Of a DNA stretch of 64,000 nt, positions 1 to 64,000 are shown in pieces. A model generated the notes under the pieces. That model saw only the letters and a list, made by a program, of their open reading frames with translations. It did not search any database and was not told where the DNA came from. The position numbers and the translations under genes are program-made. How positions within the stretch are numbered: the first letter of the stretch is position 1; the number at the start of each line of letters is the position of its first letter. The stretch comes from Rhodococcus ruber NBRC 15591 (lineage in GTDB: Bacteria > Actinomycetota > Actinomycetes > Mycobacteriales > Mycobacteriaceae): the NCBI RefSeq assembly GCF_001894945.1, contig NZ_BCXE01000034.1, forward strand, positions 62,001 to 126,000. Direction: 5' to 3'.

Positions 1-1219
1 CGACGGCAACGCCCTGATCGACCTGGGTTCCGGTATCGCGGTCACCAGCGTCGGCGCCTCGGACCCGGCGGTCGTGGCGGCGGTGCAGGAGCAGGTCGCG
101 CACTTCACGCACACCTGCTTCATGGTCACCCCCTACGAGGGCTACATCGCCGTCGCCGAGAAGCTCGCGGCGCTGACCCCCGGCGACCACGCCAAGCGCA
201 CGGTGCTGTTCAACAGCGGCGCCGAGGCCGTCGAGAACGCGGTGAAGATCGCCCGCGTCGCCACCGGTCGCAGCGCCGTGGTGGTCTTCGACCACGCCTA
301 CCACGGCCGCACCAACCTGACGATGGCGCTCACCGCGAAGAACCAGCCCTACAAGGAGGGCTTCGGCCCGTTCGCCCCGGACATCCACCGCGTGCCGGCG
401 TCCTACCCGTTCCGGGAGGGCCGCAACTACGACGGCACCGAGGTCACCGGCGAGCAGGCCGCCCACCGCGCGATCTCGCAGATCGACAAGCAGATCGGCG
501 CGCACAACGTCGCCGCGATCGTGCTCGAGCCCATCCAGGGCGAGGGCGGATTCATCGTGCCGGCCAAGGGTTTCCTGCCGACCCTCGTCGACTGGGCGAA
601 GGCCAACGGCATCGTCTTCGTCGCCGACGAGGTGCAGACCGGCTTCGCGCGCACCGGTGACTGGTTCGCCGGCAACGACGAGAACATCGTCCCGGACCTG
701 ATGACCCTCGCCAAGGGCATCGCCGGCGGCATGCCGCTCGCCGCGGTGACCGGCCGCGCCGAACTGATCGATGCCGTCCACGGCGGCGGTCTCGGCGGCA
801 CCTACGGCGGCAACCCCGTCGCGTGCGCCGCGGCGCTCGCCACCCTGGACCGGATCGAGCAGCTGGACCTGTGCGGCCGCGCCCGGCGCATCGAGCAGAT
901 CGCCACCGAGCGGTTGCGGGCGCTCGCCGCGGACGTCGACATCGTCGGCGAGGTCCGCGGCCGCGGCGCGATGCTCGCCGTCGAGTTCGTCCGGCCCGGC
1001 ACCCGCGAGCCGAACCCGGAGGCCACCAAGGCGATCGCCGCGAAGGCGCTCGAGCAGGGCGTCATCGTGCTCACCTGCGGCACCTACGGCAACGTCGTCC
1101 GCCTGCTGCCGCCGCTGGTGATCTCCGACGAACTGCTCACCGACGGCCTCGACGTTCTCGCTGCCGCAATCCGCGACGTCGCGGGCGTGCGCCCGACCCT
1201 GGCAGGAGCCACCCGATGA
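1..1219 (+). CDS. gabT: 4-aminobutyrate aminotransferase, 5' end cut by window
   Basis: Class III PLP aminotransferase that moves the amino group of GABA (or a similar omega-amine) to 2-oxoglutarate, giving succinate semialdehyde and glutamate in the cytosol. The frame is open from base 2 (DGNALIDLGSGIAVTSVGAS), so the true start lies outside the window; a GTG at 74 is only an internal codon. Visible family marks are FNSGAEAVENAVKIAR (cofactor phosphate contact), VADEVQTGFARTG, and AKGIAGGMP with the Schiff-base lysine codon at 713-715. The stop overlaps the start of the succinate-semialdehyde dehydrogenase gene (ATGA), so the two are translationally coupled. Putrescine catabolic neighbours support GABA as substrate; 5-aminovalerate is an alternative. 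Confidence 0.93.
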   Translation, partial: DGNALIDLGSGIAVTSVGASDPAVVAAVQEQVAHFTHTCFMVTPYEGYIAVAEKLAALTPGDHAKRTVLFNSGAEAVENAVKIARVATGRSAVVVFDHAYHGRTNLTMALTAKNQPYKEGFGPFAPDIHRVPASYPFREGRNYDGTEVTGEQAAHRAISQIDKQIGAHNVAAIVLEPIQGEGGFIVPAKGFLPTLVDWAKANGIVFVADEVQTGFARTGDWFAGNDENIVPDLMTLAKGIAGGMPLAAVTGRAELIDAVHGGGLGGTYGGNPVACAAALATLDRIEQLDLCGRARRIEQIATERLRALAADVDIVGEVRGRGAMLAVEFVRPGTREPNPEATKAIAAKALEQGVIVLTCGTYGNVVRLLPPLVISDELLTDGLDVLAAAIRDVAGVRPTLAGATR

Positions 1220-2661
1220 CCCACACCCTTCCCGCGGGTGTCCCGACCCGCCTCTGGCTGGGCGGCAAGCTCACCGACTCGTCCACCGGCGCGACGTTCC
1301 CCGTCGAGGACCCGGCCACCGGCGCGGTGCTCGCCGACGTCGCCGACGCCTCCGCCGACGACGGGCTGCGCGCCCTCGACCTCGCCGTCGCCGCGCAGGC
1401 CGAGTGGGCGGCGACCCCGCCCCGCGTGCGGGGCGAGATCCTGCGCACCGCCTTCGAACTCGTCCACGCCCGCGCCGACGACTTCGCCCGCGTCATCACC
1501 CTCGAGATGGGCAAGACCGTCGCCGAGGCCCGCGGCGAGGTGAACTACGGCGCGGAGTTCCTGCGCTGGTTCGCCGAGGAGGCCGTGCGCATCGGCGGCC
1601 GCACCGCCACCGCCCCCGCCGGGAACGGGCGCATCCTCGTCACCAAGGAACCGGTCGGGCCCGTCCTGGCGATCACCCCGTGGAACTTCCCGCTGGCGAT
1701 GGCCACCCGCAAGATCGGCCCGGCCCTGGCCGCGGGCTGCCCGATCCTGGTCAAGCCGGCCGCCGAGACCCCGCTGACGATGCTGCTGCTCGGGCAGGTC
1801 TTCGCCGACGCCGGCCTGCCGGCCGGGGTGCTGTCGATCCTGCCCGCCACCGACGCCGCGGCGCTGACCGGGCCGCTGCTCGCCGACGCGCGGCTGCGCA
1901 AGATCACCTTCACCGGCTCCACCGGCGTCGGCAAGCTGCTGGTCCGCCAGTCCGCCGACCGGCTGCTGCGCACCTCGATGGAACTCGGCGGCAACGCCCC
2001 GTTCCTGGTGTTCGCCGACGCCGATCTCGACGCCGCCGTCGACGGCGCGATGGCCGCGAAGATGCGCAACGGCGGCGAGGCCTGCACCGCCGCCAACCGC
2101 TTCCACGTCGCCCGCGGTGTCGCGGTCGAGTTCACCGACAAGCTCACCGCCCGCATCGCGGCGCTGCGCACCGGTCACGGCCTCGACGACGGCACCGACC
2201 TCGGCCCGCTCATCACCGCCCGGCAGCGCGCCACGGTCGACGCGCTGGTGCGCGACGCCGTCGAGCGCGGCGCCCGGGTCCGCACCGGCGGACAGATCCC
2301 CGACGGGCCCGGCACGTTCTACCCGCCGACCGTGCTCGACGAGGTGCCGGCCGACGCGCGGCTGCTGCGCGAGGAGATCTTCGGCCCGGTCGCGGCGATC
2401 ACCGTCTTCGACACCGAGGACGAGGCCGTCGCCGCCGCCAACGACACCGAGTACGGCCTGGCCGCCTACTTCTACACCCGCGACCTGAACCGTGCGATGC
2501 GCGTGGCGGGCGCGCTGAAGACCGGCATGGTCGGGGTCAACCGCGGGGTCATCTCCGACGTCGCCGCCCCCTTCGGCGGCGTCAAGGAGTCCGGTTTCGG
2601 CCGCGAGGGCGCGGCCGAGGGCATCGAGGAGTACCTCGACACCAAGTACATCGCCCTGTAG
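1216..2661 (+). CDS. gabD: NAD(P)-dependent succinate-semialdehyde dehydrogenase
   Basis: 481-residue aldehyde dehydrogenase that oxidises succinate semialdehyde to succinate, the last step from GABA to the TCA cycle. Evidence: VLAITPWNFPLAMATRKIGP (cofactor fold), FTGSTGVGK, general base in MELGGNAP, catalytic cysteine in NGGEACTAANR, and the C-terminal FGGVKESGFGREG motif. Length is normal for the family. The ATG at 1216 overlaps the gabT stop by 4 bp, which fixes the start; longer readings of the same frame run into gabT. A strong hairpin follows the stop, so gabT-gabD ends a transcript. Confidence 0.93.
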   Translation: MTHTLPAGVPTRLWLGGKLTDSSTGATFPVEDPATGAVLADVADASADDGLRALDLAVAAQAEWAATPPRVRGEILRTAFELVHARADDFARVITLEMGKTVAEARGEVNYGAEFLRWFAEEAVRIGGRTATAPAGNGRILVTKEPVGPVLAITPWNFPLAMATRKIGPALAAGCPILVKPAAETPLTMLLLGQVFADAGLPAGVLSILPATDAAALTGPLLADARLRKITFTGSTGVGKLLVRQSADRLLRTSMELGGNAPFLVFADADLDAAVDGAMAAKMRNGGEACTAANRFHVARGVAVEFTDKLTARIAALRTGHGLDDGTDLGPLITARQRATVDALVRDAVERGARVRTGGQIPDGPGTFYPPTVLDEVPADARLLREEIFGPVAAITVFDTEDEAVAAANDTEYGLAAYFYTRDLNRAMRVAGALKTGMVGVNRGVISDVAAPFGGVKESGFGREGAAEGIEEYLDTKYIAL

Positions 2662-2686
2662 CGGGACCATCAGGAATCCGAATACC

Positions 2687-2730
2687 GGCTCGGTCCGGGA
2701 GCGCGGCACGTCGCGCTCCCGGGCCGAGCC
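2687..2730. terminator. Hairpin terminator between gabD and convergent tetR
   Basis: A 19-bp stem with one mismatch (GGCTCGGTCCGGGAGCGCG against its complement CGCGCTCCCGGGCCGAGCC) and a 6-base loop lies 25 bp after gabD. The two flanking genes converge on it, so it can serve both strands. There is no clear T-tract, as is usual in high-GC actinobacteria. Confidence 0.8.
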
Positions 2731-2745
2731 GTATCCTATTGGGAC

Positions 2746-3411
2746 TCAGTCATTCCGGAGCCGATCCAGGCGCGCCTCGAGTCCGGCGATCATCGCGTCG
2801 AGGCCGGCGTCGAAACCGGCGTCCGGGGTGTAGTCGCCGCCCGAGCCGGCGAACGCGTCGATCGCCGCGGTGAACACCGGGCTGACGCCGGCGAGGTCGG
2901 CGGTGTCGAAGATGTCGGCCGGGGCGTTGGCGTCGAGCGCGGAGCCGAAGATGAACGACTCCAGCGCGACGACGACCGGCACGATGGTCCCGATCGGCCA
3001 CCCGGCCTCGGCGAAGCCCGCGGCCACCGCCTCGTAGACCGCGAGGGTGCGGGGCGCGCCCGCGACGGGCATCACGGCGATCACCGGGACCAGCGGCGCG
3101 TGCCGGGCGAACACGTCCCGGTAGGACAGGGCCCAGCGCCGTGTCGCCACGGCCCACGGCTCGGTGCCGAACCCGCTGACGTCGACCTTGGTCATGAGAT
3201 CTTCCTGCACCCACAGCAGGACGTCCTGCTTCGAGCGCACGTGGTTGTACAGGGCGGACGGGGCCACCCCGAGGGCGCGGGCGAGCTTGGCGACGGTGAA
3301 GGCGTCGTAGCCGCCGTGTTCGATCACGTCGAGTGCGGCGTCGGTGATCGCTTGCCGAGACAGCACTTTCGTCGACGGCCGGCCGGCGCGCCGGTGCGTC
3401 CCCTCTCCCAC
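2746..3411 (-). CDS. TetR-family regulator of the putrescine genes
   Basis: One-component repressor of about 221 residues. The N-terminal helix-turn-helix reads FTVAKLARALGVAPSALYNH, followed by an alpha-helical ligand domain ending ARLDRLRND. It is divergent from putrescine oxidase and shares a 100-bp promoter region with it that contains an inverted repeat (3506-3520). A polyamine or derived aldehyde is a plausible ligand; this is inference from position. I prefer the GTG at 3411 because a GGAGGGGGAG ribosome site sits just before it; the frame stays open to another GTG at 3432. It resembles the second TetR at 9246-9857 in the SxLYNHV recognition segment and in the C-terminal domain, so the two are probably paralogues. 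Confidence 0.85.
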   Translation of the reverse strand: MGEGTHRRAGRPSTKVLSRQAITDAALDVIEHGGYDAFTVAKLARALGVAPSALYNHVRSKQDVLLWVQEDLMTKVDVSGFGTEPWAVATRRWALSYRDVFARHAPLVPVIAVMPVAGAPRTLAVYEAVAAGFAEAGWPIGTIVPVVVALESFIFGSALDANAPADIFDTADLAGVSPVFTAAIDAFAGSGGDYTPDAGFDAGLDAMIAGLEARLDRLRND

Positions 3412-3505
3412 GCCGCTCCCCCTCCGTCTCACGATTTCCGGCCACGAATTGCCGCGAGGGTCTTCTCCTCGCGCCTCGATGAGGTTACAGTGTGATGCGA
3501 CACAT

Positions 3506-3520
3506 ATGAATGTCGTTCAT
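3506..3520. promoter_or_regulatory. Inverted repeat, likely TetR operator for puo/tetR
   Basis: ATGAA-TGTCG-TTCAT, 5-bp arms around a 5-bp centre, ends 19 bp before the putrescine oxidase start and lies between two divergent genes. The inner GAA-N5-TTC pattern recurs in the promoter of the agmatine operon (9918-9934), which is also controlled by a divergent TetR of the same subfamily. Binding is inferred, not shown. Confidence 0.55.
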
Positions 3521-3539
3521 TTTCTCGAAGGGGAATCCC

Positions 3540-4952
3540 ATGCAATCCATCGAGCGTGACGTCGTCGTCGTCGGGGCGGGACCGTCCGGCCTGACCGCCG
3601 CCTACCGCCTGCGACAGGCGGGCCTGCGGGTCGCCGTCCTCGAAGCCCGCGACCGCGTCGGCGGCCGCACCTGGACCGACACGATCGACGGAGCGATGCT
3701 CGAGATCGGCGGTCAGTGGGTGTCCCCCGACCAGACCGCCCTGATCGCCCTCCTCGACGAACTGGGTCTGCGCACCTTCGCCCGCTACCGCGACGGCGAG
3801 AACATCTACCTCGACGCCGAGGGCCGGCCCGTCCGGTACCGCGGCGACACGTTCCCGACCTCCGAGCACACCCGCGTCGAGATGGACAAGCTGATCGCGC
3901 TGCTCGACGCGCTCGCCGCCGAGATCGGCCCCCACGAGCCGTGGGCGCATCCGCGGGCGCGGGAACTCGACACCGTCTCCTTCCACCACTGGCTCCGGGC
4001 CAACTCGGACGACGAGGAAGCGTGCGCCAACATCGGGTTGTTCATCGCCGGGGGCATGCTCACCAAGCCGGCCCACGCGTTCTCCGCGCTGCAGGCGATC
4101 CTCATGGCGGCATCCGCGGGTTCGTTCAGCAACCTCGTGGACGAGGACTTCATCCTCGACAAGCGCGTCGTCGGCGGTATGCAGCAGGTGTCGGAGCGGC
4201 TGGCCGAAAGGCTCGGCGACGACGTGTTTCTCGGAAATCCGGTGCGGACCCTGCACTGGTCCGAGGGCGCGGAGGCCGGGGCGCCGGGGCGCGTGCGCGC
4301 GGTGGCCGACGGGGTCGCCGTCGACGCCCGGTTCGCCGTGCTGGCCGTGCCGCCGAACCTGTACTCCCGCATCTCCTACGTCCCGCCGCTGCCGCGCCGC
4401 CAGCACCAGATGCACCAGCACCAGTCCCTCGGGCTCGTCATCAAGGTGCACGCCGTGTACGACACGCCGTTCTGGCGCGAGGAGGGCCTGTCCGGCACGT
4501 GCTTCGGCGCCGGAGCGCTCGTCCAGGAGATCTACGACAACACCAATTTCGAGGATCCGCGGGGCACCCTGGTGGCGTTCGTGGCGGACGAGAAGGCCGA
4601 CGCCGTCTTCGAACTCTCCGCCGCGGAACGCAAGGCCGCGATCCTCTCGTCCATGGCCGGTTATCTCGGCGAGAAGGCCCAGAACCCGGTGGTCTACTAC
4701 GAATCCGACTGGGGCTCCGAGGAGTGGACCCGCGGGGCCTACGCGGCGAGCTACGATCTCGGCGGCCTGCACCGCTACGGCAAGGACCAGCTCACACCCG
4801 TCGGACCGATCCTCTTCTCGTCGTCCGACCTGGCCGCCGAGGGCTACCAGCACGTCGACGGCGCCGTGCGCATGGGCGAGGACACGGCCCGGCGCATTCT
4901 CGACGCCCTCGGCTCCCGCGCGACCGCGGCGGCCGGCGCCCCGGCGCACTGA
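3540..4952 (+). CDS. puo: Putrescine oxidase (FAD-dependent)
   Basis: 470-residue flavin amine oxidase. It oxidises putrescine with O2 to 4-aminobutanal, ammonia and hydrogen peroxide. The N-terminal Rossmann motif VVVVGAGPSGLTAAYRLRQ and VLEARDRVGGRTW bind FAD; GAMLEIGGQWVSP and the C-terminal SSSDLAAEGYQHVDGAVRMG are typical of the monoamine/putrescine oxidase family. The ATG at 3540 is preferred over an in-frame ATG at 3510 because GAAGGGGAA precedes it at a good distance and the FAD-binding strand then begins near residue 7. The aminobutyraldehyde dehydrogenase downstream would use the product. Another primary amine oxidase activity is possible, but the neighbours favour putrescine. Confidence 0.9.
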   Translation: MQSIERDVVVVGAGPSGLTAAYRLRQAGLRVAVLEARDRVGGRTWTDTIDGAMLEIGGQWVSPDQTALIALLDELGLRTFARYRDGENIYLDAEGRPVRYRGDTFPTSEHTRVEMDKLIALLDALAAEIGPHEPWAHPRARELDTVSFHHWLRANSDDEEACANIGLFIAGGMLTKPAHAFSALQAILMAASAGSFSNLVDEDFILDKRVVGGMQQVSERLAERLGDDVFLGNPVRTLHWSEGAEAGAPGRVRAVADGVAVDARFAVLAVPPNLYSRISYVPPLPRRQHQMHQHQSLGLVIKVHAVYDTPFWREEGLSGTCFGAGALVQEIYDNTNFEDPRGTLVAFVADEKADAVFELSAAERKAAILSSMAGYLGEKAQNPVVYYESDWGSEEWTRGAYAASYDLGGLHRYGKDQLTPVGPILFSSSDLAAEGYQHVDGAVRMGEDTARRILDALGSRATAAAGAPAH

Positions 4953-5219
4953 CCGCCCCGCCCTTCCCCCGGCAGATCCGAAGATCCGGTTTCACAACAG
5001 TTTTCACGCTCGCTCGGCGCCCGTCTCGGCGTCCGACCCGCTCACGACGAGGTGAGCATTCCGGTCCCGGCGGCGCCGCCCTCCGGCAGCGCCGCCGCCC
5101 TCCGAACCTTTCGCACCCGATCCGGCCGCCGGATCCCTGGCCCGGCACCGTCGGTGCGGCCCACACTGATCACCAGAGTCCCTGCCCCGGCCGGGCAGGC
5201 CTCCGAGAGGAACCCAGCC

Positions 5220-6647
5220 ATGACCGCTCTCCGCGAGAACTACATCGACGGCGCATTCGTGCCCTCGACGGCCACCGAATCCCTGCCGCTGATCGACCCG
5301 GTCGACGAATCCCTCGTGGGCTCGATCCCGGTGTCGACCGCCGCCGACGTCGACGCCGCGGTGGCGGCCGCGCAGCGCGCGTTCCGCACCTGGGGCAGGA
5401 CCACCCCCAAGGAACGCCAGACGGCGCTGCTGAAGCTCGCCGACGCCCTCGAGGAGCACTGCGACGAACTCGTCGAGGCGGAGTGCCGCAACACCGGCCA
5501 GCCGAAGTCCATGATCGCCGACGAGGAGGTCAAGGTCGGCGCGGACCAGCTGCGCTTCTTCGCCGGCGCGGCCCGCATGCTCGAGGGCAAGGCGGCCGGC
5601 GAGTACATGGAGGGCCACACCTCCTACGTGCGGCGCGAGCCGATCGGCGTGGTCGGTCAGGTCACGCCCTGGAACTACCCGCTGATGATGGCGCTGTGGA
5701 AGATCGGACCCGCGCTCGCGGCCGGCAACACCATCGTCCTCAAGCCCAGCGACACCACCCCCGACAGCACGCTGGTGCTCGCCCGCCTGACCCGGGGCAT
5801 CCTGCCCGACGGCGTCTTCAACGTCGTGCTCGGCAACGCCGCCACCGGGGCCGCCCTCGTCGAGCATCCCGCGCTCGGCCTGGTGTCGATCACCGCTTCG
5901 GTCCGCGCAGGCACCGAGGTGGCGGTCTCCGCGGCCCGGCAGCTCAAGCGCGCGCACCTCGAACTCGGCGGCAAGGCCCCCGTCCTGGTCTTCGACGACG
6001 CCGACGTGCCGAAGACCGCCGAAGCCGTCGCGGCGGCCGCCTTCTTCAACGGCGGCCAGGACTGCACGGCCGCCACCCGGGTACTGGTCCACGAGTCGAT
6101 CCACGACGACCTCGTCGACGCGCTGGCGCGGCAGGCCGAGCTGCTGCGCCCGGGCCGCCCCGACGACTCGGACGCCTTCTACGGCCCGCTCAACAACGCC
6201 GCGCACTTCCAGCGCGTCACCGACAAGATCGCCGCCCTGCCCGCCTCGGCGACGATCGTCACCGGCGGCCGGCGCGCCGGCGAGAAGGGCTTCTTCTTCG
6301 AACCGACGATCGTCACCGGCGTGGGCCAGCACGACCCCATCGTGCAGGACGAGACGTTCGGCCCGGTCCTGACGGTGCAGTCCTTCGCCACCGAGGACGA
6401 GGCCGTCGCGCTGGCCAACGACGTCCGCTACGGGCTCGCCGCGAGCGTGTGGACCCGCGACCACGGGCGCACCCAGCGGCTGTCCGCCACGCTCGACTTC
6501 GGCGCGGTGTGGATCAACTGCCACATCCCGCTCGTCGCGGAGATGCCGCACGGCGGGTTCAAGCAGTCCGGCTACGGCAAGGACCTCTCCACCTACAGCG
6601 TCGAGGACTACACCCGCATCAAGCACGTGATGAGCACCCACGACTGA
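5220..6647 (+). CDS. 4-aminobutyraldehyde dehydrogenase
   Basis: 475-residue NAD-dependent aldehyde dehydrogenase, expected to oxidise 4-aminobutanal from putrescine oxidase to GABA. Seen: GVVGQVTPWNYPLMMALWKI, catalytic base in LELGGKAP, catalytic cysteine in FNGGQDCTAATR, and the C-terminal GGFKQSGYGKDL. The closest known families are PatD/YdcW- and KauB-type aminoaldehyde dehydrogenases; betaine-aldehyde dehydrogenase is the main alternative. Start at 5220 is preceded by GAGAGGAAC. The 267-bp gap before it holds no gene that I can see, so it may be an untranslated leader or carry its own promoter. Confidence 0.87.
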   Translation: MTALRENYIDGAFVPSTATESLPLIDPVDESLVGSIPVSTAADVDAAVAAAQRAFRTWGRTTPKERQTALLKLADALEEHCDELVEAECRNTGQPKSMIADEEVKVGADQLRFFAGAARMLEGKAAGEYMEGHTSYVRREPIGVVGQVTPWNYPLMMALWKIGPALAAGNTIVLKPSDTTPDSTLVLARLTRGILPDGVFNVVLGNAATGAALVEHPALGLVSITASVRAGTEVAVSAARQLKRAHLELGGKAPVLVFDDADVPKTAEAVAAAAFFNGGQDCTAATRVLVHESIHDDLVDALARQAELLRPGRPDDSDAFYGPLNNAAHFQRVTDKIAALPASATIVTGGRRAGEKGFFFEPTIVTGVGQHDPIVQDETFGPVLTVQSFATEDEAVALANDVRYGLAASVWTRDHGRTQRLSATLDFGAVWINCHIPLVAEMPHGGFKQSGYGKDLSTYSVEDYTRIKHVMSTHD

Positions 6648-6725
6648 CCTGCCGCGGCCCGACCGCGCCGTTGCCGGAAGCCGGCGGCACCCTCCCGCCG
6701 GCTTCCCCTACCGGATCGGAATCCC

Positions 6726-7616
6726 ATGAGACTGGTTGTCGGATACCTCGCCACCCCCAGCGGCGCGGACGGGCTGGCGCTCGGCGTCCAGCTCGCCCGC
6801 AGCCTGGGCGCCGAACTCGACATCTGTATGGTCCTGCCCCCGGACCGCCCGGTGCCCTCCCGGGTGCCCGCCGAACCCGGGTACGAGGACGTCCTCGCCG
6901 GCACGGGCGAAGCATGGCTCGCCCAGGCGGCGGCCACGGTGCCCGACGACGTGCGGGCGCACACGCACCTGAGCTTCCACGAATCCTTCGCGCAGGGCCT
7001 GCTCGACGAGGTCGCCCGGCTCGGTGCGCGCGCCGTCGTTCTCGGGGCCGCGGGCGACGGGCTCCTCGGCCGGCACTCCATCGGCACGGTGTCGTCCGAG
7101 CTGCTGCATTCCGCGCCCGTGCCGCTGGCCCTGGCACCGCGCGGATTCCGACACTCGGCCGCGCCCCGCGTCCACGAGGTCACGTGCGCACTCGGCACCC
7201 GCACCGGAGCGGACGTCCTGCTCAGGACCGCGGTACGCGCCTGCGAGCGGATGCGCACGCCGCTGCGGCTCGCCTCGCTCGTCGCCCTCGATCCGCACGG
7301 TCTCGGCCGCGACGTGCGCAAGTCGCACGAACTCGCCCTCGAGTCGGCGCGGGCCCACGCGCGCACCCTTCTGGACACCGCCCGCGCCGAGCTTCCCGGC
7401 GACTACCCGGTCCGGTCGCTCGTCGCGGACGGGGACACCGTCGAATCGGCGGTGGCGAAGCTCGAATGGCACGACGGCGACGTCGTGATGGTCGGCTCCA
7501 GCCGGCTCGCCCAACCGCACCGGCTCTTCCTGGGTTCGACGGCAGCGAAGATGCTGCGGGTCGTTCCGGTGCCCATGATCGTCGTTCCCAAGCACGAGTT
7601 CGAGAACAGTGAGTAG
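6726..7616 (+). CDS. Tandem universal stress protein (UspA family)
   Basis: 296 residues made of two Usp domains. The first begins MRLVVGYLATPSGADGLALG and contains VVLGAAGDGLLGRHSIGTVS; the second ends VMVGSSRLAQPHRLFLGSTA followed by VPMIVVPK, fitting the ATP-binding G-2x-G-9x-G(S/T) pattern. It sits between the aldehyde dehydrogenase and an amino-acid/polyamine permease and overlaps or abuts the permease gene. Usp genes next to APC or Na+-coupled transporters are common, so a role tied to uptake or to the peroxide made by putrescine oxidase is possible; function is inferred. Confidence 0.85.
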   Translation: MRLVVGYLATPSGADGLALGVQLARSLGAELDICMVLPPDRPVPSRVPAEPGYEDVLAGTGEAWLAQAAATVPDDVRAHTHLSFHESFAQGLLDEVARLGARAVVLGAAGDGLLGRHSIGTVSSELLHSAPVPLALAPRGFRHSAAPRVHEVTCALGTRTGADVLLRTAVRACERMRTPLRLASLVALDPHGLGRDVRKSHELALESARAHARTLLDTARAELPGDYPVRSLVADGDTVESAVAKLEWHDGDVVMVGSSRLAQPHRLFLGSTAAKMLRVVPVPMIVVPKHEFENSE

Positions 7617-7623
7617 ACCCGTC

Positions 7624-9210
7624 ATGACGAATTCGCTTCCCACCACCGAGATCCGGGAGGTCCCCCCGATGGCCGCACCCACCGACGGTGTCGTCTCGAA
7701 GGGCCTGGCCGCCGGCCGGATCGGCACCTTCGGCGGTGCCGTCCTGGGCATCTCGTCCGTCGCGCCGGGTTACACGCTGACCGCGAGCATCGGCCTGATC
7801 GTCGCGGCCGTGGGACTGAAGATGCCGGCGATCTTCATCGCCGGGTTCGTCCCGATGTTCCTCACCGCGTACGCCTACCGCGAACTCAACTCCGAATCAC
7901 CGGACTGCGGAGCGTCGTTCACGTGGTCGACGAAAGCCTTCGGCCCGTACGTGGGGTGGATGTGCGGCTGGGGCATGGTGATCGCGACGATCATCGTGCT
8001 GTCCAACCTGGCCGCGATCGCCGTCCAGTTCTTCTACCTGTTCCTGGCGCGGATCACCGGAGACGCCGCGCTCGCGGATCTGCCCGGGAACAAGCTCGTC
8101 AACGTCGGCACGACCCTGGTGTTCATCGCGATCGCGACGTGGATCGCGAGCCGCGGCATCACCACCAGCGAGCGCGTCCAGTACGCGCTCGTCGGCTTCC
8201 AGATGGTGCTTCTGCTCGCGTTCGCGGTCGCCGCGCTCGTGCACGTCGGCGCGGGCGACGCGCCCGCCGGGCTCTCGCTCGACGCCTCCTGGTTCGACCC
8301 GTTCCACGGACTCGCACTCGGCGCCTTCGTGATCGGCGTGACCGGCTCGATCTTCGCGTTCTGGGGATGGGACACGTGCCTGACCCTCGGGGAGGAGTCC
8401 CGCGACCCGAAGAAGACCCCGGGCCGGGCCGGGTTGCTGTGCGTGGCCACGATCCTGCTGACCTACCTGCTGGTGTCGGTCGCGGCGATGATGTACGCCG
8501 GCGTCGGTACGACGGGTCTCGGGCTGGGCAATCCCGACAACTCCGAGAACATCTTCGGCGCCCTCGCCGATCCCGTCCTGGGTCAGTGGGGCGGCCTGCT
8601 GCTCTTCCTCGCGATCTTCGTCTCGTCGGTGGCGAGCCTGCAGACCACCTTCCTGCCCGCGGCGCGGACGATGCTCGCCATGGGCGCCTACGGCGCGTTC
8701 CCGCGCCGGCTGGCGGCGGTGCACCCCCGCTTCCTGGTGCCCTCGTACGCGACGGTCGTCGCGGGGGTCGTCACCGCGGTGTTCTACGCCGGCGTGACGT
8801 TCCTGTCGGAACGGACCCTGCTCGACACCATTGCGGCGCTGGGGATCATGATCTGCTGGTACTACGGGATCACCGCGTTCGCGTGCGTCTGGTACTTCCG
8901 GGGACGGCTGTTCACCAGCGCCCGCAACGCCGTGTTCCGCTTCGCCTTCCCCCTCTCGGGCGGGATCATGCTCGCCGCCGTCTTCGCGATCTCCGTGGGC
9001 GAGAGCATGAATCCCGACAACGGCAGCGGCGCCGAGATCGGCGGCATCGGACTGGTGTTCTTCCTCGGCTTCGGGATCCTGCTGCTCGGTGCGGTCCTGA
9101 TGCTGGTGATGCGGGCCCGCAACCCGCAGTTCTTCCGCGGGGAGACCCTCACGCGCAGCACCGCCGCGCTCACCGGTGAGACGGACGTGCTCTCCACCGA
9201 CCGCGGTTGA
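7624..9210 (+). CDS. APC-superfamily amino acid/polyamine permease
   Basis: About 528 residues with roughly 12 hydrophobic segments. The first helix region GGAVLGISSVAPGYTLTASI resembles the unwound TM1 of the amino acid-polyamine-organocation superfamily. It would import putrescine, GABA or a related compound for the pathway in this island; substrate is inferred from neighbours only. The ATG at 7624 is chosen; an in-frame GTG at 7609 would overlap the Usp gene by 8 bp and cannot be excluded. A perfect hairpin follows the stop. Confidence 0.87.
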   Translation: MTNSLPTTEIREVPPMAAPTDGVVSKGLAAGRIGTFGGAVLGISSVAPGYTLTASIGLIVAAVGLKMPAIFIAGFVPMFLTAYAYRELNSESPDCGASFTWSTKAFGPYVGWMCGWGMVIATIIVLSNLAAIAVQFFYLFLARITGDAALADLPGNKLVNVGTTLVFIAIATWIASRGITTSERVQYALVGFQMVLLLAFAVAALVHVGAGDAPAGLSLDASWFDPFHGLALGAFVIGVTGSIFAFWGWDTCLTLGEESRDPKKTPGRAGLLCVATILLTYLLVSVAAMMYAGVGTTGLGLGNPDNSENIFGALADPVLGQWGGLLLFLAIFVSSVASLQTTFLPAARTMLAMGAYGAFPRRLAAVHPRFLVPSYATVVAGVVTAVFYAGVTFLSERTLLDTIAALGIMICWYYGITAFACVWYFRGRLFTSARNAVFRFAFPLSGGIMLAAVFAISVGESMNPDNGSGAEIGGIGLVFFLGFGILLLGAVLMLVMRARNPQFFRGETLTRSTAALTGETDVLSTDRG

Positions 9211-9230
9211 CCTCGGACCGCACCGATCAC

Positions 9231-9262
9231 CGCCGGCCGGGCCGCTCAGCGCCCGGCCGGCG
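9231..9262. terminator. Hairpin between convergent permease and tetR
   Basis: Perfect 12-bp stem CGCCGGCCGGGC / GCCCGGCCGGCG with an 8-base loop. It overlaps the last codons of the convergent TetR gene and follows the permease stop by 20 bp, so it can end transcripts from both sides. Confidence 0.75.
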
Positions 9263-9857
9263 TCTGTGCGACCAGGCCGGCCACCAGTGCGCGCAGGCCG
9301 AATTCGAAGGCGGCATCGGCCCGTTGCGGATTGGGGCCCGCGGTCTGCAGCGCGGCGCGCATCGCGTCCCCGGTCTCGGGGACGTTCGCCCACACCACCT
9401 CGGGCGCGGCGAGGTCGAGCGCCGAGCCGAGAACGAAGCTGTCCACCGTCGTGACGGCATGCAGCACCTGCGCCGGGGTGAACCCGGCATCGGTGAATGC
9501 CTGTGCCAGAGCGTTGTACAGCCCGAACGCGACCGGCGACTGCACGGTCTGCGCGGTGAACAGCGGGATCAGCCGCGGATGCGCGGCGTAGGCGCGACGG
9601 TACTCGCGGGCGAGGGCGGCGACGGTCTCGGACCAGTCGCCGGCCGGGGCGCCCACGGCGATGGTGGACATGATGCGGGCCCGCATGGCCTCGACGATCT
9701 CGGCGCGCCCGGACACGTGGTTGTACAGCGACGACGGCCGCACCTTCAGCCGTTCGGCCAGTCCGGGCATGGTGAAGTCGCCCGCGGTGTCCACCATCCG
9801 GATGGCGGCGTCCGTGATGATCTCGGGCGAGAGCAGCCGCGTGGGCGGTCGTGGCAT
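9246..9857 (-). CDS. TetR-family regulator of the agmatine genes
   Basis: 203 residues. The HTH is FTMPGLAERLKVRPSSLYNH near the N-terminus; the C-terminal domain (for example TTVDSFVLGSALDLAAPEVV) parallels the first TetR of the window (VALESFIFGSALDANAPADI). Divergent from N-carbamoylputrescine amidase across a 107-bp gap that contains a 17-bp inverted repeat at 9918-9934. It probably represses the agmatine operon and itself; ligand unknown, with agmatine or N-carbamoylputrescine as guesses. Confidence 0.87.
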   Translation of the reverse strand: MPRPPTRLLSPEIITDAAIRMVDTAGDFTMPGLAERLKVRPSSLYNHVSGRAEIVEAMRARIMSTIAVGAPAGDWSETVAALAREYRRAYAAHPRLIPLFTAQTVQSPVAFGLYNALAQAFTDAGFTPAQVLHAVTTVDSFVLGSALDLAAPEVVWANVPETGDAMRAALQTAGPNPQRADAAFEFGLRALVAGLVAQTPAGR

Positions 9858-9917
9858 ACGGACACTCCTCGAAATCGTCGTGGGCTCTTGCCCGGAACGC
9901 GCTCGTCCACCATACTT

Positions 9918-9934
9918 AACGAATCACATTCGTT
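9918..9934. promoter_or_regulatory. Inverted repeat, likely operator of the agmatine operon
   Basis: AACGAA-TCACA-TTCGTT, perfect 6-bp arms around a 5-bp centre, 30 bp before the amidase ATG. It has the same GAA-N5-TTC core as the repeat before putrescine oxidase. Confidence 0.6.
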
Positions 9935-9964
9935 TTATCCCCCGGACCGATTCCCGAGGACCCC

Positions 9965-10930
9965 ATGCTCACCATCACCGCCACCACGCCGCCCGACTCG
10001 CTGTGCCGAGTGGACACCCCCGATCGGCCGCCGCTGCGCGTCGGACTGGTCCAGCACCGCTGGCACGACGACGAACGGGCGTTGCGCGCCGAACTCACCG
10101 AGGGCATCGCCACCGCCGCCGGCCTGGGCGCACGCGTCGTGTTCCTGCCCGAACTCACCCTCAGCCGCTACCCGGCCGACACACCCGGCGGCACCGACGC
10201 CGCCCGGACCGCCGAAGACCTGCGGACCGGCCCGACCGTCGCCTTCGCCGCGGCCGCCGCCTCCGCCCACGGCGTGTTCGTGCACGCTTCCCTCTACGAA
10301 CGCGCCGACGGCTCCGACGGACTCGGCTACAACACCGCCGTCCTCGTCTCCCCGGCCGGCGAGCCGGTGGCCCGCACCCGGAAGCTGCACATCCCCGTGA
10401 CCGCCGGATATCACGAGGACACCTACTTCCGGGGCGGACCGGCCACCGACCCGTATCCCGTCCACACCCCCGACGGCCTCGACGGCGCCCGCATCGGCAT
10501 GCCGACCTGCTGGGACGAGTGGTTCCCGGAGGTGGCGCGCGCGTACTCGCTCGCCGGGGCCGAGATCCTCGTCTACCCGACGGCGATCGGTTCCGAACCC
10601 GACCATCCCGAGTTCGACACCCGTCCGCTGTGGCAGCAGGTGATCGTCGGAAACGGCATCGCCAACGGCACGTTCATGATCGTGCCGAACCGGTACGGCT
10701 GCGAGGGAGCCGTGACCTTCTACGGCTCCTCGTTCGTCTCCGATCCGTACGGCCGCATCCTGGTGCAGGCACCGCGCGACGAATCCGCCGTGCTGGTAGC
10801 CGATCTCGACCTCGCGCAGCGCCGGGACTGGTTGTCGCTGTTCCCGTTCCTGACCACGCGCCGCCCGGACACCTACGGCTCGCTGACCGCGCCGGTGGAT
10901 GCGCACGCCCCCTTCGGGGCCACGCGATGA
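9965..10930 (+). CDS. aguB: N-carbamoylputrescine amidase
   Basis: 321-residue nitrilase-superfamily enzyme, hydrolysing N-carbamoylputrescine to putrescine, CO2 and ammonia. The catalytic triad is visible: Glu in FLPELTLSRY, Lys in TRKLHIPV, Cys in IGMPTCWDEWFPE. RBS GAGGA precedes the ATG. The stop overlaps the ATG of agmatine deiminase (ATGA), the usual agu pairing, which makes the substrate assignment firm. The N-terminus is about 20 residues longer than the usual start of the nitrilase fold. Confidence 0.9.
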   Translation: MLTITATTPPDSLCRVDTPDRPPLRVGLVQHRWHDDERALRAELTEGIATAAGLGARVVFLPELTLSRYPADTPGGTDAARTAEDLRTGPTVAFAAAAASAHGVFVHASLYERADGSDGLGYNTAVLVSPAGEPVARTRKLHIPVTAGYHEDTYFRGGPATDPYPVHTPDGLDGARIGMPTCWDEWFPEVARAYSLAGAEILVYPTAIGSEPDHPEFDTRPLWQQVIVGNGIANGTFMIVPNRYGCEGAVTFYGSSFVSDPYGRILVQAPRDESAVLVADLDLAQRRDWLSLFPFLTTRRPDTYGSLTAPVDAHAPFGATR

Positions 10931-11943
10931 GCTGGCGCATGCCCGCGGAGGGCGAACCGCACGAGCGCACGTGGATGGCCTTCCCCACCGAGGGATACTC
11001 GCTGGGCGACACCGCGGAGGAGCACCACGAGGCCCGCGCCACGTGGGCCGCGGTCGCGCATGCCGTCGCCGAGTTCGAACCCGTCACGGTGGTGGCCGAT
11101 CCCGGCCAGGTCGACGCGGCGCGCCGATACCTGTCCCGCGACGTCGAACTGATCGAGGCCCCGCTGAACGACGCCTGGATGCGCGACATCGGGCCGACCT
11201 TCGTCCTCGACGACGACGGCCGCCGCGGCGGGGTCGACTGGGTGTTCAACGGGTGGGGCGCCCAGGACTGGGCCCGCTGGGACCACGACGCCCGGATCGC
11301 GTCGTTCGTGCTCGAGCGCGCCGGCGTCGAGCGCGTCGCCTCGATGCTGGTCAACGAGGGCGGCGGCATCCAGGTCGACGGTCTCGGCACCGTCCTGCTC
11401 ACCGAGACCGTCCAGCTCGACCCCGGGCGCAACCCGCACCTGGACAAGGCCGCGGTCGAAGCGGAACTGCGGCGCACCCTCGGCGCGACCTGCGCGATCT
11501 GGCTGCCGCGCGGGCTGACGCGGGACCAGGAACGCTACGGCACCCGCGGGCACGTCGACATCGTCGCCGCGATCGCGTCCCCGGGTGTGGTCCTCGTCCA
11601 CGACCAGCGCGACCGGGACCACCCGGACTTCCACGTCACCGCCCAGATCGTCGACCGGCTGCAGCACACGACCGACGTCCGCGGCGAGCCGTGGTGCATC
11701 GTCCGGGTGCCGGCCCCGGCCACGGTGCGCGACGACGAGGGCTGGGTGGACTACAGCTACATCAACCACTACGTCGTCAACGGCGGGGTGATCGCCTGCC
11801 GCTTCGGCGACCCCGCCGACGACGAGGCCGCGGAGATCCTGGCGGCCGCGTATCCGGGCCGGCGCGTCGTGGGAGTGGACGCCCGGCCGCTCTTCCGCCG
11901 CGGGGGCGGCATCCACTGCATCACCCAGCACCAACCGCGGTGA
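10927..11943 (+). CDS. aguA: Agmatine deiminase
   Basis: 338-residue member of the peptidyl-arginine-deiminase-like fold family; converts agmatine to N-carbamoylputrescine and ammonia. Motifs: MPAEGEPHERTWMAFP at the N-terminus, NDAWMRDIGPTFV, NEGGGIQVDG, GHVDIVA, and the C-terminal catalytic cysteine in GGGIHCITQHQP. Coupled to the amidase by a 4-bp overlap, so agmatine is taken to putrescine by one transcript. A damaged copy of the 3' half lies 1.5 kb downstream (13412-13510). Confidence 0.92.
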   Translation: MSWRMPAEGEPHERTWMAFPTEGYSLGDTAEEHHEARATWAAVAHAVAEFEPVTVVADPGQVDAARRYLSRDVELIEAPLNDAWMRDIGPTFVLDDDGRRGGVDWVFNGWGAQDWARWDHDARIASFVLERAGVERVASMLVNEGGGIQVDGLGTVLLTETVQLDPGRNPHLDKAAVEAELRRTLGATCAIWLPRGLTRDQERYGTRGHVDIVAAIASPGVVLVHDQRDRDHPDFHVTAQIVDRLQHTTDVRGEPWCIVRVPAPATVRDDEGWVDYSYINHYVVNGGVIACRFGDPADDEAAEILAAAYPGRRVVGVDARPLFRRGGGIHCITQHQPR

Positions 11944-11984
11944 CGGGTCCGGCGGTGCCGCCGCGCCGGCACCGCCGGCCCGTC
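11942..11984 (+). terminator. Hairpin terminator after aguA
   Basis: GACGGGTCCGGCGGTGCCG pairs with CGGCACCGCCGGCCCGTC (one bulge) around a 6-base loop, directly after the aguA stop and before the convergent oxidoreductase gene. Confidence 0.75.
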
Positions 11985-12031
11985 CGTTGAACAGCGCCCG
12001 GAGCAGATTCCCGGGCCGGGTCGGTGGTTCG

Positions 12032-13303
12032 CTACCGTGCGGCCGTACGGGACGCGGTGAAGGGCGTCGGACCCGTGATCGCCACGTTCCCCGGGCGCTC
12101 ATCGGGGACGAGCACACAGTGGGTACGGCCGTAGACGGTGTACATGCACTTGTTGTTGTGGTTGCACCGTCCGGTCACCGTGTGGTCCGCGCGGATGCGC
12201 TCGATCAGATCCGGCTCCCGCAGCAGCGCGCGCCCCATGGCGACGAAGTCGAACCCCTCCCGCATTCCGGTGGTGATGTGGTCGTAGTTGTTGATCCCGC
12301 CCAGGAGGATCAGCGCGGTGTGCTCCATGACGGGAACGAACTGGCGAGCGGACTCGAGCATGTACAGATCCTCGTAGGGATACGAACCCAGCGCCCGTTT
12401 GCCGAACAGGCGCACACCCGTCCTGAAGGGTTCCTTCACGACCGACGCGAACTCGTCGACAGGCACGTCGCCGCGGAACAGGTACATCTGCTTGAAGAAG
12501 GACGAGCCCTGCGTCAGCTCGAGCGCATCGAGGTTGCGGTCCTGGTCGAGCAATTGCGCTGTGCGAAGGGACTCGGTGAGCCAGATGCTGCCGCGGATCC
12601 CGTCGTCCATGCTCATCTTCGCGGTGACAGCCACTCGCGTGCCGACCACCTCCCGCACCCGTCGGGCGATCTCACGGACGAAGCGGGAGCGATTGTCGAT
12701 GCTGCCCCCGTACTCGTCCTTCCTGCGGTTCAGAAGCGGACTGAGAAACGAGCTCGGCAGATACAGATGGCCGAAGTGCAGTTCGATCGCATCGAACCCG
12801 GCCTCGGCCGCGACGGCGGACGCCTCACCGAATTGATCGACGACCTTCTCGATCTCGGCTCGATCGATTTCGCGGCAGTACTCGAAAGACGAAGGGTTGA
12901 TCACCCGGCTCGGTGCCATCGCGGTGACGCCTGTGATCTTCTTCGAGGCCACCACACCGGCGTGGCCGAGTTGAGCGGAGATTGCGCCACCGGCCTCGTG
13001 GACGGCATCCGTCAGCTTCCGCAGGCCGGGAAGCGCCTGCCGGTTCATCAGTATCTGACCGGGCGCGCTGGCGCCCTCGGGAGCCACACAGCAGTACGCG
13101 ACCGTCGTCATGCCCACCCCACCGCGGACGAAGCCGAGGTGGAAGTCGATCAGATCGTCGGTGACCAGACCTTCGGGTGAACGCCCCTCCGATGTCGCGG
13201 CCTTGACGATGCGGTTGCGGAGCCGGACAGGGCCCAACGTCGCGGGGGCGAACGGATCCCGGGGCGCTTTGGCCGACCCGGTCGAGGTTTCCGAAACGGT
13301 CAT
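12032..13303 (-). CDS. NADH:flavin oxidoreductase, Old Yellow Enzyme type (copy 1)
   Basis: 423-residue single-domain TIM-barrel FMN enzyme that should reduce an activated C=C bond. Seen: DPFAPATLGPVRLRNRIVKA at the N-terminus, SAQLGHAGVV (FMN contact), GFDAIELHFGHLYLPSSFLS (catalytic HxxH-like region), LNRRKDEYGGSIDNR and FVAMGRALLREPDL. The C-terminal CNHNNKCMYTVYGRTHC has three cysteines where the paralogue at 27350-28543 has four. It lacks the flavodoxin/FAD half of BaiCD or 2,4-dienoyl-CoA reductase. It is convergent with the agmatine operon and has a TCCCGCTCAGCGGGA-like site 77 bp upstream, as has the paralogue, so it may belong to the steroid cluster rather than to polyamine metabolism. 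Confidence 0.85.
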   Translation of the reverse strand: MTVSETSTGSAKAPRDPFAPATLGPVRLRNRIVKAATSEGRSPEGLVTDDLIDFHLGFVRGGVGMTTVAYCCVAPEGASAPGQILMNRQALPGLRKLTDAVHEAGGAISAQLGHAGVVASKKITGVTAMAPSRVINPSSFEYCREIDRAEIEKVVDQFGEASAVAAEAGFDAIELHFGHLYLPSSFLSPLLNRRKDEYGGSIDNRSRFVREIARRVREVVGTRVAVTAKMSMDDGIRGSIWLTESLRTAQLLDQDRNLDALELTQGSSFFKQMYLFRGDVPVDEFASVVKEPFRTGVRLFGKRALGSYPYEDLYMLESARQFVPVMEHTALILLGGINNYDHITTGMREGFDFVAMGRALLREPDLIERIRADHTVTGRCNHNNKCMYTVYGRTHCVLVPDERPGNVAITGPTPFTASRTAAR

Positions 13304-13327
13304 GGCGAGCAGCCCTCCCGACTGAGT

Positions 13328-13349
13328 GAATGTGACCCCACTTACATTC
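13328..13349. promoter_or_regulatory. Inverted repeat GAATGT-N10-ACATTC
   Basis: Perfect 6-bp arms around a 10-bp spacer, 25 bp upstream of the minus-strand oxidoreductase start. The GAATGT half also occurs in the putrescine oxidase operator, but the spacing differs. Role unknown. Confidence 0.35.
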
Positions 13350-13379
13350 CGCAGGCAGCCGTGGCCGTGTCAACGAGCG

Positions 13380-13394
13380 TCCCTCTCAGCGGAC
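13380..13394. promoter_or_regulatory. Possible cluster operator (15-bp palindrome, 12/15)
   Basis: TCCCTCTCAGCGGAC differs at three of 15 positions from the palindrome TCCCGCTCAGCGGGA found before several steroid genes. It lies 77 bp upstream of the ene-reductase-like gene, close to the 68 bp seen for its paralogue. Confidence 0.4.
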
Positions 13395-13411
13395 ACCGCG
13401 CGGGCTCGGCG

Positions 13412-13510
13412 CTCGTCCGGACGGCGGACCCCGGCGACGGTGCGCGACGAAGAGGGCCGCCCTTCCACCGCGGGGCGACATCCACTGCGTCTCCGAGCAC
13501 CGACCGCGAC
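13412..13510 (+). pseudogene. Decayed 3' fragment of an agmatine deiminase gene
   Basis: Two blocks align with aguA. Bases 13412-13458 match 11698-11742 (about 39 of 47 columns, including ACGGTGCGCGACGA), and bases 13455-13510 match 11885-11943 (about 46 of 55, including CATCCACTGC, which in aguA encodes the catalytic cysteine). The roughly 140 bp that separate the blocks in aguA are missing, and a one-base gap shifts the frame, so nothing functional can be made. It lies between a divergent pair, just upstream of the GS-like gene. Confidence 0.75.
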
Positions 13511-13614
13511 GGTCGTCGCCGGCGCTGTCCGGTGTCGGCGAAGACGGCCCCCGTGACCCGTCCCCCCTCTACTGTGTCCTCGGGACGGCCCACGGCGCGT
13601 GCGGGAGGTTTCCT

Positions 13615-14922
13615 GTGACGGAGGAACGGCTCGATACCGGGGCGGCGGATCGGATCGTCGGTTCGATCGTCGACTCGACCGGGATCTCGCGCGCCAAAGC
13701 TTTTCCCGCGCACATGCTTTCGTGGTTCGTCGAGGTCGGTGCGGGGGCGTCGCCGAGCTGGGCGGTGTTCTGCGTCGACGACCACCTGGCGTTCACACCG
13801 TCGCTGTCGGTGACGGGTGATCTGCGGCTGCGGATCGACCGCGACCGGCTCCGGCGTATCGGCGACGGGATCCGATGGGCTCCTGCCGGCCTGTACGACC
13901 AGGACGGGACACGGTCGTCGCTGTGCACCCGCGGGGTGCTCGAGCGCGTCGTCGACGCCCTCGCCGGGATCGGGGTGCAGGCCCGGATCGGGCACGAGGT
14001 GGAGTTCACGCTCGTCGGCGGGCACGACGAGTGGGCCGCGTACGGACTCGGCGCCGTCCTCGGGCAGGACGAGTTCGTCGCCGACCTGCTGCGTGCCGCC
14101 GCAGGCGCCGGACTGGGGATCGAGCAGATCCACGCCGAGGCGGGCGCGCAGCAGTTCGAACTGTCCCTGTCCCCCACCGACCCGGTCGGCTCGGCCGACG
14201 ACCTCGTTCTCGCGCGCATCCTGATCGGTCGCACCGCGCGCGCCCACGGGATGCGCGCGTCGTTCTCGCCCGTGCCCGTCGCCGGCGGGTCGGGCAACGG
14301 CGCCCACGTCCACGTGTCCTTCACCCGGGACGGGCGGCCGCTGCTGTCCGGTGGCGCCGGCCCGCACGGGATGACGGACGCGGGCGGCAGCGTCGTCGCC
14401 GGCATCCTGCGCGCCCTCCCCGGCCTCGGCGCCGTCCTCACCGGGTCCGTGCTTTCGCACCTGCGGCTGCGGCCGGGCATGTGGGCGGGCGCCTGGTGCT
14501 GCTGGGGACTCGAGAACCGCGAGGCCGCGGTGCGGCTGTGCGCCCTCACGCCTGGGAATCCGCACGGCGCGCATCTCGAGGTCAAGCCGGTGGATCCGTC
14601 GGCGAACCCGTACCTCGCCTGCGCGGCGATCCTCGGGGCCGCGCACGCCGGCCTCGTCGGTGCACTGCCGCTGCCGGCGGAGGTCCCGGTCGATCCCGTC
14701 CGGCTGACCGACGCCGAACGCGCCGCGCTCGGGGTCGACCTCCTTCCCACGAGCCCCGACGACCTGCTCGCGGCCCTCGCCTCGTCGCGGCTCGCCGGTG
14801 ACCTGTTCGGGCCGTCGCTGCGCGAGGCGCTGCTCGCGGTGAAGAGCTACGAGTACGGCGAGTACCGCGCGCGGCCACCCGCCGAACTCGCGGAGCGGTT
14901 CCGTTTCGCATGGACCACCTGA
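13615..14922 (+). CDS. Glutamine-synthetase-like ligase, possibly gamma-glutamylpolyamine synthetase
   Basis: 435 residues of the GS superfamily. Metal and ATP-site motifs are present: IGHEVEFTL, AGAQQFELSLSP, GGSGNGAHVHVSF, LENREAAVRL and HLEVKPVDPSANPYL. The N-terminal beta-grasp part is reduced. In an island for putrescine and agmatine use, ATP-dependent gamma-glutamylation of an amine is a better guess than ammonia assimilation, but the sequence alone does not prove the substrate. Start is GTG 13615 after GGGAGG. It is transcribed rightward, with the small membrane-protein gene about 100 bp downstream. Confidence 0.8.
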   Translation: MTEERLDTGAADRIVGSIVDSTGISRAKAFPAHMLSWFVEVGAGASPSWAVFCVDDHLAFTPSLSVTGDLRLRIDRDRLRRIGDGIRWAPAGLYDQDGTRSSLCTRGVLERVVDALAGIGVQARIGHEVEFTLVGGHDEWAAYGLGAVLGQDEFVADLLRAAAGAGLGIEQIHAEAGAQQFELSLSPTDPVGSADDLVLARILIGRTARAHGMRASFSPVPVAGGSGNGAHVHVSFTRDGRPLLSGGAGPHGMTDAGGSVVAGILRALPGLGAVLTGSVLSHLRLRPGMWAGAWCCWGLENREAAVRLCALTPGNPHGAHLEVKPVDPSANPYLACAAILGAAHAGLVGALPLPAEVPVDPVRLTDAERAALGVDLLPTSPDDLLAALASSRLAGDLFGPSLREALLAVKSYEYGEYRARPPAELAERFRFAWTT

Positions 14923-15019
14923 GGGCGTGGCGAATTTCACCGTAACGGGCGTGCCGGGTTTGTCGATCTACGGCCGTCGGCAACTGCGGACAGTCGACAC
15001 CTGTGGAGAACGGACGACC

Positions 15020-15370
15020 ATGCACAATCCCGAGTCGGTGGACCCTCTCGCGTCCACCCAGCCCATCGCCAAGGTGCTCGTCCCGGGCGAGCCGGCCGCG
15101 GCGCCGGCGTCGCACTCCGCGGCGCGGGTCCCGGCCTCCGGCGCCGAGGTCCGACGCGTCAAACGGCTCACCTACGGCGACGAGCCCCGCGGGCGCGCGT
15201 GGCGGCCGGATCTGTGGACGGTCGTCGGCGTGCTGGCCGTGCTGCTGGCGGTCGCGTTCGTCGTCGTCGCGGTACTCGTCTCGGGGAACCGGTCGCAACC
15301 GTCGTACCGGCCCGGTTACGCACCGTCGGGCATGGGCGCTGCGTCCGTGCCCGTCGCGGCCGTCGCGTGA
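15020..15370 (+). CDS. Small single-pass membrane protein, unknown function
   Basis: 116 residues. Residues 1-65 are polar with Ala/Pro, then one hydrophobic stretch (WTVVGVLAVLLAVAFVVVAV) and a short Gly/Pro/Ser/Tyr-rich tail. ATG 15020 follows GGAGA at a normal distance; an in-frame GTG at 14927 would give 147 residues but has no better ribosome site. Not recognised. Codon use fits coding DNA. Confidence 0.6.
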   Translation: MHNPESVDPLASTQPIAKVLVPGEPAAAPASHSAARVPASGAEVRRVKRLTYGDEPRGRAWRPDLWTVVGVLAVLLAVAFVVVAVLVSGNRSQPSYRPGYAPSGMGAASVPVAAVA

Positions 15371-15390
15371 GGACCCCCGACCTGCCCTCC

Positions 15391-15405
15391 TCCCGCTGAG
15401 CGGGA
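15391..15405. promoter_or_regulatory. Cluster operator, perfect 15-bp palindrome
   Basis: TCCCGCTGAGCGGGA, 7-bp arms with one central base; identical, on the other strand, to the site at 48951-48965. It lies 70 bp before the mycofactocin-type SDR and marks the left end of the steroid cluster. Confidence 0.65.
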
Positions 15406-15474
15406 TCGCCGGAGTGTCGCCGCCCTCCCGGGGCAGCAGCATCGACCTGCTGACCGAGTAGGAGGAGTGAATCG

Positions 15475-16311
15475 ATGAGTGAATTCGAAGGCCGGGTCGC
15501 GCTGATCACGGGCGGGGCACGCGGGCAGGGACGCAGCCACGCGGTGGCGCTGGCCGAGCGCGGCGCCGACATCGTGCTGTGCGACCGGTGTGCCGACAGC
15601 CCGGTGGTGCCGTACCCGCTGGCCACCGAGGCCGACCTGGAGGAGACCGCGGAGGCGGTGCGCGCGACCGGGCGCCGGTGCCTCACCGCGAAGCTGGACA
15701 CCGCGGACCGCCCGGCGATGGACGAACTCGTCGCGCGGGCGCACGCGGAGTTCGGCCGGATCGACATCGCGGTGGCGAACGCCGGAGTGTCGGTCGCCGC
15801 CCCGATCCAGTCGATGACCGAGGCACAGTGGGCCGAGGCGATCGGATCGAACCTGACCGGGGTGTTCAACACGGTCGGGTCGGTGGCACCCGGCATGGTG
15901 GAGCGCGGGTACGGCCGGATCGTGACGATCTCGTCGATGCTCGGGCGCGCGGGCAACACCAACATGGCGGCGTACAGCGCGTCGAAGTGGGGCGTGATCG
16001 GCCTGACCAAGAGCGCCGCGCTGGATCTGGCTCCGCACGGGATCACGGTGAACGCGATCGCCCCCGGGAACATCTCGACGCCGATGATCCACAACGACTT
16101 CCTCTACGGCCTGATGCGCCCGGACCTCGAGCACCCCGGCGCCGACGACGTGGCGCCGGTCTTCCAGAGCCTGCACGCACAGCCGGTGCCGTGGCTCGAT
16201 CCCGAGGAGATCACCCGCGTGGTGCTGTTCTTCGCCGCCGAGGCGAGCACCCACATCAGCGGCACCGTGCTGCCGGTCGACGCCGGCAACGCGGGCCGGG
16301 TAACCGGATAG
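15475..16311 (+). CDS. SDR of the mycofactocin-coupled type
   Basis: 278-residue short-chain dehydrogenase. The N-terminal motif TGGARGQGRSHAVALAERGA with an expanded loop (residues about 35-60) is the mark of the mycofactocin-dependent SDR subfamily, which keeps NAD bound and passes electrons to mycofactocin. NAG, SSM and YSASKWG motifs give the catalytic Ser-Tyr-Lys. It could oxidise a steroid hydroxyl group; substrate is unknown. GGAGGAG precedes the ATG. The perfect operator palindrome upstream links it to the steroid cluster. Confidence 0.85.
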   Translation: MSEFEGRVALITGGARGQGRSHAVALAERGADIVLCDRCADSPVVPYPLATEADLEETAEAVRATGRRCLTAKLDTADRPAMDELVARAHAEFGRIDIAVANAGVSVAAPIQSMTEAQWAEAIGSNLTGVFNTVGSVAPGMVERGYGRIVTISSMLGRAGNTNMAAYSASKWGVIGLTKSAALDLAPHGITVNAIAPGNISTPMIHNDFLYGLMRPDLEHPGADDVAPVFQSLHAQPVPWLDPEEITRVVLFFAAEASTHISGTVLPVDAGNAGRVTG

Positions 16312-16325
16312 GCGCCTCCGGCGCG

Positions 16326-16367
16326 GGTGCGTCCTTTGGGCGGCCAGGGCAGCCCAAAGGACGCACC
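16326..16367. terminator. Bidirectional hairpin terminator
   Basis: Perfect 16-bp stem GGTGCGTCCTTTGGGC / GCCCAAAGGACGCACC around a 10-base loop, between two convergent SDR genes. Confidence 0.85.
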
Positions 16368-16374
16368 GGGGGCG

Positions 16375-17136
16375 TCAGCCCCAGCGGGACTGACCGCCGT
16401 CGAGGGGGATGGTCGCGCCGGTGAGGTAGCCGGCGTCCTCGCCGACGAGGAAGACGACGGCCCGGCCGATGTCGGTCTCGGGGTCGCCGATGCGACGCAG
16501 GGGGATTCCGGCGCGGAACTCCTCGGCCTCCTCGGGGTTGCGTTCCATCCACCGCTCGAGTCCCGGCGACAGGGCGTGGGGGGCGATGGCGTTGACGCGG
16601 ATGCCGTCGACGCCCCACTCGCACGCCGCGGCACGGGTCAGCGACCGCATGCCCTCCTTGATCGATCCGTAGACGCCGTAGTTGCTCGCGTCCCACCGGA
16701 CCGCCGCCGAGGTGACGAGGTTGACGATCGATCCACCCCCGCGTTCCTTCATCACCGGGTAGCAGGCCCGCATGAGCCGCAGCGTCGCGAGCGGTCCGGT
16801 GGCGAAGGACCGCTCGAACTCGTCGTCGGTGAACGACAGCAGCGGTCCGGGCCGGCAGTCGTTGGCGTTGTTGACCAGGATGTCCACGCCGCCGAAGTGC
16901 TCGACGGTGCGCTGGACCGCCGCGTCGACGTCGTCGGGGTTGCTGACGTCGCAGCGCACGGCGAGTGCCTTGCCGCCGAGCTCCTCGATCGCCTCGGCCG
17001 TCGAGATCACCTTGGATTCGGTGCGGCCCGCCGCCGCGATCCGCACGCCCTCCTTGGCGAGGGCGAGGGCGATGCCCCGGCCGATCCCCTGCCCCGCGCC
17101 CGTGATGAGCGCGACCTTGCCGTCCAGCTTGCTCAT
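16375..17136 (-). CDS. Short-chain dehydrogenase/reductase
   Basis: 253 residues of classical SDR: TGAGQGIGRGIALALAKEG (cofactor), NNAND, and a catalytic YGVYGSIKEG with YxxxK. Start ATG 17136 follows GGAGCAGGAC. It diverges from the SDR at 17310 across a 173-bp gap holding a KstR2-type box, so it probably belongs to the part of steroid catabolism that handles rings C and D or a hydroxylated intermediate. Possible equivalents are the Rv3548c/Rv3549c SDRs of M. tuberculosis; that is inference. Confidence 0.83.
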   Translation of the reverse strand: MSKLDGKVALITGAGQGIGRGIALALAKEGVRIAAAGRTESKVISTAEAIEELGGKALAVRCDVSNPDDVDAAVQRTVEHFGGVDILVNNANDCRPGPLLSFTDDEFERSFATGPLATLRLMRACYPVMKERGGGSIVNLVTSAAVRWDASNYGVYGSIKEGMRSLTRAAACEWGVDGIRVNAIAPHALSPGLERWMERNPEEAEEFRAGIPLRRIGDPETDIGRAVVFLVGEDAGYLTGATIPLDGGQSRWG

Positions 17137-17207
17137 GTGTCCTGCTCCGGTTCTCTCGCCACTTCGGAAGTCCTGGTGCGTCCCAGGCTCCCCGTCCACT
17201 ATCCTTG

Positions 17208-17221
17208 ACCAAGCACTTGCT
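17208..17221. promoter_or_regulatory. KstR2-type operator
   Basis: ACCAAGCACTTGCT fits every fixed position of the published KstR2 motif AnCAAGnnCTTGnT; the core CAAGCA-CT-TGCTTG is a perfect inverted repeat. It sits between two divergent SDR genes. No KstR2 gene is in the window. Confidence 0.75.
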
Positions 17222-17309
17222 TGTCTATGTCGGTTTCCACCGTCGCCCGCGAAAAGCGTCGGACGGCAAGCAGTCTCGAACCGCTCCGAACTCGCAGAAA
17301 GGTAGCCAC

Positions 17310-18086
17310 GTGCACCTTCCCAATCCTGCCGACCACACCGGGCGCGCCGTGATCGTCACCGGCGGCACCAAGGGCATCGGCTTCGTCGTCGCCGAGCACT
17401 TCCTCGCCGCCGGCGCCGACGTCCTGGTCTGCGCCCGCAACGAACCCGAGACGCTGCCCGCGGTCGACGGCCGCAGCGCCGCGTTCCGGGCCGTCGACGT
17501 GCGCAACCCGGCCGACGTGGCCGGCCTCGTCGACGACACCGTCGCCCGGTTCGGCCGGCTCGACGTGCTCGTCAACAACGCCGGCGGGTCGCCGGACGCC
17601 GACGCCGCCACCGTCTCCCCGCGCTTCGTGGAGAAGATCGTCGCACTGAACCTGCTCGCCCCGTTCTACGCCGCGCAGGCCGCCAACCGGGTGATGCAGG
17701 AACAGCCCGAGGGCGGCGCGATCGTCAACATCGGCAGCGTCTCGGCGCACGACCCGCAGCCCGGCACCGCCGCCTACACCGCCGCCAAGGCCGGCCTGCT
17801 GGGCCTGACGAAGGCTCTCGCCCTCGAATGGGCCCCGAAGGTGCGCGTCAACCACATCACCACCGGCCTGATCCGCACCGAGGCCGCCGCGTCGGTGTAC
17901 GGCGACGACGGCGGCGCCGCCGTGACCCGGACCCTGCCGATGGAGCGGATGGCGGTCCCGTCGGACATCGCCCGGGCCTGCCTGTTCCTCGGCAGCGACC
18001 TGGCGGCCTACGTCAACGGCGCCGACCTCGCCGTCCACGGCGGCGGCGAGTTCCCGGCCCGGTACATGGCCCTGCACGGGAAGTGA
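17310..18086 (+). CDS. Short-chain dehydrogenase/reductase
   Basis: 258 residues. GGTKGIGFVVAEHFLAAG (cofactor), VNNAGG, IGSVSAHDP with the catalytic serine and YTAAKAGLLG with Tyr-Lys. GTG 17310 is chosen because GAAAGGTAG precedes it; the open frame to 17205 would run through the KstR2 box. Divergent from the 16375-17136 SDR and presumably controlled with it. A strong hairpin follows. Confidence 0.83.
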   Translation: MHLPNPADHTGRAVIVTGGTKGIGFVVAEHFLAAGADVLVCARNEPETLPAVDGRSAAFRAVDVRNPADVAGLVDDTVARFGRLDVLVNNAGGSPDADAATVSPRFVEKIVALNLLAPFYAAQAANRVMQEQPEGGAIVNIGSVSAHDPQPGTAAYTAAKAGLLGLTKALALEWAPKVRVNHITTGLIRTEAAASVYGDDGGAAVTRTLPMERMAVPSDIARACLFLGSDLAAYVNGADLAVHGGGEFPARYMALHGK

Positions 18087-18092
18087 CCGCGC

Positions 18093-18123
18093 GGATCGGT
18101 GCCCGGATGCCGGGCACCGATCC
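18093..18123. terminator. Bidirectional hairpin terminator
   Basis: Perfect 14-bp stem GGATCGGTGCCCGG / CCGGGCACCGATCC with a 3-base loop, between a rightward SDR gene and the leftward side-chain operon. Confidence 0.85.
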
Positions 18124-18127
18124 CACG

Positions 18128-18940
18128 TCACGCGAACGACGCCCGCGCCCCCGAGATCACGGCCCGTCCGTCCCCGACCACCTCGAACGCCACGTCGTCG
18201 CGTCCACCCCAGGCCCGCAACTCGGCGACGTCGCCGGGGAACACCGGCGCCGCGAAGCGGCCCTGCAGCGCGGTGAGATCCGCCGGATGCGCACCGACGA
18301 GCCGCGCCAGCGGCAACGTCGCCGCCGCGAGCGTGCACAGCCCGTGCATGATCGGACGCGGTTGCCCGATCCGCGCGGCCGCCTCCGGGTCGATGTGGAT
18401 GTGGTGCCGGTCGCCGGTGAGCCGGTAGAGCGCGGCCTGGTTGGCGGCGGTGACCAGAGGCGCGGTCAGCTCCGGCTCGCCCTGCGGGGCCGCCGGCTTC
18501 GACGGGCCGCGCTCGCCGCCGAACCCACCCGCGCCGGGCGCGAAGATCGACCAGGTCGCGACGAAGTACTCGCACTCGACCCGGACCTCGAACACGGCCG
18601 CGGCGCCCTTGTCCCACACCTCACCCACCGACGCCCGCAGCTCCACCTCGCCGCGGCGCGGCAGCGGAGCCAGCACGGTCAGCTCCTGCGAGCCGTGCAG
18701 CGCGGTGCCGGTGTCGAACGCGCCCCGCGAGCCCAGCTCGTCCGGCGCCCACTGGGCGAGGGTCAGCGCGAACGTCGGCAGCACCCGCAGCCGGTCCTCG
18801 AGCACCAGGTCCAGGTCGGTGGCCGGCTGGGCGCCGACGGCGAGCGCGTACAGGATCGCGTCGCGCTCGTCGTAACTCACCGTGCGGGTGCCCAGGTCGG
18901 CGCCGCGCCACGCACCGGCCTTCTGCTCCACTGCCGTCAT
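18128..18940 (-). CDS. Double hot-dog enoyl-CoA hydratase (MaoC/Hsd4B-like), divergent active site
   Basis: 270 residues: an N-terminal degenerate and a C-terminal MaoC hot-dog domain. Members hydrate steroid side-chain enoyl-CoAs (Hsd4B/ChsH3 in mycobacteria). The active-site segment reads GDRHHIHIDPEAAARIGQ then PIMHG, where the usual form is GDxNPLHxDP, so the conserved Asn is replaced by His. A shared FAPGAGGFGG linker also occurs in the copy at 33223-34095. It is last in the minus-strand operon that begins at 28543. Confidence 0.8.
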   Translation of the reverse strand: MTAVEQKAGAWRGADLGTRTVSYDERDAILYALAVGAQPATDLDLVLEDRLRVLPTFALTLAQWAPDELGSRGAFDTGTALHGSQELTVLAPLPRRGEVELRASVGEVWDKGAAAVFEVRVECEYFVATWSIFAPGAGGFGGERGPSKPAAPQGEPELTAPLVTAANQAALYRLTGDRHHIHIDPEAAARIGQPRPIMHGLCTLAAATLPLARLVGAHPADLTALQGRFAAPVFPGDVAELRAWGGRDDVAFEVVGDGRAVISGARASFA

Positions 18941-18957
18941 GTCGTGTCCTTCCGGGT

Positions 18958-20133
18958 TCAGGCCGCGCCGAGGATCAGGCCGGAGGTGGGAACCGCGGTT
19001 CCCGCCGTCACCAGCACGTTCTCGACGCCGTCGGGTTGGTTGGTGGAGGTACCGCGCAGCAGGCGCACCGCCTCGGCGATGCCGTTGACGCCGTGCAGAT
19101 ACGCCTCGCCGACCTGCCCGCCGTGGGTGTTGGACGGCAACCGGCCGCCGAGCTCGAGATTGCCCTCGCGGATGAAGTCCTTCGCCTCGCCGGGGCGGCA
19201 GAAGCCGAGTTCCTCTAGCTGCGGCAGCACCAGCGGGGTGAAGTGGTCGTAGAGGATCGCGGCGTCGATCTCGTCCGGGCTCAGGCCGCTCTGCGCGTAG
19301 AGCTGGCGGCCGACCAGACCCATCTCCGGGATGCCGGAGATGTCCGGACGGTAGTAGCTGGTCATCATGTGCTGGTCCTTGCCGGAGCCCTGCGCGGCGC
19401 CCTTGACCAGGACCGGTGTGTGCCGCAGGTCCCGGGCCCGCTCGGCGGAGACGACGACGAGCGCCTGCCCGCCGTCGGTTTCCTGGCAGCAGTCGAGCAG
19501 GTGCAGCGGCTCGGCGATCCACCGCGAGTTCTGGTGGTCCTCGAGCGTGATGGGCTTGCCGTAGAACCACGCCGCGGGGTTGTTCGCGGCGTGCTTGCGG
19601 GCGACGACGGCGACCCGGCCGAAATCCTCGCTCGTGGCACCGTACTGGTGCATGTACCGGCGGGCGAACATCGCGACCCACTGGGCGGGAGTCGCCAGTC
19701 CCTGCGGGGTCAGCCACGCGTAGGCCGCGCGGTCGGCGGTCGAATCCATCGGCCGGTCGTGCTGGCCGAGACCGAACCGGACCCCGGAACGTTCGTTGAA
19801 CGCACGGTAGACCACGACGACCTCGGCGACGCCCGTCGCGACGGCCATCGCGGCCTGCTGCACGGTCGCGCAGGCCGCCCCGCCGCCGTACCCGATGCGG
19901 GAGAAGAACTTCAGTTCCCCGAGTCCGCAGTTGCGGGCGACGAGGATCTCGCCGTTGGTCTCCATCGTGTAGGTGGCCAGGCCGTCGACCTCGGACGGGT
20001 CGATGCCGGCGTCGGCCAGCGCCGCGACGATCGCCTCGCACGCGAGCTGCAGCTCGGAGCGGCCGGACCTCTTGGAGAACTCGGTGGCGCCGATGCCGAC
20101 GATCGCGGCGGCACCGGAGAGCGGGGTGGTCAT
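18958..20133 (-). CDS. Ltp2-like steroid side-chain aldolase (thiolase fold)
   Basis: 391 residues of the lipid-transfer/SCP-x thiolase family. Ltp2 with a ChsH2 DUF35 domain performs the retro-aldol step that removes propionyl-CoA from the 17-hydroxy C22-CoA steroid. Here the usual thiolase cysteine region reads GYGGGAACATVQQA and the later motifs YDHFTPLVLPQLEELGF and NTHGGQVGEAYLHG are those of the Ltp2 group rather than of a Claisen thiolase. The gene overlaps the ChsH1-like gene by 4 bp, matching the order of the mycobacterial igr operon. Confidence 0.85.
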   Translation of the reverse strand: MTTPLSGAAAIVGIGATEFSKRSGRSELQLACEAIVAALADAGIDPSEVDGLATYTMETNGEILVARNCGLGELKFFSRIGYGGGAACATVQQAAMAVATGVAEVVVVYRAFNERSGVRFGLGQHDRPMDSTADRAAYAWLTPQGLATPAQWVAMFARRYMHQYGATSEDFGRVAVVARKHAANNPAAWFYGKPITLEDHQNSRWIAEPLHLLDCCQETDGGQALVVVSAERARDLRHTPVLVKGAAQGSGKDQHMMTSYYRPDISGIPEMGLVGRQLYAQSGLSPDEIDAAILYDHFTPLVLPQLEELGFCRPGEAKDFIREGNLELGGRLPSNTHGGQVGEAYLHGVNGIAEAVRLLRGTSTNQPDGVENVLVTAGTAVPTSGLILGAA

Positions 20134-20570
20134 CGGGTTCCTCCCGGCCGGTCGGTGAAGGCGATCGTGACGGTGCCGGTGGCATGGTCGCCGAGGCTGT
20201 TGGCGCCGCGGACGCGGACCTCGACGAGCCCGTCGGACTTGCCGACCACCTCACCGGTCATCGTCATGGTGTCGCCGGGGTAGTTCGGTGCGCCCAGGCG
20301 GATCTTCACCCGCCGCACCACGGCGCACGGACCGGCCCAGTCCGTGACGAACCGGCCCACCAGGCCGTTGCTGGTGAGGATGTTCATGAACACGTCCTTC
20401 GATCCGCGCTCGCGGGCGAGTTCGGGATCGTGGTGGACGTCCTGGAAGTCGCGGGTCGCGAGGGCGGTCGCGACGATCAGGGTGCGGGTGAGCGGGATCG
20501 CGAGTTCGGGCAGCACCTCGTCGATCTCGATGTCGTCGTAGCTGCGGTCCGTGGACACGGTGGCGGTCAT
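20130..20570 (-). CDS. MaoC-type hydratase subunit, ChsH1-like
   Basis: 146-residue single hot-dog domain; ATRDFQDVHHDPELARERGS carries the hydratase Asp/His pair. In the igr system ChsH1 pairs with ChsH2 to hydrate the C22 enoyl-CoA. It overlaps both neighbours by 4 bp (dehydrogenase upstream, aldolase downstream), so stoichiometric production is likely. Confidence 0.83.
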   Translation of the reverse strand: MTATVSTDRSYDDIEIDEVLPELAIPLTRTLIVATALATRDFQDVHHDPELARERGSKDVFMNILTSNGLVGRFVTDWAGPCAVVRRVKIRLGAPNYPGDTMTMTGEVVGKSDGLVEVRVRGANSLGDHATGTVTIAFTDRPGGTR

Positions 20571-21679
20571 GCCACCACCTCGACCCCGGCGGCGAGCTGG
20601 GCACCGAGCCGCGCCAGATCCGACGCGGAGCCACCGAGCGTGGCACCGATCTGCTTGCCCCACAACAGGTGCCGATGCACCGGATAGTCGGTGTCGACGC
20701 CCATTCCGCCGTGCACGTGCGTCGTGCGGTGCACGACGCGCTGACCGCCGTCGGTGGCCCACCACTTGGCGACGAGCACCGACGTGCCCGGGTCCGCGCC
20801 CTCGGTGAGCAGCCAGGCCGCCTGCCACAGCGTCACCCGCATGGCCTCGAGGTCGATGTAGCAGTCGGCGAGCTGATGGCCCACCGCCTGGAACGTCGCA
20901 AGCGGACGCCCGAACTGCATGCGTCCGTTGAGGTAGGTGACGGCCTGCTCGACCGCCCCGGCACCGACACCGAGCTGCAGGGCGGCGAGCGCGAGCTCGA
21001 CGCGGTCGAGCAACCACTGCACCGCGGTGCCGTCGGCGGGGCCGAGCAGCTCGGCGGGCGCCGCGTCGAACGTGACGTTGCCGCAGATCTCCCACGTGGT
21101 GGACTGCGTCTGCTCCACGGTGACACCGTCACCGGCGAGGTCGACGACGAACAGCGCGGCACCGGCCGGCGTCGTCGCCGACACGATCGCGCGCTCCGCG
21201 ACGTGGGTGACCGGGACGGCGGCCTTGGCGCCGGTCAGGTGCCACCCGCCGCCGGTCTCGGTCGCGGTGGTCGCCGGAGCGCCGTCGACGTACGGGCCGA
21301 ACTCCTCGAGCCCGATCGTCAGGAACCGGCTGCCGTCGGCGACGCCGGGAACCAGCGCGGTGCGCTGCGCGTCGGTGCCGAACTCGACCACCGCCAGGGC
21401 GGCGAGCACGGACTGCCAGATCGGGACGGGCGCCACGTGCCGGCCCTGCTGCTCGAGCAGCACGTACAGCTCCGACAATCCGAGACCGCCGCCGCCGAGC
21501 TCCTCGGGCAGGGCGACGCCGAGCAGACCGGTGGTGGCGAGTTCGCGCCACAGCTCCCGGTCGACGCGCTCGTCGCCGAGCTCGACCTGCTTGACCCGGT
21601 CGATGCCGGCCTTGCCGGTGAAGACCTCGTGGGCGAGGCCGCGAATCGCTTCCTGCTCTTCGCTGAAGTTGAAATCCAT
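20567..21679 (-). CDS. Acyl-CoA dehydrogenase subunit, FadE28/ChsE1-like
   Basis: 370 residues of the acyl-CoA dehydrogenase fold: MDFNFSEEQEAIRGLAHEVF start, LPEELGGGGLGLSELYVLLE, and the C-terminal HVHGGMGVDTDYPVHRHL. Steroid acyl-CoA dehydrogenases of this kind work as alpha2-beta2 heterotetramers with the partner at 22621-23787; one subunit supplies only part of the active site. It lies between ChsH1-like and ChsH2-like genes in one operon. Confidence 0.82.
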   Translation of the reverse strand: MDFNFSEEQEAIRGLAHEVFTGKAGIDRVKQVELGDERVDRELWRELATTGLLGVALPEELGGGGLGLSELYVLLEQQGRHVAPVPIWQSVLAALAVVEFGTDAQRTALVPGVADGSRFLTIGLEEFGPYVDGAPATTATETGGGWHLTGAKAAVPVTHVAERAIVSATTPAGAALFVVDLAGDGVTVEQTQSTTWEICGNVTFDAAPAELLGPADGTAVQWLLDRVELALAALQLGVGAGAVEQAVTYLNGRMQFGRPLATFQAVGHQLADCYIDLEAMRVTLWQAAWLLTEGADPGTSVLVAKWWATDGGQRVVHRTTHVHGGMGVDTDYPVHRHLLWGKQIGATLGGSASDLARLGAQLAAGVEVVA

Positions 21680-22624
21680 CTACGAGTCCTCCCGTGCGGC
21701 CGGCCGGAACGCGGGCAGCGTCAAATCCGGGTCGGCGTCGATCCAGTCCAGTTCCACCGGCATGCCGATCTCCACCGCGTCCGGCGCGACACCGGTCATG
21801 TTCGCGATCAGGCGGGTGCCCTCCTCGAGTTCGATCGTCGCCACGACGAGCGGGTACTCGAAGCCGGGAATCTGCGGGTGGTGGTTGACCACGAAGCTGT
21901 AGACGGTGCCGCGGCCCGACGCGTCGACGGTGTCCCAGTCGAGCGAGCGGCACTGCCCGCACATCGGTCCCGTCGGGTGCCGCAGGGTGCCGCACGACGT
22001 GCAGCGCTGGATCACCAGCCGGTGCTCCTTCGCCGCCTCGAACCAGAAGGCGTTGTCGGCGTTGAGCGCCGGGCGCGGACGCAGCCCCTTCGGCTTCGCC
22101 TGCGCCGTATCCTTCGGCCGGAAACGGAGGGTGCGCCACCGCTGGGTGGCGACGACCTCGCCGGCGCCGTTGCGGTACGTCTTGAGCGTGGTCACGAAGT
22201 GCCCGGCACCGAGCCCGGTCCTCTTCTCCTCCGAGATCGACTCGATCACCTCGGTGAGCGAGACCCGGTCGCCGGGGCGCAGCTCGGTGAAGAACTCGAA
22301 GTCCGAGTCGGTGGCGACGACGGAGGTGAACCCGGCGGCGTCCAGGGTGGCGATCAGGTCGGTCCACACCTGCGACGGGTCGTTGTTCGCCATCTTGTCG
22401 GTGAAGGTGCGCATCGTCCACACCTGCGTCATGAGCGCGGGGGCGACGGCACCGTCACGGCCGGTGGCGCGGGCGGCCTCGTCGTCGAGGTAGATCGGGC
22501 TGGTGTCGCCCATCGTCTCGACCCAGTGCCGGATCATCGGGGTGTTGACCTCGTCCGGCCCCCACGTGGTGGGGGTCAGGGTCTGCCCCTCGAACGCCCG
22601 CAGCGTGGTCAGCAGTTCGCTCAC
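21680..22624 (-). CDS. MaoC-DUF35 fusion, ChsH2-like
   Basis: 314 residues. Residues about 1-165 form a MaoC-like hot-dog domain; residues about 195-300 are a DUF35 unit with a zinc ribbon (CTSCGTLRHPTGPMCGQCRS) and an OB fold (GRGTVYSFVV). In the igr system ChsH2 hydrates with ChsH1, while its DUF35 part activates the Ltp2 aldolase; all three partners are adjacent here. Start is GTG 22624, overlapping the next gene by 4 bp; the stop abuts the ATG-proximal end of the 20567-21679 gene. Confidence 0.87.
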   Translation of the reverse strand: MSELLTTLRAFEGQTLTPTTWGPDEVNTPMIRHWVETMGDTSPIYLDDEAARATGRDGAVAPALMTQVWTMRTFTDKMANNDPSQVWTDLIATLDAAGFTSVVATDSDFEFFTELRPGDRVSLTEVIESISEEKRTGLGAGHFVTTLKTYRNGAGEVVATQRWRTLRFRPKDTAQAKPKGLRPRPALNADNAFWFEAAKEHRLVIQRCTSCGTLRHPTGPMCGQCRSLDWDTVDASGRGTVYSFVVNHHPQIPGFEYPLVVATIELEEGTRLIANMTGVAPDAVEIGMPVELDWIDADPDLTLPAFRPAAREDS

Positions 22625-23787
22625 TTGACCCTCTTCTCCCGCACGAGGCCCAGGCCCATGGTGCCGACCATGTCGCGCAGGACCTCGTTGACGCCGCCGC
22701 CGAACGTGTTGACCATGCCCTGCCGGGAGATCTGCTCGATCTGACCGGCCAGCACCGCGCCCGGCGATTCGGGACGGATGCGACCGGCCGCGCCGAGGAT
22801 GCCCAGCAGCGTCCGGTACACGTCGACGTGGGTCTCGGTGCCGTACACCTTGGTGGCACCGGCGTCCGCGCCCGAGAGGGTGTCGGCCGCGACGGCGGCG
22901 GTCATCTTCCAGTTCAGCAGCCGCATCGCCTCGAGCTTCGCGTGCGTGCGGGCAAATTCCTGCTGCACCCAGGGAATTTCGATGGCGCCGTTCTCCTTCG
23001 CCCAGTCCAGCACCTGATGCCACAGCCCGTAGGTGCGGCCGCCGATCGCGGCCAGGCCGATGCGCTCGTGGTTGAGCTGGGCGGTGATCAGCGGCCAGCC
23101 GCCGTTGATCTCCCCGACCACGTCCCGGACGGGGACGCGGATGCCGCTGTAGTAGGTGGCGGTGACCGACAGGCCGCCGACGGTGTGGATCGGCGACCAC
23201 GAGAACCCGGGCGCGTCGGTCGGCACCATGAGGATCGAGATCCCGCGGTGCTTGGGGGCGTCGGCGTCGGTGCGGCACGCCAGCCACACGTAGTCGGCCG
23301 TGTTGGCGCCCGAGGTGAAGATCTTGTTGCCGTCGACCACCCACTCGTCGCCGTCGCGCACCGCGCGGGTCTTCAGCGACGCCAGGTCGGTGCCGGCCTC
23401 CGACTCGGTGTAGCCGATGGCGAAGACGATGTCGCCGGAGAGGATGCCGGGCAGGAAGCGGTCCTTCTGCTCCTGCGTGCCGTACTTCATCAGGGTCGGG
23501 CCGACCGTGTTGACGGTGACGAACGGGAACGGCAGGCCCGCGCGCTGCACCTCGTCGAAGAAGACGAACTGCTCCTCGATGGACCGGCCCTGCCCGCCGT
23601 ACTCCGTGGGCCAGCCGATCCCCAGCCAGCCGTCCTTGCCGAGCAGCGTGACGACCTCGCGGAAGTGCTCGCCCCCCACTCCCTGCTCACCGGCGCGGCG
23701 ACGCTTGTCCTCCGGCAGCAGCGACGCGAAGTAGGCGCGCAGCTCCCTCCTGAGCGCGACCTGCTCCGGGGATTCCTTCAGATCCAT
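22621..23787 (-). CDS. Acyl-CoA dehydrogenase subunit, FadE29/ChsE2-like
   Basis: 388 residues. FAD and substrate motifs are complete: IGYTESEAGTDLASLKTRAV, GNKIFTSGA, and the C-terminal QGMVNTFGGGVNEVLRDMV. With the 370-residue subunit it should form the heteromeric dehydrogenase for a shortened (C22) steroid side chain. First gene of the tightly overlapping igr-like set; a 99-bp gap separates it from the F420-type gene upstream. Confidence 0.83.
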   Translation of the reverse strand: MDLKESPEQVALRRELRAYFASLLPEDKRRRAGEQGVGGEHFREVVTLLGKDGWLGIGWPTEYGGQGRSIEEQFVFFDEVQRAGLPFPFVTVNTVGPTLMKYGTQEQKDRFLPGILSGDIVFAIGYTESEAGTDLASLKTRAVRDGDEWVVDGNKIFTSGANTADYVWLACRTDADAPKHRGISILMVPTDAPGFSWSPIHTVGGLSVTATYYSGIRVPVRDVVGEINGGWPLITAQLNHERIGLAAIGGRTYGLWHQVLDWAKENGAIEIPWVQQEFARTHAKLEAMRLLNWKMTAAVAADTLSGADAGATKVYGTETHVDVYRTLLGILGAAGRIRPESPGAVLAGQIEQISRQGMVNTFGGGVNEVLRDMVGTMGLGLVREKRVK

Positions 23788-23886
23788 CGCGAATTCTCCT
23801 AGCGACCGAATGTCGTTGTGACCTCGGACGCTAGTCAGCGTGGCCGCCGAGCGGGCGAACCGTCTCGACCAGCGGGAACCGCCCGG

Positions 23887-24771
23887 TCAGACCCGGCCGA
23901 GGCGTTCGGCACAGGCGGCCATCTCGTCGACGACCCGGTTCAGCGTCCCGGCCTTCGGCGACGCCGACAGCACCATCCGCGTCGCCCCGAGGGCGCGGGC
24001 CCGGTCGATGCGGGCCTCGTCGAGCCGCGGCAGCGTCGCCCCGAGCACCAGTTCCACGGCGCCGGGATCGCGGCCGGCCGCCTCGGCGGCGCGGCGCATC
24101 TGCCCGATCGCCCGATCGAGATCCTCCCCGGCCAGGCCGAGCGGCTGGAATCCGTCGCCGAGCCGGCCGGCCCGCCGCGCGGCGGCCGCGCTGTGCCCGC
24201 CGATGTACAGCGGCACGCCGCTCTCGCGGTGCGGCTTCGGCCAGCTGTGGGCGCCGCGGAAGGAGTAGAACTCGCCGTCGAAGTCCGCTCCCGCCGGGTC
24301 GGTGCCGGCCCACAGGGCGCGCATCACCGCGATCGCCTCGTCGGCGATCTTCCCGCGCCGGTCGAAGTCGCCGCCGCACGCCTCGATCTCCTCCCGCATC
24401 CAGCCCAGCCCCAGGCAGATCCGGACGCGGCCGCGGGAGAGCCGGTCGAGGGTGGCCAGGCGCTTGGCCAGCACCACCGGATGGTGGTTGGGCAGCACCA
24501 GCACGCCCGTGGCGAGACCGAGGTCGGTGGTGGCACCGGCGACGAACGACAGCAGCTCGAGCGGGTCGGGCAGGTCGCAGTCGTCGGGCAGGTGGGACTT
24601 GCCGGTCGGCGAGTACGGATACGCGCTGCCGGTGTTCGCGATCACCACGGAGTGCTCGACGGCGGAGATCTCGTCGAACCCCAGTTTCTCCGCGGCACGC
24701 GCGAATTCGAGGATCCACTCGGGGTCCCCGCTGTGTCCCAGCTCGATCGGCACCACCACACCCAGCTTCAC
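23887..24771 (-). CDS. LLM-class, probably F420-dependent, oxidoreductase
   Basis: 294-residue TIM-barrel flavin/F420 enzyme. It starts MKLGVVVPIELGHSGDPEWI and has GFDEISAVEHSVV, ATGVLVLPNHHPVVLAKRLA and GRVRICLGLGWMREEIEACG, all typical of the luciferase-like F420 group. Substrate not known; reduction or oxidation of a steroid ketone/alkene is an inference from position. GTG start at 24771 overlaps the SDR stop by 4 bp. Confidence 0.83.
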   Translation of the reverse strand: MKLGVVVPIELGHSGDPEWILEFARAAEKLGFDEISAVEHSVVIANTGSAYPYSPTGKSHLPDDCDLPDPLELLSFVAGATTDLGLATGVLVLPNHHPVVLAKRLATLDRLSRGRVRICLGLGWMREEIEACGGDFDRRGKIADEAIAVMRALWAGTDPAGADFDGEFYSFRGAHSWPKPHRESGVPLYIGGHSAAAARRAGRLGDGFQPLGLAGEDLDRAIGQMRRAAEAAGRDPGAVELVLGATLPRLDEARIDRARALGATRMVLSASPKAGTLNRVVDEMAACAERLGRV

Positions 24772-25634
24772 GTACGTCCGTCCTCTCGTGCCGCCGCTCC
24801 CCGAGCGGTCGTCTCCTCGATCAGTTTCGGCGCCCACACCACCTTGCCGAGCAGCCGGTCCGCCTCGGGCGCGGTCGCCAGCCACACCGCGGCGGCGGCG
24901 GGCACCGTCGCCGGCACGGCCTCGAATCCGGCGTCCTCGACGGCGCGCGTGCCGCCCCGGGCCCGGCCGGCCTCGGTGACGACGAACCCGGGGCTGAGGT
25001 TGAACGCCCGGATCCCGCGGCCCCGGTACTCGGCGTTGATCATCCCGGCGATCCGGGCGAACGCGGCCTTCGACGCGGCGTACGACAGGCCCCAACCGCC
25101 CTCCCCGGGTGGGGCGGGCGGGTCGATCGCCGCCGACCCGGACACCAGATCGATCACCACACCGCTGCCGCGGTCGAGCATCGCCGGCAGCACCGTCTGC
25201 ATCAACGCCACCTGGTGCAGGTAGTTGCCGTCGATCATGGCGGCGGCGTCGGCGAGGTCGATGTCGAGCAGCCGGTCCATGTTCCCCGCGGTCTGCGCGT
25301 ACGCGTTGGCGACCAGCACGTCGACCCGGCCCCACGCGTCCAGGACGCGCCGGCCCGCGCCGCGCACCGATTCGACGTCGAGCAGGTCCATCGGGACGGG
25401 CAGCGCCCGCACTCCCAGTGCCTCGATCTCCGCGGTGGTGGTCTCGAGGCTGCCGGGCACGGCGATGGGTTCGTCGCCGTCGCGGCGGCTGCGGGGCGGC
25501 ACGGCGCCCTGGCCCTCGCGGACCGTGCGGGCGGTGACGGCGACGTCGAAGCCCGCCCGGGCGAACGCGAGGGCGGTCTCGCGTCCGATGCCGCGGCTGG
25601 CGCCCGTGACGAGGGCGACGCGGGTGCCGGGCAT
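24768..25634 (-). CDS. Short-chain dehydrogenase/reductase
   Basis: 288 residues: TGASRGIGRETALAFARAG, a 30-residue insertion after the second strand, ANAYAQ in place of the usual NNAG, and YAASKAAFARIAGM with Tyr-Lys. A beta-hydroxyacyl-CoA or ring hydroxyl dehydrogenase role is possible. Operon position is between an acyl-CoA ligase and the F420-type enzyme. Confidence 0.82.
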   Translation of the reverse strand: MPGTRVALVTGASRGIGRETALAFARAGFDVAVTARTVREGQGAVPPRSRRDGDEPIAVPGSLETTTAEIEALGVRALPVPMDLLDVESVRGAGRRVLDAWGRVDVLVANAYAQTAGNMDRLLDIDLADAAAMIDGNYLHQVALMQTVLPAMLDRGSGVVIDLVSGSAAIDPPAPPGEGGWGLSYAASKAAFARIAGMINAEYRGRGIRAFNLSPGFVVTEAGRARGGTRAVEDAGFEAVPATVPAAAAVWLATAPEADRLLGKVVWAPKLIEETTARGAAAREDGRT

Positions 25635-25637
25635 CGA

Positions 25638-27335
25638 CTACACGCTCAGCAGCCGCTGCCGGCCGTGTGCGGCGAATTCCTCGTCCAGGGCGGCCTTGTC
25701 GGCCTCGCTCATCGCGGTGTACTCCGGCGCGCCGCGTCCCACCCACCGGTACACGGGCTCGGTGGTGTGCCAGCGCTGCGCCTGCAGCTCGCGCTTGAGG
25801 ACCTTGTTCGAGCCGGTCACCGGCAGGTTCGTCGACACCCGCACGAACCGGGGAATCGCCTTCGACCCGAGATCGGCTTGGCCGGTGAGGAATTCGGCGA
25901 GCTCGGCCGGGTCGAAGTCGGTGAGCGAGGCGACCTCGATCGCCGCCATCACCTGATCGCCCGACCGCGGGTCCGGCACCGCGTAGACACCGGTGGTCAC
26001 GACCTTCGGGTGCCGGCGCAGGACCCGCTCGATCATCAGCGCCGAGGTGTTCTCGCCGTCGACCCGGATCCAGTCGCCCTTGCGGCCCGCGAAGTAGATG
26101 AAGCCGGCCTCGTCGACGTAGCCGAGGTCGCCGGTCCAGTACCACCCGTTGCGGATCCGCTCGGCGTCGGCGACGTCGTTCTTGTAGTAGCCCTCGAAGG
26201 CGCGGGCGCCCTCCTTGTTGATCATCTCGCCGATCGCCTCGTCCGGGTTGAGCACCCGGCCGTGCTCGTCGAGCACCGCGCGGGCACACTCGGCGAACGT
26301 GTCGGGATGCACCACCGCGATCCCGGCGTGCGCGGGCCGGCCGAGCGCGCCCTCCGGCGCCGCCGGATCGAGCCGGACCGAACCGGCGCCCTCGCTCGAG
26401 CCGTACCCCTCGAACAGCACCGCGCCGAACCGGCGCACGAACTCGGCCTTGTCCTCCGGCGAGGCCTCGGTGCCGAAGCCCCGCTCGAGCCGGTTGTCGG
26501 CGTCGTCGGGCTGTTCGGGGGTGGCCATCAGGTAGGCCAGGGCCTTGCCGACGTAGGTGAAGAACGTCGCGCCGAAGAACTTCACGTCGGGCAGGAACCC
26601 GGACGCGGAGAACTTGCGGGTCAGGCACACCGTCGCACCGTTGGCCAGGGCCGGCGCCCACAGCGCCATCAGCGCGTTGCCGTGGAACAGCGGCATGCAG
26701 CAGTAGTCCACGTCGTCGCGGTGGTGCCCGTACTTGGCGGTGTTGGCGTACGCGAGCCGCGACAACCGGCCCTGGGAGCACTTGACGGCCTTGGACCGGC
26801 CGGTGGTGCCGGAGGTGAACAGCAGCAGGAACAGGCTGTCCTCGTCGACGCCGTCGGCGATCGCCGGTTCCACCCGCTCGAGGCGGGCCGCGTAGCCGGG
26901 ATCGTCGATCAGCAGGAAGCGGTCCTCGCCGAGGCCCAGGTCGAGGCCGCGCAGCTTCGCCATCCCGGCGGTGTCGGTGACGATGAGCTGGCAGTCCACG
27001 TACCTGATCTCGGCCTCGAGTTCCGCCGCGCCGCGCGTGGGATTGATGCCGACGACCGTCGCGCCCACCAGCGCGGCCCCGCCGAGCCAGAACAGGAAGT
27101 CCGGGACGTTGTCGAGGAGGATCCCGATGTGGAACGGGCCGTCGCCGCGCAGCGACCGCGCGAGAGCGCCACGCGCGGCGCTCTCGCGCACCACGGCGTC
27201 CCACGTCCAGTCCTGCTCCCGGGTCCGCAGGCCGAGCCGGTCGTCGCCGACGCGGTCGAGCAGCATCTCGGCGATGGTGGCGCGCTGCACGCCCGCTTCC
27301 GTCGCGGCGGTGCCGGGGTTCACGGTGCTCGTCAT
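25638..27335 (-). CDS. Acyl-CoA synthetase (FadD17-like)
   Basis: 565-residue AMP-forming ligase: LFTSGTTGRSKAVKCSQGRL (P-loop), EGYGSSEGAG, YWTGDLGYVDEAGFIYFAGR and the C-terminal TGSNKVLKRELQ lysine motif. It would activate a steroid carboxylate to its CoA ester. ATG 27335 is chosen over an upstream in-frame ATG because GGGA precedes it and homology starts there. Two more CoA-ligase-linked features support side-chain entry in this cluster: a second ligase at 28761 and four dehydrogenase/hydratase sets. Confidence 0.85.
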   Translation of the reverse strand: MTSTVNPGTAATEAGVQRATIAEMLLDRVGDDRLGLRTREQDWTWDAVVRESAARGALARSLRGDGPFHIGILLDNVPDFLFWLGGAALVGATVVGINPTRGAAELEAEIRYVDCQLIVTDTAGMAKLRGLDLGLGEDRFLLIDDPGYAARLERVEPAIADGVDEDSLFLLLFTSGTTGRSKAVKCSQGRLSRLAYANTAKYGHHRDDVDYCCMPLFHGNALMALWAPALANGATVCLTRKFSASGFLPDVKFFGATFFTYVGKALAYLMATPEQPDDADNRLERGFGTEASPEDKAEFVRRFGAVLFEGYGSSEGAGSVRLDPAAPEGALGRPAHAGIAVVHPDTFAECARAVLDEHGRVLNPDEAIGEMINKEGARAFEGYYKNDVADAERIRNGWYWTGDLGYVDEAGFIYFAGRKGDWIRVDGENTSALMIERVLRRHPKVVTTGVYAVPDPRSGDQVMAAIEVASLTDFDPAELAEFLTGQADLGSKAIPRFVRVSTNLPVTGSNKVLKRELQAQRWHTTEPVYRWVGRGAPEYTAMSEADKAALDEEFAAHGRQRLLSV

Positions 27336-27349
27336 CGTCGCGGCTCCCT

Positions 27350-28543
27350 TCACGCCGTCCGGAGCACGCAGTGGGTGCCCCCGTAGATGGCGGTCATGCA
27401 CTTGTTGCAGTGGTTGCACAGCGACGCGGTGGCCGCGTCCTCCTGCATGCGGTTGACGAGGTCCGGGTCGCGCAGCAGCGCCCGCGCGGCGGCGACGAAC
27501 TGGAAGCCCTCGGCCATCGCCTCGTCGATGATCGCCCGGTTGGTGATGCCGCCGAGCAGCACCAGCGGCATCTTCAGCTGCGACCGGAACTGCTTGGCGT
27601 CCTCGAGCAGGTAGCCGTCGCGGTAGGGGTATTCACGCAGGAAGTGCTTGCCCACCAACTGGATTCCCAGCTTCGTCGGCTGCGGCATCACGGCGGCGAA
27701 GTCGCGCAGCGGCGCGTCGCCCTTGAACAGGTACATCGGGTTGAGCAGCGAGCTGCCGGCGGTCAGCTCGAGGGCGTCGAGCGAGCCGTCGGCCTCGAGC
27801 CACTTGGCGACCTGGATCGACTCGTCGAGCCAGAAGCCGCCGGGCACGCCGTCGTCCATGTTGAGCTTGGCGAGGATCGCGATCTTGTCGCCGACGGCGT
27901 CGCGGACGGCGCGGGCGGCCTCCCGCGCGAAGCGGGCGCGGTTCTCCAGCGACCCGCCGTACTCGTCCTTGCGCTTGTTGATCTTCGGGCTCAGGAACGA
28001 GCTGATGAGGTAGTTGTGCCCGAAGTGGATCTCGACGGCGTCGAAGCCGGCCTCGACGGCGCGGCGCGCGGCCTCGGCGTGGCCCTCGGTGATGCGGGCG
28101 ATGTCCGCCTTGGTGGCGGGCTTGCTGAAGTTCTGGGTCGTCATGCGGAAGGCGCGGCTCGGCCCGAGGGCCGGGGTGCCGAGGTACTTCGCAGCGGCGA
28201 CCGGACCGGCGTGGCCGATCTGCGCGGAGACCGCGGCGCCCTCGTTGTGGATCGCGTCGGTGAGCTTGCGCATGCCGGGCCGGGTCTCGTCGGTCCACTG
28301 CAGCTGACCGGGGGCGGTGCGGCCGTCGGGTGCGACGGCGCAGTAGGCGACCGTCGTCATGCCGACGCCGCCGGCGGCGGGCCGGCGGTGGAACTCGATG
28401 AGCTCGTCGGTGACGAGCCCCTTCGGGGTCAGGCCCTCGAACGTGGCCGCCTTGATCACCCGGTTGCGCAGGGTCAGCGGGCCGAGCTTCGCGGGGGCGA
28501 AGGGATCGATCCTTGTCGTCGGGGTATCGAGAAATGTGGACAT
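27350..28543 (-). CDS. NADH:flavin oxidoreductase, Old Yellow Enzyme type (copy 2)
   Basis: 397-residue single-domain FMN ene-reductase-like protein, similar throughout to copy 1 (12032-13303): DPFAPAKLGPLTLRNRVIKA, SAQIGHAGPV, GFDAVEIHFGHNYLISSFLS, INKRKDEYGGSLENR. The C-terminus has CNHCNKCMTAIYGGTHC, a C-x2-C-x2-C-x9-C set. In BaiCD and 2,4-dienoyl-CoA reductase a related cysteine set binds 4Fe-4S, so an iron-sulfur or zinc site is possible although the reductase half is missing. It begins the long minus-strand operon, 68 bp from a cluster operator. Confidence 0.85.
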   Translation of the reverse strand: MSTFLDTPTTRIDPFAPAKLGPLTLRNRVIKAATFEGLTPKGLVTDELIEFHRRPAAGGVGMTTVAYCAVAPDGRTAPGQLQWTDETRPGMRKLTDAIHNEGAAVSAQIGHAGPVAAAKYLGTPALGPSRAFRMTTQNFSKPATKADIARITEGHAEAARRAVEAGFDAVEIHFGHNYLISSFLSPKINKRKDEYGGSLENRARFAREAARAVRDAVGDKIAILAKLNMDDGVPGGFWLDESIQVAKWLEADGSLDALELTAGSSLLNPMYLFKGDAPLRDFAAVMPQPTKLGIQLVGKHFLREYPYRDGYLLEDAKQFRSQLKMPLVLLGGITNRAIIDEAMAEGFQFVAAARALLRDPDLVNRMQEDAATASLCNHCNKCMTAIYGGTHCVLRTA

Positions 28544-28610
28544 GCGGTTGCTCCTCCGGCAGCGATTCTGCGCCGAACGTAGCCCCGGCTGTCGGGTGGA
28601 TCACGGTGAG

Positions 28611-28631
28611 TCCCGCTCAGTGGTAACCACT
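28611..28631. promoter_or_regulatory. Cluster operator with overlapping palindrome
   Basis: TCCCGCTCAGTGGTA (28611-28625) matches 13 of 15 positions of the cluster palindrome. A perfect AGTGGT-A-ACCACT repeat (28619-28631) overlaps its right arm. The pair lies between the divergent ene-reductase-like gene and the acyl-CoA ligase at 28761, so it could control both. Confidence 0.55.
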
Positions 28632-28760
28632 ACCGCACCCACGGCCCGACGTGAGAAATTGCAGTGGCACGCCTCACACGCGGCCGCGGCCAGGGTGAGG
28701 TCACAGGTCTATCGCCGCAGGTGACACGGTATTCACGTGACACGAAGGAAAGGTCCCCGC

Positions 28761-30425
28761 ATGACTGCGTCCGCAGATCCCCGGCTGTACCTCGACGAGG
28801 TCGTCTCCCGCCTGACCGGCCCGGGTGGCCGGTTCGAGATCGTCGAGGAAGAGGTGCTCGGCGCCTCGATGCCGGTGATGAAGAACCGCGGCAAGGCCGT
28901 GGGCGAGCTGCTCGCCGACTCCCTGCGCTGGGGGGACCGCGACTACCTCGTCACCGCCGACCGCCGGCTCTCCTTCGCCGAGCACGCCGCCGCCGCCTAC
29001 TCCCTCGCCCGGGCGCTGCGCAGCGACTACGGCGTCGAGAAGGGCGATCGCGTCGCGATCCTGGCCGCGAACACCCCGGAGTGGGTGATCGCGTTCTGGG
29101 CGAGCCAGACGCTCGGCGCGATCACCGTCGGGCTCAACGGCTGGTGGGTGCCGCGGGAGATCGAGTACGGCCTCGAGCACAGCCGGCCGAAGGTCCTCGT
29201 CGTCGACGCCAAGCGCGCCGAGGCCCTCGCGGACGTCGACACCACCGGGATCACGGTCCTGACGATGGAGGAGGACCTGCCCCGGCTGATCGCGCAGTAC
29301 CCCGGCGCCGAGCCGCCGCGCGTCGACATCGACGAGGACGACCCGTCGGTCATCCTCTACACCAGCGGCACCAGCGGCCGGCCCAAGGGCGCGCTGCACT
29401 CGCACCGCAACCTGCTGGCGGTCGTCGACTACCACCGGTTCAGCGATGCCCTGCTCGCGGCGTTCACCGGCCGGACCTACAGCGACGACGTCCCCAGCGA
29501 CCTGCGGTACCTGCTCACCTCGCCGCTGTTCCACATCGCGAGCCTGCACAACCTGGTGATCCCGCGGCTGGCGACGGGCAGCGCGGTGATCATGCACCAG
29601 GGTTCGTTCGACGTGGACAAGGTGCTGAGCCTGATCGAACGCGAACGCGTCACCAACTGGGGCGCGGTGCCGACGATGGCGTCGCGGCTGCTCGAGCACG
29701 ACAACCTCGACAAGTACGACCTGTCGTCGCTGACGGCGTTCGCACTCGCGTCGGCACCGTCGTCGATCGCATTCAAGGACCGGCTGCGCGAGAAGGTGCC
29801 CTTCGCGCGCGACGCCCTCGTCGACAGCTACGGGCTCACCGAGTGCAGCACCGCCATCGCGGTCGCCAACTCGCAGGACATCGAGGCGTTCCCCGGCACC
29901 CTGGGCCGGCCGATCATCACGGTGAGCCTCGAGATCCGCGATCCGTTCGGCGAATGGCTGCCGGACGGGGTCGAAGGCGAGGTGTGCGTGCGCAGCCCGT
30001 TCGTCATGCTCGGCTACTGGGAGGACGAGGAGGCCACGGCCGCGGTGATCACCCCGGACCGGTGGCTGCGCACCGGTGACTACGGCGTCATCGAGAACGG
30101 CCGGCTGCGCCTGACGGGCCGTCGCTCCGACCTGATCCTGCGCGGCGGCGAGAACGTCTACCCCACCGAGATCGAGCAGACCCTCGACGAGCACCCGGCC
30201 GTGCGCGAGTGCGCCGTGATCGGCGTCCCGCACCCCGACCTCGGTCAGGAGGTGGCGGCGGTCGTCGTCCTCGCCGAGGGGGCGAGCGTGACGGAGGAGG
30301 AGCTGCGCGAGTACGCGGCCGAGCGTCTGTCGTACTTCAAGGTTCCCACCCGCTGGCGGATCACCTCCGACCTGCTGCCCCGCAACGCGACGGGCAAGAC
30401 GGTGCGTCGCGAGGTCAGCATCTAG
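28761..30425 (+). CDS. AMP-forming acyl-CoA synthetase
   Basis: 554 residues. [20 protein letters not shown] (P-loop), [48 protein letters not shown] and the C-terminal [11 protein letters not shown] lysine are all present. It probably activates a steroid or side-chain acid. ATG 28761 follows GAAGGAAAGG. It is the only rightward gene in this stretch and is followed by a strong terminator, so it is a single-gene transcript driven from the shared promoter region. Confidence 0.87.
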
Positions 30426-30433
30426 TTGCGCGG

Positions 30434-30479
30434 GGCGGTGCTTCTTGCGCGCGTTCTCACGCGCGCGAGAAGCACCGCC
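30434..30479. terminator. Bidirectional hairpin terminator
   Basis: A 21-bp stem with one mismatched position: GGCGGTGCTTCTTGCGCGCG pairs with CGCGCGAGAAGCACCGCC around a short TCTC loop. It separates the acyl-CoA ligase from the convergent transglycosylase gene. Confidence 0.85.
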
Positions 30480-30493
30480 GGTCGCGGATGCGG

Positions 30494-31684
30494 CTACTGC
30501 GACCGGGACACGAACCCGGGGTCCTCGACCGCCAGACGCTGACGCACCGGCTCGGGCATCGTCGAGCACGAATCCGCGCTGGGCCGGTCGTCGGCGTGGT
30601 CGGCGGCCGAATCCTCGATGCCCACCGACGCGACGATGTTCTCCCAGCCGCCCCACCCGGCGAAGCGGGCGGGCAGATCGACGTTGGCGGCACCGTTGAT
30701 GTGGAACGCAGCGCTCGGATACGGCGCGTCCGGTGGCGTGGCGACGCCCCCGCCGGGCAGGCGCACGACGTCCTCCGGATTGGGCAGCATGCCCGCGAGC
30801 TGCATCGCGTGGTACTGGTACATCTCCCAGGGCGCGGTGTCGAAGTAGTACCAGCTGGCCGCGCACACCCCGTACAGGTCGGGACCGAACTGCGCGTAGT
30901 TCAGGTACAGCTCCATGATGCGGGCGTCGGGCAGGGTGCTGCTCAACAGGATCGACGGCACCGTCTCGACGGCCTTGCGGATCGCGCTCTGGTCGGGGGT
31001 GAAGAACATGTTCTTCGCGAGCTGCTGCGGGATCGTCGAGTACGTCTGCTGCGGCTCACCCGTCAGGTGGGCGCGGGCGCGGTCGGCGTAGTCGCCCCAG
31101 TGGAACGCCTGCGCACGAAGACCCATCTGGTCGTCCTCGTGGGCGATCACCGAGGCGACGATGTAGCGGCTGACGTGGTCGAGCGAGACGTACTGGTAGG
31201 TGACCGGGCCGTCGTCGATGCGCATGAACCGCGACGACGCCGGCGTCCACACCCGCAGCGACGCGGTGGCCGTCAGCGCGATCAGCACGAGCGCCGCGAC
31301 CGCTGCGCCGGCCCGCTTCGCCCGCGTCGGCCACGGATTGCGGGGCGGCTGCGCCGGCAGCGGGGGCGGCCCGGGCCGGGCGACGGGCGGCCACGGCGGC
31401 TCGGGGCGACGCACTCCCGCGTACTCGGGTTCGCGACGAGGCTGCGGCTCGGACCGGCGGGGCCACTGCACCGCGGGGCGACGCAGGCGGGACCCCTGCC
31501 CCGCGGGACGACGCAGCCGGCGCAGCTTCGGGCCGCGGTCCTGCGGTTCCCGGCGCACCGGCACCTCGGGGGCCGCCGCCCAGGCGCGGAGGCGGGCGGC
31601 GACACACCGGGTGCACCGGCCGTCGACCCGCCGCTCGAACGGACCCACGATCCGCCCGCACGCTGCGCACCTGCCCGGCCTCAT
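30494..31684 (-). CDS. Membrane-anchored peptidoglycan glycosyltransferase-like protein with N-terminal zinc ribbon
   Basis: 396 residues. Residues 6-27 hold CAACGRIV and CTRC, a probable zinc ribbon; residues about 30-120 are Pro/Arg-rich; a membrane segment (GAAVAALVLIALTATASLRV) follows; then a GT51 domain with the catalytic Glu in IAHEDDQM, and STIPQQLAKNMFF, ARIMELYLNYAQFGPDLYG. That fits a monofunctional transglycosylase acting outside the membrane on lipid II. No transpeptidase domain. Its place inside a steroid cluster is odd; steroid use may be linked to envelope changes, or it is simply a resident gene. Confidence 0.8.
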   Translation of the reverse strand: MRPGRCAACGRIVGPFERRVDGRCTRCVAARLRAWAAAPEVPVRREPQDRGPKLRRLRRPAGQGSRLRRPAVQWPRRSEPQPRREPEYAGVRRPEPPWPPVARPGPPPLPAQPPRNPWPTRAKRAGAAVAALVLIALTATASLRVWTPASSRFMRIDDGPVTYQYVSLDHVSRYIVASVIAHEDDQMGLRAQAFHWGDYADRARAHLTGEPQQTYSTIPQQLAKNMFFTPDQSAIRKAVETVPSILLSSTLPDARIMELYLNYAQFGPDLYGVCAASWYYFDTAPWEMYQYHAMQLAGMLPNPEDVVRLPGGGVATPPDAPYPSAAFHINGAANVDLPARFAGWGGWENIVASVGIEDSAADHADDRPSADSCSTMPEPVRQRLAVEDPGFVSRSQ

Positions 31685-31776
31685 CGTTGTACACGCCTCC
31701 CGCTGGTCACCGACACGACCTCTTCATCTTCGTCGCCGACGGTCACGGGCCGGTCTCGGGGGTCGGGACCGGATGC

Positions 31777-32565
31777 TCAGTCCACCCGCGGCGCCCACTG
31801 GACGCCGTTGATGTGCGCGCCGCCGTCGACGAACAAGGTGTTGCCGGTGAGGTAGCGCGCACCGTCGCTCGCGAGGAACACCGCGACGGGTCCGATGTCG
31901 TCGAGCGAGTCACCGATGCGGCCCATCGGGTTGGCCTGCGCCGACGCCGCCGCCATCTGCGGGTCAGTCTCGGCCACCCGCCGGAACGCCTCGCTCTGCG
32001 CGCCGGGGCAGATCACGTTGCAGCAGATCTGCTTCGGCGCCCATTCCCGCGCCGCGGTGCGGGTGAGGGTGCGCAGCGCCTCCTTGGCGGCGTTGTACTG
32101 CACGGAGTACATGTGCGCGTTGACGCCGTTGAGCGAACACAGGTTGATCACCCGGCCGGTGCCGTGGCGCTCGAGTTCCGGGAGGGCCCGCTGCATCGCC
32201 CAGAACGCCGCCATCACGGCCGTGTCGAACCCGGCACGCAGCTGCTCGTCGGTCATGTTCTCGAACCGGGCGTACCCGGAGCCGCGCCAGGCGTTGTTGA
32301 CGAGGACGTCGAGACGGCCGAACCGTTCGACCGCGGCGTCGACCGCCGCGTGGACCTGGGCCTTGTCGGTGACGTCGGTGCGCACGAAGTGGGCGCGCGC
32401 ACCCCACTCGTCGCGCAGCCACCGGGCGGTGGCATCGCCGGCCTGCTCGTCGATCTCGGCGACGACGACGTCCGCGCCCTCCCGCGCGTACGCCGCGGCG
32501 ATGCCGCGCCCGATGCCCATGCCGGCGCCGGTGATCAGCGCGACACGACCGTCGAGTGCTCCCAT
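31777..32565 (-). CDS. Short-chain dehydrogenase/reductase
   Basis: 262 residues: TGAGMGIGRGIAAAYAREGA, VNNAWRG, CSLNGVNAHM (serine), YNAAKEALRTL (Tyr-Lys) and a C-terminal GNTLFVDGGAHING. Last gene of the minus-strand operon from 38726. It may be the 3-hydroxyacyl-CoA dehydrogenase of the side-chain cycle or act on a ring hydroxyl. Confidence 0.83.
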   Translation of the reverse strand: MGALDGRVALITGAGMGIGRGIAAAYAREGADVVVAEIDEQAGDATARWLRDEWGARAHFVRTDVTDKAQVHAAVDAAVERFGRLDVLVNNAWRGSGYARFENMTDEQLRAGFDTAVMAAFWAMQRALPELERHGTGRVINLCSLNGVNAHMYSVQYNAAKEALRTLTRTAAREWAPKQICCNVICPGAQSEAFRRVAETDPQMAAASAQANPMGRIGDSLDDIGPVAVFLASDGARYLTGNTLFVDGGAHINGVQWAPRVD

Positions 32566-32575
32566 GCGGATTCTC

Positions 32576-33226
32576 CTATCGGGGACGCGGAACCGTCTTG
32601 TCGATGAACAGTCCCTCCACCGAGACGCACAGCTGTCCGTCGGCCGTCGTGATGCTGCCGACGGTGCGGATCTTGCGGCCGTCGACGGAGACGAGCCGGC
32701 CGGTGACGACGAGCGGCTCGAACAGCGGCGTGGGCCGGTGGTAGTTCGTCTCGAGCTTCGCCGTCATCCCGGACTTGCCGCCCCAGGCGTTGGCGACGCC
32801 GAGCACATGGTCGAGGATGAGCGCGGACACCCCGCCGTGGACGCACCCGGGCGGACCCTGGTACGGCATCGTCAGCGTGACCGTGCCCTGCACCGAGCCG
32901 TCCTCGAGGCCCTCGAGGACCAGGGGCGGGGCGATGGCGTTCTCGGGGCCGGTGACCGGGTCGTGCCGGGTGACGCCCTCACCGTTCCACATGTCGATCA
33001 GTCGTTCGGCGACCTCCGGGGCGTGTTCCTCGAGGTGGTCGGCGATGCTGTTCAGTTCCTCCGCGACCCGGTCGAGGTTGGCGTTGCCGCGGTCGGTGCG
33101 CAGCATGGCGTCGACGACGCGGCGCGCGGCGGCGGTCGCCCGGTCCACCGGCGCGTCCTGCGGCGCCGAGGTCAGCACCGTGCCGTGGGCGTGGGTGGCG
33201 GCGGTGGGATGGGTTCCGACCTTCAC
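32576..33226 (-). CDS. PaaI-family hot-dog thioesterase
   Basis: 216 residues with an N-terminal helical part and a C-terminal hot-dog domain: GPPGCVHGGVSALILDHVLG is the PaaI-type active-site segment, TNYHRPTPLFEPLVVTGR the second strand region. It would hydrolyse an acyl-CoA, perhaps freeing CoA from a stalled steroid intermediate. GTG 33226 follows GGAGGTG and overlaps the hydratase stop by 4 bp. Confidence 0.83.
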   Translation of the reverse strand: MKVGTHPTAATHAHGTVLTSAPQDAPVDRATAAARRVVDAMLRTDRGNANLDRVAEELNSIADHLEEHAPEVAERLIDMWNGEGVTRHDPVTGPENAIAPPLVLEGLEDGSVQGTVTLTMPYQGPPGCVHGGVSALILDHVLGVANAWGGKSGMTAKLETNYHRPTPLFEPLVVTGRLVSVDGRKIRTVGSITTADGQLCVSVEGLFIDKTVPRPR

Positions 33227-34095
33227 GGACGCACCTCCATGACGGCGTGGGTGAGGACGGGGGCGCCGTCGCGCTCCGGGCAGGTCGCCAGCAACGTCAG
33301 CCGGTCGCCGTCGTGCCAGACGGCGGTCTCGATGGTCTCGCCCGGGAACAGCGAGCCGGCGAACCGCACCGAGTAGCTCTGCACCCGTGCCGGATCGCCG
33401 TCGAGCAGGCCGTCGACGACGGCCTTGCACACGATCCCGTAGGAGGCCAGACCGTGCAGGATGGGCCGGTCGAAACCGGCGGCCTGCGCGAACGCGGGCT
33501 CGGCGTGCAGCGGGTTCATGTCGCCGCTGAGCCGGTACAGCAGGGCCTGCCGCGTGCCGGTGGGCGAGACGAGGACGGTGTCGGCGTCGCGGTCGGGCAC
33601 CGTGTGCGGCGTCTCCGGGCCGGGTTCGCCGCCGAAGCCGCCCTCGCCGCGGGCCCAGATCTGCATGCCGGTGGTCCACAGCGGCGCACCTTCCGGGGTG
33701 GTCGCCGCCTGTTCGAGCACGATGACGGCGGCCTTGCCCTTGTCCCACACGTGCGCCACGCGCGACGAGATGTGCGCCGTCCCGGAGGCGGGGATGGGGG
33801 CGTGCAGCTGCAGCGACTGCCCGCCGTGCAGGATGCGGCGCAGGTCGATGTCGATGCCGGGCAGGTTCATGCCGGCCGGTTTCAGCGCGCCGGCCGAGAT
33901 GCCCTGGCCGGCCACCATCGCGAACGTCGGCAGCACCCGCAGGTCCTTCTCGTACACCCAGCGCAGCTCGGCCGGGTCGAGTCCGTCGCCGCCGGCGCCG
34001 AGCCCGAGGTGGTACAGCATGACGTCGCGGTCGGTCCAGACCGCTTCGCGCACAGTGGGTTCGGCGGACAGTGCGGTCTTCGGGTCGATGGGCAC
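33223..34095 (-). CDS. Double hot-dog enoyl-CoA hydratase (MaoC/Hsd4B-like)
   Basis: 290 residues; C-terminal domain has the intact hydratase-2 motif SGDMNPLHAEPAFAQAAGF followed by PILHGLASYG. Same family as the gene at 18128-18940 but with the normal Asn. In mycobacteria Hsd4B/ChsH3 hydrates the longer-chain steroid enoyl-CoA, so this copy would follow the fused dehydrogenase upstream. GTG start 34095 after GAAGGAGAAC. Confidence 0.85.
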   Translation of the reverse strand: MPIDPKTALSAEPTVREAVWTDRDVMLYHLGLGAGGDGLDPAELRWVYEKDLRVLPTFAMVAGQGISAGALKPAGMNLPGIDIDLRRILHGGQSLQLHAPIPASGTAHISSRVAHVWDKGKAAVIVLEQAATTPEGAPLWTTGMQIWARGEGGFGGEPGPETPHTVPDRDADTVLVSPTGTRQALLYRLSGDMNPLHAEPAFAQAAGFDRPILHGLASYGIVCKAVVDGLLDGDPARVQSYSVRFAGSLFPGETIETAVWHDGDRLTLLATCPERDGAPVLTHAVMEVRP

Positions 34096-34097
34096 GG

Positions 34098-35348
34098 TCA
34101 GTTCTCCTTCTCGTCCGCGGTTCCGGTGAGGGTTCCGGCCCGGTACAGCGTCACCACGCACGCGCCGCCGAGCCCCAGATTGTGTTGCAGGCCCACGCGG
34201 GCGCCGTCGACCTGACGGCCGCCGGCTTCGCCGCGCAGCTGCCAGGTGAGTTCGGCGCACTGGGCCAGGCCGGTGGCGCCGAGGGGATGGCCCTTGGAGA
34301 GCAGGCCGCCCGACGGGTTGACCACCCACCGGCCGCCGTGGGTGGTGGCACCCGACTCGACGAGCTTGCCGCCCTCGCCGGGGCTGCACAGCCCGAGCCC
34401 CTCGTAGGTGATGATCTCGTTGATGGCGAAGCAGTCGTGCAGTTCGATCACGTCGACGTCGTCGACGGTGAGCCCGGACTCGGCGAACACCCGGGCGGCG
34501 GCCGCTCCCGTCATCGGGGCGCCGACGACGTCGATCATCGAGCGGCTGTCGAACGATTCGCCGGTGTCGGTGGTCAACGCCTGCGCGACGATCTCGACGG
34601 CCCGGTCCTCGAGGCCGTGCTCGCGCACGAAGGCCTCGCTCACCAGGACCGCCGCGCCGGCGCCGTCGGAGGTGGGCGAGCACTGCGAGCGGGTGAGCGG
34701 CGCGTGGATCATCTTGTCGCCCAGCACCTGTTCGAGGGTGTACTCGTCGCGGAACTGCGCGTAGGGGTTGTGCACCGAGTGCCGGTGGTTCTTCACCGCC
34801 ACGGCGGCGATCTGCTCGGCGGTGGTGCCGTAGCGCTCCATGTGCTCGACCGCGGCGTTGCCGAACAGCTGGGCGGTCATCGGGCCGGTGCCCCACTCGT
34901 GCAGGTCGGTCATGACGTTCAGGTGGTGGTCGAGCGTGGTGACCTTCGGCAGTTCGCCGGTGCCGGTCAGGGAGGTGCGGGTCATCTTCTCGAACCCGAC
35001 GGCCAGCGCGACGTCGGCCTGCCCGCCCTGCACCCAGTCCCGCGCCGTCATCAGCGCCGTGGAGCCGGTGGCGCAGTTGTTGTCGACGTTGACGATCGGG
35101 ATGCCGGTCAGTCCCACCTCGTACAGGGCGCGCTGACCGGCGGTGGACGGCTGGAACACGTAACCGACGGCGGCCCGCTGCACCCGCCCGTAGCCGATGC
35201 CGGCGTCGCCGAGGGCCATGTCGACGGCCTCGCGGACCATCTCGGGGTATTCCCGGCCGCTGGTCTCGATCTTCTCGAACTTCGTCATCCCCACGCCGAC
35301 GACGAACACGCGGCGTCCCTGCCGCGCCGACGTCACGGCGGTGCTCAC
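34098..35348 (-). CDS. SCP-x/lipid-transfer-type thiolase
   Basis: 416 residues with full thiolase chemistry: [20 protein letters not shown] (nucleophilic Cys), [20 protein letters not shown] (HDCFxxNE) and [15 protein letters not shown] (His). So it should perform a true beta-keto thiolysis, unlike the Ltp2-like protein. It probably cleaves the C5-side-chain keto-acyl-CoA to the C22 (three-carbon side chain) CoA plus acetyl-CoA. Start GTG 35348 overlaps the fused dehydrogenase by 4 bp. Confidence 0.85.
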
Positions 35349-37537
35349 TTCCCGGGCTCGGGGTCGCGGGGCAGGCCGAGCAGGCGCTCCCCGATGATGT
35401 TGAGCTGAACGTTGGTGGTGCCGCCGGCGATCGACATGCACTGGGAGTTGAGGAACATCTGCGTCGCCGACCGGCGGTCCTGCGCGCCGAGCAGGGCACG
35501 CGGTCCGGCCCAGTCCATCGCGACCTCCCACACCTGCTGGATGTGCTCGACGCCGAGCAGCTTCGCGACCGAGGACTCGGCACCGGGCTGGGCACCGGCC
35601 AGGGAGCGCAGCGTGGTGCGCAACGCCATCAGCCCGCCGGTCTGCGCGTCGCACAGCACCTTCCCGAGGACGGTGGCCTGTTCGTCGTCGAGTCCGCCGG
35701 GCAGTTCGGCGGCCAGATCGAGCAGGGCCTCGCCGCCGGAGCCGAGGGACGAGTCGTGCGAGAGGGAGACGCGTTCGTTGGCGAGGGTGGTGCGGGCGAG
35801 CTTCCAGCCGTCGCCGGGCTCGCCGACGAGGCACTCGTCCGGGACGAAGACGTTGTCGATGAAGATCTCGTTGAACAGCGCCTCGCCGGTGATCTCGCGC
35901 AGCGGGCGGATGTCGAGACCCTCGCTGCCGCGCATGTCGACGAGGAAGTACGACAAGCCCTTGTGCTTGGGAGCGGAGGCGTCGGTGCGGGCCAGGCAGA
36001 TGCCCCAGTGGGCGTCGCGGGCCATCGAGGTCCACACCTTCTGCCCCTGCAGGATCCACCCGCCGTCGATCTTGGTGGCCTTCGTGGTCAGCGACGCCAG
36101 GTCCGAGCCCGCGCCGGGCTCGGAGAACAGCTGGCACCAGACGATGTCGCCGCGCAGCGACGGCGGCACGAACCGCTCGAGCTGCTCCGGGCTGCCGTGC
36201 TCGATCAGGGTCGGCACCACCCAGTTGCCGATGATCATGTCGTGCGGCCTCAGGCTCGCCGCGCGCAGTTCCTCGGCGATCACCAGCTGGGTGACCGCGT
36301 CGGCGCCCTTGCCCCACGGCGCGGGCAGATGCGGTGCGGTGTAGCCCTTCTCGGCGAGGTACGTGGTGCGTTCGGCGCCGTCGAGCGTGGCGGCGGGCGC
36401 GAGTTCGCCGCGCACCTCGTCCCGGATCCGCTCCGCCTCCGGCGGCAGGTCGATGCCGAGGACGCGGCGGGTGCCGCCGCGGGTGAGGTCGGTGACCCGC
36501 CGGCGCCACGACGCGGTGGAACCGAGCAGGATCCGCAGCGACTGGGCGCGGCGCAGGTACAGGTGCGCGTCGTGTTCCCACGTGTAGCCGATGCCGCCGA
36601 GAATCTGGATGCAGTCCTTGGCCACGGCGAACGCGGCCTCGGGGGCTGTGGCGCCGGCGACGGCGGCCGCGAGGGACGCCTCGTCGGCGTCGACACCGCC
36701 GGGGGTCAGGGCGCGGGCGGCGTCCCACGCGCACACGCGGGCCTGCTCGGCGAGTGCGAGCATGCGTGCGGCGCGGTGCTTGACGCCCTGGAACTGGCCG
36801 ATCGGGCGGCCGAACTGGCGGCGCACCGCGGCGTACTCGGCGGCGGTGCGCACGCACCAGTCCGCGATGCCCGACGCCTCGGCCGCGAACAGGGCGGCCG
36901 CGAGATCGGTGACGCGCTGCGGGTCGATCCGCAGCACGTCGTCGGCGCCGAGCGCCAGACGGTCCACCTCGAACTGCGAATTGCCGCGCACCACGTCGTG
37001 ACTGGGCAGATCCTCGACGTCGACCCGGTCGCGGTGCAGCAGCACCCAGGCGCGGTTGCCGGCGTCCTCGGCCGCGACGAGCAGCACGTCGGCGGTGTGG
37101 CCGCCGAGGACGAATCCGGACCGTCCGGACAGGGTGGTGCCGGCCGAGCCGCGCCCCACCCGCAACGTGCCCGGGTCGAGGGCGACGCCGGCGAGCGTGG
37201 CGCCGTCCGCGAGACCGGCGAGTTCGGCGGTGCGGCCGGCCTCGCGCAGCACCGCGGCGGTCAGCACGGTCGGCAGGAACGGGCCGGGCACCATCGACCG
37301 GCCCAGTTCCTCGATGACCACCGCGAGTTCGACCAGACCGAAGCCGGCGCCGCCGACCTCCTCGGGCAGGTGCAGCCCGAGCACACCGAGTTCGGCGAGC
37401 GAGCCCCAGAACGCGGGACGGGTGTCGGTCTTGGCTTCGACGGCCTGGCGCACCACGTCGGCGGTGACGTGGCGGGCGGCCCAGCCGCGCACCGCGTCGC
37501 GCAGGTCGCGGTCCTCGTCTGTCAGTCCAATGGTCAT
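35345..37537 (-). CDS. Fused two-domain acyl-CoA dehydrogenase, FadE34/CasC-like
   Basis: 730 residues, two acyl-CoA dehydrogenase units in one chain. The N-terminal half (to about 370) has [20 protein letters not shown] and [20 protein letters not shown]; the C-terminal half has [35 protein letters not shown] and [20 protein letters not shown]. The halves resemble the separate 370- and 388-residue subunits at 20567-23787, so this is the fused form of that heterodimer. FadE34 of M. tuberculosis and CasC of cholate-degrading rhodococci have this build and act on C5 steroid side-chain CoAs. ATG 37537 is the start where homology begins. Confidence 0.87.
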
Positions 37538-37565
37538 GTCGGCCTCGCGAATTCGATGGTGGTGG

Positions 37566-38894
<1,329 letters not shown>

Positions 38895-38947
38895 TTCAGT
38901 TACGCAGGCACGCCGAGGTTCGAGACACGGGTGCGCGACCGGGGAGG

Positions 38948-39592
38948 TCAGACGGAGGGTGCCGGGCTCGCGTTCGCCGGGCTCGCGTTCGACAGGCCCG
39001 CGAGCAGCAGCTCACACGCCACCCGCAGGTCGGACTCCGCGTCGGGAACCGAGATCCGGCCGTTGAGACTGGACTGGATGATCCCGAACCACGCCTGCTC
39101 GAGGACCCGCACCAGCGTCGCGTCCCGTTCGGTGACGTACTCGAGTCCGGCCGCCCGATAGAGCACCTCGCGGAAGCGGTGGTCGATCTTCGCGACGTCG
39201 GGAATGGAGGTGGCCTTGGCGGTGCTCGTGGACTGGATCATCGCCGTCGCCAGCAACGGCCGTCGCCGCAGCGCCCGCGTCGCCCGCACGAGCGCCTCGT
39301 AGACGGCCTCCTGCGGGGTGGCGTCCGGATTGGTGCGCTGGGCCATCCGCTCGCTCATCTGATCGATCTGATCGACCATGACCGCCACGAACAGGTGCGT
39401 CTTGGACGGGAAGTACCGGTACAGGGTGCCGATGGCGACGCCGGCCATCTTCGCGACCTCGTGCATCTGCACCCGTTCGAGTTCCTTCTCGGTCGCCAGG
39501 CTCGCAGCGGCGTCGAGGATGCGCCCGAACCGCGCGCGCTGCTCGGCGGACGTCGGCTCCGCGGCGTCCCGCGCTTCGGCAACTCTGGGCAC
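38948..39592 (-). CDS. TetR-family regulator, KstR-like
   Basis: 214 residues. The DNA-binding part HEVAKMAGVAIGTLYRYFPS followed by KTHLFV closely parallels KstR of mycobacteria, whose recognition helix reads VAVGTLYRYFPSKVHL. The ligand domain (LLATAMIQSTSTAKATSIPD) also has the KstR layout. KstR-type repressors are released by steroid-CoA esters. The gene is followed by the thiolase operon and preceded by a cluster operator (39676-39690), so it is a candidate local regulator. GTG start at 39592. Confidence 0.85.
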   Translation of the reverse strand: MPRVAEARDAAEPTSAEQRARFGRILDAAASLATEKELERVQMHEVAKMAGVAIGTLYRYFPSKTHLFVAVMVDQIDQMSERMAQRTNPDATPQEAVYEALVRATRALRRRPLLATAMIQSTSTAKATSIPDVAKIDHRFREVLYRAAGLEYVTERDATLVRVLEQAWFGIIQSSLNGRISVPDAESDLRVACELLLAGLSNASPANASPAPSV

Positions 39593-39675
39593 GGGGGTCC
39601 TCCTCCGTCGTCTCGTCTCTGCGGCGATGCCGCGCCGCCCAGCATCCCGCGTTCCGCGCCGAGCCGCCGGAGATC

Positions 39676-39690
39676 TTCCGCTCAGTGGGA
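39676..39690. promoter_or_regulatory. Cluster operator (13/15)
   Basis: TTCCGCTCAGTGGGA, 84 bp upstream of the KstR-like gene and downstream of the flavoprotein gene, fits the 15-bp palindrome seen elsewhere in the cluster at 13 positions. Confidence 0.55.
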
Positions 39691-39762
39691 CGCGCGCGTG
39701 CTCGGCGCACGAGAGGGAGGATACAGCGATCCCGGGCGCCCCTCGTTCCAGCAGGTGGCGGC

Positions 39763-40929
39763 TCAGATCAGGTTGTCCTCCACCGGCAGGCCGAATGCGC
39801 CCCGTCCGTACATCGCGAGGGCGCGTTCGGGATCGTTGGCGACGTGCACGCTGCCCGCGTGTGCGTCACGCCACGCCCGCTCGACGGGGGTCCCCCGGCC
39901 GAGCGAGTTGCCGCCCGAGGTCTTGAACAGCAGATCGATCGCCTCGACGGCACGCTCGGTGCCCCGCACCTGGTCGCGGCGCAGCCGCAGCCGCAGCCGC
40001 GTCGGCAGCGGCTGCCCCGCCACCGCCAGCTCGTACAACTCCCGGATGTTGCGGTCCGTCTGGAGGATCGCCGCGTCGATCTCCGAGGCGGCCCGGGCGA
40101 CGGCGACCTGCGCGAACTGGTCCTCGGCGAACCGGCCCCCGCCCAGGCTCAACCGCACCCGGTTCCGCATCGCCCCCAGATACTGCTCGTAGCACCCGGC
40201 GACCGTTCCGATCACCGGCGCGGCGACGGCGGTGGTGAAGATCGCGGCGAACGGCAGCCGGAACAACGGTCCCGGGTTCACCGCGTGGCCGGGGGCACGC
40301 AGCTGCGCCAGGTCGTAGTTGCGCACCGTGCGGTGGTGCGGCACGAACGCCTTGTCGACGGAGATCTCGTTGCTGGCGGTTCCGCGCATGCCCACGACGT
40401 CCCACACGTCCAGGATCCGGTAGTCGCTGCGCGGCACCAGGACGGTCATGAAGTCCACCGGCCGGCCCTCGGCACCGACGACGAGTGCCCCGAGCAACGC
40501 CCAGGTCGCATGCTCGCACCCGGACGAGAACCGCCAGTTGCCCGACAGCCGGAAACCGCCGTCGACCGGGACGAGTTCGCCGACCGGCGCGTACGACGAG
40601 GACAGCAGCGTCGAATCGTCCTGCCCCCACACGTCGTCCTGGGCCTGCGGGTCGAACAGGCCCAGGTGCCAGGAGTGGACCCCGAGGATCGACGTCACCC
40701 AGCCCGTCGACCCGCAGGCCCCCGAGATCTCCCGCACCACCTCGTAGAAGCGCACGGGGTCGCATTCGAGACCGCCGTACCGGGCGGGCTGCAGCATCCG
40801 GAACACCCCCGCCGCGGCCAGGTCCTGCACGGTCTGGTCCGGCACCCGGCGCGAGTCGTCGACCGTCTGCGCGCGCTCCGCGATGGACGGCAGCAGTTCG
40901 CGCACCTTCGTCAGCACGTCGTCGGGCAT
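39763..40929 (-). CDS. Flavin-dependent monooxygenase, HsaA-like, second copy
   Basis: 388 residues of the acyl-CoA-dehydrogenase-fold (group D) flavin monooxygenases. It aligns with hsaA of this window (GVFRMLQPARYGGLECDPVR; NWRFSSGCEHATWALLGALV; VVGMRGTASNEISVDKAFVP) but is clearly diverged. Such enzymes need reduced flavin from a separate reductase such as HsaB. It is divergent from KshA over a 231-bp gap with a cluster operator. The substrate may be a phenolic or other steroid ring product; HsaA activity itself is better assigned to the gene at 44883. Confidence 0.83.
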   Translation of the reverse strand: MPDDVLTKVRELLPSIAERAQTVDDSRRVPDQTVQDLAAAGVFRMLQPARYGGLECDPVRFYEVVREISGACGSTGWVTSILGVHSWHLGLFDPQAQDDVWGQDDSTLLSSSYAPVGELVPVDGGFRLSGNWRFSSGCEHATWALLGALVVGAEGRPVDFMTVLVPRSDYRILDVWDVVGMRGTASNEISVDKAFVPHHRTVRNYDLAQLRAPGHAVNPGPLFRLPFAAIFTTAVAAPVIGTVAGCYEQYLGAMRNRVRLSLGGGRFAEDQFAQVAVARAASEIDAAILQTDRNIRELYELAVAGQPLPTRLRLRLRRDQVRGTERAVEAIDLLFKTSGGNSLGRGTPVERAWRDAHAGSVHVANDPERALAMYGRGAFGLPVEDNLI

Positions 40930-41008
40930 CGGCGTCACTCCTTCGTGACCGGGGCGGGTACGGGCTCCCCCATCGTGCGGCGCCGTCGCCGCGGCCCGCC
41001 GGAACGTG

Positions 41009-41023
41009 TCCCGGACAGTGGGA
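41009..41023. promoter_or_regulatory. Cluster operator (12/15)
   Basis: TCCCGGACAGTGGGA lies between the divergent HsaA-like gene and kshA, 12 of 15 positions matching the cluster palindrome. Confidence 0.45.
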
Positions 41024-41160
41024 TCGCCGCACCCCCGGTGACCGGCCTCACCTAGCGTCGATCCCACAGGTCGCAGGCGGCTGCCGTCCCCCGGCCCACC
41101 CGCGCACAGCACCGAGGTGCTCCATCCGATACGACATTTCCTCCGAAAGGACGGACGACA

Positions 41161-42336
41161 GTGAGCTCCAGCAAGTCCGACGACGTCGAAGTTCGCGAGA
41201 TCGTGGCCGGTGCCGCGCCCACCCGGTTCGCCCGGGGCTGGCACTGCCTGGGCCTGTCCGAGTCCTTCAAGGACGGCAAGCCGCATTCGGTCCACGCCTT
41301 CGGCACCAAGCTCGTGGTGTTCGCCGACAGCAGCGGCAACCTGAAGATCCTCGACGCGTACTGCCGGCACATGGGCGGCGACCTCAGCCAGGGCACGATC
41401 AAGGGCGACTCGGTGGCCTGCCCCTTCCACGACTGGCGCTGGGGCGGCAACGGCCGGTGCACGTCGATCCCCTACGCGCGGCGCGTTCCGCCGATCGCGA
41501 AGACCCGCGCGTGGCACACCCTCGACCAGGACGGAATGCTGTTCGTCTGGCACGATCCCGAGGGCAACCCGCCGCCCGCCGACGTCACCATCCCCCGCAT
41601 CGAGGGCGCGACGAGCGACGAGTGGACCGACTGGGTCTGGTACACCACCGAGGTCGACACCAACTGCCGCGAGATCATCGACAACATCGTCGACATGGCG
41701 CACTTCTTCTACGTGCACTACTCGTTCCCCACGTACTTCAAGAACATCTTCGAGGGCCACGTCGCGACGCAGATCATGCACGGTCAGGCGCGCGAGGACA
41801 TGCGGCCGCACGCCGACGGCCAGCCGAAGCTCGTCGGCAGCCGCTCCGAGGCGGCGTACTTCGGTCCGTCGTTCATGATCGACGACCTGCAGTACAAGTA
41901 CGAGGGCTACGACATCGACTCGGTGCTGCTCAACTGCCACTACCCCGTCACCGAGAACAAGTTCGTCCTGATGTACGGGATCATCGTGAAAAAGTCGGAC
42001 GCCCTCGGCGACTCGGCCGACGAGACGGCCCGCAAGTTCGGTGACTTCATCGCCCGAGGCTTCGAGCAGGACGTCGAGATCTGGAAGAACAAGACGCGCA
42101 TCGAGAATCCGCTGCTGTGCGACGAGGACGGCCCGGTCTACCAGCTGCGCCGCTGGTACGAGCAGTTCTACGTGGACGCCGCCGACGTCAAGCCGGAGAT
42201 GACCGAGCGGTTCGAGTTCGAGATGGACACCACCCGCCCCGTGGCGGCGTGGATGAAGGAGGTCGAGGAGAACCTCGCCCGCAAGACGGCAGCCGAGGAG
42301 GCGGCGACCACCGATGCAACCCCTGCAGTGCACTGA
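41161..42336 (+). CDS. kshA: 3-ketosteroid 9alpha-hydroxylase, oxygenase component
   Basis: 391-residue Rieske oxygenase. The Rieske centre is CRHMGGDLS with CPFHDWRWGG (C-x-H and C-x2-H); the mononuclear iron site is in DNIVDMAHFFYVHYSF (Asp, His, His). KshA with reductase KshB hydroxylates C9 of 3-ketosteroids; together with KstD this opens ring B. Neither KshB nor KstD is in the window, so they must be elsewhere. GTG start at 41161. A 23-bp overlap joins it to a small cysteine protein and then an SDR, one rightward operon. Confidence 0.92.
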   Translation: MSSSKSDDVEVREIVAGAAPTRFARGWHCLGLSESFKDGKPHSVHAFGTKLVVFADSSGNLKILDAYCRHMGGDLSQGTIKGDSVACPFHDWRWGGNGRCTSIPYARRVPPIAKTRAWHTLDQDGMLFVWHDPEGNPPPADVTIPRIEGATSDEWTDWVWYTTEVDTNCREIIDNIVDMAHFFYVHYSFPTYFKNIFEGHVATQIMHGQAREDMRPHADGQPKLVGSRSEAAYFGPSFMIDDLQYKYEGYDIDSVLLNCHYPVTENKFVLMYGIIVKKSDALGDSADETARKFGDFIARGFEQDVEIWKNKTRIENPLLCDEDGPVYQLRRWYEQFYVDAADVKPEMTERFEFEMDTTRPVAAWMKEVEENLARKTAAEEAATTDATPAVH

Positions 42337-42571
42337 GTGCGGCGCCCGGGTTCTCGTCGCCAAGAACAGCTGGGAGCACACCTCCGTCCAGTGGAACGAG
42401 GAGGCGCGGTCTCGGTGCCCGGAGATGCGTGAGCAGGGTGGGCAGGACTCCCGGCCCGGGGCGCCGCGCCGTGGTTGCGCGAAGCTCGCCGAGACGATCA
42501 CGTGGGCCGCGACCGAAGGCCGCCTCACCGTCCTCGACGACACCCCGGTCCCGGGGCCGATCATCCAGTAA
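42314..42571 (+). CDS. Small cysteine-containing protein linked to kshA
   Basis: 85 residues, starting MQPLQCTECGARVLVAKNSW. CTEC at residues 6-9 and later single cysteines (about 35 and 55) could form a zinc site. It overlaps the kshA 3' end by 23 bp and precedes an SDR with which it is co-transcribed. Not recognised; a role with the oxygenase is only a guess from position. Codon use is coherent and the ATG is in a plausible coupled position. Confidence 0.65.
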   Translation: MQPLQCTECGARVLVAKNSWEHTSVQWNEEARSRCPEMREQGGQDSRPGAPRRGCAKLAETITWAATEGRLTVLDDTPVPGPIIQ

Positions 42572-42592
42572 GTCAGCCGGAAAGGAACTTTC

Positions 42593-43384
42593 GTGATCGA
42601 CGTCAAGCAGTACGGCTCGTGGGCCGTCATCGCCGGCGGCTCCGAGGGCGTCGGTGCCGCGTTCGCCGACGAGCTCAGCAAGGCGGGGCTGAACCTGGTG
42701 CTCGTCGCCCGCAAGCCCGGCCCGCTCGAGGAGACCGCCGAGAAGGTCCGCGGCAACGGGGTCGAGGTGCGCACCCTCGCGCTCGATCTGCTCGCCGACG
42801 ACGCGGTCGAGCAGCTCCGGCGGGCGACCGCCGACGTCGAGGTGGGTCTGCTCATCTTCAACGCCGGCGCCAACAGTTACGGTCACGAGTTCGTCTCCGG
42901 CGACCTCGACGGCTTCCGTGGCGTGATCACCCTCAACATCGATCGGCAGCTGGAACTTTCGCACCTGTTCGGGTCGAAGATGAAGGAGCGCGGGCGCGGC
43001 GGCATCATGCTGCTCGGCTCGCTCGCCGGCTACATGGGGTCCGAGCACCAGAGCATCTACGCGGCGTCCAAGGCGTTCAGTCGCGTGTTCGCCGAGAGCC
43101 TGTGGCTCGAACTCGCCCCGCACGGGGTGCACGTCGTCGAACTCGTCCTCGGTGTGACCCGCACCCCGGCGATGATCCGCGCCGGGCTGAACTTCGACAT
43201 CCCCGGCATGCTCGTCGCCGAGCCGGAGGAGGTGGCCCGGGAGGGCCTCCAACACCTCACCGACGGGCCGGTGTGGGTGGCCGGCGGCAACTACGACGCC
43301 GCGGTCAAGCGCAGCGGGTTCCCCCGCGACAAGCTCGTCCGGGGCGCGGCCGAGGCGATGCGCAAGCTGCTGAACAGGAGCTGA
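42593..43384 (+). CDS. Short-chain dehydrogenase/reductase
   Basis: 263 residues: AGGSEGVGAAFADELSKAGL (cofactor), FNAGANSYGH, GSLAGYMGSEHQSIYAASKA (Ser, Tyr, Lys). The build is that of the 17-beta-hydroxysteroid/DltE-like SDRs. Last gene of the kshA operon; it may oxidise or reduce a steroid hydroxyl. GTG start 42593 after GGAAAGGA. Confidence 0.82.
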   Translation: MIDVKQYGSWAVIAGGSEGVGAAFADELSKAGLNLVLVARKPGPLEETAEKVRGNGVEVRTLALDLLADDAVEQLRRATADVEVGLLIFNAGANSYGHEFVSGDLDGFRGVITLNIDRQLELSHLFGSKMKERGRGGIMLLGSLAGYMGSEHQSIYAASKAFSRVFAESLWLELAPHGVHVVELVLGVTRTPAMIRAGLNFDIPGMLVAEPEEVAREGLQHLTDGPVWVAGGNYDAAVKRSGFPRDKLVRGAAEAMRKLLNRS

Positions 43385-43939
43385 CCGAACGGATTTCCGG
43401 GGCGTCGGTGTGAAAGCACCGACGCGGGGGTACCTTACACACGATCGGGTCGGCCGGACTGCGCACATTCCATGACAGTCGGTCCACCGTCGACTTGCTG
43501 CGCAGGACGGCCGGCCCGATCGGTTCTCGTATCCGCACTGCCCACCCGCCGAGCACGGCGTGTGGGCAGTTCGTTTCTGTGCGGGTCGGAGCACCGGCCG
43601 GGTCGACTGCCGCGCCGGCGGGACCTGCGAGCTCGGTGCGTCGTCGGTAGGCGCGGACCGGCACTGCGTTCCGCGCAGAGCACCGACGATCCTGTCCTGC
43701 AGGCGCACCGGGGTCATGGCGCAGCCGTAGCCGACGATCACGACGAGCCATGACAGATCGCGGCGCGGGCGCACCGTCGCAGCCGCACCGACAAATTCGT
43801 CGCGAGCAGCGTCGCGACGACGCCGAGCAGCACGGCAGGAACCATGCCGTGCGAGGTGCGGCCCAGCACCAGGGCTCGACGACGAAGGCCCGGCCGGGGT
43901 GATCCCCGGCCGGGCCTTTGTTCGTGTTTCCTCTGCGAG
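43385..43939. other. Gene-poor 555-bp interval
   Basis: Between the convergent kshA and hsa operons. It begins with a small hairpin (GTCGGTG-TGAAAG-CACCGAC, 43404-43423). On the minus strand, hydrophobic pieces occur in two different frames (MVPAVLLGVVATLLATNLSV and SWLVVIVGYGCAMTPVRL around 43700-43850), which could be the ruin of a small membrane-protein gene. No convincing intact gene seen. Confidence 0.4.
43885..43918. terminator. Strong hairpin terminator after hsaC
   Basis: Perfect 15-bp stem AAGGCCCGGCCGGGG / CCCCGGCCGGGCCTT with a TGAT loop. On the plus strand it is followed by TGTTCGTGTTT. It lies 22 bp past the hsaC stop and would end the minus-strand hsa operon. Confidence 0.85.
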
Positions 43940-44851
43940 CTAGGACTTCGGGCTGAACGCCGCCAGCGGCTCGGACCCGGACCAGTCGTGGCCCCAGTAG
44001 CTGTCGGCGGTGATCTCCTCGGCCGTGTAGTACGCCTCGTCGACGAGCATTCCCTCGGTGCCGAACTCGAGGTCCCAGCCGCCCGGCGCGCGCACGTAGA
44101 ACGAGACCATCTTGTCGTTCGTGTGCCGGCCCAGCGTCGAGGAGATGGAGAACCCGAGCTTACGTACGCGGTCGAGTGCCTGACCGACGGCGTCGAGGGT
44201 GTCGACCTCGGTCATCAGGTGCACGAGGCCGGGCTCCTCGGTCGGCGGCGCCGGGCACAGGGCCAGGCTGTGGTGACGCTGGTTCACGCCGAGGAAGCGC
44301 ACGCGCCGCGCCGGGCCGGGAGCCTGGAGCCGGATCGCGCCGCGCGGCAGGAAGCCGAGCACCTCGGTGTAGAAGGCATGCGCCGCGTCGAAATCGGTGG
44401 CGGGCAGCACGACGTGGCCGAGGCCCTGCTCGCCGGTGACCCACCGGCCGCCGTGCGGGGTGACGACGGGGCTGTGATCGAGCACCGGGCCGAAGAACAC
44501 CTCGACGCGGGTGCCGATCGGGTCGTCGAACGCGATGACCTGCTCGGCGTCGCGGTAGTCGCATTCCTCCTGGGAGAGGACGTCGACGGTGACGCCCGCC
44601 TTCTCGACGGTCTCGCGGACCCGCTGGAGGGCGAACTGATCGCGCACCTCCCAGCCCACCGCGAGTGCCTTGTCGGATTCGCCGGGCAGCACGATCAGGC
44701 GTGCCCGCCGCTCGTCGACCCGCAGGTAGAGGCCGTCCGGTTCGGGGCCGGAACCGACGGCCATGCCGAGGCCGTCGACGACGAGTTCACGCCAGCGCGC
44801 GACGTCGGTGGTCTGGATCCGGAGGTATCCGAGTCCTCGAATATCCGTCAT
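43940..44851 (-). CDS. hsaC: Extradiol dioxygenase, 3,4-DHSA 4,5-dioxygenase
   Basis: 303-residue two-domain vicinal oxygen chelate enzyme. Iron ligands are His in LGHVVLPATD, His in GLVHLMTEVD and Glu in GGWDLEFGTEG. HsaC cleaves ring A of the catechol 3,4-dihydroxy-9,10-secoandrostane-trione; the product goes to HsaD. It is the last gene of the hsaD-E-G-F-A-C operon. Biphenyl-type BphC is the family alternative, but the neighbours settle it. Confidence 0.92.
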   Translation of the reverse strand: MTDIRGLGYLRIQTTDVARWRELVVDGLGMAVGSGPEPDGLYLRVDERRARLIVLPGESDKALAVGWEVRDQFALQRVRETVEKAGVTVDVLSQEECDYRDAEQVIAFDDPIGTRVEVFFGPVLDHSPVVTPHGGRWVTGEQGLGHVVLPATDFDAAHAFYTEVLGFLPRGAIRLQAPGPARRVRFLGVNQRHHSLALCPAPPTEEPGLVHLMTEVDTLDAVGQALDRVRKLGFSISSTLGRHTNDKMVSFYVRAPGGWDLEFGTEGMLVDEAYYTAEEITADSYWGHDWSGSEPLAAFSPKS

Positions 44852-44882
44852 ATGTGTTCCTTCCGGGACGTTCGCGGGAGAG

Positions 44883-46061
44883 CTAGATCATCGAGCGGTG
44901 GACACCCTGCGGCTCGCCGCCGAGCTGGGTCAGCGCAGACGCGTGGAAGATCGAGCCGGGGACGTGGATCGCGTGCGACAGACCGACGTGCGCATCGCGC
45001 CAGAAACGCTGCATCGGGAACTTCAGGTGCATCGCGCCACCACCGGCGCGGGCGAAGATCTCGTCGACGGCGCGGACGGCCCGCCACGCGGCAGCGGTCT
45101 GGGTGCGGCGCCCGATGGCACGCTCGTCGAAGGTGACCTCCTGGCCTTTGTCCGTCTTGTCCCAGAAGCGGTCGACGGTCTCGAGGATCGCGGCGCGCGA
45201 CGCGGCGATCTCGGCGGCCGCCTCACCGAGGGCATAGAGGACGTACGGGTCCTCCTTGATCGGGATACCGGTGACCGCGACGCGCTCCTTCTGGGCCGCG
45301 ATGTAGCACGCGAGCGCGCCCTCGGCCATGCCGATCAGCGACGAGGTGATGCCCAGCGGGAAGATGCACGAGAACGGGAACTTGTAGAGGGTCTCGTCGC
45401 GCCCGGCGTGCCGCCAGCCGTTGCCGCTGAGGACGACGTCGGCGTCGAGGGTGCGGTAGGTGGGGATGAAGGCGTCCTCGATGATCAGATCCTTCGAGCC
45501 GGTGCCGCGCAGGCCCACGACGTTCCAGCTGTCCTGGTCGATCTCGTAGTCCGAGCGCGGCAGCAGCACGTGCAGGACCTGCGGCGGGTTCAGCCGGTTG
45601 CCGTCCTTGTCGCCCACCGCGGCGCCGATCATGATCCAGCCGCAGTGGTCGGTGCCCGAGGAGAACGACCAGCGGCCGTTGAGGATGTAGCCACCGTCGA
45701 CCGGAACCGCGACACCCATCGGCGCGTACGGGGAGGCCATCCACATGTCGGGGTCCTCGCCCCAGATCTCGTTCTGCGCCTTCGGATCGAAGAACGTGAG
45801 CTCCCACGGGTGCACGCCGACGATGCCGGCGACCCATCCGGTGGCGCCGTCCATTGCGCCGATCGCCATCGCGGTCTCGGCGAACTCGCGCGGGTGGACC
45901 TCGAGGCCGCCGTGCTCCTTGGGCTGCAGCATGCGGATGACACCGGCGTCACGCAGCCGCTTGGCGTTGTTGTCGGTCAGGCGCATGAGCTTGTCGCCCT
46001 CGGCGCCCTCGGCGCGGATCTCGTCCGCGTACTGGATGATGTTGTCCAAAACCTGGCCCAT
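44883..46061 (-). CDS. hsaA: 3-HSA hydroxylase, oxygenase component
   Basis: 392-residue flavin-dependent monooxygenase: GVIRMLQPKEHGGLEVHPRE, NGRWSFSSGTDHCGWIMIGA, VVGLRGTGSKDLIIEDAFIP, RFWRDAHVGLSHAIHVPGSI. With reduced flavin from HsaB it ortho-hydroxylates 3-hydroxy-9,10-secoandrostane-trione to the catechol used by HsaC, the next gene. ATG 46061 is chosen; an in-frame GTG a few codons upstream is possible. Confidence 0.92.
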   Translation of the reverse strand: MGQVLDNIIQYADEIRAEGAEGDKLMRLTDNNAKRLRDAGVIRMLQPKEHGGLEVHPREFAETAMAIGAMDGATGWVAGIVGVHPWELTFFDPKAQNEIWGEDPDMWMASPYAPMGVAVPVDGGYILNGRWSFSSGTDHCGWIMIGAAVGDKDGNRLNPPQVLHVLLPRSDYEIDQDSWNVVGLRGTGSKDLIIEDAFIPTYRTLDADVVLSGNGWRHAGRDETLYKFPFSCIFPLGITSSLIGMAEGALACYIAAQKERVAVTGIPIKEDPYVLYALGEAAAEIAASRAAILETVDRFWDKTDKGQEVTFDERAIGRRTQTAAAWRAVRAVDEIFARAGGGAMHLKFPMQRFWRDAHVGLSHAIHVPGSIFHASALTQLGGEPQGVHRSMI

Positions 46062-46093
46062 GACTGTCAGCTCTCTGCTCGGGACCCGAGGGT

Positions 46094-47116
46094 CTACTTC
46101 TGGGCGGCGAGACCGACGGCGATCTCGATGAGTTGGTCTTCCTGGCCCCCGACGAGGTTGCGGCGGCCGGCCTCGATGAGGATCTCCGCGCCGGAGACCC
46201 CGTACCGATCGGCGTGGGTGGCGGCGTGCTTGAGGAAGCTCGAGTACACGCCGGCGTACCCCATCGTCAGCGACATCCGGTCGAGGAGGCACTCGCCGTC
46301 CATGATCGGCCGCACCACGTCCTCGGCGGCGTCGATGATCTTCAGGGTGTCGATACCCGTTCGGATACCGAGCTTCTCGGCGACGGCGACGAACGCTTCG
46401 ACGGGGGTGTTGCCCGCGCCGGCACCGAACCGGCGGGTGGAGCCGTCGATCTGCAGTGCGCCGGCACGCACCGCGAGCACCGAGTTCGCCACGCCGAGCC
46501 CCATGTTCTCGTGCCCGTGGAAACCGACCTGCGCGTCGTCGCCGAGCTCGGCGACGAGAGCCGCGACCCGGTCGGAGACTCCCTCGAGGACGAGGGCGCC
46601 GGCCGAGTCGACGACGTACACGCACTGGCAGCCGGCGTCGGCCATGATGCGCGCCTGCTTCGCGAGCACCTCGGGCGGCTGGCTGTGCGACATCATCAGG
46701 AATCCGACGGTCTCGAGACCGAGCTCGCGGGCCAGCCCGAAGTGCTGGGCGGAGATGTCGGCCTCGGTGCAGTGCGTGGCGATCCGGCAGATCGACGCGC
46801 CGTTGTCGGCGGCCTCGCGGATGTCCGAGCGGACCCCGAGCCCCGGCAGCATCAGGAACGCGATCTTCGCCTGCGTCGCGGTCTCGACGGCCGCCTTGAT
46901 GAGCTCCTGCTCGGGGGTGCGGCTGAAGCCGTAGTTGAACGACGAGCCGCCGAGGCCGTCGCCGTGGGTGACCTCGATGACGGGCACACCGGCGGCGTCG
47001 AGTGCACCGACGATCGAGCGCACGTCCTCGACGGTGAACTGGTGACGCTTGGCATGGGAGCCGTCACGCAACGACGAGTCCGTGATCCGGATGTCGAGAT
47101 CTGCGCTGTAGGGCAT
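46094..47116 (-). CDS. hsaF: 4-hydroxy-2-oxoacid aldolase
   Basis: 340-residue class II pyruvate aldolase of the DmpG/BphI type. The N-terminal [18 protein letters not shown] carries the metal-binding Asp and the catalytic His; [20 protein letters not shown] supplies the two metal His. It cleaves 4-hydroxy-2-oxohexanoate to pyruvate and propanal, which is channelled to HsaG, encoded next to it. Confidence 0.93.
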
Positions 47117-47155
47117 CGACTGTGTTCCTTCGAAAGTACGGTCTGCGGTGGGGTT

Positions 47156-48058
47156 CTACACGCGGGCGGTGAGCAGCTTGGCCGCGAAGCTCTCGCCCAC
47201 CTTCGTGGCGGCCGCGGTCATGATGTCGAGGTTGCCCGAGTACGGCGGCAGGAAGTCGCCGGCGCCCTCGACCTCGAGGAAGATCGCCACGCGGGCGCGT
47301 CCGCCGCTCATCGGGGTGGGGTCGTCGAACTGCGGCTCGGCGCGCAGGCGGTAGCCGGGGACGTAGCCCTGCACCGTGGCGACCACCTCGTGGATCGACG
47401 CGGCGATCGCGTCGCGGTCGGCGTCCTCGGGGATCGAGCAGAACACGGTGTCGCGCATGAGCATCGGCGGCTCGGCCGGGTTGAGGATGATGATGGCCTT
47501 GCCCTTGCGGGCGCCGCCGATCGTCTCGATGCCGCGGCTGGTGGTGATGGTGAACTCGTCGATGTTGGCGCGGGTTCCGGGGCCGGCCGACGGGGAGGCG
47601 ACGCTCGCGACGATCTCGGCGTACTCGACCTCGGTGACGCGGGAGACGGCGTGCACCATCGGGATCGTGGCCTGGCCGCCGCAGGTGATGAGGTTGACGT
47701 TCGGTGCGTCCTCGTGTTCGCCCATGTTCACGGCGGGCACGACGGCCGGCCCGAGGGCGGCCGGGGTGAGGTCGACGACCTGGATGCCGAGTTCGGCGTA
47801 GCGGGGTGCGTTCGCGCGGTGCACGTAGGCCGAGGTGGCCTCGAAGATCACGTCGGGCCGCTCGTCCTGGGCCAGCAGCCAGTCCACCCCCTCGTGGCTC
47901 GCGACCAGGCCCTCGGTCGCCGCGCGGGCGAGACCCTCGCTGCCGGGGTCGACACCGATCATCCACCGCGGCTCGATGACGTCCGAGCGCAGCAGTTTGT
48001 ACATCAGGTCGGTGCCGATGTTGCCCGGCCCGACGATCGCGGCGGTAGCCTTCGTCAC
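47156..48058 (-). CDS. hsaG: Acylating aldehyde dehydrogenase
   Basis: 300 residues of the DmpF/BphJ type: [20 protein letters not shown] (NAD), [19 protein letters not shown] with the catalytic Cys, and [11 protein letters not shown]. Makes propionyl-CoA from propanal, NAD and CoA, in complex with HsaF. GTG start. Spacing of 12 to 40 bp to both neighbours. Confidence 0.93.
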
Positions 48059-48070
48059 TGGTGCACTTCC

Positions 48071-48856
48071 TTACTTGAATTCTACTGAGACAGAGCCGAT
48101 GTCGCTGAAATCAGCGCGGAAGACGTCGCCCGGGCGGGCATCGACGGCGCGGGTGCACGAGCCGGGCAGGATCACGTGCCCGGCCTCGAGCCGCACCCCG
48201 AAGCTCGCCACCTTGCGGGCCAGCCACGCGACGGCACGGGTCGGGTCGCCCAGTACCGCCGCCGCCTCGCCGCGCGCGATCTCCTCGTCGCCCTGGTACA
48301 GCACCGCCGAGATCGCTCCGATGTCGACCCGGTCCGGTTCGATGCGGCCCGCCCCGAGGATCACTCCCGCGGACGAGGCGTTGTCGGCGATCGTGTCCGC
48401 CAACCCGATCCGCCAGTCCACGATGCGCGAGTCGATGAGTTCGATGCTCGGGACGATGTACTCGGTCGCCCGGAGCACGTCCGCCTCGGTGCAGTCCTCG
48501 CCGGGGAGGGTCTCGCCGAGGACGTAGCCGATCTCGACCTCGATGCGCGGGTAGCAGAACTGCGCCGTGTCGATGGGCTCGTCCTCGGCGTACACCATCG
48601 TCGAGAGCAGGTGTCCGTAGTCGGGCTCGTCCACGCCCATCATCTTCTGCATGACCTCGGACGACAGGCCGACCTTGTGGCCGTAGACGGTGGCGCCCGC
48701 CTCGAGCCGGCGGCGGATGTTGATCAGCTGGATCTCGTACGAATCCACCACGTCGATGTCGGGGAAGGTCTCCGTCAGCGGGGCGATCGCGGCGCGGTCG
48801 CGCTCGGCGGCCCACAGAAGATCGGCGGCGGCGAGTCGCCGGGAACCGTCGAGCAT
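48071..48856 (-). CDS. hsaE: 2-hydroxydienoate hydratase
   Basis: 261 residues of the MhpD/DmpE fumarylacetoacetase-like fold: GYGHLLSTMV-type region (YGHLLSTMVYAEDEPID), YPRIEVEIGYVLGETLPGED with metal-binding Glu, and the C-terminal HVILPGSCTRAVDARPGDV. Hydrates 2-hydroxyhexa-2,4-dienoate from HsaD for the HsaF aldolase. A perfect cluster operator lies 95 bp upstream, inside the operon, so an internal promoter is likely. Confidence 0.92.
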   Translation of the reverse strand: MLDGSRRLAAADLLWAAERDRAAIAPLTETFPDIDVVDSYEIQLINIRRRLEAGATVYGHKVGLSSEVMQKMMGVDEPDYGHLLSTMVYAEDEPIDTAQFCYPRIEVEIGYVLGETLPGEDCTEADVLRATEYIVPSIELIDSRIVDWRIGLADTIADNASSAGVILGAGRIEPDRVDIGAISAVLYQGDEEIARGEAAAVLGDPTRAVAWLARKVASFGVRLEAGHVILPGSCTRAVDARPGDVFRADFSDIGSVSVEFK

Positions 48857-48950
48857 CGTGCACTCCTGGAACTGGTCGATGATCCGCGCGTCGTCGCGCC
48901 GATCGGTTGTCTCGAAGGTGGCATATGCGCAGGTGGGAGGACGGAAGTCT

Positions 48951-48965
48951 TCCCGCTCAGCGGGA
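48951..48965. promoter_or_regulatory. Cluster operator, perfect 15-bp palindrome
   Basis: TCCCGCTCAGCGGGA between hsaD and hsaE; best example of the repeated motif, with the site at 15391-15405. Confidence 0.65.
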
Positions 48966-48972
48966 TCGTGGG

Positions 48973-49842
48973 CTAGCTGCGATCGTCGTCGCGCAGCAGG
49001 AACGCGAGGACCGCCGACAGCCACGCGTCGCGGGCTTCGATCATCGTCCAGTGCCCGCACTTCGGGAACGTGTGCAGCTCGCAGTTCGGGATGTCGCGCA
49101 TGGGCAGCATCGCCATGTCCACGGGGCTGACCCGGTCGTCGCGGCCCCACGTCAGCAGGGTGGGCGCGGTGATCTTGTGCAGCTGCGCCCAGTACGGGGT
49201 GACGTTCGAGGCGGCCGCCGCGGCGGCGCCGGCGGCGAACGCCTTCGAGCTGTACATCCGGCGGGCGATCTCGAGGGTCTTCGGTTCGGTGGCGAGCGCC
49301 CAGCGTTCCTCGACGAGCTGGTCGGTGACCACGGCGGGGTCGTAGACCATGGACTGCAGCCAGCGGACGAGGCCCTCGCGGGTGGGGTTGTCGGTGAACT
49401 CCATGAGCAGCTTGATGCCCTCGCCCGGTCCGGGCGCGAAGACGTTCTTGCCCATCCCGCCGATCGTGACGAGCCTGCGCACGCGGTGCGGCTCGTCGAT
49501 GGCGACCTTGGCGGCGACGATCCCGCCCATCGAGTTGCCGACCATGTCCACCGCACCGAGACCGAGGCCGTCGAGGAAGGTGCCCACGGCCCCCTGCGCC
49601 ATCGCCATCGGATGGCCGTCGCCGGGGTCGCTGACGCCGAAACCGGGAAACTCGAGCACCAGGCAGCGGAAGTGCCGCGCGAAGTCGGCGAGGACGCCGC
49701 GGTAGTTGCGCCACCCCGTCACCCCCGGGCCGGAGCCGTGCAGCAGCAGCAGCGGCGGTCCGTCGCCGGCCTCGTGGTAGCGCAGCACACCCTGATCGGT
49801 GGGAAGTTCCTTCAGGGTCCCCTCGTAGCTCACTTCGGTCAT
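48973..49842 (-). CDS. hsaD: 4,9-DSHA C-C bond hydrolase
   Basis: 289-residue alpha/beta hydrolase, meta-cleavage product type. LLLHGSGPGVTGWRNYRGVL (oxyanion loop), nucleophile in MVGNSMGGIVAAKV, Asp in TWGRDDRVSP, His in PKCGHWTMIEA. It splits the ring-A cleavage product into the dienoate used by HsaE and the bicyclic DOHNAA propanoate. ATG 49842 has AGGGA before it. Divergent from hsaB over 240 bp with two operator-like sites. Confidence 0.92.
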   Translation of the reverse strand: MTEVSYEGTLKELPTDQGVLRYHEAGDGPPLLLLHGSGPGVTGWRNYRGVLADFARHFRCLVLEFPGFGVSDPGDGHPMAMAQGAVGTFLDGLGLGAVDMVGNSMGGIVAAKVAIDEPHRVRRLVTIGGMGKNVFAPGPGEGIKLLMEFTDNPTREGLVRWLQSMVYDPAVVTDQLVEERWALATEPKTLEIARRMYSSKAFAAGAAAAAASNVTPYWAQLHKITAPTLLTWGRDDRVSPVDMAMLPMRDIPNCELHTFPKCGHWTMIEARDAWLSAVLAFLLRDDDRS

Positions 49843-49930
49843 CGTCGTCCCTGTTCGTCGCCGTGGTGCCGGGCACACCGCCCATTCGAACCGCAGGCTG
49901 CCAGCCCTGATCGACGACGGCCATACACCA

Positions 49931-49945
49931 TCCCGTTCAGCGAGA
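49931..49945. promoter_or_regulatory. Cluster operator (13/15)
   Basis: TCCCGTTCAGCGAGA, 89 bp upstream of hsaD; one of a pair in the hsaD-hsaB intergenic region. Confidence 0.5.
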
Positions 49946-49979
49946 TCACCGCTCGGTCGACGGCGGCGCCGCCGACCCC

Positions 49980-49994
49980 GTCCGCTCAGCGGGA
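49980..49994. promoter_or_regulatory. Cluster operator (13/15)
   Basis: GTCCGCTCAGCGGGA, 90 bp upstream of hsaB. Its distance from hsaB equals that of its partner site from hsaD, as expected for one site per divergent promoter. Confidence 0.55.
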
Positions 49995-50083
49995 CGCTCG
50001 CTCGGACCGCCCCGGCCCTGACCTAGCGTCGCCCATCGACCAGTGATCACGCCGATCCGTCCCCACGACCCGGAGGTGGACTC

Positions 50084-50611
50084 ATGCCCCTCGAGACGAC
50101 GACCCTCGCACCATCGACAGCCGACGCGCCCAGCCCGGAGGACATGCGCCGGGTGATGGGACAGTTCGCCACCGGGGTCACGGTGGTGACGGGACTGGAC
50201 GACGAGGGCCCGGTGGGGTTCGCGTGCCAGTCGTTCGCCTCGGCGTCGCTCGAGCCGCCGCTCATCCTGTTCTGCGCCGACCACCGCGGCCGCGCGTGGC
50301 CCCGGATCCGGGCGACGGGGCGGTTCAGCGTCAACGTGCTCCGCGAGGACCAGTCCGACCTGTGCGCCCGGTTCGGCTCGAGCCGGGGGCGCAAGTACGA
50401 GGATCTTGCCTGGGAGGTGTCCCGCTGGGGAACGCCGGCGCTGCCGGACGTGCTGATGCGCGTGCACGCGCAGGTGCACGACGTCCACGTCGCCGGCGAC
50501 CACGACGTGATCATCGGCCGGGTGCTGGAGCTGGACACCGTGTGCGAGGAGCGTCCCATGGTGTTCTTCCGGGGCCGGTTCGGGATCGAGAGCCCGGCGC
50601 CGGTGGTCTGA
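50084..50611 (+). CDS. hsaB: Flavin reductase of the HsaAB hydroxylase
   Basis: 175-residue FMN-binding split-barrel flavin:NADH reductase: MRRVMGQFATGVTVVTGLDD, SLEPPLILFCADHRGRAWPR, GRFSVNVLREDQSDLCARFG. Supplies reduced flavin to HsaA and possibly to the second HsaA-like protein. GGAGGTGG precedes the ATG. It is transcribed away from the rest of the hsa genes. Confidence 0.9.
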   Translation: MPLETTTLAPSTADAPSPEDMRRVMGQFATGVTVVTGLDDEGPVGFACQSFASASLEPPLILFCADHRGRAWPRIRATGRFSVNVLREDQSDLCARFGSSRGRKYEDLAWEVSRWGTPALPDVLMRVHAQVHDVHVAGDHDVIIGRVLELDTVCEERPMVFFRGRFGIESPAPVV

Positions 50612-50691
50612 CCGGGCCCGTCGCCGGGCACAGACCCACCGTCGCCGATACCGTGCATGCCGGCACCACCGCCCGCCACACGGAGACACGC

Positions 50692-51201
50692 ATGCCGGTA
50701 CCGCACACCAAGGACGAGTTGCTGCACGCCCTCGCCGACACGTACGGCGCGCTCACGCGCGAGCTGCAGCGTGTGCCTGCCGAACGGGCCCGGGAGGCGT
50801 CGCTGCCCGGGCACCGCGCCGGAACCCGGATGAGCCCGGCCGATCTGGTGGCGTACCTGATCGGATGGAGCGAACTGGTCGTTTCGTGGCACGACGACCG
50901 CGCTCGCGGCATCGACCCGCACCTCCCGGCACCGGGATTCACCTGGAACCGACTCGGCCCGCTGGCGCAGAAGTTCTACCGCGATCATGCCGACGTACCG
51001 TGGCCGCAGCTGCTGCAGCGGCTCGATGCCGCCCACGACCGCATCGTTGCCCTGGTGCGCGGGCTCGACAACGACGAACTCTACGGCGCGCCCTGGTATC
51101 GCACGTACACCGCGGGACGGATGATCCAGCTCAACACCTCCTCCCCGTACACCAACGCCCGGCGCCGCCTCCGCACCTGGCTACGCGCCGAGGGCCTGTG
51201 A
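50692..51201 (+). CDS. ClbS/DfsB-family four-helix-bundle protein
   Basis: 169 residues: TKDELLHALADTYGALTREL at the start, SPADLVAYLIGWSELVVSWH, FTWNRLGPLAQKFYRDHADV and the end WYRTYTAGRMIQLNTSSPYT. This is the DUF1706/ClbS-DfsB family; ClbS hydrolyses the colibactin cyclopropane, but most members have no known task. GGAG before the ATG. It follows hsaB by 80 bp and might share its transcript; a link to steroids is not implied. Confidence 0.75.
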   Translation: MPVPHTKDELLHALADTYGALTRELQRVPAERAREASLPGHRAGTRMSPADLVAYLIGWSELVVSWHDDRARGIDPHLPAPGFTWNRLGPLAQKFYRDHADVPWPQLLQRLDAAHDRIVALVRGLDNDELYGAPWYRTYTAGRMIQLNTSSPYTNARRRLRTWLRAEGL

Positions 51202-51474
51202 GCCGCCCGCCGTCGCCGGCCGGGTGATCACTCCTCGCCGAGCTCCTCGGTGACGTCGCGGACGGCCCGGTCGCTCGCGTGCCATTTCCCCGGTTCGGTA
51301 GCACCCGGGACAACACCGGATGCGTGCCCACGACCGGCGAGGTCCGGTCCATGCAGGACAACAGCGACCTTTCGATACCACGGGTCGACCGCGGCTCTGC
51401 GGCAAGAACATGTCGAGATCCCGGACCCGTCTCCGTCCCAGCATCGGCACGACGACACTCGGAGGATGGGTCCC

Positions 51475-51915
51475 ATGGCACACGTGAAACGTTTCGACCA
51501 CATCGGCATCACCGTCGCGGACCTCGAGTCGGTGACGGCGTTCTTCGTCGGACTGGGTCTCGAGGTGGAGGGCACCGGATCCGTGGAGGGCGAGTTCGTG
51601 GAGACCGTCTGCGGCATCCCCGGCGCGCACTGTGAGATCGCCGTGCTCCGGCCGCCCGACGGAGGGACCCGGCTGGAGCTCGCGACCTTCGTCACGCCCG
51701 ACCACGGGCCCGGATCACCCACGGCGATGCCCAACGAGCTCGGGCTGCGCAACGTGTCCTTCGAGGTCGACGACCTCCAGGCGGCCGTCGACGCGGTGGC
51801 TGCGGACGGTTACGGGCTCGTCGGCGGCATCGGCGAGTACGAGAACAGCGTGCGGATGGCCTACGTGCGTGGACCCGAAGGGATCATCGTGTCGCTCTTC
51901 GAGCAGATCGGCTGA
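51475..51915 (+). CDS. Vicinal-oxygen-chelate (glyoxalase-like) protein
   Basis: 146-residue single VOC unit pair: KRFDHIGITVADLESVTAFF then LRNVSFEVDDLQAAVDAVAA and GPEGIIVSLFEQIG. The metal-site positions His (FDHIG) and Glu (TRLELATF) are present. Substrate unknown; lyase, epimerase and resistance proteins share the fold. ATG 51475 after GGAGGA; a second in-frame ATG lies at 51466. The 273 bp before it show nothing I can name. Confidence 0.75.
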   Translation: MAHVKRFDHIGITVADLESVTAFFVGLGLEVEGTGSVEGEFVETVCGIPGAHCEIAVLRPPDGGTRLELATFVTPDHGPGSPTAMPNELGLRNVSFEVDDLQAAVDAVAADGYGLVGGIGEYENSVRMAYVRGPEGIIVSLFEQIG

Positions 51916-52156
51916 CGCGCGGGCGCCGTTGCCCGCGTGCCGATCCGTTGCCCGGGTCGCGGCGGTAGTTCCGAGAATGCCCTTCTGCAGCAGTCCCGTA
52001 CGACGATCGACGACGGTCCCGCTCGGCCGATGACGTAAACGTCGGTCTTCGTCCACGCCCGAACGCCTGGGCGGGGACACTTGCTTGCGCCCAGAGCCTT
52101 CCCGTGCCATCCTCGATAACCATGACTACAGGAAAGGCGGCCACCGCCACCATCCG

Positions 52157-53299
52157 GTGAGCGCCGTGCCGATCTCATCAGCGGTTCCGCACCGCACCCT
52201 GTCCACCGGAATCACCGATCCGCACGCCCTTGCCGCCGCCGCGTCCGCCCGGCGCGACCATTGGCTCGCGCAAGGACTGTGTACGAGGCCTTCCGACCAG
52301 CCCGCCGCGGAATCCGCCGTCGCAGAGCTCTACCGACGAGCGGGATTCGACGAACCGGAGTTCGTCTGGGTCCCCTCTCCCCCAGCGGCACTGCAGTCGA
52401 TTGCCGACGAAGGCCTCTCGGTCCCCCCGCTGCGCTTCGGAAAGCCGGCACACCCTTCGGCGGGGATCGCCGCACTCTGGTCCGCGTCCCGTGACCGGAT
52501 GGACGCCCGCACACCTCGGCGGCAGGACCCGCTCCTTCGTGCGGCCGTGTGGGATTCGTTGCGGACGTCTCTGTACGTCGGTGTCGCGACGGCGATACGC
52601 ACACTGTGGCCGCGCCCGACTCCCGGTGTCACCTGGTACGGGCAACAGGAGGCACATCGGGTCGCGTACTACGACACGGTCCGACGCTTCGGCCTCGCGA
52701 GCTTCGAGTCGCGCGACGACGACCTCCTCGATCTTCAGGCCGCACTGGTCCGCGCCACCGGGTGGTGGTGGGCGTTCGGCGGAGTCTGCGTCATGGCCGA
52801 ACGGCCTACCGCACTACACACCGAACCCACACCCGAGGGCGTCCACAACGAACGCCGCTTACACCACCCCGATCGTCCGGCACTCGAATTCTCGGACGGC
52901 AGCCATGTTTTCGTGCATCACGGCACCATCGTTCCCGATTGGGTCGTCCTCGATCCCACCGTCGAGCGGATCAACGACGAGCGCAATATCGAGGTCCGCC
53001 GATGCGCCATCGAGCGAATCGGCTGGGACAGGTACATCGACATGGCTGCGCTCGCACTCGTGGACCGTGCCGACGATCCGGGAAACCCGGGATGCACGCT
53101 CGGACTGTATGCATCCCCGACCGGTTGGGGTCGGCACGGCCGGATCCTGCTCGTCGTCAACGGTTCCGCCGAACGCGACGGGCAACGGCGCCGGTACGGC
53201 CTGCACGTCCCCGATTGGGTTCCCTCCGCACTGGACGCCGCGGGCTGGACCTACGGCATCAGCGGTACCGACTATGCCCAACTCGTTCGCCGAACCTGA
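52157..53299 (+). CDS. DUF6745-like protein, unknown function
   Basis: About 380 residues. The C-terminal half (HPDRPALEFSDGSHVFVHHG, then VPDWVVLDPTVERINDERNI, EVRRCAIERIGWDRYIDMAA) fits the DUF6745 pattern as I remember it. No catalytic motif is visible and the protein looks soluble. The start is uncertain: GTG 52157 overlaps the stop of a possible 12-codon leader ORF (ATG 52121), and the frame is open further upstream to 52085. Its codon use is slightly less GC-biased than the catabolic genes. It is followed after 19 bp by an unrecognised gene, a likely two-gene unit. Confidence 0.7.
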   Translation: MSAVPISSAVPHRTLSTGITDPHALAAAASARRDHWLAQGLCTRPSDQPAAESAVAELYRRAGFDEPEFVWVPSPPAALQSIADEGLSVPPLRFGKPAHPSAGIAALWSASRDRMDARTPRRQDPLLRAAVWDSLRTSLYVGVATAIRTLWPRPTPGVTWYGQQEAHRVAYYDTVRRFGLASFESRDDDLLDLQAALVRATGWWWAFGGVCVMAERPTALHTEPTPEGVHNERRLHHPDRPALEFSDGSHVFVHHGTIVPDWVVLDPTVERINDERNIEVRRCAIERIGWDRYIDMAALALVDRADDPGNPGCTLGLYASPTGWGRHGRILLVVNGSAERDGQRRRYGLHVPDWVPSALDAAGWTYGISGTDYAQLVRRT

Positions 53300-53318
53300 A
53301 CTCCACCAAGGTGATCCC

Positions 53319-53786
53319 ATGCATTCCGAACTCGCACTGTCCGAACTCACACTGTCCGATCTCACGACTCTCAGCGGGTTGGACGTCCTCGACCACCTGG
53401 ACCGGGAGGTCACCGTCCCGGTGACCGGTGGTCTCCAGGCTCAAGGCGATCTGATCGTCATCCCCTACCCGGTGGTCGGTGCCGCCGTCGAACGCACACC
53501 GTGGGCGCGCTCCCTCCGGGTGCCACGGTCGGGAGTGGAGTTGCTGCGGAGCGCCGCCGGCGGCAACCCGCACTCCCTCGTCGCCGACGAGGGCACCTGC
53601 ACGTGGACGACCCCCGTCCGGGACACCATGGGTCTCGCTCTGGGCATCGTCGAGACCACCGGGACGGCGTATCTTCTTCACCCCGAGCACGGGGCGACGG
53701 GGATCGCTCCGGGTTGCTACGTGATCCGTCGACAACGCGAGCACGGCGCAGGACGGTACGGGTCGGCGCGACTGGTCGCCGATTGA
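53319..53786 (+). CDS. Unrecognised partner of the DUF6745-like gene
   Basis: 155 residues, MHSELALSELTLSDLTTLSG at the start, then beta-rich segments (REVTVPVTGGLQAQGDLIVI; GTAYLLHPEHGATGIAPGCY) ending VIRRQREHGAGRYGSARLVAD. The N-terminus repeats the ELxLSxLT pattern three times. No family recognised. ATG 53319 lies 19 bp after the DUF6745 stop with AAGGTGA before it, so co-translation is likely. Confidence 0.7.
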   Translation: MHSELALSELTLSDLTTLSGLDVLDHLDREVTVPVTGGLQAQGDLIVIPYPVVGAAVERTPWARSLRVPRSGVELLRSAAGGNPHSLVADEGTCTWTTPVRDTMGLALGIVETTGTAYLLHPEHGATGIAPGCYVIRRQREHGAGRYGSARLVAD

Positions 53787-53877
53787 CCTGTACACGTCGC
53801 TCGATCGACGTCGCCGACCTGACGCGTCGCCGGTCCGCGCGGTCCGGAGGTGTGGCGAGCTCGCGGCGGTAGTCTCG

Positions 53878-54102
53878 GTGATCGTGATGGTGACCGGGAG
53901 CGTGGTCGCAGACGCCGGATGGGGCGAGTGCGTCCGCACCGGCACGCAGTGTCTGCCAGGGTTCGACCTGCTGGTGGCCGCATGGGCGGCGGCGGGAGTG
54001 TTCGTGCTGGTGTGGCTGGCCGCGGCATCGGCGGCCACCGTCGACGTCGCCGGCCTGCCGACTGGTGCAGGTCGCAACCGGAGGATTCCGACCGGATCAT
54101 GA
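53878..54102 (+). CDS. Possible small two-helix membrane protein
   Basis: Up to 74 residues from GTG 53878: a hydrophobic stretch (VIVMVTGSVVADA), a short loop with two cysteines (WGECVRTGTQCLPGF), a second membrane segment (DLLVAAWAAAGVFVLVWLAA) and a basic tail. The frame is open upstream without a clear start or ribosome site. It may be a real small gene or chance. Confidence 0.35.
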   Translation: MIVMVTGSVVADAGWGECVRTGTQCLPGFDLLVAAWAAAGVFVLVWLAAASAATVDVAGLPTGAGRNRRIPTGS

Positions 54103-54112
54103 GAATCCCACA

Positions 54113-54145
54113 CTGTGTCGACAAGGCTGTGTCGACATGACACAG
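54113..54145. repeat. Direct and inverted CTGTGTC repeats
   Basis: CTGTGTCGACA occurs twice (54113-54123 and 54127-54137), and the second copy forms a perfect 7-bp inverted repeat CTGTGTC-GACAT-GACACAG (54127-54145). It lies just past the 3' end of the acetyltransferase gene. Operator or terminator are both possible. Confidence 0.5.
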
Positions 54146-54158
54146 GGCAGCTCTCGAT

Positions 54159-55364
54159 TCAGAAGTGCCAGCCCAGTGTTGCGGGGCGGGCGACGTCGAA
54201 TGCGCGGTCCAGGCCGGCGATGTCACCGGCGCTGTGCGCCTCCACCCGGCCGGCGGCGGCAAACGTGCGGGCCTTGTGCGCGCCGAGGTACAACGCGGAC
54301 AGCGCGTCCAGGTCCAGCGTGATCACCGGCGCCGCGTCGGTGCGGACGCACCGGGCCCGGCCGTTGCGGACCGTCAGCGCGAAAGTGGCCCCGGCGCTGC
54401 GGAACGGGTCACGGACCGCCAGCACGGTGTCCAGGTCGGCGGCATAGTCGCGGGCGGTCAACGCGGCCGGCACGTCCATGATCCGCAGCCACAATTCGTC
54501 CACCCGGGCGGTCGTGCGCGGCAGGCGGTAGTCGGTCAGCAGCAGGCGCAGCGGATCGTCGGGATGCTGGACGGCTTCGATGCGGTGGGTCAGGTCCAGT
54601 CCGCACAGGGTGCGCCACAGCGCGGCGTGGGCGTCGTCGGTGATCGCGACCAGCTCCTCGACCACCGCGACCGGCTCGGCGTCGGATCCCTTGCGGCGGA
54701 AGGTGGCGTACCCGTCGGGGTGAACGAGGAAGAACAGCGCCGAGGCGCCGTCGCGGCGCTCCTCGGGATCGGCAAAAGTGTAGTCCCACTCGGCTTTCGG
54801 ACGGGCCTGCGCTCCCGGCGTGCACAGCCGCCACCGGTCGTACAGTTCCGGCAACCGGACCGCCGCCGTCGCAGCGTCGGCAAGGACCACCCCGCCGGGA
54901 TCGGGGGCGTCCTCGCGGAAGCGGGCGAAGCGCCGATCGACGGTGACCTCGGTGGCGACGGTGGCCGGACCGTATCCGAAACGCCCGTAGATGCCGGCGT
55001 CGCTGGCGGTCAAGGCGGCCAGCGGTGCCCCGGTCGCCTCCATCCGGCGGTGCAGCTCGGTGAACATCGACCGCAGCACGCCGCGGCGACGGTGCGTGGG
55101 AGCGACCGAAACCCAGCTGACACCACATGCCGGGACCTGGTGCCCGCCGGGCACAGTGATCTCCATGTCCAGATACAGCGCCTGACCGATCGGCGCGCCC
55201 CGCTCGGTCGCCACCACGATGTTCTCCGTGCGGAACATCGGACGAAGCAGTGTCCGATCGGCATCGATGGGGTGATACCCGAACGCCACCGAGTCGAGCA
55301 ACTCCAGGGCCGGCCAGTCGTCGTCGGTGGCGGTACGGATGGTGAGGGCGTCGTGCACGGTCAT
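54159..55364 (-). CDS. Eis-like GNAT N-acetyltransferase
   Basis: 401 residues. N-terminal GNAT domain with VSWVSVAPTHRRRGVLRSMF (acetyl-CoA loop), a second GNAT-like domain and a C-terminal SCP2-like part ending LGWHF; Eis uses its C-terminal carboxylate as a catalytic group and ends similarly. Eis proteins acetylate amines of aminoglycosides, peptides or proteins. It follows the ABC transporter genes on the same strand after 108 bp, so it may modify the operon's amine product or be independent. Confidence 0.82.
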   Translation of the reverse strand: MTVHDALTIRTATDDDWPALELLDSVAFGYHPIDADRTLLRPMFRTENIVVATERGAPIGQALYLDMEITVPGGHQVPACGVSWVSVAPTHRRRGVLRSMFTELHRRMEATGAPLAALTASDAGIYGRFGYGPATVATEVTVDRRFARFREDAPDPGGVVLADAATAAVRLPELYDRWRLCTPGAQARPKAEWDYTFADPEERRDGASALFFLVHPDGYATFRRKGSDAEPVAVVEELVAITDDAHAALWRTLCGLDLTHRIEAVQHPDDPLRLLLTDYRLPRTTARVDELWLRIMDVPAALTARDYAADLDTVLAVRDPFRSAGATFALTVRNGRARCVRTDAAPVITLDLDALSALYLGAHKARTFAAAGRVEAHSAGDIAGLDRAFDVARPATLGWHF

Positions 55365-55472
55365 GTCCGAGAGACTGACACAACCGGCCCCTCGAACGCG
55401 AGTGATTTGTCCGGTTCGGGCTCGGTGCGGAGACAGCCGCGTTTCCTCGGCGACGGACGCGGCGAGGCGCGC

Positions 55473-56912
55473 TCACGGCGGTTCCCCGTTCGTGGCCGGG
55501 AGGGTCATGTCGACGACCCGGTCGGAGATCGCATCCACCACGGCGCCGTCGTGGCTGATCATCAGCAGGGATATGCGTTGTGTTCGTACGAGATCGGACA
55601 AGATGTCGAGCACCCGCTGTCGGGATGCGGGATCGAGTCCCGTGGTGACTTCGTCGCAGATGAGCAGCGACGGCTCGACCGCCAGGCCACGGGCGAGGGC
55701 GGCGCGCTGGGCCTCGCCGCCGGAAAGGGCGGACGGATGCTGCCGGGTGATCCGTTCGGCCAGACCCACCTGGTCGAGCGCGCGACGGGCCGCCGCGGCC
55801 GATTCCGGGCCGGTGGCACCGCGCAGGCGTGCCGGACCGCGCAGGATCTGCTCCCACACGCTGCGATACGGGTCGAAGGCCGCCTTGGCGTCCTGGAAGA
55901 CGTACCCGATCGCCGCCGTCTGGTGCCGGGTCCGTCGCCGTACCGATGCGGCCAACGGGTGACCGTCGAGAAGAACCCGTCCGGCCGTGGGTGGGTGCAA
56001 GCCCGCGACGACCCGGGCCGCGGTGGTCTTGCCGCAGCCCGAGGGGCCGTGAAGTGCCAGACATTCGCCGGGCTGGAGCGAGAGCGAAAAGCGTTGCAGA
56101 ACCCGGTTGTTGCGGTACCCCGCCGAGACGGCGTCCAGGATCAACCGGGCGTCGGCCCGGGTCGGGCGGCGATCCGCAGTGTCGGCGCGTGTCTGCGGGA
56201 TCCGCGGGGCGGCGACCGGCAGGATCCCGGCGTCACCGGTCTCGAGCACCCGGCCGCCGCCCATGACGATCACACGCTGGGCGACCGCGCGGACCGCGTC
56301 CAGGTCGTGGGTGACGAGCACGATCGTCAGGCCCTGCCGGGCAAGTCGGGTGATCTCGTCGAGGACCGCCGTCCGACGAGCCGGGTCCTGCCCGGTAGTG
56401 GGTTCGTCGAGGATCAGGCATGTCGGGTCGGTCAGCAGAGCCTGGGCGATGACCAGTCGTTGTTGCTGTCCGCCCGACAGTTGATGCGGGTAACGGCGCA
56501 GCATGCCCGGATCGTCGGCGAATCCCGCACGTTCGAGTGCGTCGGCCACGGTCACCGGATGCCCGTGCCGTCGGCCGGCACGAGCGATGTCGTCGAGCAC
56601 GGTACCGATCCGCAGGGCCGGGTTCAGCGCCGAGGAGGGGTGCTGGGGCACGTACCCGAACCGTGCCCCGCCCGTGTCCAGAACGGTCGTGGTCACGTCG
56701 ACCCCCGGGCGGCGCTCGCCCATCAATGCCAGCGCGGTGGTGGTCTTGCCGCTCCCGGAAGCCCCGACGAGCGCGGTGACCACCCCGGCGGGAATGTCCA
56801 GGTCGACGCCGTCGACCAGGAGCCGATCCCGTGTCCGTGCGGTCAGACCGCGCACTCGGATGGTGCTGCTGGGCACAGCGGCGGCCGGGGCCGCGGGGAT
56901 TACCTCGGTCAT
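55473..56912 (-). CDS. Oligopeptide/nickel-type ABC importer, fused double ATPase
   Basis: 479 residues with two ABC domains in one chain. First: Walker A GASGSGKTT, signature QLSGGQQQR, Walker B CLILDEPTTG. Second: GPSGCGKTT, ALSGGEAQR, LLICDEVTTG. The two correspond to OppD and OppF (or CntD and CntF). Start ATG 56912 overlaps the permease stop by 4 bp. The substrate follows from the binding protein at 58687. Confidence 0.88.
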   Translation of the reverse strand: MTEVIPAAPAAAVPSSTIRVRGLTARTRDRLLVDGVDLDIPAGVVTALVGASGSGKTTTALALMGERRPGVDVTTTVLDTGGARFGYVPQHPSSALNPALRIGTVLDDIARAGRRHGHPVTVADALERAGFADDPGMLRRYPHQLSGGQQQRLVIAQALLTDPTCLILDEPTTGQDPARRTAVLDEITRLARQGLTIVLVTHDLDAVRAVAQRVIVMGGGRVLETGDAGILPVAAPRIPQTRADTADRRPTRADARLILDAVSAGYRNNRVLQRFSLSLQPGECLALHGPSGCGKTTAARVVAGLHPPTAGRVLLDGHPLAASVRRRTRHQTAAIGYVFQDAKAAFDPYRSVWEQILRGPARLRGATGPESAAAARRALDQVGLAERITRQHPSALSGGEAQRAALARGLAVEPSLLICDEVTTGLDPASRQRVLDILSDLVRTQRISLLMISHDGAVVDAISDRVVDMTLPATNGEPP

Positions 56913-57743
56913 CGCCACTTCCTCGTCGACACCTCGCGTGTTGCCGCGCGAGCACCGGAGTCGAACAGCAGATTCACCCCCATCGCCAAGGCGATGATCA
57001 GGGCCGCGGGCAGGACGACACCCCACGGGACGAGGGCGAGGCCCGCGCGGTTGCGGTCGATCATCACGGCCCAGTCGGTGCCGGCGGAGTCCGCGCTCAC
57101 CCCCAGGAAGCTGGCCGAGGCGACCAGGTAGATCGCCCCGACGAACCGTAGCCCTGCGTCTGCCGCGAGGACCGGGAGCAGCGATCGTCCCAGATAGCCG
57201 AGGTGCCGGCGCCACCAGGTTTCGCGTTGCAGGAGCAGCGCCTCCATGGCCGGGGTGTGCGGTGTGCAGCGCCGACGCCCGCACCAGACGCGCCGCATCA
57301 GGGAACAGCAGCACCGCCACGGTGACTGTCAGAACGACCAGGTCGGCGTCGGTGAGCGCCACGGCCAGCAGCAGCACCATGATCGACGGCAGCGACAGCA
57401 GCAGATCCAGGGGGCGCATCAGCATCTCGTCGACGATCGGTACCCGAGCGGTCGCGGCAGCTATCCCCCACGGCACGGCGAGGAGGTACGTCAGGGCCAC
57501 GGCCGCCGCGGCCACCAGCACCAGCGAACGCCCCCCGAGCAGGACCTGCGTGAGCAGGTCGCGCCCCTCGGAATCGGTTCCCAGAAGCCACTGGTCCCCG
57601 TAGGTGAACGCCGGGCCACGGGCACCGGGTTCGGTGAACAAGGGCCCCAGCAGCGCGACCGCGAGCGGGACCGCCGTCAGGGCAGCCCCGACGCGCACCC
57701 GGGACCGCCCACCCGCACGCTCGAGAAACGTGGAGCCGGTCAC
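56909..57743 (-). pseudogene. OppC/NikC-type ABC permease, frameshifted
   Basis: From GTG 57743 the frame encodes TGSTFLERAGGRSRVRVGAA onward through several membrane helices to DAARLVRASALHTA, then loses homology. A second frame resumes at once with PAMEALLLQRETWW and continues through SLLPVLAADAGLRFVGAIYL, SASFLG and two more helices to the stop at 56909. The span is 835 bp, one more than a multiple of three. Removing one C from the CCCC run (plus strand GGGG, 57254-57257) would restore a 277-residue protein of normal length. Real mutation, sequencing error or recoding are possible; the neighbours are intact. Confidence 0.8.
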
Positions 57744-58687
57744 GATGCCGATCCGGCCGTGGGGTTGAGCTGGAACGCCGCGATGTCCGCGACCGTGTTC
57801 ACCGCCACCGTGATCACCGCGAACACCGTCACCAATCCCATCAACAGCGGAATGTCGCGGCTGCTGACCGCGCTGACCAGCAGCTGCCCGAGACCGCCGA
57901 GCGCGAACACCGCCTCGACGACCACGACCCCGCCGAGCAGCCAATCGGCGACCCGCGCGAGATGCTGTGTCGCCGGGGTGAGCGAGCCCGGCAGGGCATG
58001 CCGCCAGATCACCCGCCGCACGGGCACACCGAGGCGACGGGTGTGCCGGATGTATTCGGAGTCCAGGGTGGTGATCAGCGACGAGCGCACCAACCGCGAC
58101 AGCGAGCACACCGGGCGGATCACCAGCACCAGTACGGGCAGCACCCACAGCTCCGGTTGCATCAGCAACGGACCACCGGCGCCGACCGCGGTGGGCGCGA
58201 ACCATCCCAGCCCGACCGCGAACACTGCCACCAGCACGATCGCCAACGCGAATTCCGGTGCCGCGTAGAACGCTACGGTCAGGGCGGTGACGGCCCGGTC
58301 GATCCGGTGGCCGCGGCGCACCGCGGCGACCACCCCGAGGAGCAGTGCCAGCGGGACCAGCACCACGAACGCCAGGGCGGCGAGGGTCAGCGTCGGCGCC
58401 AGCGCCGAGCCCAGCATCGCGGTGACGGGGCGGCCGGATACCACGGAGGTGCCCAGGTCGCCGCCGAGCAGATCGGTCAGCCAGTCCCCGAACTGCACGG
58501 ACAGCGGCCGGTCCAGCCCGAGGAGTTCGCGTAACTGCGCAATCCGCCGCGGATCTGCGTCATCGCCCGCGATCACCACCGCAGCGTCCCCCGGCAGCAG
58601 GGCGGCGATCGCGAAGACGACGACGAGTACGCCCAGCACCTGGGTCAGTCCCACCGTGAGGCGGGTACCGGCGTAGCGGGCGAGCAT
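57740..58687 (-). CDS. OppB/NikB-type ABC permease
   Basis: 315 residues with about six membrane helices. LRELLGLDRPLSVQFGDWLT and GGDLGTSVVSGRPVTAMLGS are typical of the DppB/NikB family; the EAA-loop region is SEYIRHTRRLGVPVRRVIWR followed by HALPGS. The ATG at 58687 touches the stop of the lipoprotein gene; the stop overlaps the second permease by 4 bp. Confidence 0.88.
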   Translation of the reverse strand: MLARYAGTRLTVGLTQVLGVLVVVFAIAALLPGDAAVVIAGDDADPRRIAQLRELLGLDRPLSVQFGDWLTDLLGGDLGTSVVSGRPVTAMLGSALAPTLTLAALAFVVLVPLALLLGVVAAVRRGHRIDRAVTALTVAFYAAPEFALAIVLVAVFAVGLGWFAPTAVGAGGPLLMQPELWVLPVLVLVIRPVCSLSRLVRSSLITTLDSEYIRHTRRLGVPVRRVIWRHALPGSLTPATQHLARVADWLLGGVVVVEAVFALGGLGQLLVSAVSSRDIPLLMGLVTVFAVITVAVNTVADIAAFQLNPTAGSAS

Positions 58688-60255
58688 CACGAAAGCCAGG
58701 CCTTGTCGAAACGGGCGTACCCGAGGGTGTTGCTGGGCGCATTCTCGGCCATCCCCGCCAGATGCGGCGCCATCCCGTGCAGGCCGTCGGAGAAGCCCCA
58801 CACCAGCAGACCGCCCTCGCTGTGGAGCTGCGACTGCATCTGCTGATATGCGCGGGCCCGGACGTTCTCGTCGGTGGTTTCGCTGGCGGTGGCGAACAAG
58901 GCGTCGAACTCGGGGCGGCGCCACTGGGTGTAGTTCTTCGCCGAGGTCGACAGCATCCGCTGCGCGAGGTGCGTTTCGATGGGCATGGCCCCGGAGCGGA
59001 AACTCGACAACACACCCTCGTCGAGGGTGCGCGTCCAATAGGTCGATCCCTCACCGACTTTCACATCGATCTTCAGTCCGGCGCGTCCGGCCTGCTCGGC
59101 CAGGATGTTGGCGGCCTCGACGAAGCCGTTGGTGGCGCCGGTGGTCTGCAGTTCGATGGTCGCGTTCCGGGCGCCGGCCTTGCGGATCAGGGCCTCGGCC
59201 TCGTCCAGATCCAGGGTGCGCTGCGGCAGGTCGGCCGCGTAGTACTTGGCGTCCTTGCCGAACAGGTCGTTGCCGACCACACCGGTGCTGCCCAGCACGG
59301 TGGTGACCAGCTCGTCGCGATCGACGAGGGCGAACATCGCCCGCCGCAGATCCACGTTGTCGAAGGGGGGCCGGTCCACCTTCATCGCGAACGCCGACAT
59401 CGCGCTGCGCGGCGACCGCAGGATCTGCATCCGGGCATCGGTTTCGTAGGTGCGCGCCGAGGTGACACCGAGGTCGTCGGCGTAGTCGACCTGCCCACCG
59501 AGCAGGGCGTTGATCCGTGCGGTCTCGTCCGGAGCGGTGAGGATCTCGAGTTCGTCCACATGGGGGGCACCGTCCCAGTAGTCGGGGAATCGCGCGGTGA
59601 CGAGCGAGCGCCCCGGTTCGAACGAGACGAACGTGAACGGCCCGGAGCCGATCGGACGGCTGAAGTCGGTGGTGCCCTCCGGGATGATGTAGGCGCCGAA
59701 CGCGGCCAGCACGTTCGCCAGTTCCCCGCACGGGCGGGCGCAGACGAACTCGATCGTGTGGTCGTCGAGGGCGCGGGAGCGGGCGATGTCGATCACCTCG
59801 AGAGAGGCCCGCGGGCGCAGTGCGTTCACCGGGTCCAGGATCCGCCGGTAGGAGTACAGCACGTCGGCGGCGCGCACCGGCCGGCCGTCGTGGAAGACCG
59901 CCGGGCGCAGCTCCACCGTCCAGGTGGTCGCGTCGGCGTTCGGATGCCAGGCGGTGGCGAGCCGCGGTACCGGGCCGAGGTCGTCGCCGTATTCGACGAG
60001 CTTGTCGTAGAGCGCGTTCGCGCGGGCGACGTCGGCGTACAGGTTGGTCTTGTGCGGGTCCAACACCTCCTGTGCGCCACCGCCCGCGAACACCGCTCGC
60101 AGTCGGCCGCCGTCCCGGGGCCCGGCGGTGGCCGCGGGGGCGGTCTCGCCGCTCGTGCTGCATGCCCCGAGCAGTACGGCGCCGGCGGCGGCGCCGAGGC
60201 CGAGGAACGAGCGACGGCTCAGGTGCGGATGCGGAGGCAGGGCAATCGGATTCAT
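58687..60255 (-). CDS. ABC substrate-binding lipoprotein, SBP family 5
   Basis: 522 residues. A Tat-type signal (SRRSFLGLGAAAGAVLLGAC) ends in a lipobox cysteine near residue 32, so the protein is exported folded and anchored outside the membrane. The body is a DppA/NikA/CntA-type binding protein (WTVELRPAVFHDGRPVRAAD; PIGSGPFTFVSF; MFALVDRDELVTTVLGSTG). Ligands in the family are peptides, nickel chelates or opine metallophores. It starts the importer half of the operon, 56 bp after the methyltransferase gene. Confidence 0.88.
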   Translation of the reverse strand: MNPIALPPHPHLSRRSFLGLGAAAGAVLLGACSTSGETAPAATAGPRDGGRLRAVFAGGGAQEVLDPHKTNLYADVARANALYDKLVEYGDDLGPVPRLATAWHPNADATTWTVELRPAVFHDGRPVRAADVLYSYRRILDPVNALRPRASLEVIDIARSRALDDHTIEFVCARPCGELANVLAAFGAYIIPEGTTDFSRPIGSGPFTFVSFEPGRSLVTARFPDYWDGAPHVDELEILTAPDETARINALLGGQVDYADDLGVTSARTYETDARMQILRSPRSAMSAFAMKVDRPPFDNVDLRRAMFALVDRDELVTTVLGSTGVVGNDLFGKDAKYYAADLPQRTLDLDEAEALIRKAGARNATIELQTTGATNGFVEAANILAEQAGRAGLKIDVKVGEGSTYWTRTLDEGVLSSFRSGAMPIETHLAQRMLSTSAKNYTQWRRPEFDALFATASETTDENVRARAYQQMQSQLHSEGGLLVWGFSDGLHGMAPHLAGMAENAPSNTLGYARFDKAWLS

Positions 60256-60311
60256 CGGGGTATCTCCTCGGGCAGTGGATCGAGCGGGTCGGGGTGAAGA
60301 GTGGGGGTGAG

Positions 60312-61136
60312 TCAGACGGCCTCGGCGATCACGTGCAGCCGGTCGCCGCAGAGCGCAGTACCGCCGAGATCGGTTCCTTGCCCCGGCCAGCCGGTCTCGG
60401 TGCGGGGTCCGGGTGTGTCGAACAGTGCCCGCACCACGAATCCGGCGCGCTGCAGGTGGCCGGTCAGCTCCAGCGGAAACAGCAGCCGCCACGCCGAGGT
60501 CTGGACGAGGGGCTCGGCGGACTCGGGGATCTGCCACCGCCGGCGGCGGCGTAGCAGCTGCGCCGCGTGGTCGATCCACAGGGTGGTCTCCGCCCGCCAG
60601 GTGTGGCCGTGCCAGGAGAAGGACGAGCGGGTGGGCCCGTCGAGGAGTTCGGTGTTGCCGAGGAAGAAGGCGCCGTTGCGCATTTCCGCGATCAGCAGCC
60701 CACCGGGCCGTAGGTGCCTGCGGCAGCAGCGCAGGCACGATTCCAGCTCGACGTCGGTGTGGCAGTACAGCAGGGCACTGTCGAGGCAGACGATGGCGTC
60801 GACGCTCGCGTCGACCTCGAAGGTGCGCAGGTCGCCGACCGCGGCTCTCACGCCCGGATACTGTTGTTGCGCGTACCGCACCATCGCCGGGGACTGGTCG
60901 ATGCCCAGGCAGCGGTATCCCCGCCGGGCCAGGTATCCCAGGTCGCGGCCGGTGCCACAGCCCAGGTCCAGCACTGTCGCGGGGTGTGTCCGCGGCGCCG
61001 GATCGTCGGAGGTCAGGTAGGTCGCGAGAATGTCGTCGACGAACCGGGCGGCGCTGTGGTCCGGGTCGGGGAATCGTGCCTCGTACAGAGCGGGGTTGTC
61101 CGTCAACAGGTTCCGAGCCCCTGCAGCCGCGGTCAT
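60312..61136 (-). CDS. Class I SAM-dependent methyltransferase
   Basis: 274 residues: TVLDLGCGTGRDLGYLARRG (SAM motif I), LGIDQSPAMVRYAQQQYPGV, AIVCLDSALLYC and RPGGLLIAEMRNGAFF. Small-molecule type; the ARFPDPDHSAARFVDDIL N-terminus is like that of amine or natural-product methyltransferases. It overlaps the exporter gene by 4 bp, so it probably modifies the compound that is exported. Confidence 0.85.
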   Translation of the reverse strand: MTAAAGARNLLTDNPALYEARFPDPDHSAARFVDDILATYLTSDDPAPRTHPATVLDLGCGTGRDLGYLARRGYRCLGIDQSPAMVRYAQQQYPGVRAAVGDLRTFEVDASVDAIVCLDSALLYCHTDVELESCLRCCRRHLRPGGLLIAEMRNGAFFLGNTELLDGPTRSSFSWHGHTWRAETTLWIDHAAQLLRRRRRWQIPESAEPLVQTSAWRLLFPLELTGHLQRAGFVVRALFDTPGPRTETGWPGQGTDLGGTALCGDRLHVIAEAV

Positions 61137-62389
61137 GTCCGCGCTCCGGCCGGGTCGGCGAGCAGGCCGCGGCGGTGCAACAGCCAGATCCCGGTGGCCG
61201 AACCCCATGCGAGGGCGACGCACACCAGCGCTCCGGGCCACCCGTTGCCCAGGTCGAGGCCGTATCCGATCAGCGCATTGCCGCCGGCGGCGGCCACCCC
61301 GGAGACCAGGTAGAACATCCCGAACAGAGTTCCGGACATGTTCGACGGCCCGTATGCCGGGATCAGTTCCATCACGAACGGCTGCGCGATCAGGATGCCC
61401 GCTTCGAGGATCAGGGCGGAGAGCAACAGCGGTGCCAGCGTCAGGGCGATCCGTCCCGCGCCGTGGGAGGGTTCGCCCCACAGGACCGGCAGTGCCACCA
61501 CGAACGCGGCGCCCATCAGCATCAGCCCCGCCGTGATCGCGGTGCCCCGGCTGGTGTGGCGATCGAACCATCGGGTCAGCCGCACCTGAGCGAGCAGACC
61601 GAAGACGGTGGTGGACAGGAACAGCACCGCCACTGCCCCACTCCAGTCGGTGATCCGCCCGGCCAGCACCGGATACACCAGATACATCTGCGTCTGCAGG
61701 GCGAACATCCCGAGCATGGTCACGGTGAACAGCACGAACCGGCGGTCGGCCAGCACCGCACCCCAGCCGCGGAGCACCGTCGTCTCGGCGCGGTCCACCG
61801 GGTGGGCGGGCAGAAACCGCAGCTGCGCCAGGGTGAGGGCGGCGAAGACGGCCGCCGCGGCGACGGCGACGGTACGGAAGTCCACCGTCAGCAGCGCGCT
61901 GCCGATCAGCGGCCCGGACAGTGCCCCCGCCTGTGCGAAGGCATTGAAGACCGCGAACGCCTCCGCCCGGCGCCGGGGTTCGGCGACGGCGATGTAGGAG
62001 CGCACGGCCGGATTGAACAGAGCCCCAGCCAATCCCGACAGAACAGAGGCGAGCAGCAGCAGCGGCACGCTGGTGCCCACAGCGAACACCGCGAAGCCCA
62101 CCGACCGTAGTGCGCAGCCGGCGATGATGACCCGATGGGGTCCGAGCCGGTCGGCAGCGGTGCCCCCGATCAGGAACAACCCCTGCTGGCTGAGGGTGCG
62201 CGCCCCGAGGACCAGGCCGGTGATCGCCAGGGACAGACCCAGGTTCCCGGTCAGATGCATCGACAGGTACGGCACCAGCATGTAGAAGCCGGTGTTGACG
62301 CCGTACTGGTTGAGCACCAGCAGTTGTACCGAGCGGGGGAAGCTGCGCAGCAGAGCGAAGGTCCCTGCCGGGGAGTCGGTGGCGGTCAT
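61133..62389 (-). CDS. MFS efflux transporter
   Basis: 418 residues, about 12 membrane helices. The loop 2-3 motif is GLFLIGGTAADRLGPHRVII, as in the MdtH-type drug:H+ antiporters; exporters of small metallophores (for example staphylopine CntE) are also MFS proteins. Here it lies between biosynthetic genes and the importer and would release the operon's product. Confidence 0.85.
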   Translation of the reverse strand: MTATDSPAGTFALLRSFPRSVQLLVLNQYGVNTGFYMLVPYLSMHLTGNLGLSLAITGLVLGARTLSQQGLFLIGGTAADRLGPHRVIIAGCALRSVGFAVFAVGTSVPLLLLASVLSGLAGALFNPAVRSYIAVAEPRRRAEAFAVFNAFAQAGALSGPLIGSALLTVDFRTVAVAAAAVFAALTLAQLRFLPAHPVDRAETTVLRGWGAVLADRRFVLFTVTMLGMFALQTQMYLVYPVLAGRITDWSGAVAVLFLSTTVFGLLAQVRLTRWFDRHTSRGTAITAGLMLMGAAFVVALPVLWGEPSHGAGRIALTLAPLLLSALILEAGILIAQPFVMELIPAYGPSNMSGTLFGMFYLVSGVAAAGGNALIGYGLDLGNGWPGALVCVALAWGSATGIWLLHRRGLLADPAGART

Positions 62390-63414
62390 CGCGTTTCCTC
62401 GTTGTCGGGTCGGTACACGCCGAGTCCGGGCAGGCCGCTCGGGCGCAGCTTTCCGTCTCCGCCCCCGAGGCCGGCCCACGGGTCTCGGGCGAGCAGCAGG
62501 TGCCCGTCCAGGTCGCACCATCGGGCCAGGGACGCCAGCTGAACCGCGGGGGCGATACCCAGCGAGCTGCACACCAGGCAGCCGAGCATCACCTCCATTC
62601 CGCGCGCGCCGGCCGCCTCGGCCAGTGCGTGGGCGCGGTAGATGCCGCCGCACTTGGCGAGTTTGATGTTCACCACGTCCGCGAGGCCGGTCAGCTCGTC
62701 CAGGTCCGTCAGGTCGTGGACGGCCTCGTCCGCGACGAGCGGAAGATCGGTGCGGCTGCGCAGCTCCCGCATTCCGTCGCGGTCGTGCACCGGCAGCGGT
62801 TGTTCGAGCGCGACGATCGGCAGACCACCGCTGTCGGCGAGTACCGACAGCGCGGTGGCGGCGGTCCACGCTTCGTTCGGGTCGACGATCAGGTCCACGC
62901 CTGGAGCGGCAGCGGCGATGGCGGCCAGCCGCCGTACCGATTCGGTCGGGTCGGCGTCGGTCTTGACCTTCAGCAGAGCGAACCCGCACCCGGACAACTC
63001 GGCGGCCTCGGCGGCCATGTCCTCGGGCGCACCGATTCCGAGGGTGCGGGAGATCGGGATCTCGGCGGGCAGCGGCAGCCCGAGGTGCGCAGCGACCGTC
63101 TGCCTGTTCACGCGTGCCCGGTAGTCGGCGACGGCGGACCACACGGCGCCGGCGACCGCCGGGTGCACGTGTGCCGGAATCGTTTCGGGGATCCCTCGGG
63201 CACCGCAGCACGCCGCGACCGCCCGCAGTTGGGCCTCGACGAGGTGCACGTCCAGGCCCGCGAACACGGAGGTGACGACCTCGCCGCGGCCGCACGATCC
63301 CGTGTCGGGATCGGTCACGGTGACCGTGATCGCCTGGCGGGACGACATCACCGCCCGGCTGATCCGGAACGGCCGGGCCAGGGCGAGGGTGCTCACCGAC
63401 CAGGTCAGGCTCAT
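62386..63414 (-). CDS. Enolase-superfamily enzyme, dipeptide-epimerase-like
   Basis: 342 residues of the muconate-lactonising-enzyme subgroup. All active-site residues are there: KxK in FALLKVKTD, metal ligands in [15 protein letters not shown] and LVADEAVHD, and the second-side lysine in [10 protein letters not shown]. Such enzymes epimerise L-Ala-D/L-Glu and other dipeptides, or racemise N-acyl amino acids. In this operon it could change the configuration of a building block. ATG 63414 overlaps the PLP enzyme stop. Confidence 0.85.
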
Positions 63415-64000
63415 CGCGCCGTCTCCATCCGGTCCCTCGCCCCCGGGTGCGGGGCCCGCACGGATTCGCACCGCGTCCAGCACTCCGCCGGGTCACCGCA
63501 CTCGGCGATCTCGTGCGGATGTGTTCGCGGCGGAGCGAGCAGGCTGTGCCGAGCACACCAGTCGTCGTCGAAGATGGTGCGCAGGTAGCGGTCGGGGCCG
63601 TCCGGAAAGACGGTGACCACCGAGCCCGGCCAGCGGGTGGCCGCCCACCCGGCCACCGTGGCCACCGCACCCGTCGACCAGCCGCCGGTGTGGAACCCGT
63701 CCCGCGCCAGGCTGCGGCAGGCGTGCACGGCCTCGCGCGGGCCGACCCAGTGCACCTCGTCGAACATCTCGTATCGCACATTGCGCGGATGCACGCTGCT
63801 GCCCAGTCCCCGCATGACCCGGCAGGCGGCGGGCTGTCCGAAGATCGTCGACCCCACCGCATCGACCCCGATGATCCGCAGGTCCGGCCACGCCTGGCGC
63901 AACCGCAGACCCACTCCGCTGCTGTGGCCGCCGGTGCCCACACTGCACACAAGCACCTCGGCCCGCTCGATACCCTGTGCGGCCAGGCCCGCGACGATCT
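63411..64000 (-). CDS. PLP-dependent cysteine-synthase-like enzyme, cut by window edge
   Basis: Only the C-terminal part (about 196 residues) is visible; the frame continues past 64000. [20 protein letters not shown] is the cofactor phosphate loop, followed by [46 protein letters not shown] and [20 protein letters not shown]. This pattern recalls SbnA-like synthases (which join phosphoserine and glutamate en route to 2,3-diaminopropionate) at least as much as true cysteine synthase. First visible gene of the operon. A tail of about 35 residues rich in Cys/Arg/Pro follows the fold. Confidence 0.83.

Follow-up and report, generated by a model that had tools for sequence, protein, structure and literature searches.

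The window, a stretch of 64,000 nucleotides of Rhodococcus ruber NBRC 15591, appears to be a cluster for the catabolism of bile acids (cholate) in a Rhodococcus-like actinobacterium, under two regulators. Its promoters carry two motifs that probably belong to a two-regulator circuit: a 15-bp palindrome (motif A), which would be read by an IclR-family activator, and a KstR-type motif (motif B), which would be read by a KstR-like TetR repressor, named KstR3 here. CasG, the steroid-24-oyl-CoA synthetase, scored 1024.4 bits with NF052580 (cut-off 750). Among the 9,10-seco genes, HsaA is over its cut-off (647.9 against 450), while HsaD (255.6/400), HsaB (177.2/230) and HsaC (339.2/450) are below theirs.

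The palindrome and its promoters

Motif A is genuine and promoter-bound. An earlier note had listed eight copies in the window; their coordinates and their differences from the palindrome were all correct, and each is located in a gap between called genes. When up to 3 mismatches are allowed, there are 23 strand-wise matches in the window against 6.7 expected, a number reached in 0 of 100 shuffles. When a matrix built from 97 sites of other genomes was used to score the window, seven of the eight copies were supported. The remaining one (13380-13394) was rejected as a site: it reached 7.0 bits, rank 26 in the window, which is below the mean 5th-best score of 8.65 bits obtained when the window was simulated 20 times with a first-order Markov model. 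A scan for a TANNNT box 28-31 bases away from it found none. The list had also missed a promoter site at 23863-23877, which brings the accepted window sites to eight (Table 1). The distance of about 90 bp per side described for the hsaD/hsaB gap is right (89 bp) when the ATG at 50084 is taken as the hsaB start; the gene caller placed the start at 50153.

Table 1. Accepted motif sites, regulator genes and thiolase gene. Positions are those of the window, except for the IclR-family gene, which is given on contig C34.
Feature	Position	Strand	Score	Context
Motif A, perfect	15391-15405		22.3 bits (shared highest score in window)	before mycofactocin-coupled SDR gene 15475-16311(+)
Motif A	23863-23877	-	14.2 bits	before acyl-CoA dehydrogenase-like gene 22621-23787(-); TAGCGT 23828-23833, 29 bases downstream
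Motif A	28611-28625		18.3 bits	gap between OYE-like gene 27350-28543(-) and casG 28761-30425(+); TACGTT 28576-28581 faces OYE-like gene
Thiolase gene (steroid 3-ketoacyl-CoA thiolase, FadA5-like)	37566-38726	-	NF005889, 669.6 bits (cut-off 515)	
Motif B, TGGAATACATTCCA (minus-strand reading)	38807-38820	-		81 bp before thiolase gene; sole zero-mismatch match to TGRAATNNATTYCA in window
Motif B, second copy, TGAAATGAATTCTT (minus-strand reading)	38885-38898	-		before thiolase gene
kstR3 (KstR-like TetR regulator)	38948-39592	-	NF033703, 124.8 bits (below cut-off 280)	
Motif A, TCCCACTGAGCGGAA	39676-39690	-	19.6 bits	before kstR3; GATGCT 39641-39646 at 29-base spacing, not TANNNT
Motif A	41009-41023		15.8 bits	gap between hsaA 39763-40929(-) and kshA-like gene 41161-42336(+); TAGCGT 41053-41058 faces kshA-like gene
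Motif A, perfect	48951-48965		22.3 bits	before 2-keto-4-pentenoate hydratase-like gene (hsaE-like) 48071-48856(-)
Motif A	49931-49945		19.0 bits	hsaD side of hsaD(-)/hsaB(+) gap
Motif A	49980-49994		14.0 bits	hsaB side of hsaD(-)/hsaB(+) gap; TAGCGT 50024-50029
IclR-family gene	C34:142451-143341		PF01614 and PF09339, over cut-offs	16.5 kb beyond window

In the whole genome, the palindrome with up to 2 mismatches occurs at 58 places, against a mean of 42.3 in 6 simulated first-order Markov genomes, and the motif A pattern at 48 places, where the simulated genomes had 24.7 on average (range 13-34). The genome-wide excess of motif A is modest, about twofold. Counts of the reversed patterns (4, 12 and, for motif B, 0, beside 48, 58 and 23 for the real ones) were rejected as an unfair control after simulation, in which 6 genomes averaged 24.7, 42.3 and 16.2 for the real patterns and 4.0, 39.0 and 1.3 once these were reversed. 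Equal frequency within genes, which the earlier note had held to speak against an operator, was not found: among the matches listed (50 of 58), 21 are intergenic, where 6.5 would be expected from 12.9% intergenic DNA (binomial 3e-7), and all 21 precede a gene. Three of these 21 are neighbouring tandem repeats in one locus (L036). Two places left open by the gene caller (L030 and L033) were counted as coding, their DNA looking NRPS-like by eye. One other genome (G060) has eight perfect copies and neither regulator at the thresholds used.

Lack of conservation in orthologous clusters, the other point named against an operator, was not the case either. In distinct 300-bp upstream regions of relatives, motif A was found before hsaD (26/26), hsaB (9/9), hsaE (4/4), hsaF (4/4), LLM (18/20), kstR3 (38/45), iclR (30/40), casG (11/15), kshA (8/12), thiolase (18/27), hsaA (6/10), mftSDR (1/1) and OYE2 (1/3), at a threshold whose background is high (172 hits in 574 upstreams, counting those of cluster genes). 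It was absent before the in-operon genes hsaC (0/12), ACAD (0/9) and ltp (0/6) of these relatives. The same genes are preceded by motif A in several families, and the flanking columns of the other-genome matrix carry no information.

The sites also keep a preferred distance from a putative -10 box. A TANNNT lies 29 or 30 bases past motif A in 11 of the 47 site-to-gene directions of this genome, while the other 62 offsets together account for 8. In relatives the commonest offset is 29 (22/227), and at their thiolase promoters motif A stands 28-30 bases ahead of TAGAAT in 13 of 28 cases and at no other distance from it. In the window, half of the eight accepted sites (15391, 39676, 48951 and 49931) have no TANNNT at this spacing. 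The recurring box would place the centre of motif A near -49. That the palindrome is mainly structural, a terminator or repeat that is intergenic by chance, is highly improbable given this spacing, the conservation before the same genes, the uninformative flanks and the position of all the listed intergenic copies ahead of genes. Such a reading would draw on its GC-rich, perfectly palindromic sequence, on the twofold excess and on G060, where no steroid genes were recognised in the seven stretches around the perfect copies (L179-L185), whose neighbours were mostly unlabelled against the reference set.

Two regulators and a second motif

The earlier note had suggested binding tests with any IclR, GntR or TetR gene lying directly beyond the window, and for IclR this was the right lead (Table 1). 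The upstream region of the IclR-family gene carries a motif A site 154 bp away. Near the cluster the gene is conserved; in one genome (G055) it adjoins hsaB/hsaD. The best family of its protein is TIGR02431 (PcaR/PcaU/PobR), with 127.9 bits under a curated cut-off of 284.75; the protein is therefore related to, and not a member of, that subfamily model. Its recognition helix is LPRSTVHRIL. The core of motif A, CCGNTSANCGG, contains the CCGATSATCGG of PobR, and the perfect window copy agrees with the IclR group-1 consensus GKTYCRYW3-4RYGRAMC at 12 of 15 positions, differing at ±6, where C/G replaces T/A, and at the centre, which is S instead of W (PMC8222616). A thin link between IclR homologues and motif A loci was observed: of the 10 loci of this genome with an intergenic motif A, 3 have an IclR homologue (in one case the query gene itself), compared with none of 28 further loci that were fetched.

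KstR3 is the third-best KstR match in the genome, the canonical KstR being on contig C23 (332.2 bits), and has a PDB relative, 3bjb (E 6.9e-85). The recognition helices of the two proteins are nearly the same (VAIGTLYRYF in KstR3, VAVGTLYRYF in KstR). A second, KstR-type motif is conserved in the cluster, motif B, TnnAATnnATTnnA, which keeps the length and spacing of the KstR motif TnnAACnnGTTnnA with one base pair changed per half (AAT/ATT for AAC/GTT). The KstR motif itself matches the window once, with 1 mismatch, where 3.2 matches would be expected, in agreement with the earlier view that the operator here is a different one. The copy of motif B at 38807-38820, before the thiolase gene, which is apparently the first gene of a side-chain degradation operon, is one of two zero-mismatch places for TNRAATNNATTYNA in the genome. 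In relatives, motif B precedes iclR (37/40), thiolase (23/27) and LLM (18/20), which shares the iclR gap; it is rare before kstR3 (2/45), ltp (1/6) and ACAD (1/9), with a background of 29/574. No copy was found in their upstreams of hsaD (26), casG (15), kshA (12), hsaC (12), hsaA (10), hsaB (9), hsaE (4), hsaF (4), OYE2 (3) or mftSDR (1). Motif A also precedes thiolase, and therefore the two gene sets overlap. Before iclR and the thiolase operon, motif B overlaps the -10 or start region, i.e. repressor positions; the TAGAAT of the relatives' thiolase promoters is the first half of motif B in 23 of 24 cases, the exception being the window, with TGGAAT. By number alone motif B stands out little, with 23 places in the genome against a simulated mean of 16.2 (14-20), and in the window 8 matches against 8.0 expected or, in the other count, 2 against 0.5, reached in 11 of 100 shuffles.

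From these comparisons we infer that motif B is the predicted operator of KstR3. The earlier note had left the palindrome either to another regulator or to a KstR-like protein with altered specificity; the first is favoured, because the KstR3 helix is close to that of KstR and the cluster also conserves motif B, a KstR-type motif distinct from the palindrome. KstR3 as the reader of motif A was our first working hypothesis, as most kstR3 orthologues have the upstream site, and it was demoted by the helix comparison, the linkage to IclR, the -10 spacing and motif B. We now consider it unlikely that KstR3 reads the palindrome and autoregulates, with motif B serving something else such as IclR autoregulation. 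In its favour stand the frequency of motif A before kstR3, the suggestion in a Nocardioides simplex study that KR76_18060, a KstR3-like TetR, reads the same palindrome (PMC7593942), and the similarity of motif B to the E. coli IclR box TGGAAATNATTTCCA (PMC8222616). On the other side, KstR, with almost the same helix, has an AAC/GTT-like motif, motif B retains its length and spacing, and motif A resembles the PobR/IclR group-1 motif and lies at an activator position. Furthermore, in the second steroid clusters that carry motif A (L036 and L189), the stretch that was read contains a homologue of IclR, and nothing in it matched KstR3. IclR and KstR3 occur together in 27 of 101 genomes (IclR in 32, KstR3 in 28), which stays compatible with KstR3 as reader; presence alone therefore cannot separate the two, and profiling both regulators against motif counts gave no separation. 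One genome (G039), whose iclR has motif B at 41 bp and no motif A in the iclR gap, looked at first as if it had IclR only, but it decides nothing between the regulators, because a distant full-length KstR3-like protein (L264, 36-39% identity) is present. A competition of activator and repressor for the same palindrome, both acting at motif A, could be suggested by the co-occurrence of the two genes and by motif A in both promoters. We regard it as very improbable, a KstR-type motif B with a different main gene set making shared use of motif A unnecessary.

Proposed circuit

From the motifs observed, the genes that they precede, their conservation and their position, we predict the pairing of proteins with motifs, the signs of regulation and the inducer as follows. 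Motif A (TCCCGNTSANCGGGA) would be the operator for a PobR/PcaR-like activator of the IclR family, which would bind just upstream of -35 (centre about -49), recruit polymerase and activate the hsa, ksh, casG, OYE-like and SDR genes as well as kstR3. KstR3 would bind motif B (TnnAATnnATTnnA) and repress both the side-chain thiolase operon and iclR. It may be freed from motif B by an inducer, which, by analogy with KstR, is perhaps a steroid acyl-CoA; the IclR level would then rise and the remaining cluster genes would be switched on. Activation of kstR3 by IclR would provide negative feedback. Motif A before kstR3 is a pattern also expected were KstR3 its reader. It is slightly better than an even chance that this circuit for bile-acid catabolism is conserved in several actinobacterial families, a KstR-derived repressor with an AAT for AAC operator silencing the IclR activator and the side-chain operon, and IclR driving its own repressor and the breakdown of the rings. 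With a spacing rule for the activator's operator, a candidate for the activator and a distinct operator for the repressor, the circuit is open to direct tests and could aid the engineering of steroid-converting strains. It also provides a natural example of two related KstR-type proteins whose operators apparently differ in a single base pair per half.

Relation to known systems

In the text on N. simplex cluster E, an orthologous bile-acid cluster, the palindrome was already predicted as Lcin1, TCCCGGT[C/G]ACCGGGA (PMC7593942). Lcin1 is identical to motif A at every informative position; its ±2 bases are G/C where the window has C/G, and ±2 carries 0.03 bits in our matrix. The authors suggest the KstR3 orthologue as its reader, whereas an IclR activator is argued here, together with a -10 spacing and a second motif. 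According to the same text, KR76_18060 was induced by lithocholate and the 'casA' regulator KR76_18040 was not; if the latter corresponds to the IclR protein, N. simplex does not show the rise in iclR that the circuit predicts.

IclR activators of the PobR/PcaU/PcaR type have, like motif A, an odd palindrome, and the core is shared with that of PobR; the outer bases are GT..AC instead of TC..GA. According to a review, such factors as a rule regulate their own gene together with one or two neighbouring operons, whereas the steroid regulon here comprises many promoters (PMC8222616). KstR3 is a relative of KstR that scores below its cut-off, and motif B, like the KstR motif, is found at promoters. 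In a steroid island of Pimelobacter simplex with the regulators SRTF1 (TetR) and SRTF2 (IclR), the TetR protein binds upstream of an IclR gene (in vitro ChIP-seq); its site is a 22-bp palindrome unlike the motifs here, and the pair is compared here by description (PMC7062782). The KstR3 of Mycolicibacterium neoaurum, described as a TetR repressing a side-chain operon (PMC10398937), is alike by name and description, with no orthology implied. A review passage calls knowledge of bile-acid regulation limited (PMC8399759). In a study on R. ruber, kshA1 and kshA2 were induced by cholic acid and no KstR site was found before them, and the authors therefore proposed other regulators (PMC8228715). Finally, a further TetR/IclR pair with the same palindrome is present on contig C4 of our genome, which suggests that the module may have been copied.

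A bile-acid cluster and its proposed circuit

The window is predicted to carry a bile-acid (cholate) cluster, marked by CasG (1024.4 bits, cut-off 750), HsaA, a KshA-like Rieske oxygenase, relatives of HsaB, HsaD and HsaC, a hydratase, an aldolase, an OYE-like protein and a mycofactocin-coupled SDR. Its KstR-like TetR, at 124.8 bits, falls short of the KstR cut-off (280); a different contig carries the canonical KstR (332.2 bits). The name KstR3 follows the usage of PMC7593942, and the nearest named carriers of this protein belong to Prescottella, Rhodococcus and Nocardia. PMC10398937 gives the name kstR3 to a Mycolicibacterium TetR, but a shared name need not mean orthology. Among solved structures, PDB 3bjb (E 6.9e-85) is related to KstR3 over nearly its full length; it was deposited simply as a probable TetR regulator. 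The 2.2 kb at 51916-54158, where the codon model calls no gene despite open frames, may hold genes of different composition.

In the proposed circuit, motif B, a KstR-type site, is where KstR3 would act to repress iclR and the thiolase operon, and motif A, a 15-bp palindrome, is where the IclR would activate kstR3 as well as the ring-degradation, CoA-ligase and accessory genes. The thiolase promoter may be under both regulators, since motif A also stands before thiolase in 18 of 27 upstream regions of relatives. We consider the whole two-motif model, which relies on predicted gene starts, -10 boxes and operons, fairly probable; that the circuit is conserved for bile-acid catabolism in several actinobacterial families, as a KstR-derived repressor with an IclR activator, has slightly better than an even chance. 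Neither is put higher, given the modest genome-wide excess of the palindrome and the thin IclR linkage. The wiring has a precedent, since PMC7062782, on SRTF1/SRTF2 of Pimelobacter simplex, reports measured binding of the steroid-island TetR SRTF1 upstream of an IclR gene, although the site of SRTF1 differs from motif B.

Regulatory genes and motif copies (window positions, unless contig C34, which contains the window, is named)
Feature	Position	Strand	Remark
KstR3 gene	38948-39592	-	
Steroid thiolase gene	37566-38726	-	
IclR gene	C34:142451-143341		41 kb from kstR3; motif A copy 154 bp upstream
Motif A	15391		
Motif A	23863		
Motif A	28611		
Motif A	39676		
Motif A	41009		
Motif A	48951		
Motif A	49931		
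Motif A	49980		
Motif B	38807		before thiolase gene, without mismatch
Motif B	38885		before thiolase gene, with mismatches
Motif B			45 bp ahead of iclR

Occurrence and placing of motif A

The eight palindrome copies listed in the earlier note were all found at their positions, and with up to three mismatches the window has 23 strand-wise matches against 6.7 expected, a number that none of 100 shuffles attained. Genome-wide, 58 places match TCCCGCTSAGCGGGA at two mismatches or fewer, and 48 match the refined TCCCGNTSANCGGGA at one or none. The excess is twofold or so at best, because genomes simulated with the dinucleotide make-up of the source DNA (n=6) already hold means of 42.3 and 24.7 (range 13-34 for the latter). 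Reversed-pattern counts (12 and 4) were rejected as a control, as against these means they exaggerate the excess. Placement is the stronger fact. Among 50 of the 58 places, 21 were intergenic, all ahead of a gene, against 6.5 expected if the 12.9% share of the window outside called genes is applied (binomial 3e-7); three of the 21 belong to one tandem repeat, and the 29 coding places include two loci (L030, L033) without a gene from the caller, judged NRPS-like by eye.

A symmetric matrix was trained on 97 distinct sites, all upstream of orthologous genes and taken from genomes other than the source and its very close relative G015. Training sites were limited to two mismatches from the consensus shape, so the shape is not independent, but the window is. 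Information lies in the columns T-C-C-C-G (-7 to -3), in their mirror image and in T/A at ±1; the central base is C or G, ±2 holds 0.03 bits and the flanks nearly none. The top five window scores were all intergenic, as were eight of the top nine (the exception, 11393, is coding); in first-order Markov simulations of the window (n=20) the best score averaged 13.4 and did not exceed 20.0. The scan added the promoter site 23863, and 13380, one of the eight earlier sites, fell to rank 26. Shtratnikova et al. 2020 (PMC7593942) predicted the motif Lcin1, TCCCGGT[C/G]ACCGGGA, for the orthologous Nocardioides simplex cluster; judged by sequence, Lcin1 and motif A are one and the same, because positions ±2 are uninformative.

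TANNNT stands 29 or 30 bases downstream of the palindrome in 11 of 47 site-to-gene directions of the source genome, the other 62 offsets giving 8 matches together. In relatives (227 directions) the top single offset is 29 (22 matches), with more out to 35. Combined with this rule, the palindrome gives four window matches at up to two mismatches, all in promoters (Markov mean 0.1, 30 simulations), and five at up to four mismatches versus 1.4 simulated; half of the eight accepted sites in the window have no TANNNT at that spacing. Thiolase promoters of relatives have a copy (up to three mismatches) exactly 28-30 bases ahead of TAGAAT in 13 of 28, and at no other distance. With the box about 28-30 bases downstream, the predicted -10 boxes would put the centre of motif A near -49, upstream of the -35 region, an activator-like position. 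For R. ruber Chol-4, PMC8228715 describes a TAGCGT box together with a palindromic stretch at kshA1, which cholic acid induces.

Motif B and the reader of motif A

Aligned iclR upstream regions share a conserved AT-rich block, TGRAATnnATTYCA or TAGAATnnATTYCA (TnnAATnnATTnnA), which differs from the KstR motif by one base pair per half. Its number is hardly in excess genome-wide (23 places, simulated mean 16.2, range 14-20) and not in excess in the window (at up to three mismatches, 8 against 8.0 expected), and the case for a motif B site rests on conservation. Distinct upstream regions of relatives carry it before iclR in 37 of 40, thiolase in 23 of 27 and LLM, which shares the iclR gap, in 18 of 20, against a background of 29/574; these regions were de-duplicated by sequence alone, so related genomes count repeatedly. 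Within the cluster it was otherwise seen before kstR3 (2/45), ltp (1/6) and ACAD (1/9); the other ten genes tested lacked it. At thiolase, 23 of 24 copies of motif B include TAGAAT, a possible -10 box (the window, with TGGAAT, departs from this); at iclR the motif comes after a TANNNT box, with 2 bases the commonest gap (10/38). Both arrangements would put motif B at repressor positions. Two weak KstR-type sites (three mismatches to TGRAATNNATTYCA) at C34:146753-146898 (L018:753-898) precede a PRK07792-family SDR gene (L018:947-1885), a further candidate KstR3 target.

As the factor of Lcin1, PMC7593942 tentatively names KR76_18060, a KstR3 orthologue. However, the recognition helix of KstR3 is almost identical to that of canonical KstR, whose motif differs from motif A. 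We favour the IclR as the reader of motif A; no such assignment was found in openly licensed literature, an absence that is not proven. Among 101 genomes (the source and 100 relatives), IclR occurs in 32 (E <=1e-60), KstR3 in 28 (E <=1e-40) and both in 27, in 22 of which an IclR and a KstR3 match are at most 25 kb apart on the same contig, the KstR3 match often being the more distant copy (about 50-55%). All 20 further genomes, picked for having CasG or KstR3, have an IclR match (E <=1e-25), with at least 57% identity in 19. The IclR-family review PMC8222616 gives the PobR site as TTGTCCGATSATCGGACAR, whose core fits that of motif A. In its numbering, mapped by us, the IclR has Arg28 and His32; His32 is reported to prefer C weakly at one operator position, where by our mapping motif A has C.

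Related loci and poorly fitting cases

IclR homologues (about 42% identity) occur at L042 and L036, two other source-genome loci with intergenic motif A; such homologues are present at 3 of 10 loci of this kind, the query's own counted, versus 0 of 28 other source-genome loci, a thin link. A second steroid cluster of the relative G038 (L189) also has one (44% identity).

The motif A threshold of the upstream survey has a high background (172/574 upstreams, cluster genes included), and the motif is missing from 7/45 kstR3 and 10/40 iclR upstreams of relatives; motif B is missing from 3/40 of the latter. The circuit model does not explain the relatives G039 and G060, nor the lack of induction of KR76_18040 in N. 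simplex. G060, where neither IclR nor KstR3 passed the thresholds, has eight perfect TCCCGCTSAGCGGGA copies (L179-L185), with no match to the tested steroid genes next to them. In G039 (C8:1-30000, L191/L192), five intergenic copies with at most one mismatch lie among MFS, SnoaL, LLM and KstD-like genes of a catabolic region; these 30 kb have no IclR or KstR3 match at E 1e-12.

In the source genome, L042 (C4:13500-23500) holds at 4245-7039 a second TetR (KstR-like, 70.9 bits) and IclR pair on either side of an SDR gene. One palindrome copy is present, and AGAATC/GATTCT-like AT-rich repeats were seen by eye close by; the TetR/IclR module may be duplicated there. L036 (C30), a second steroid cluster, contains KshA, a KstD-like gene, an HsaB-like reductase and the IclR homologue. 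At 2481-2545, between SnoaL-like and PadR-like genes, it has three tandem repeats with 25-bp spacing, each containing CCCGCGGAGCGGGA.
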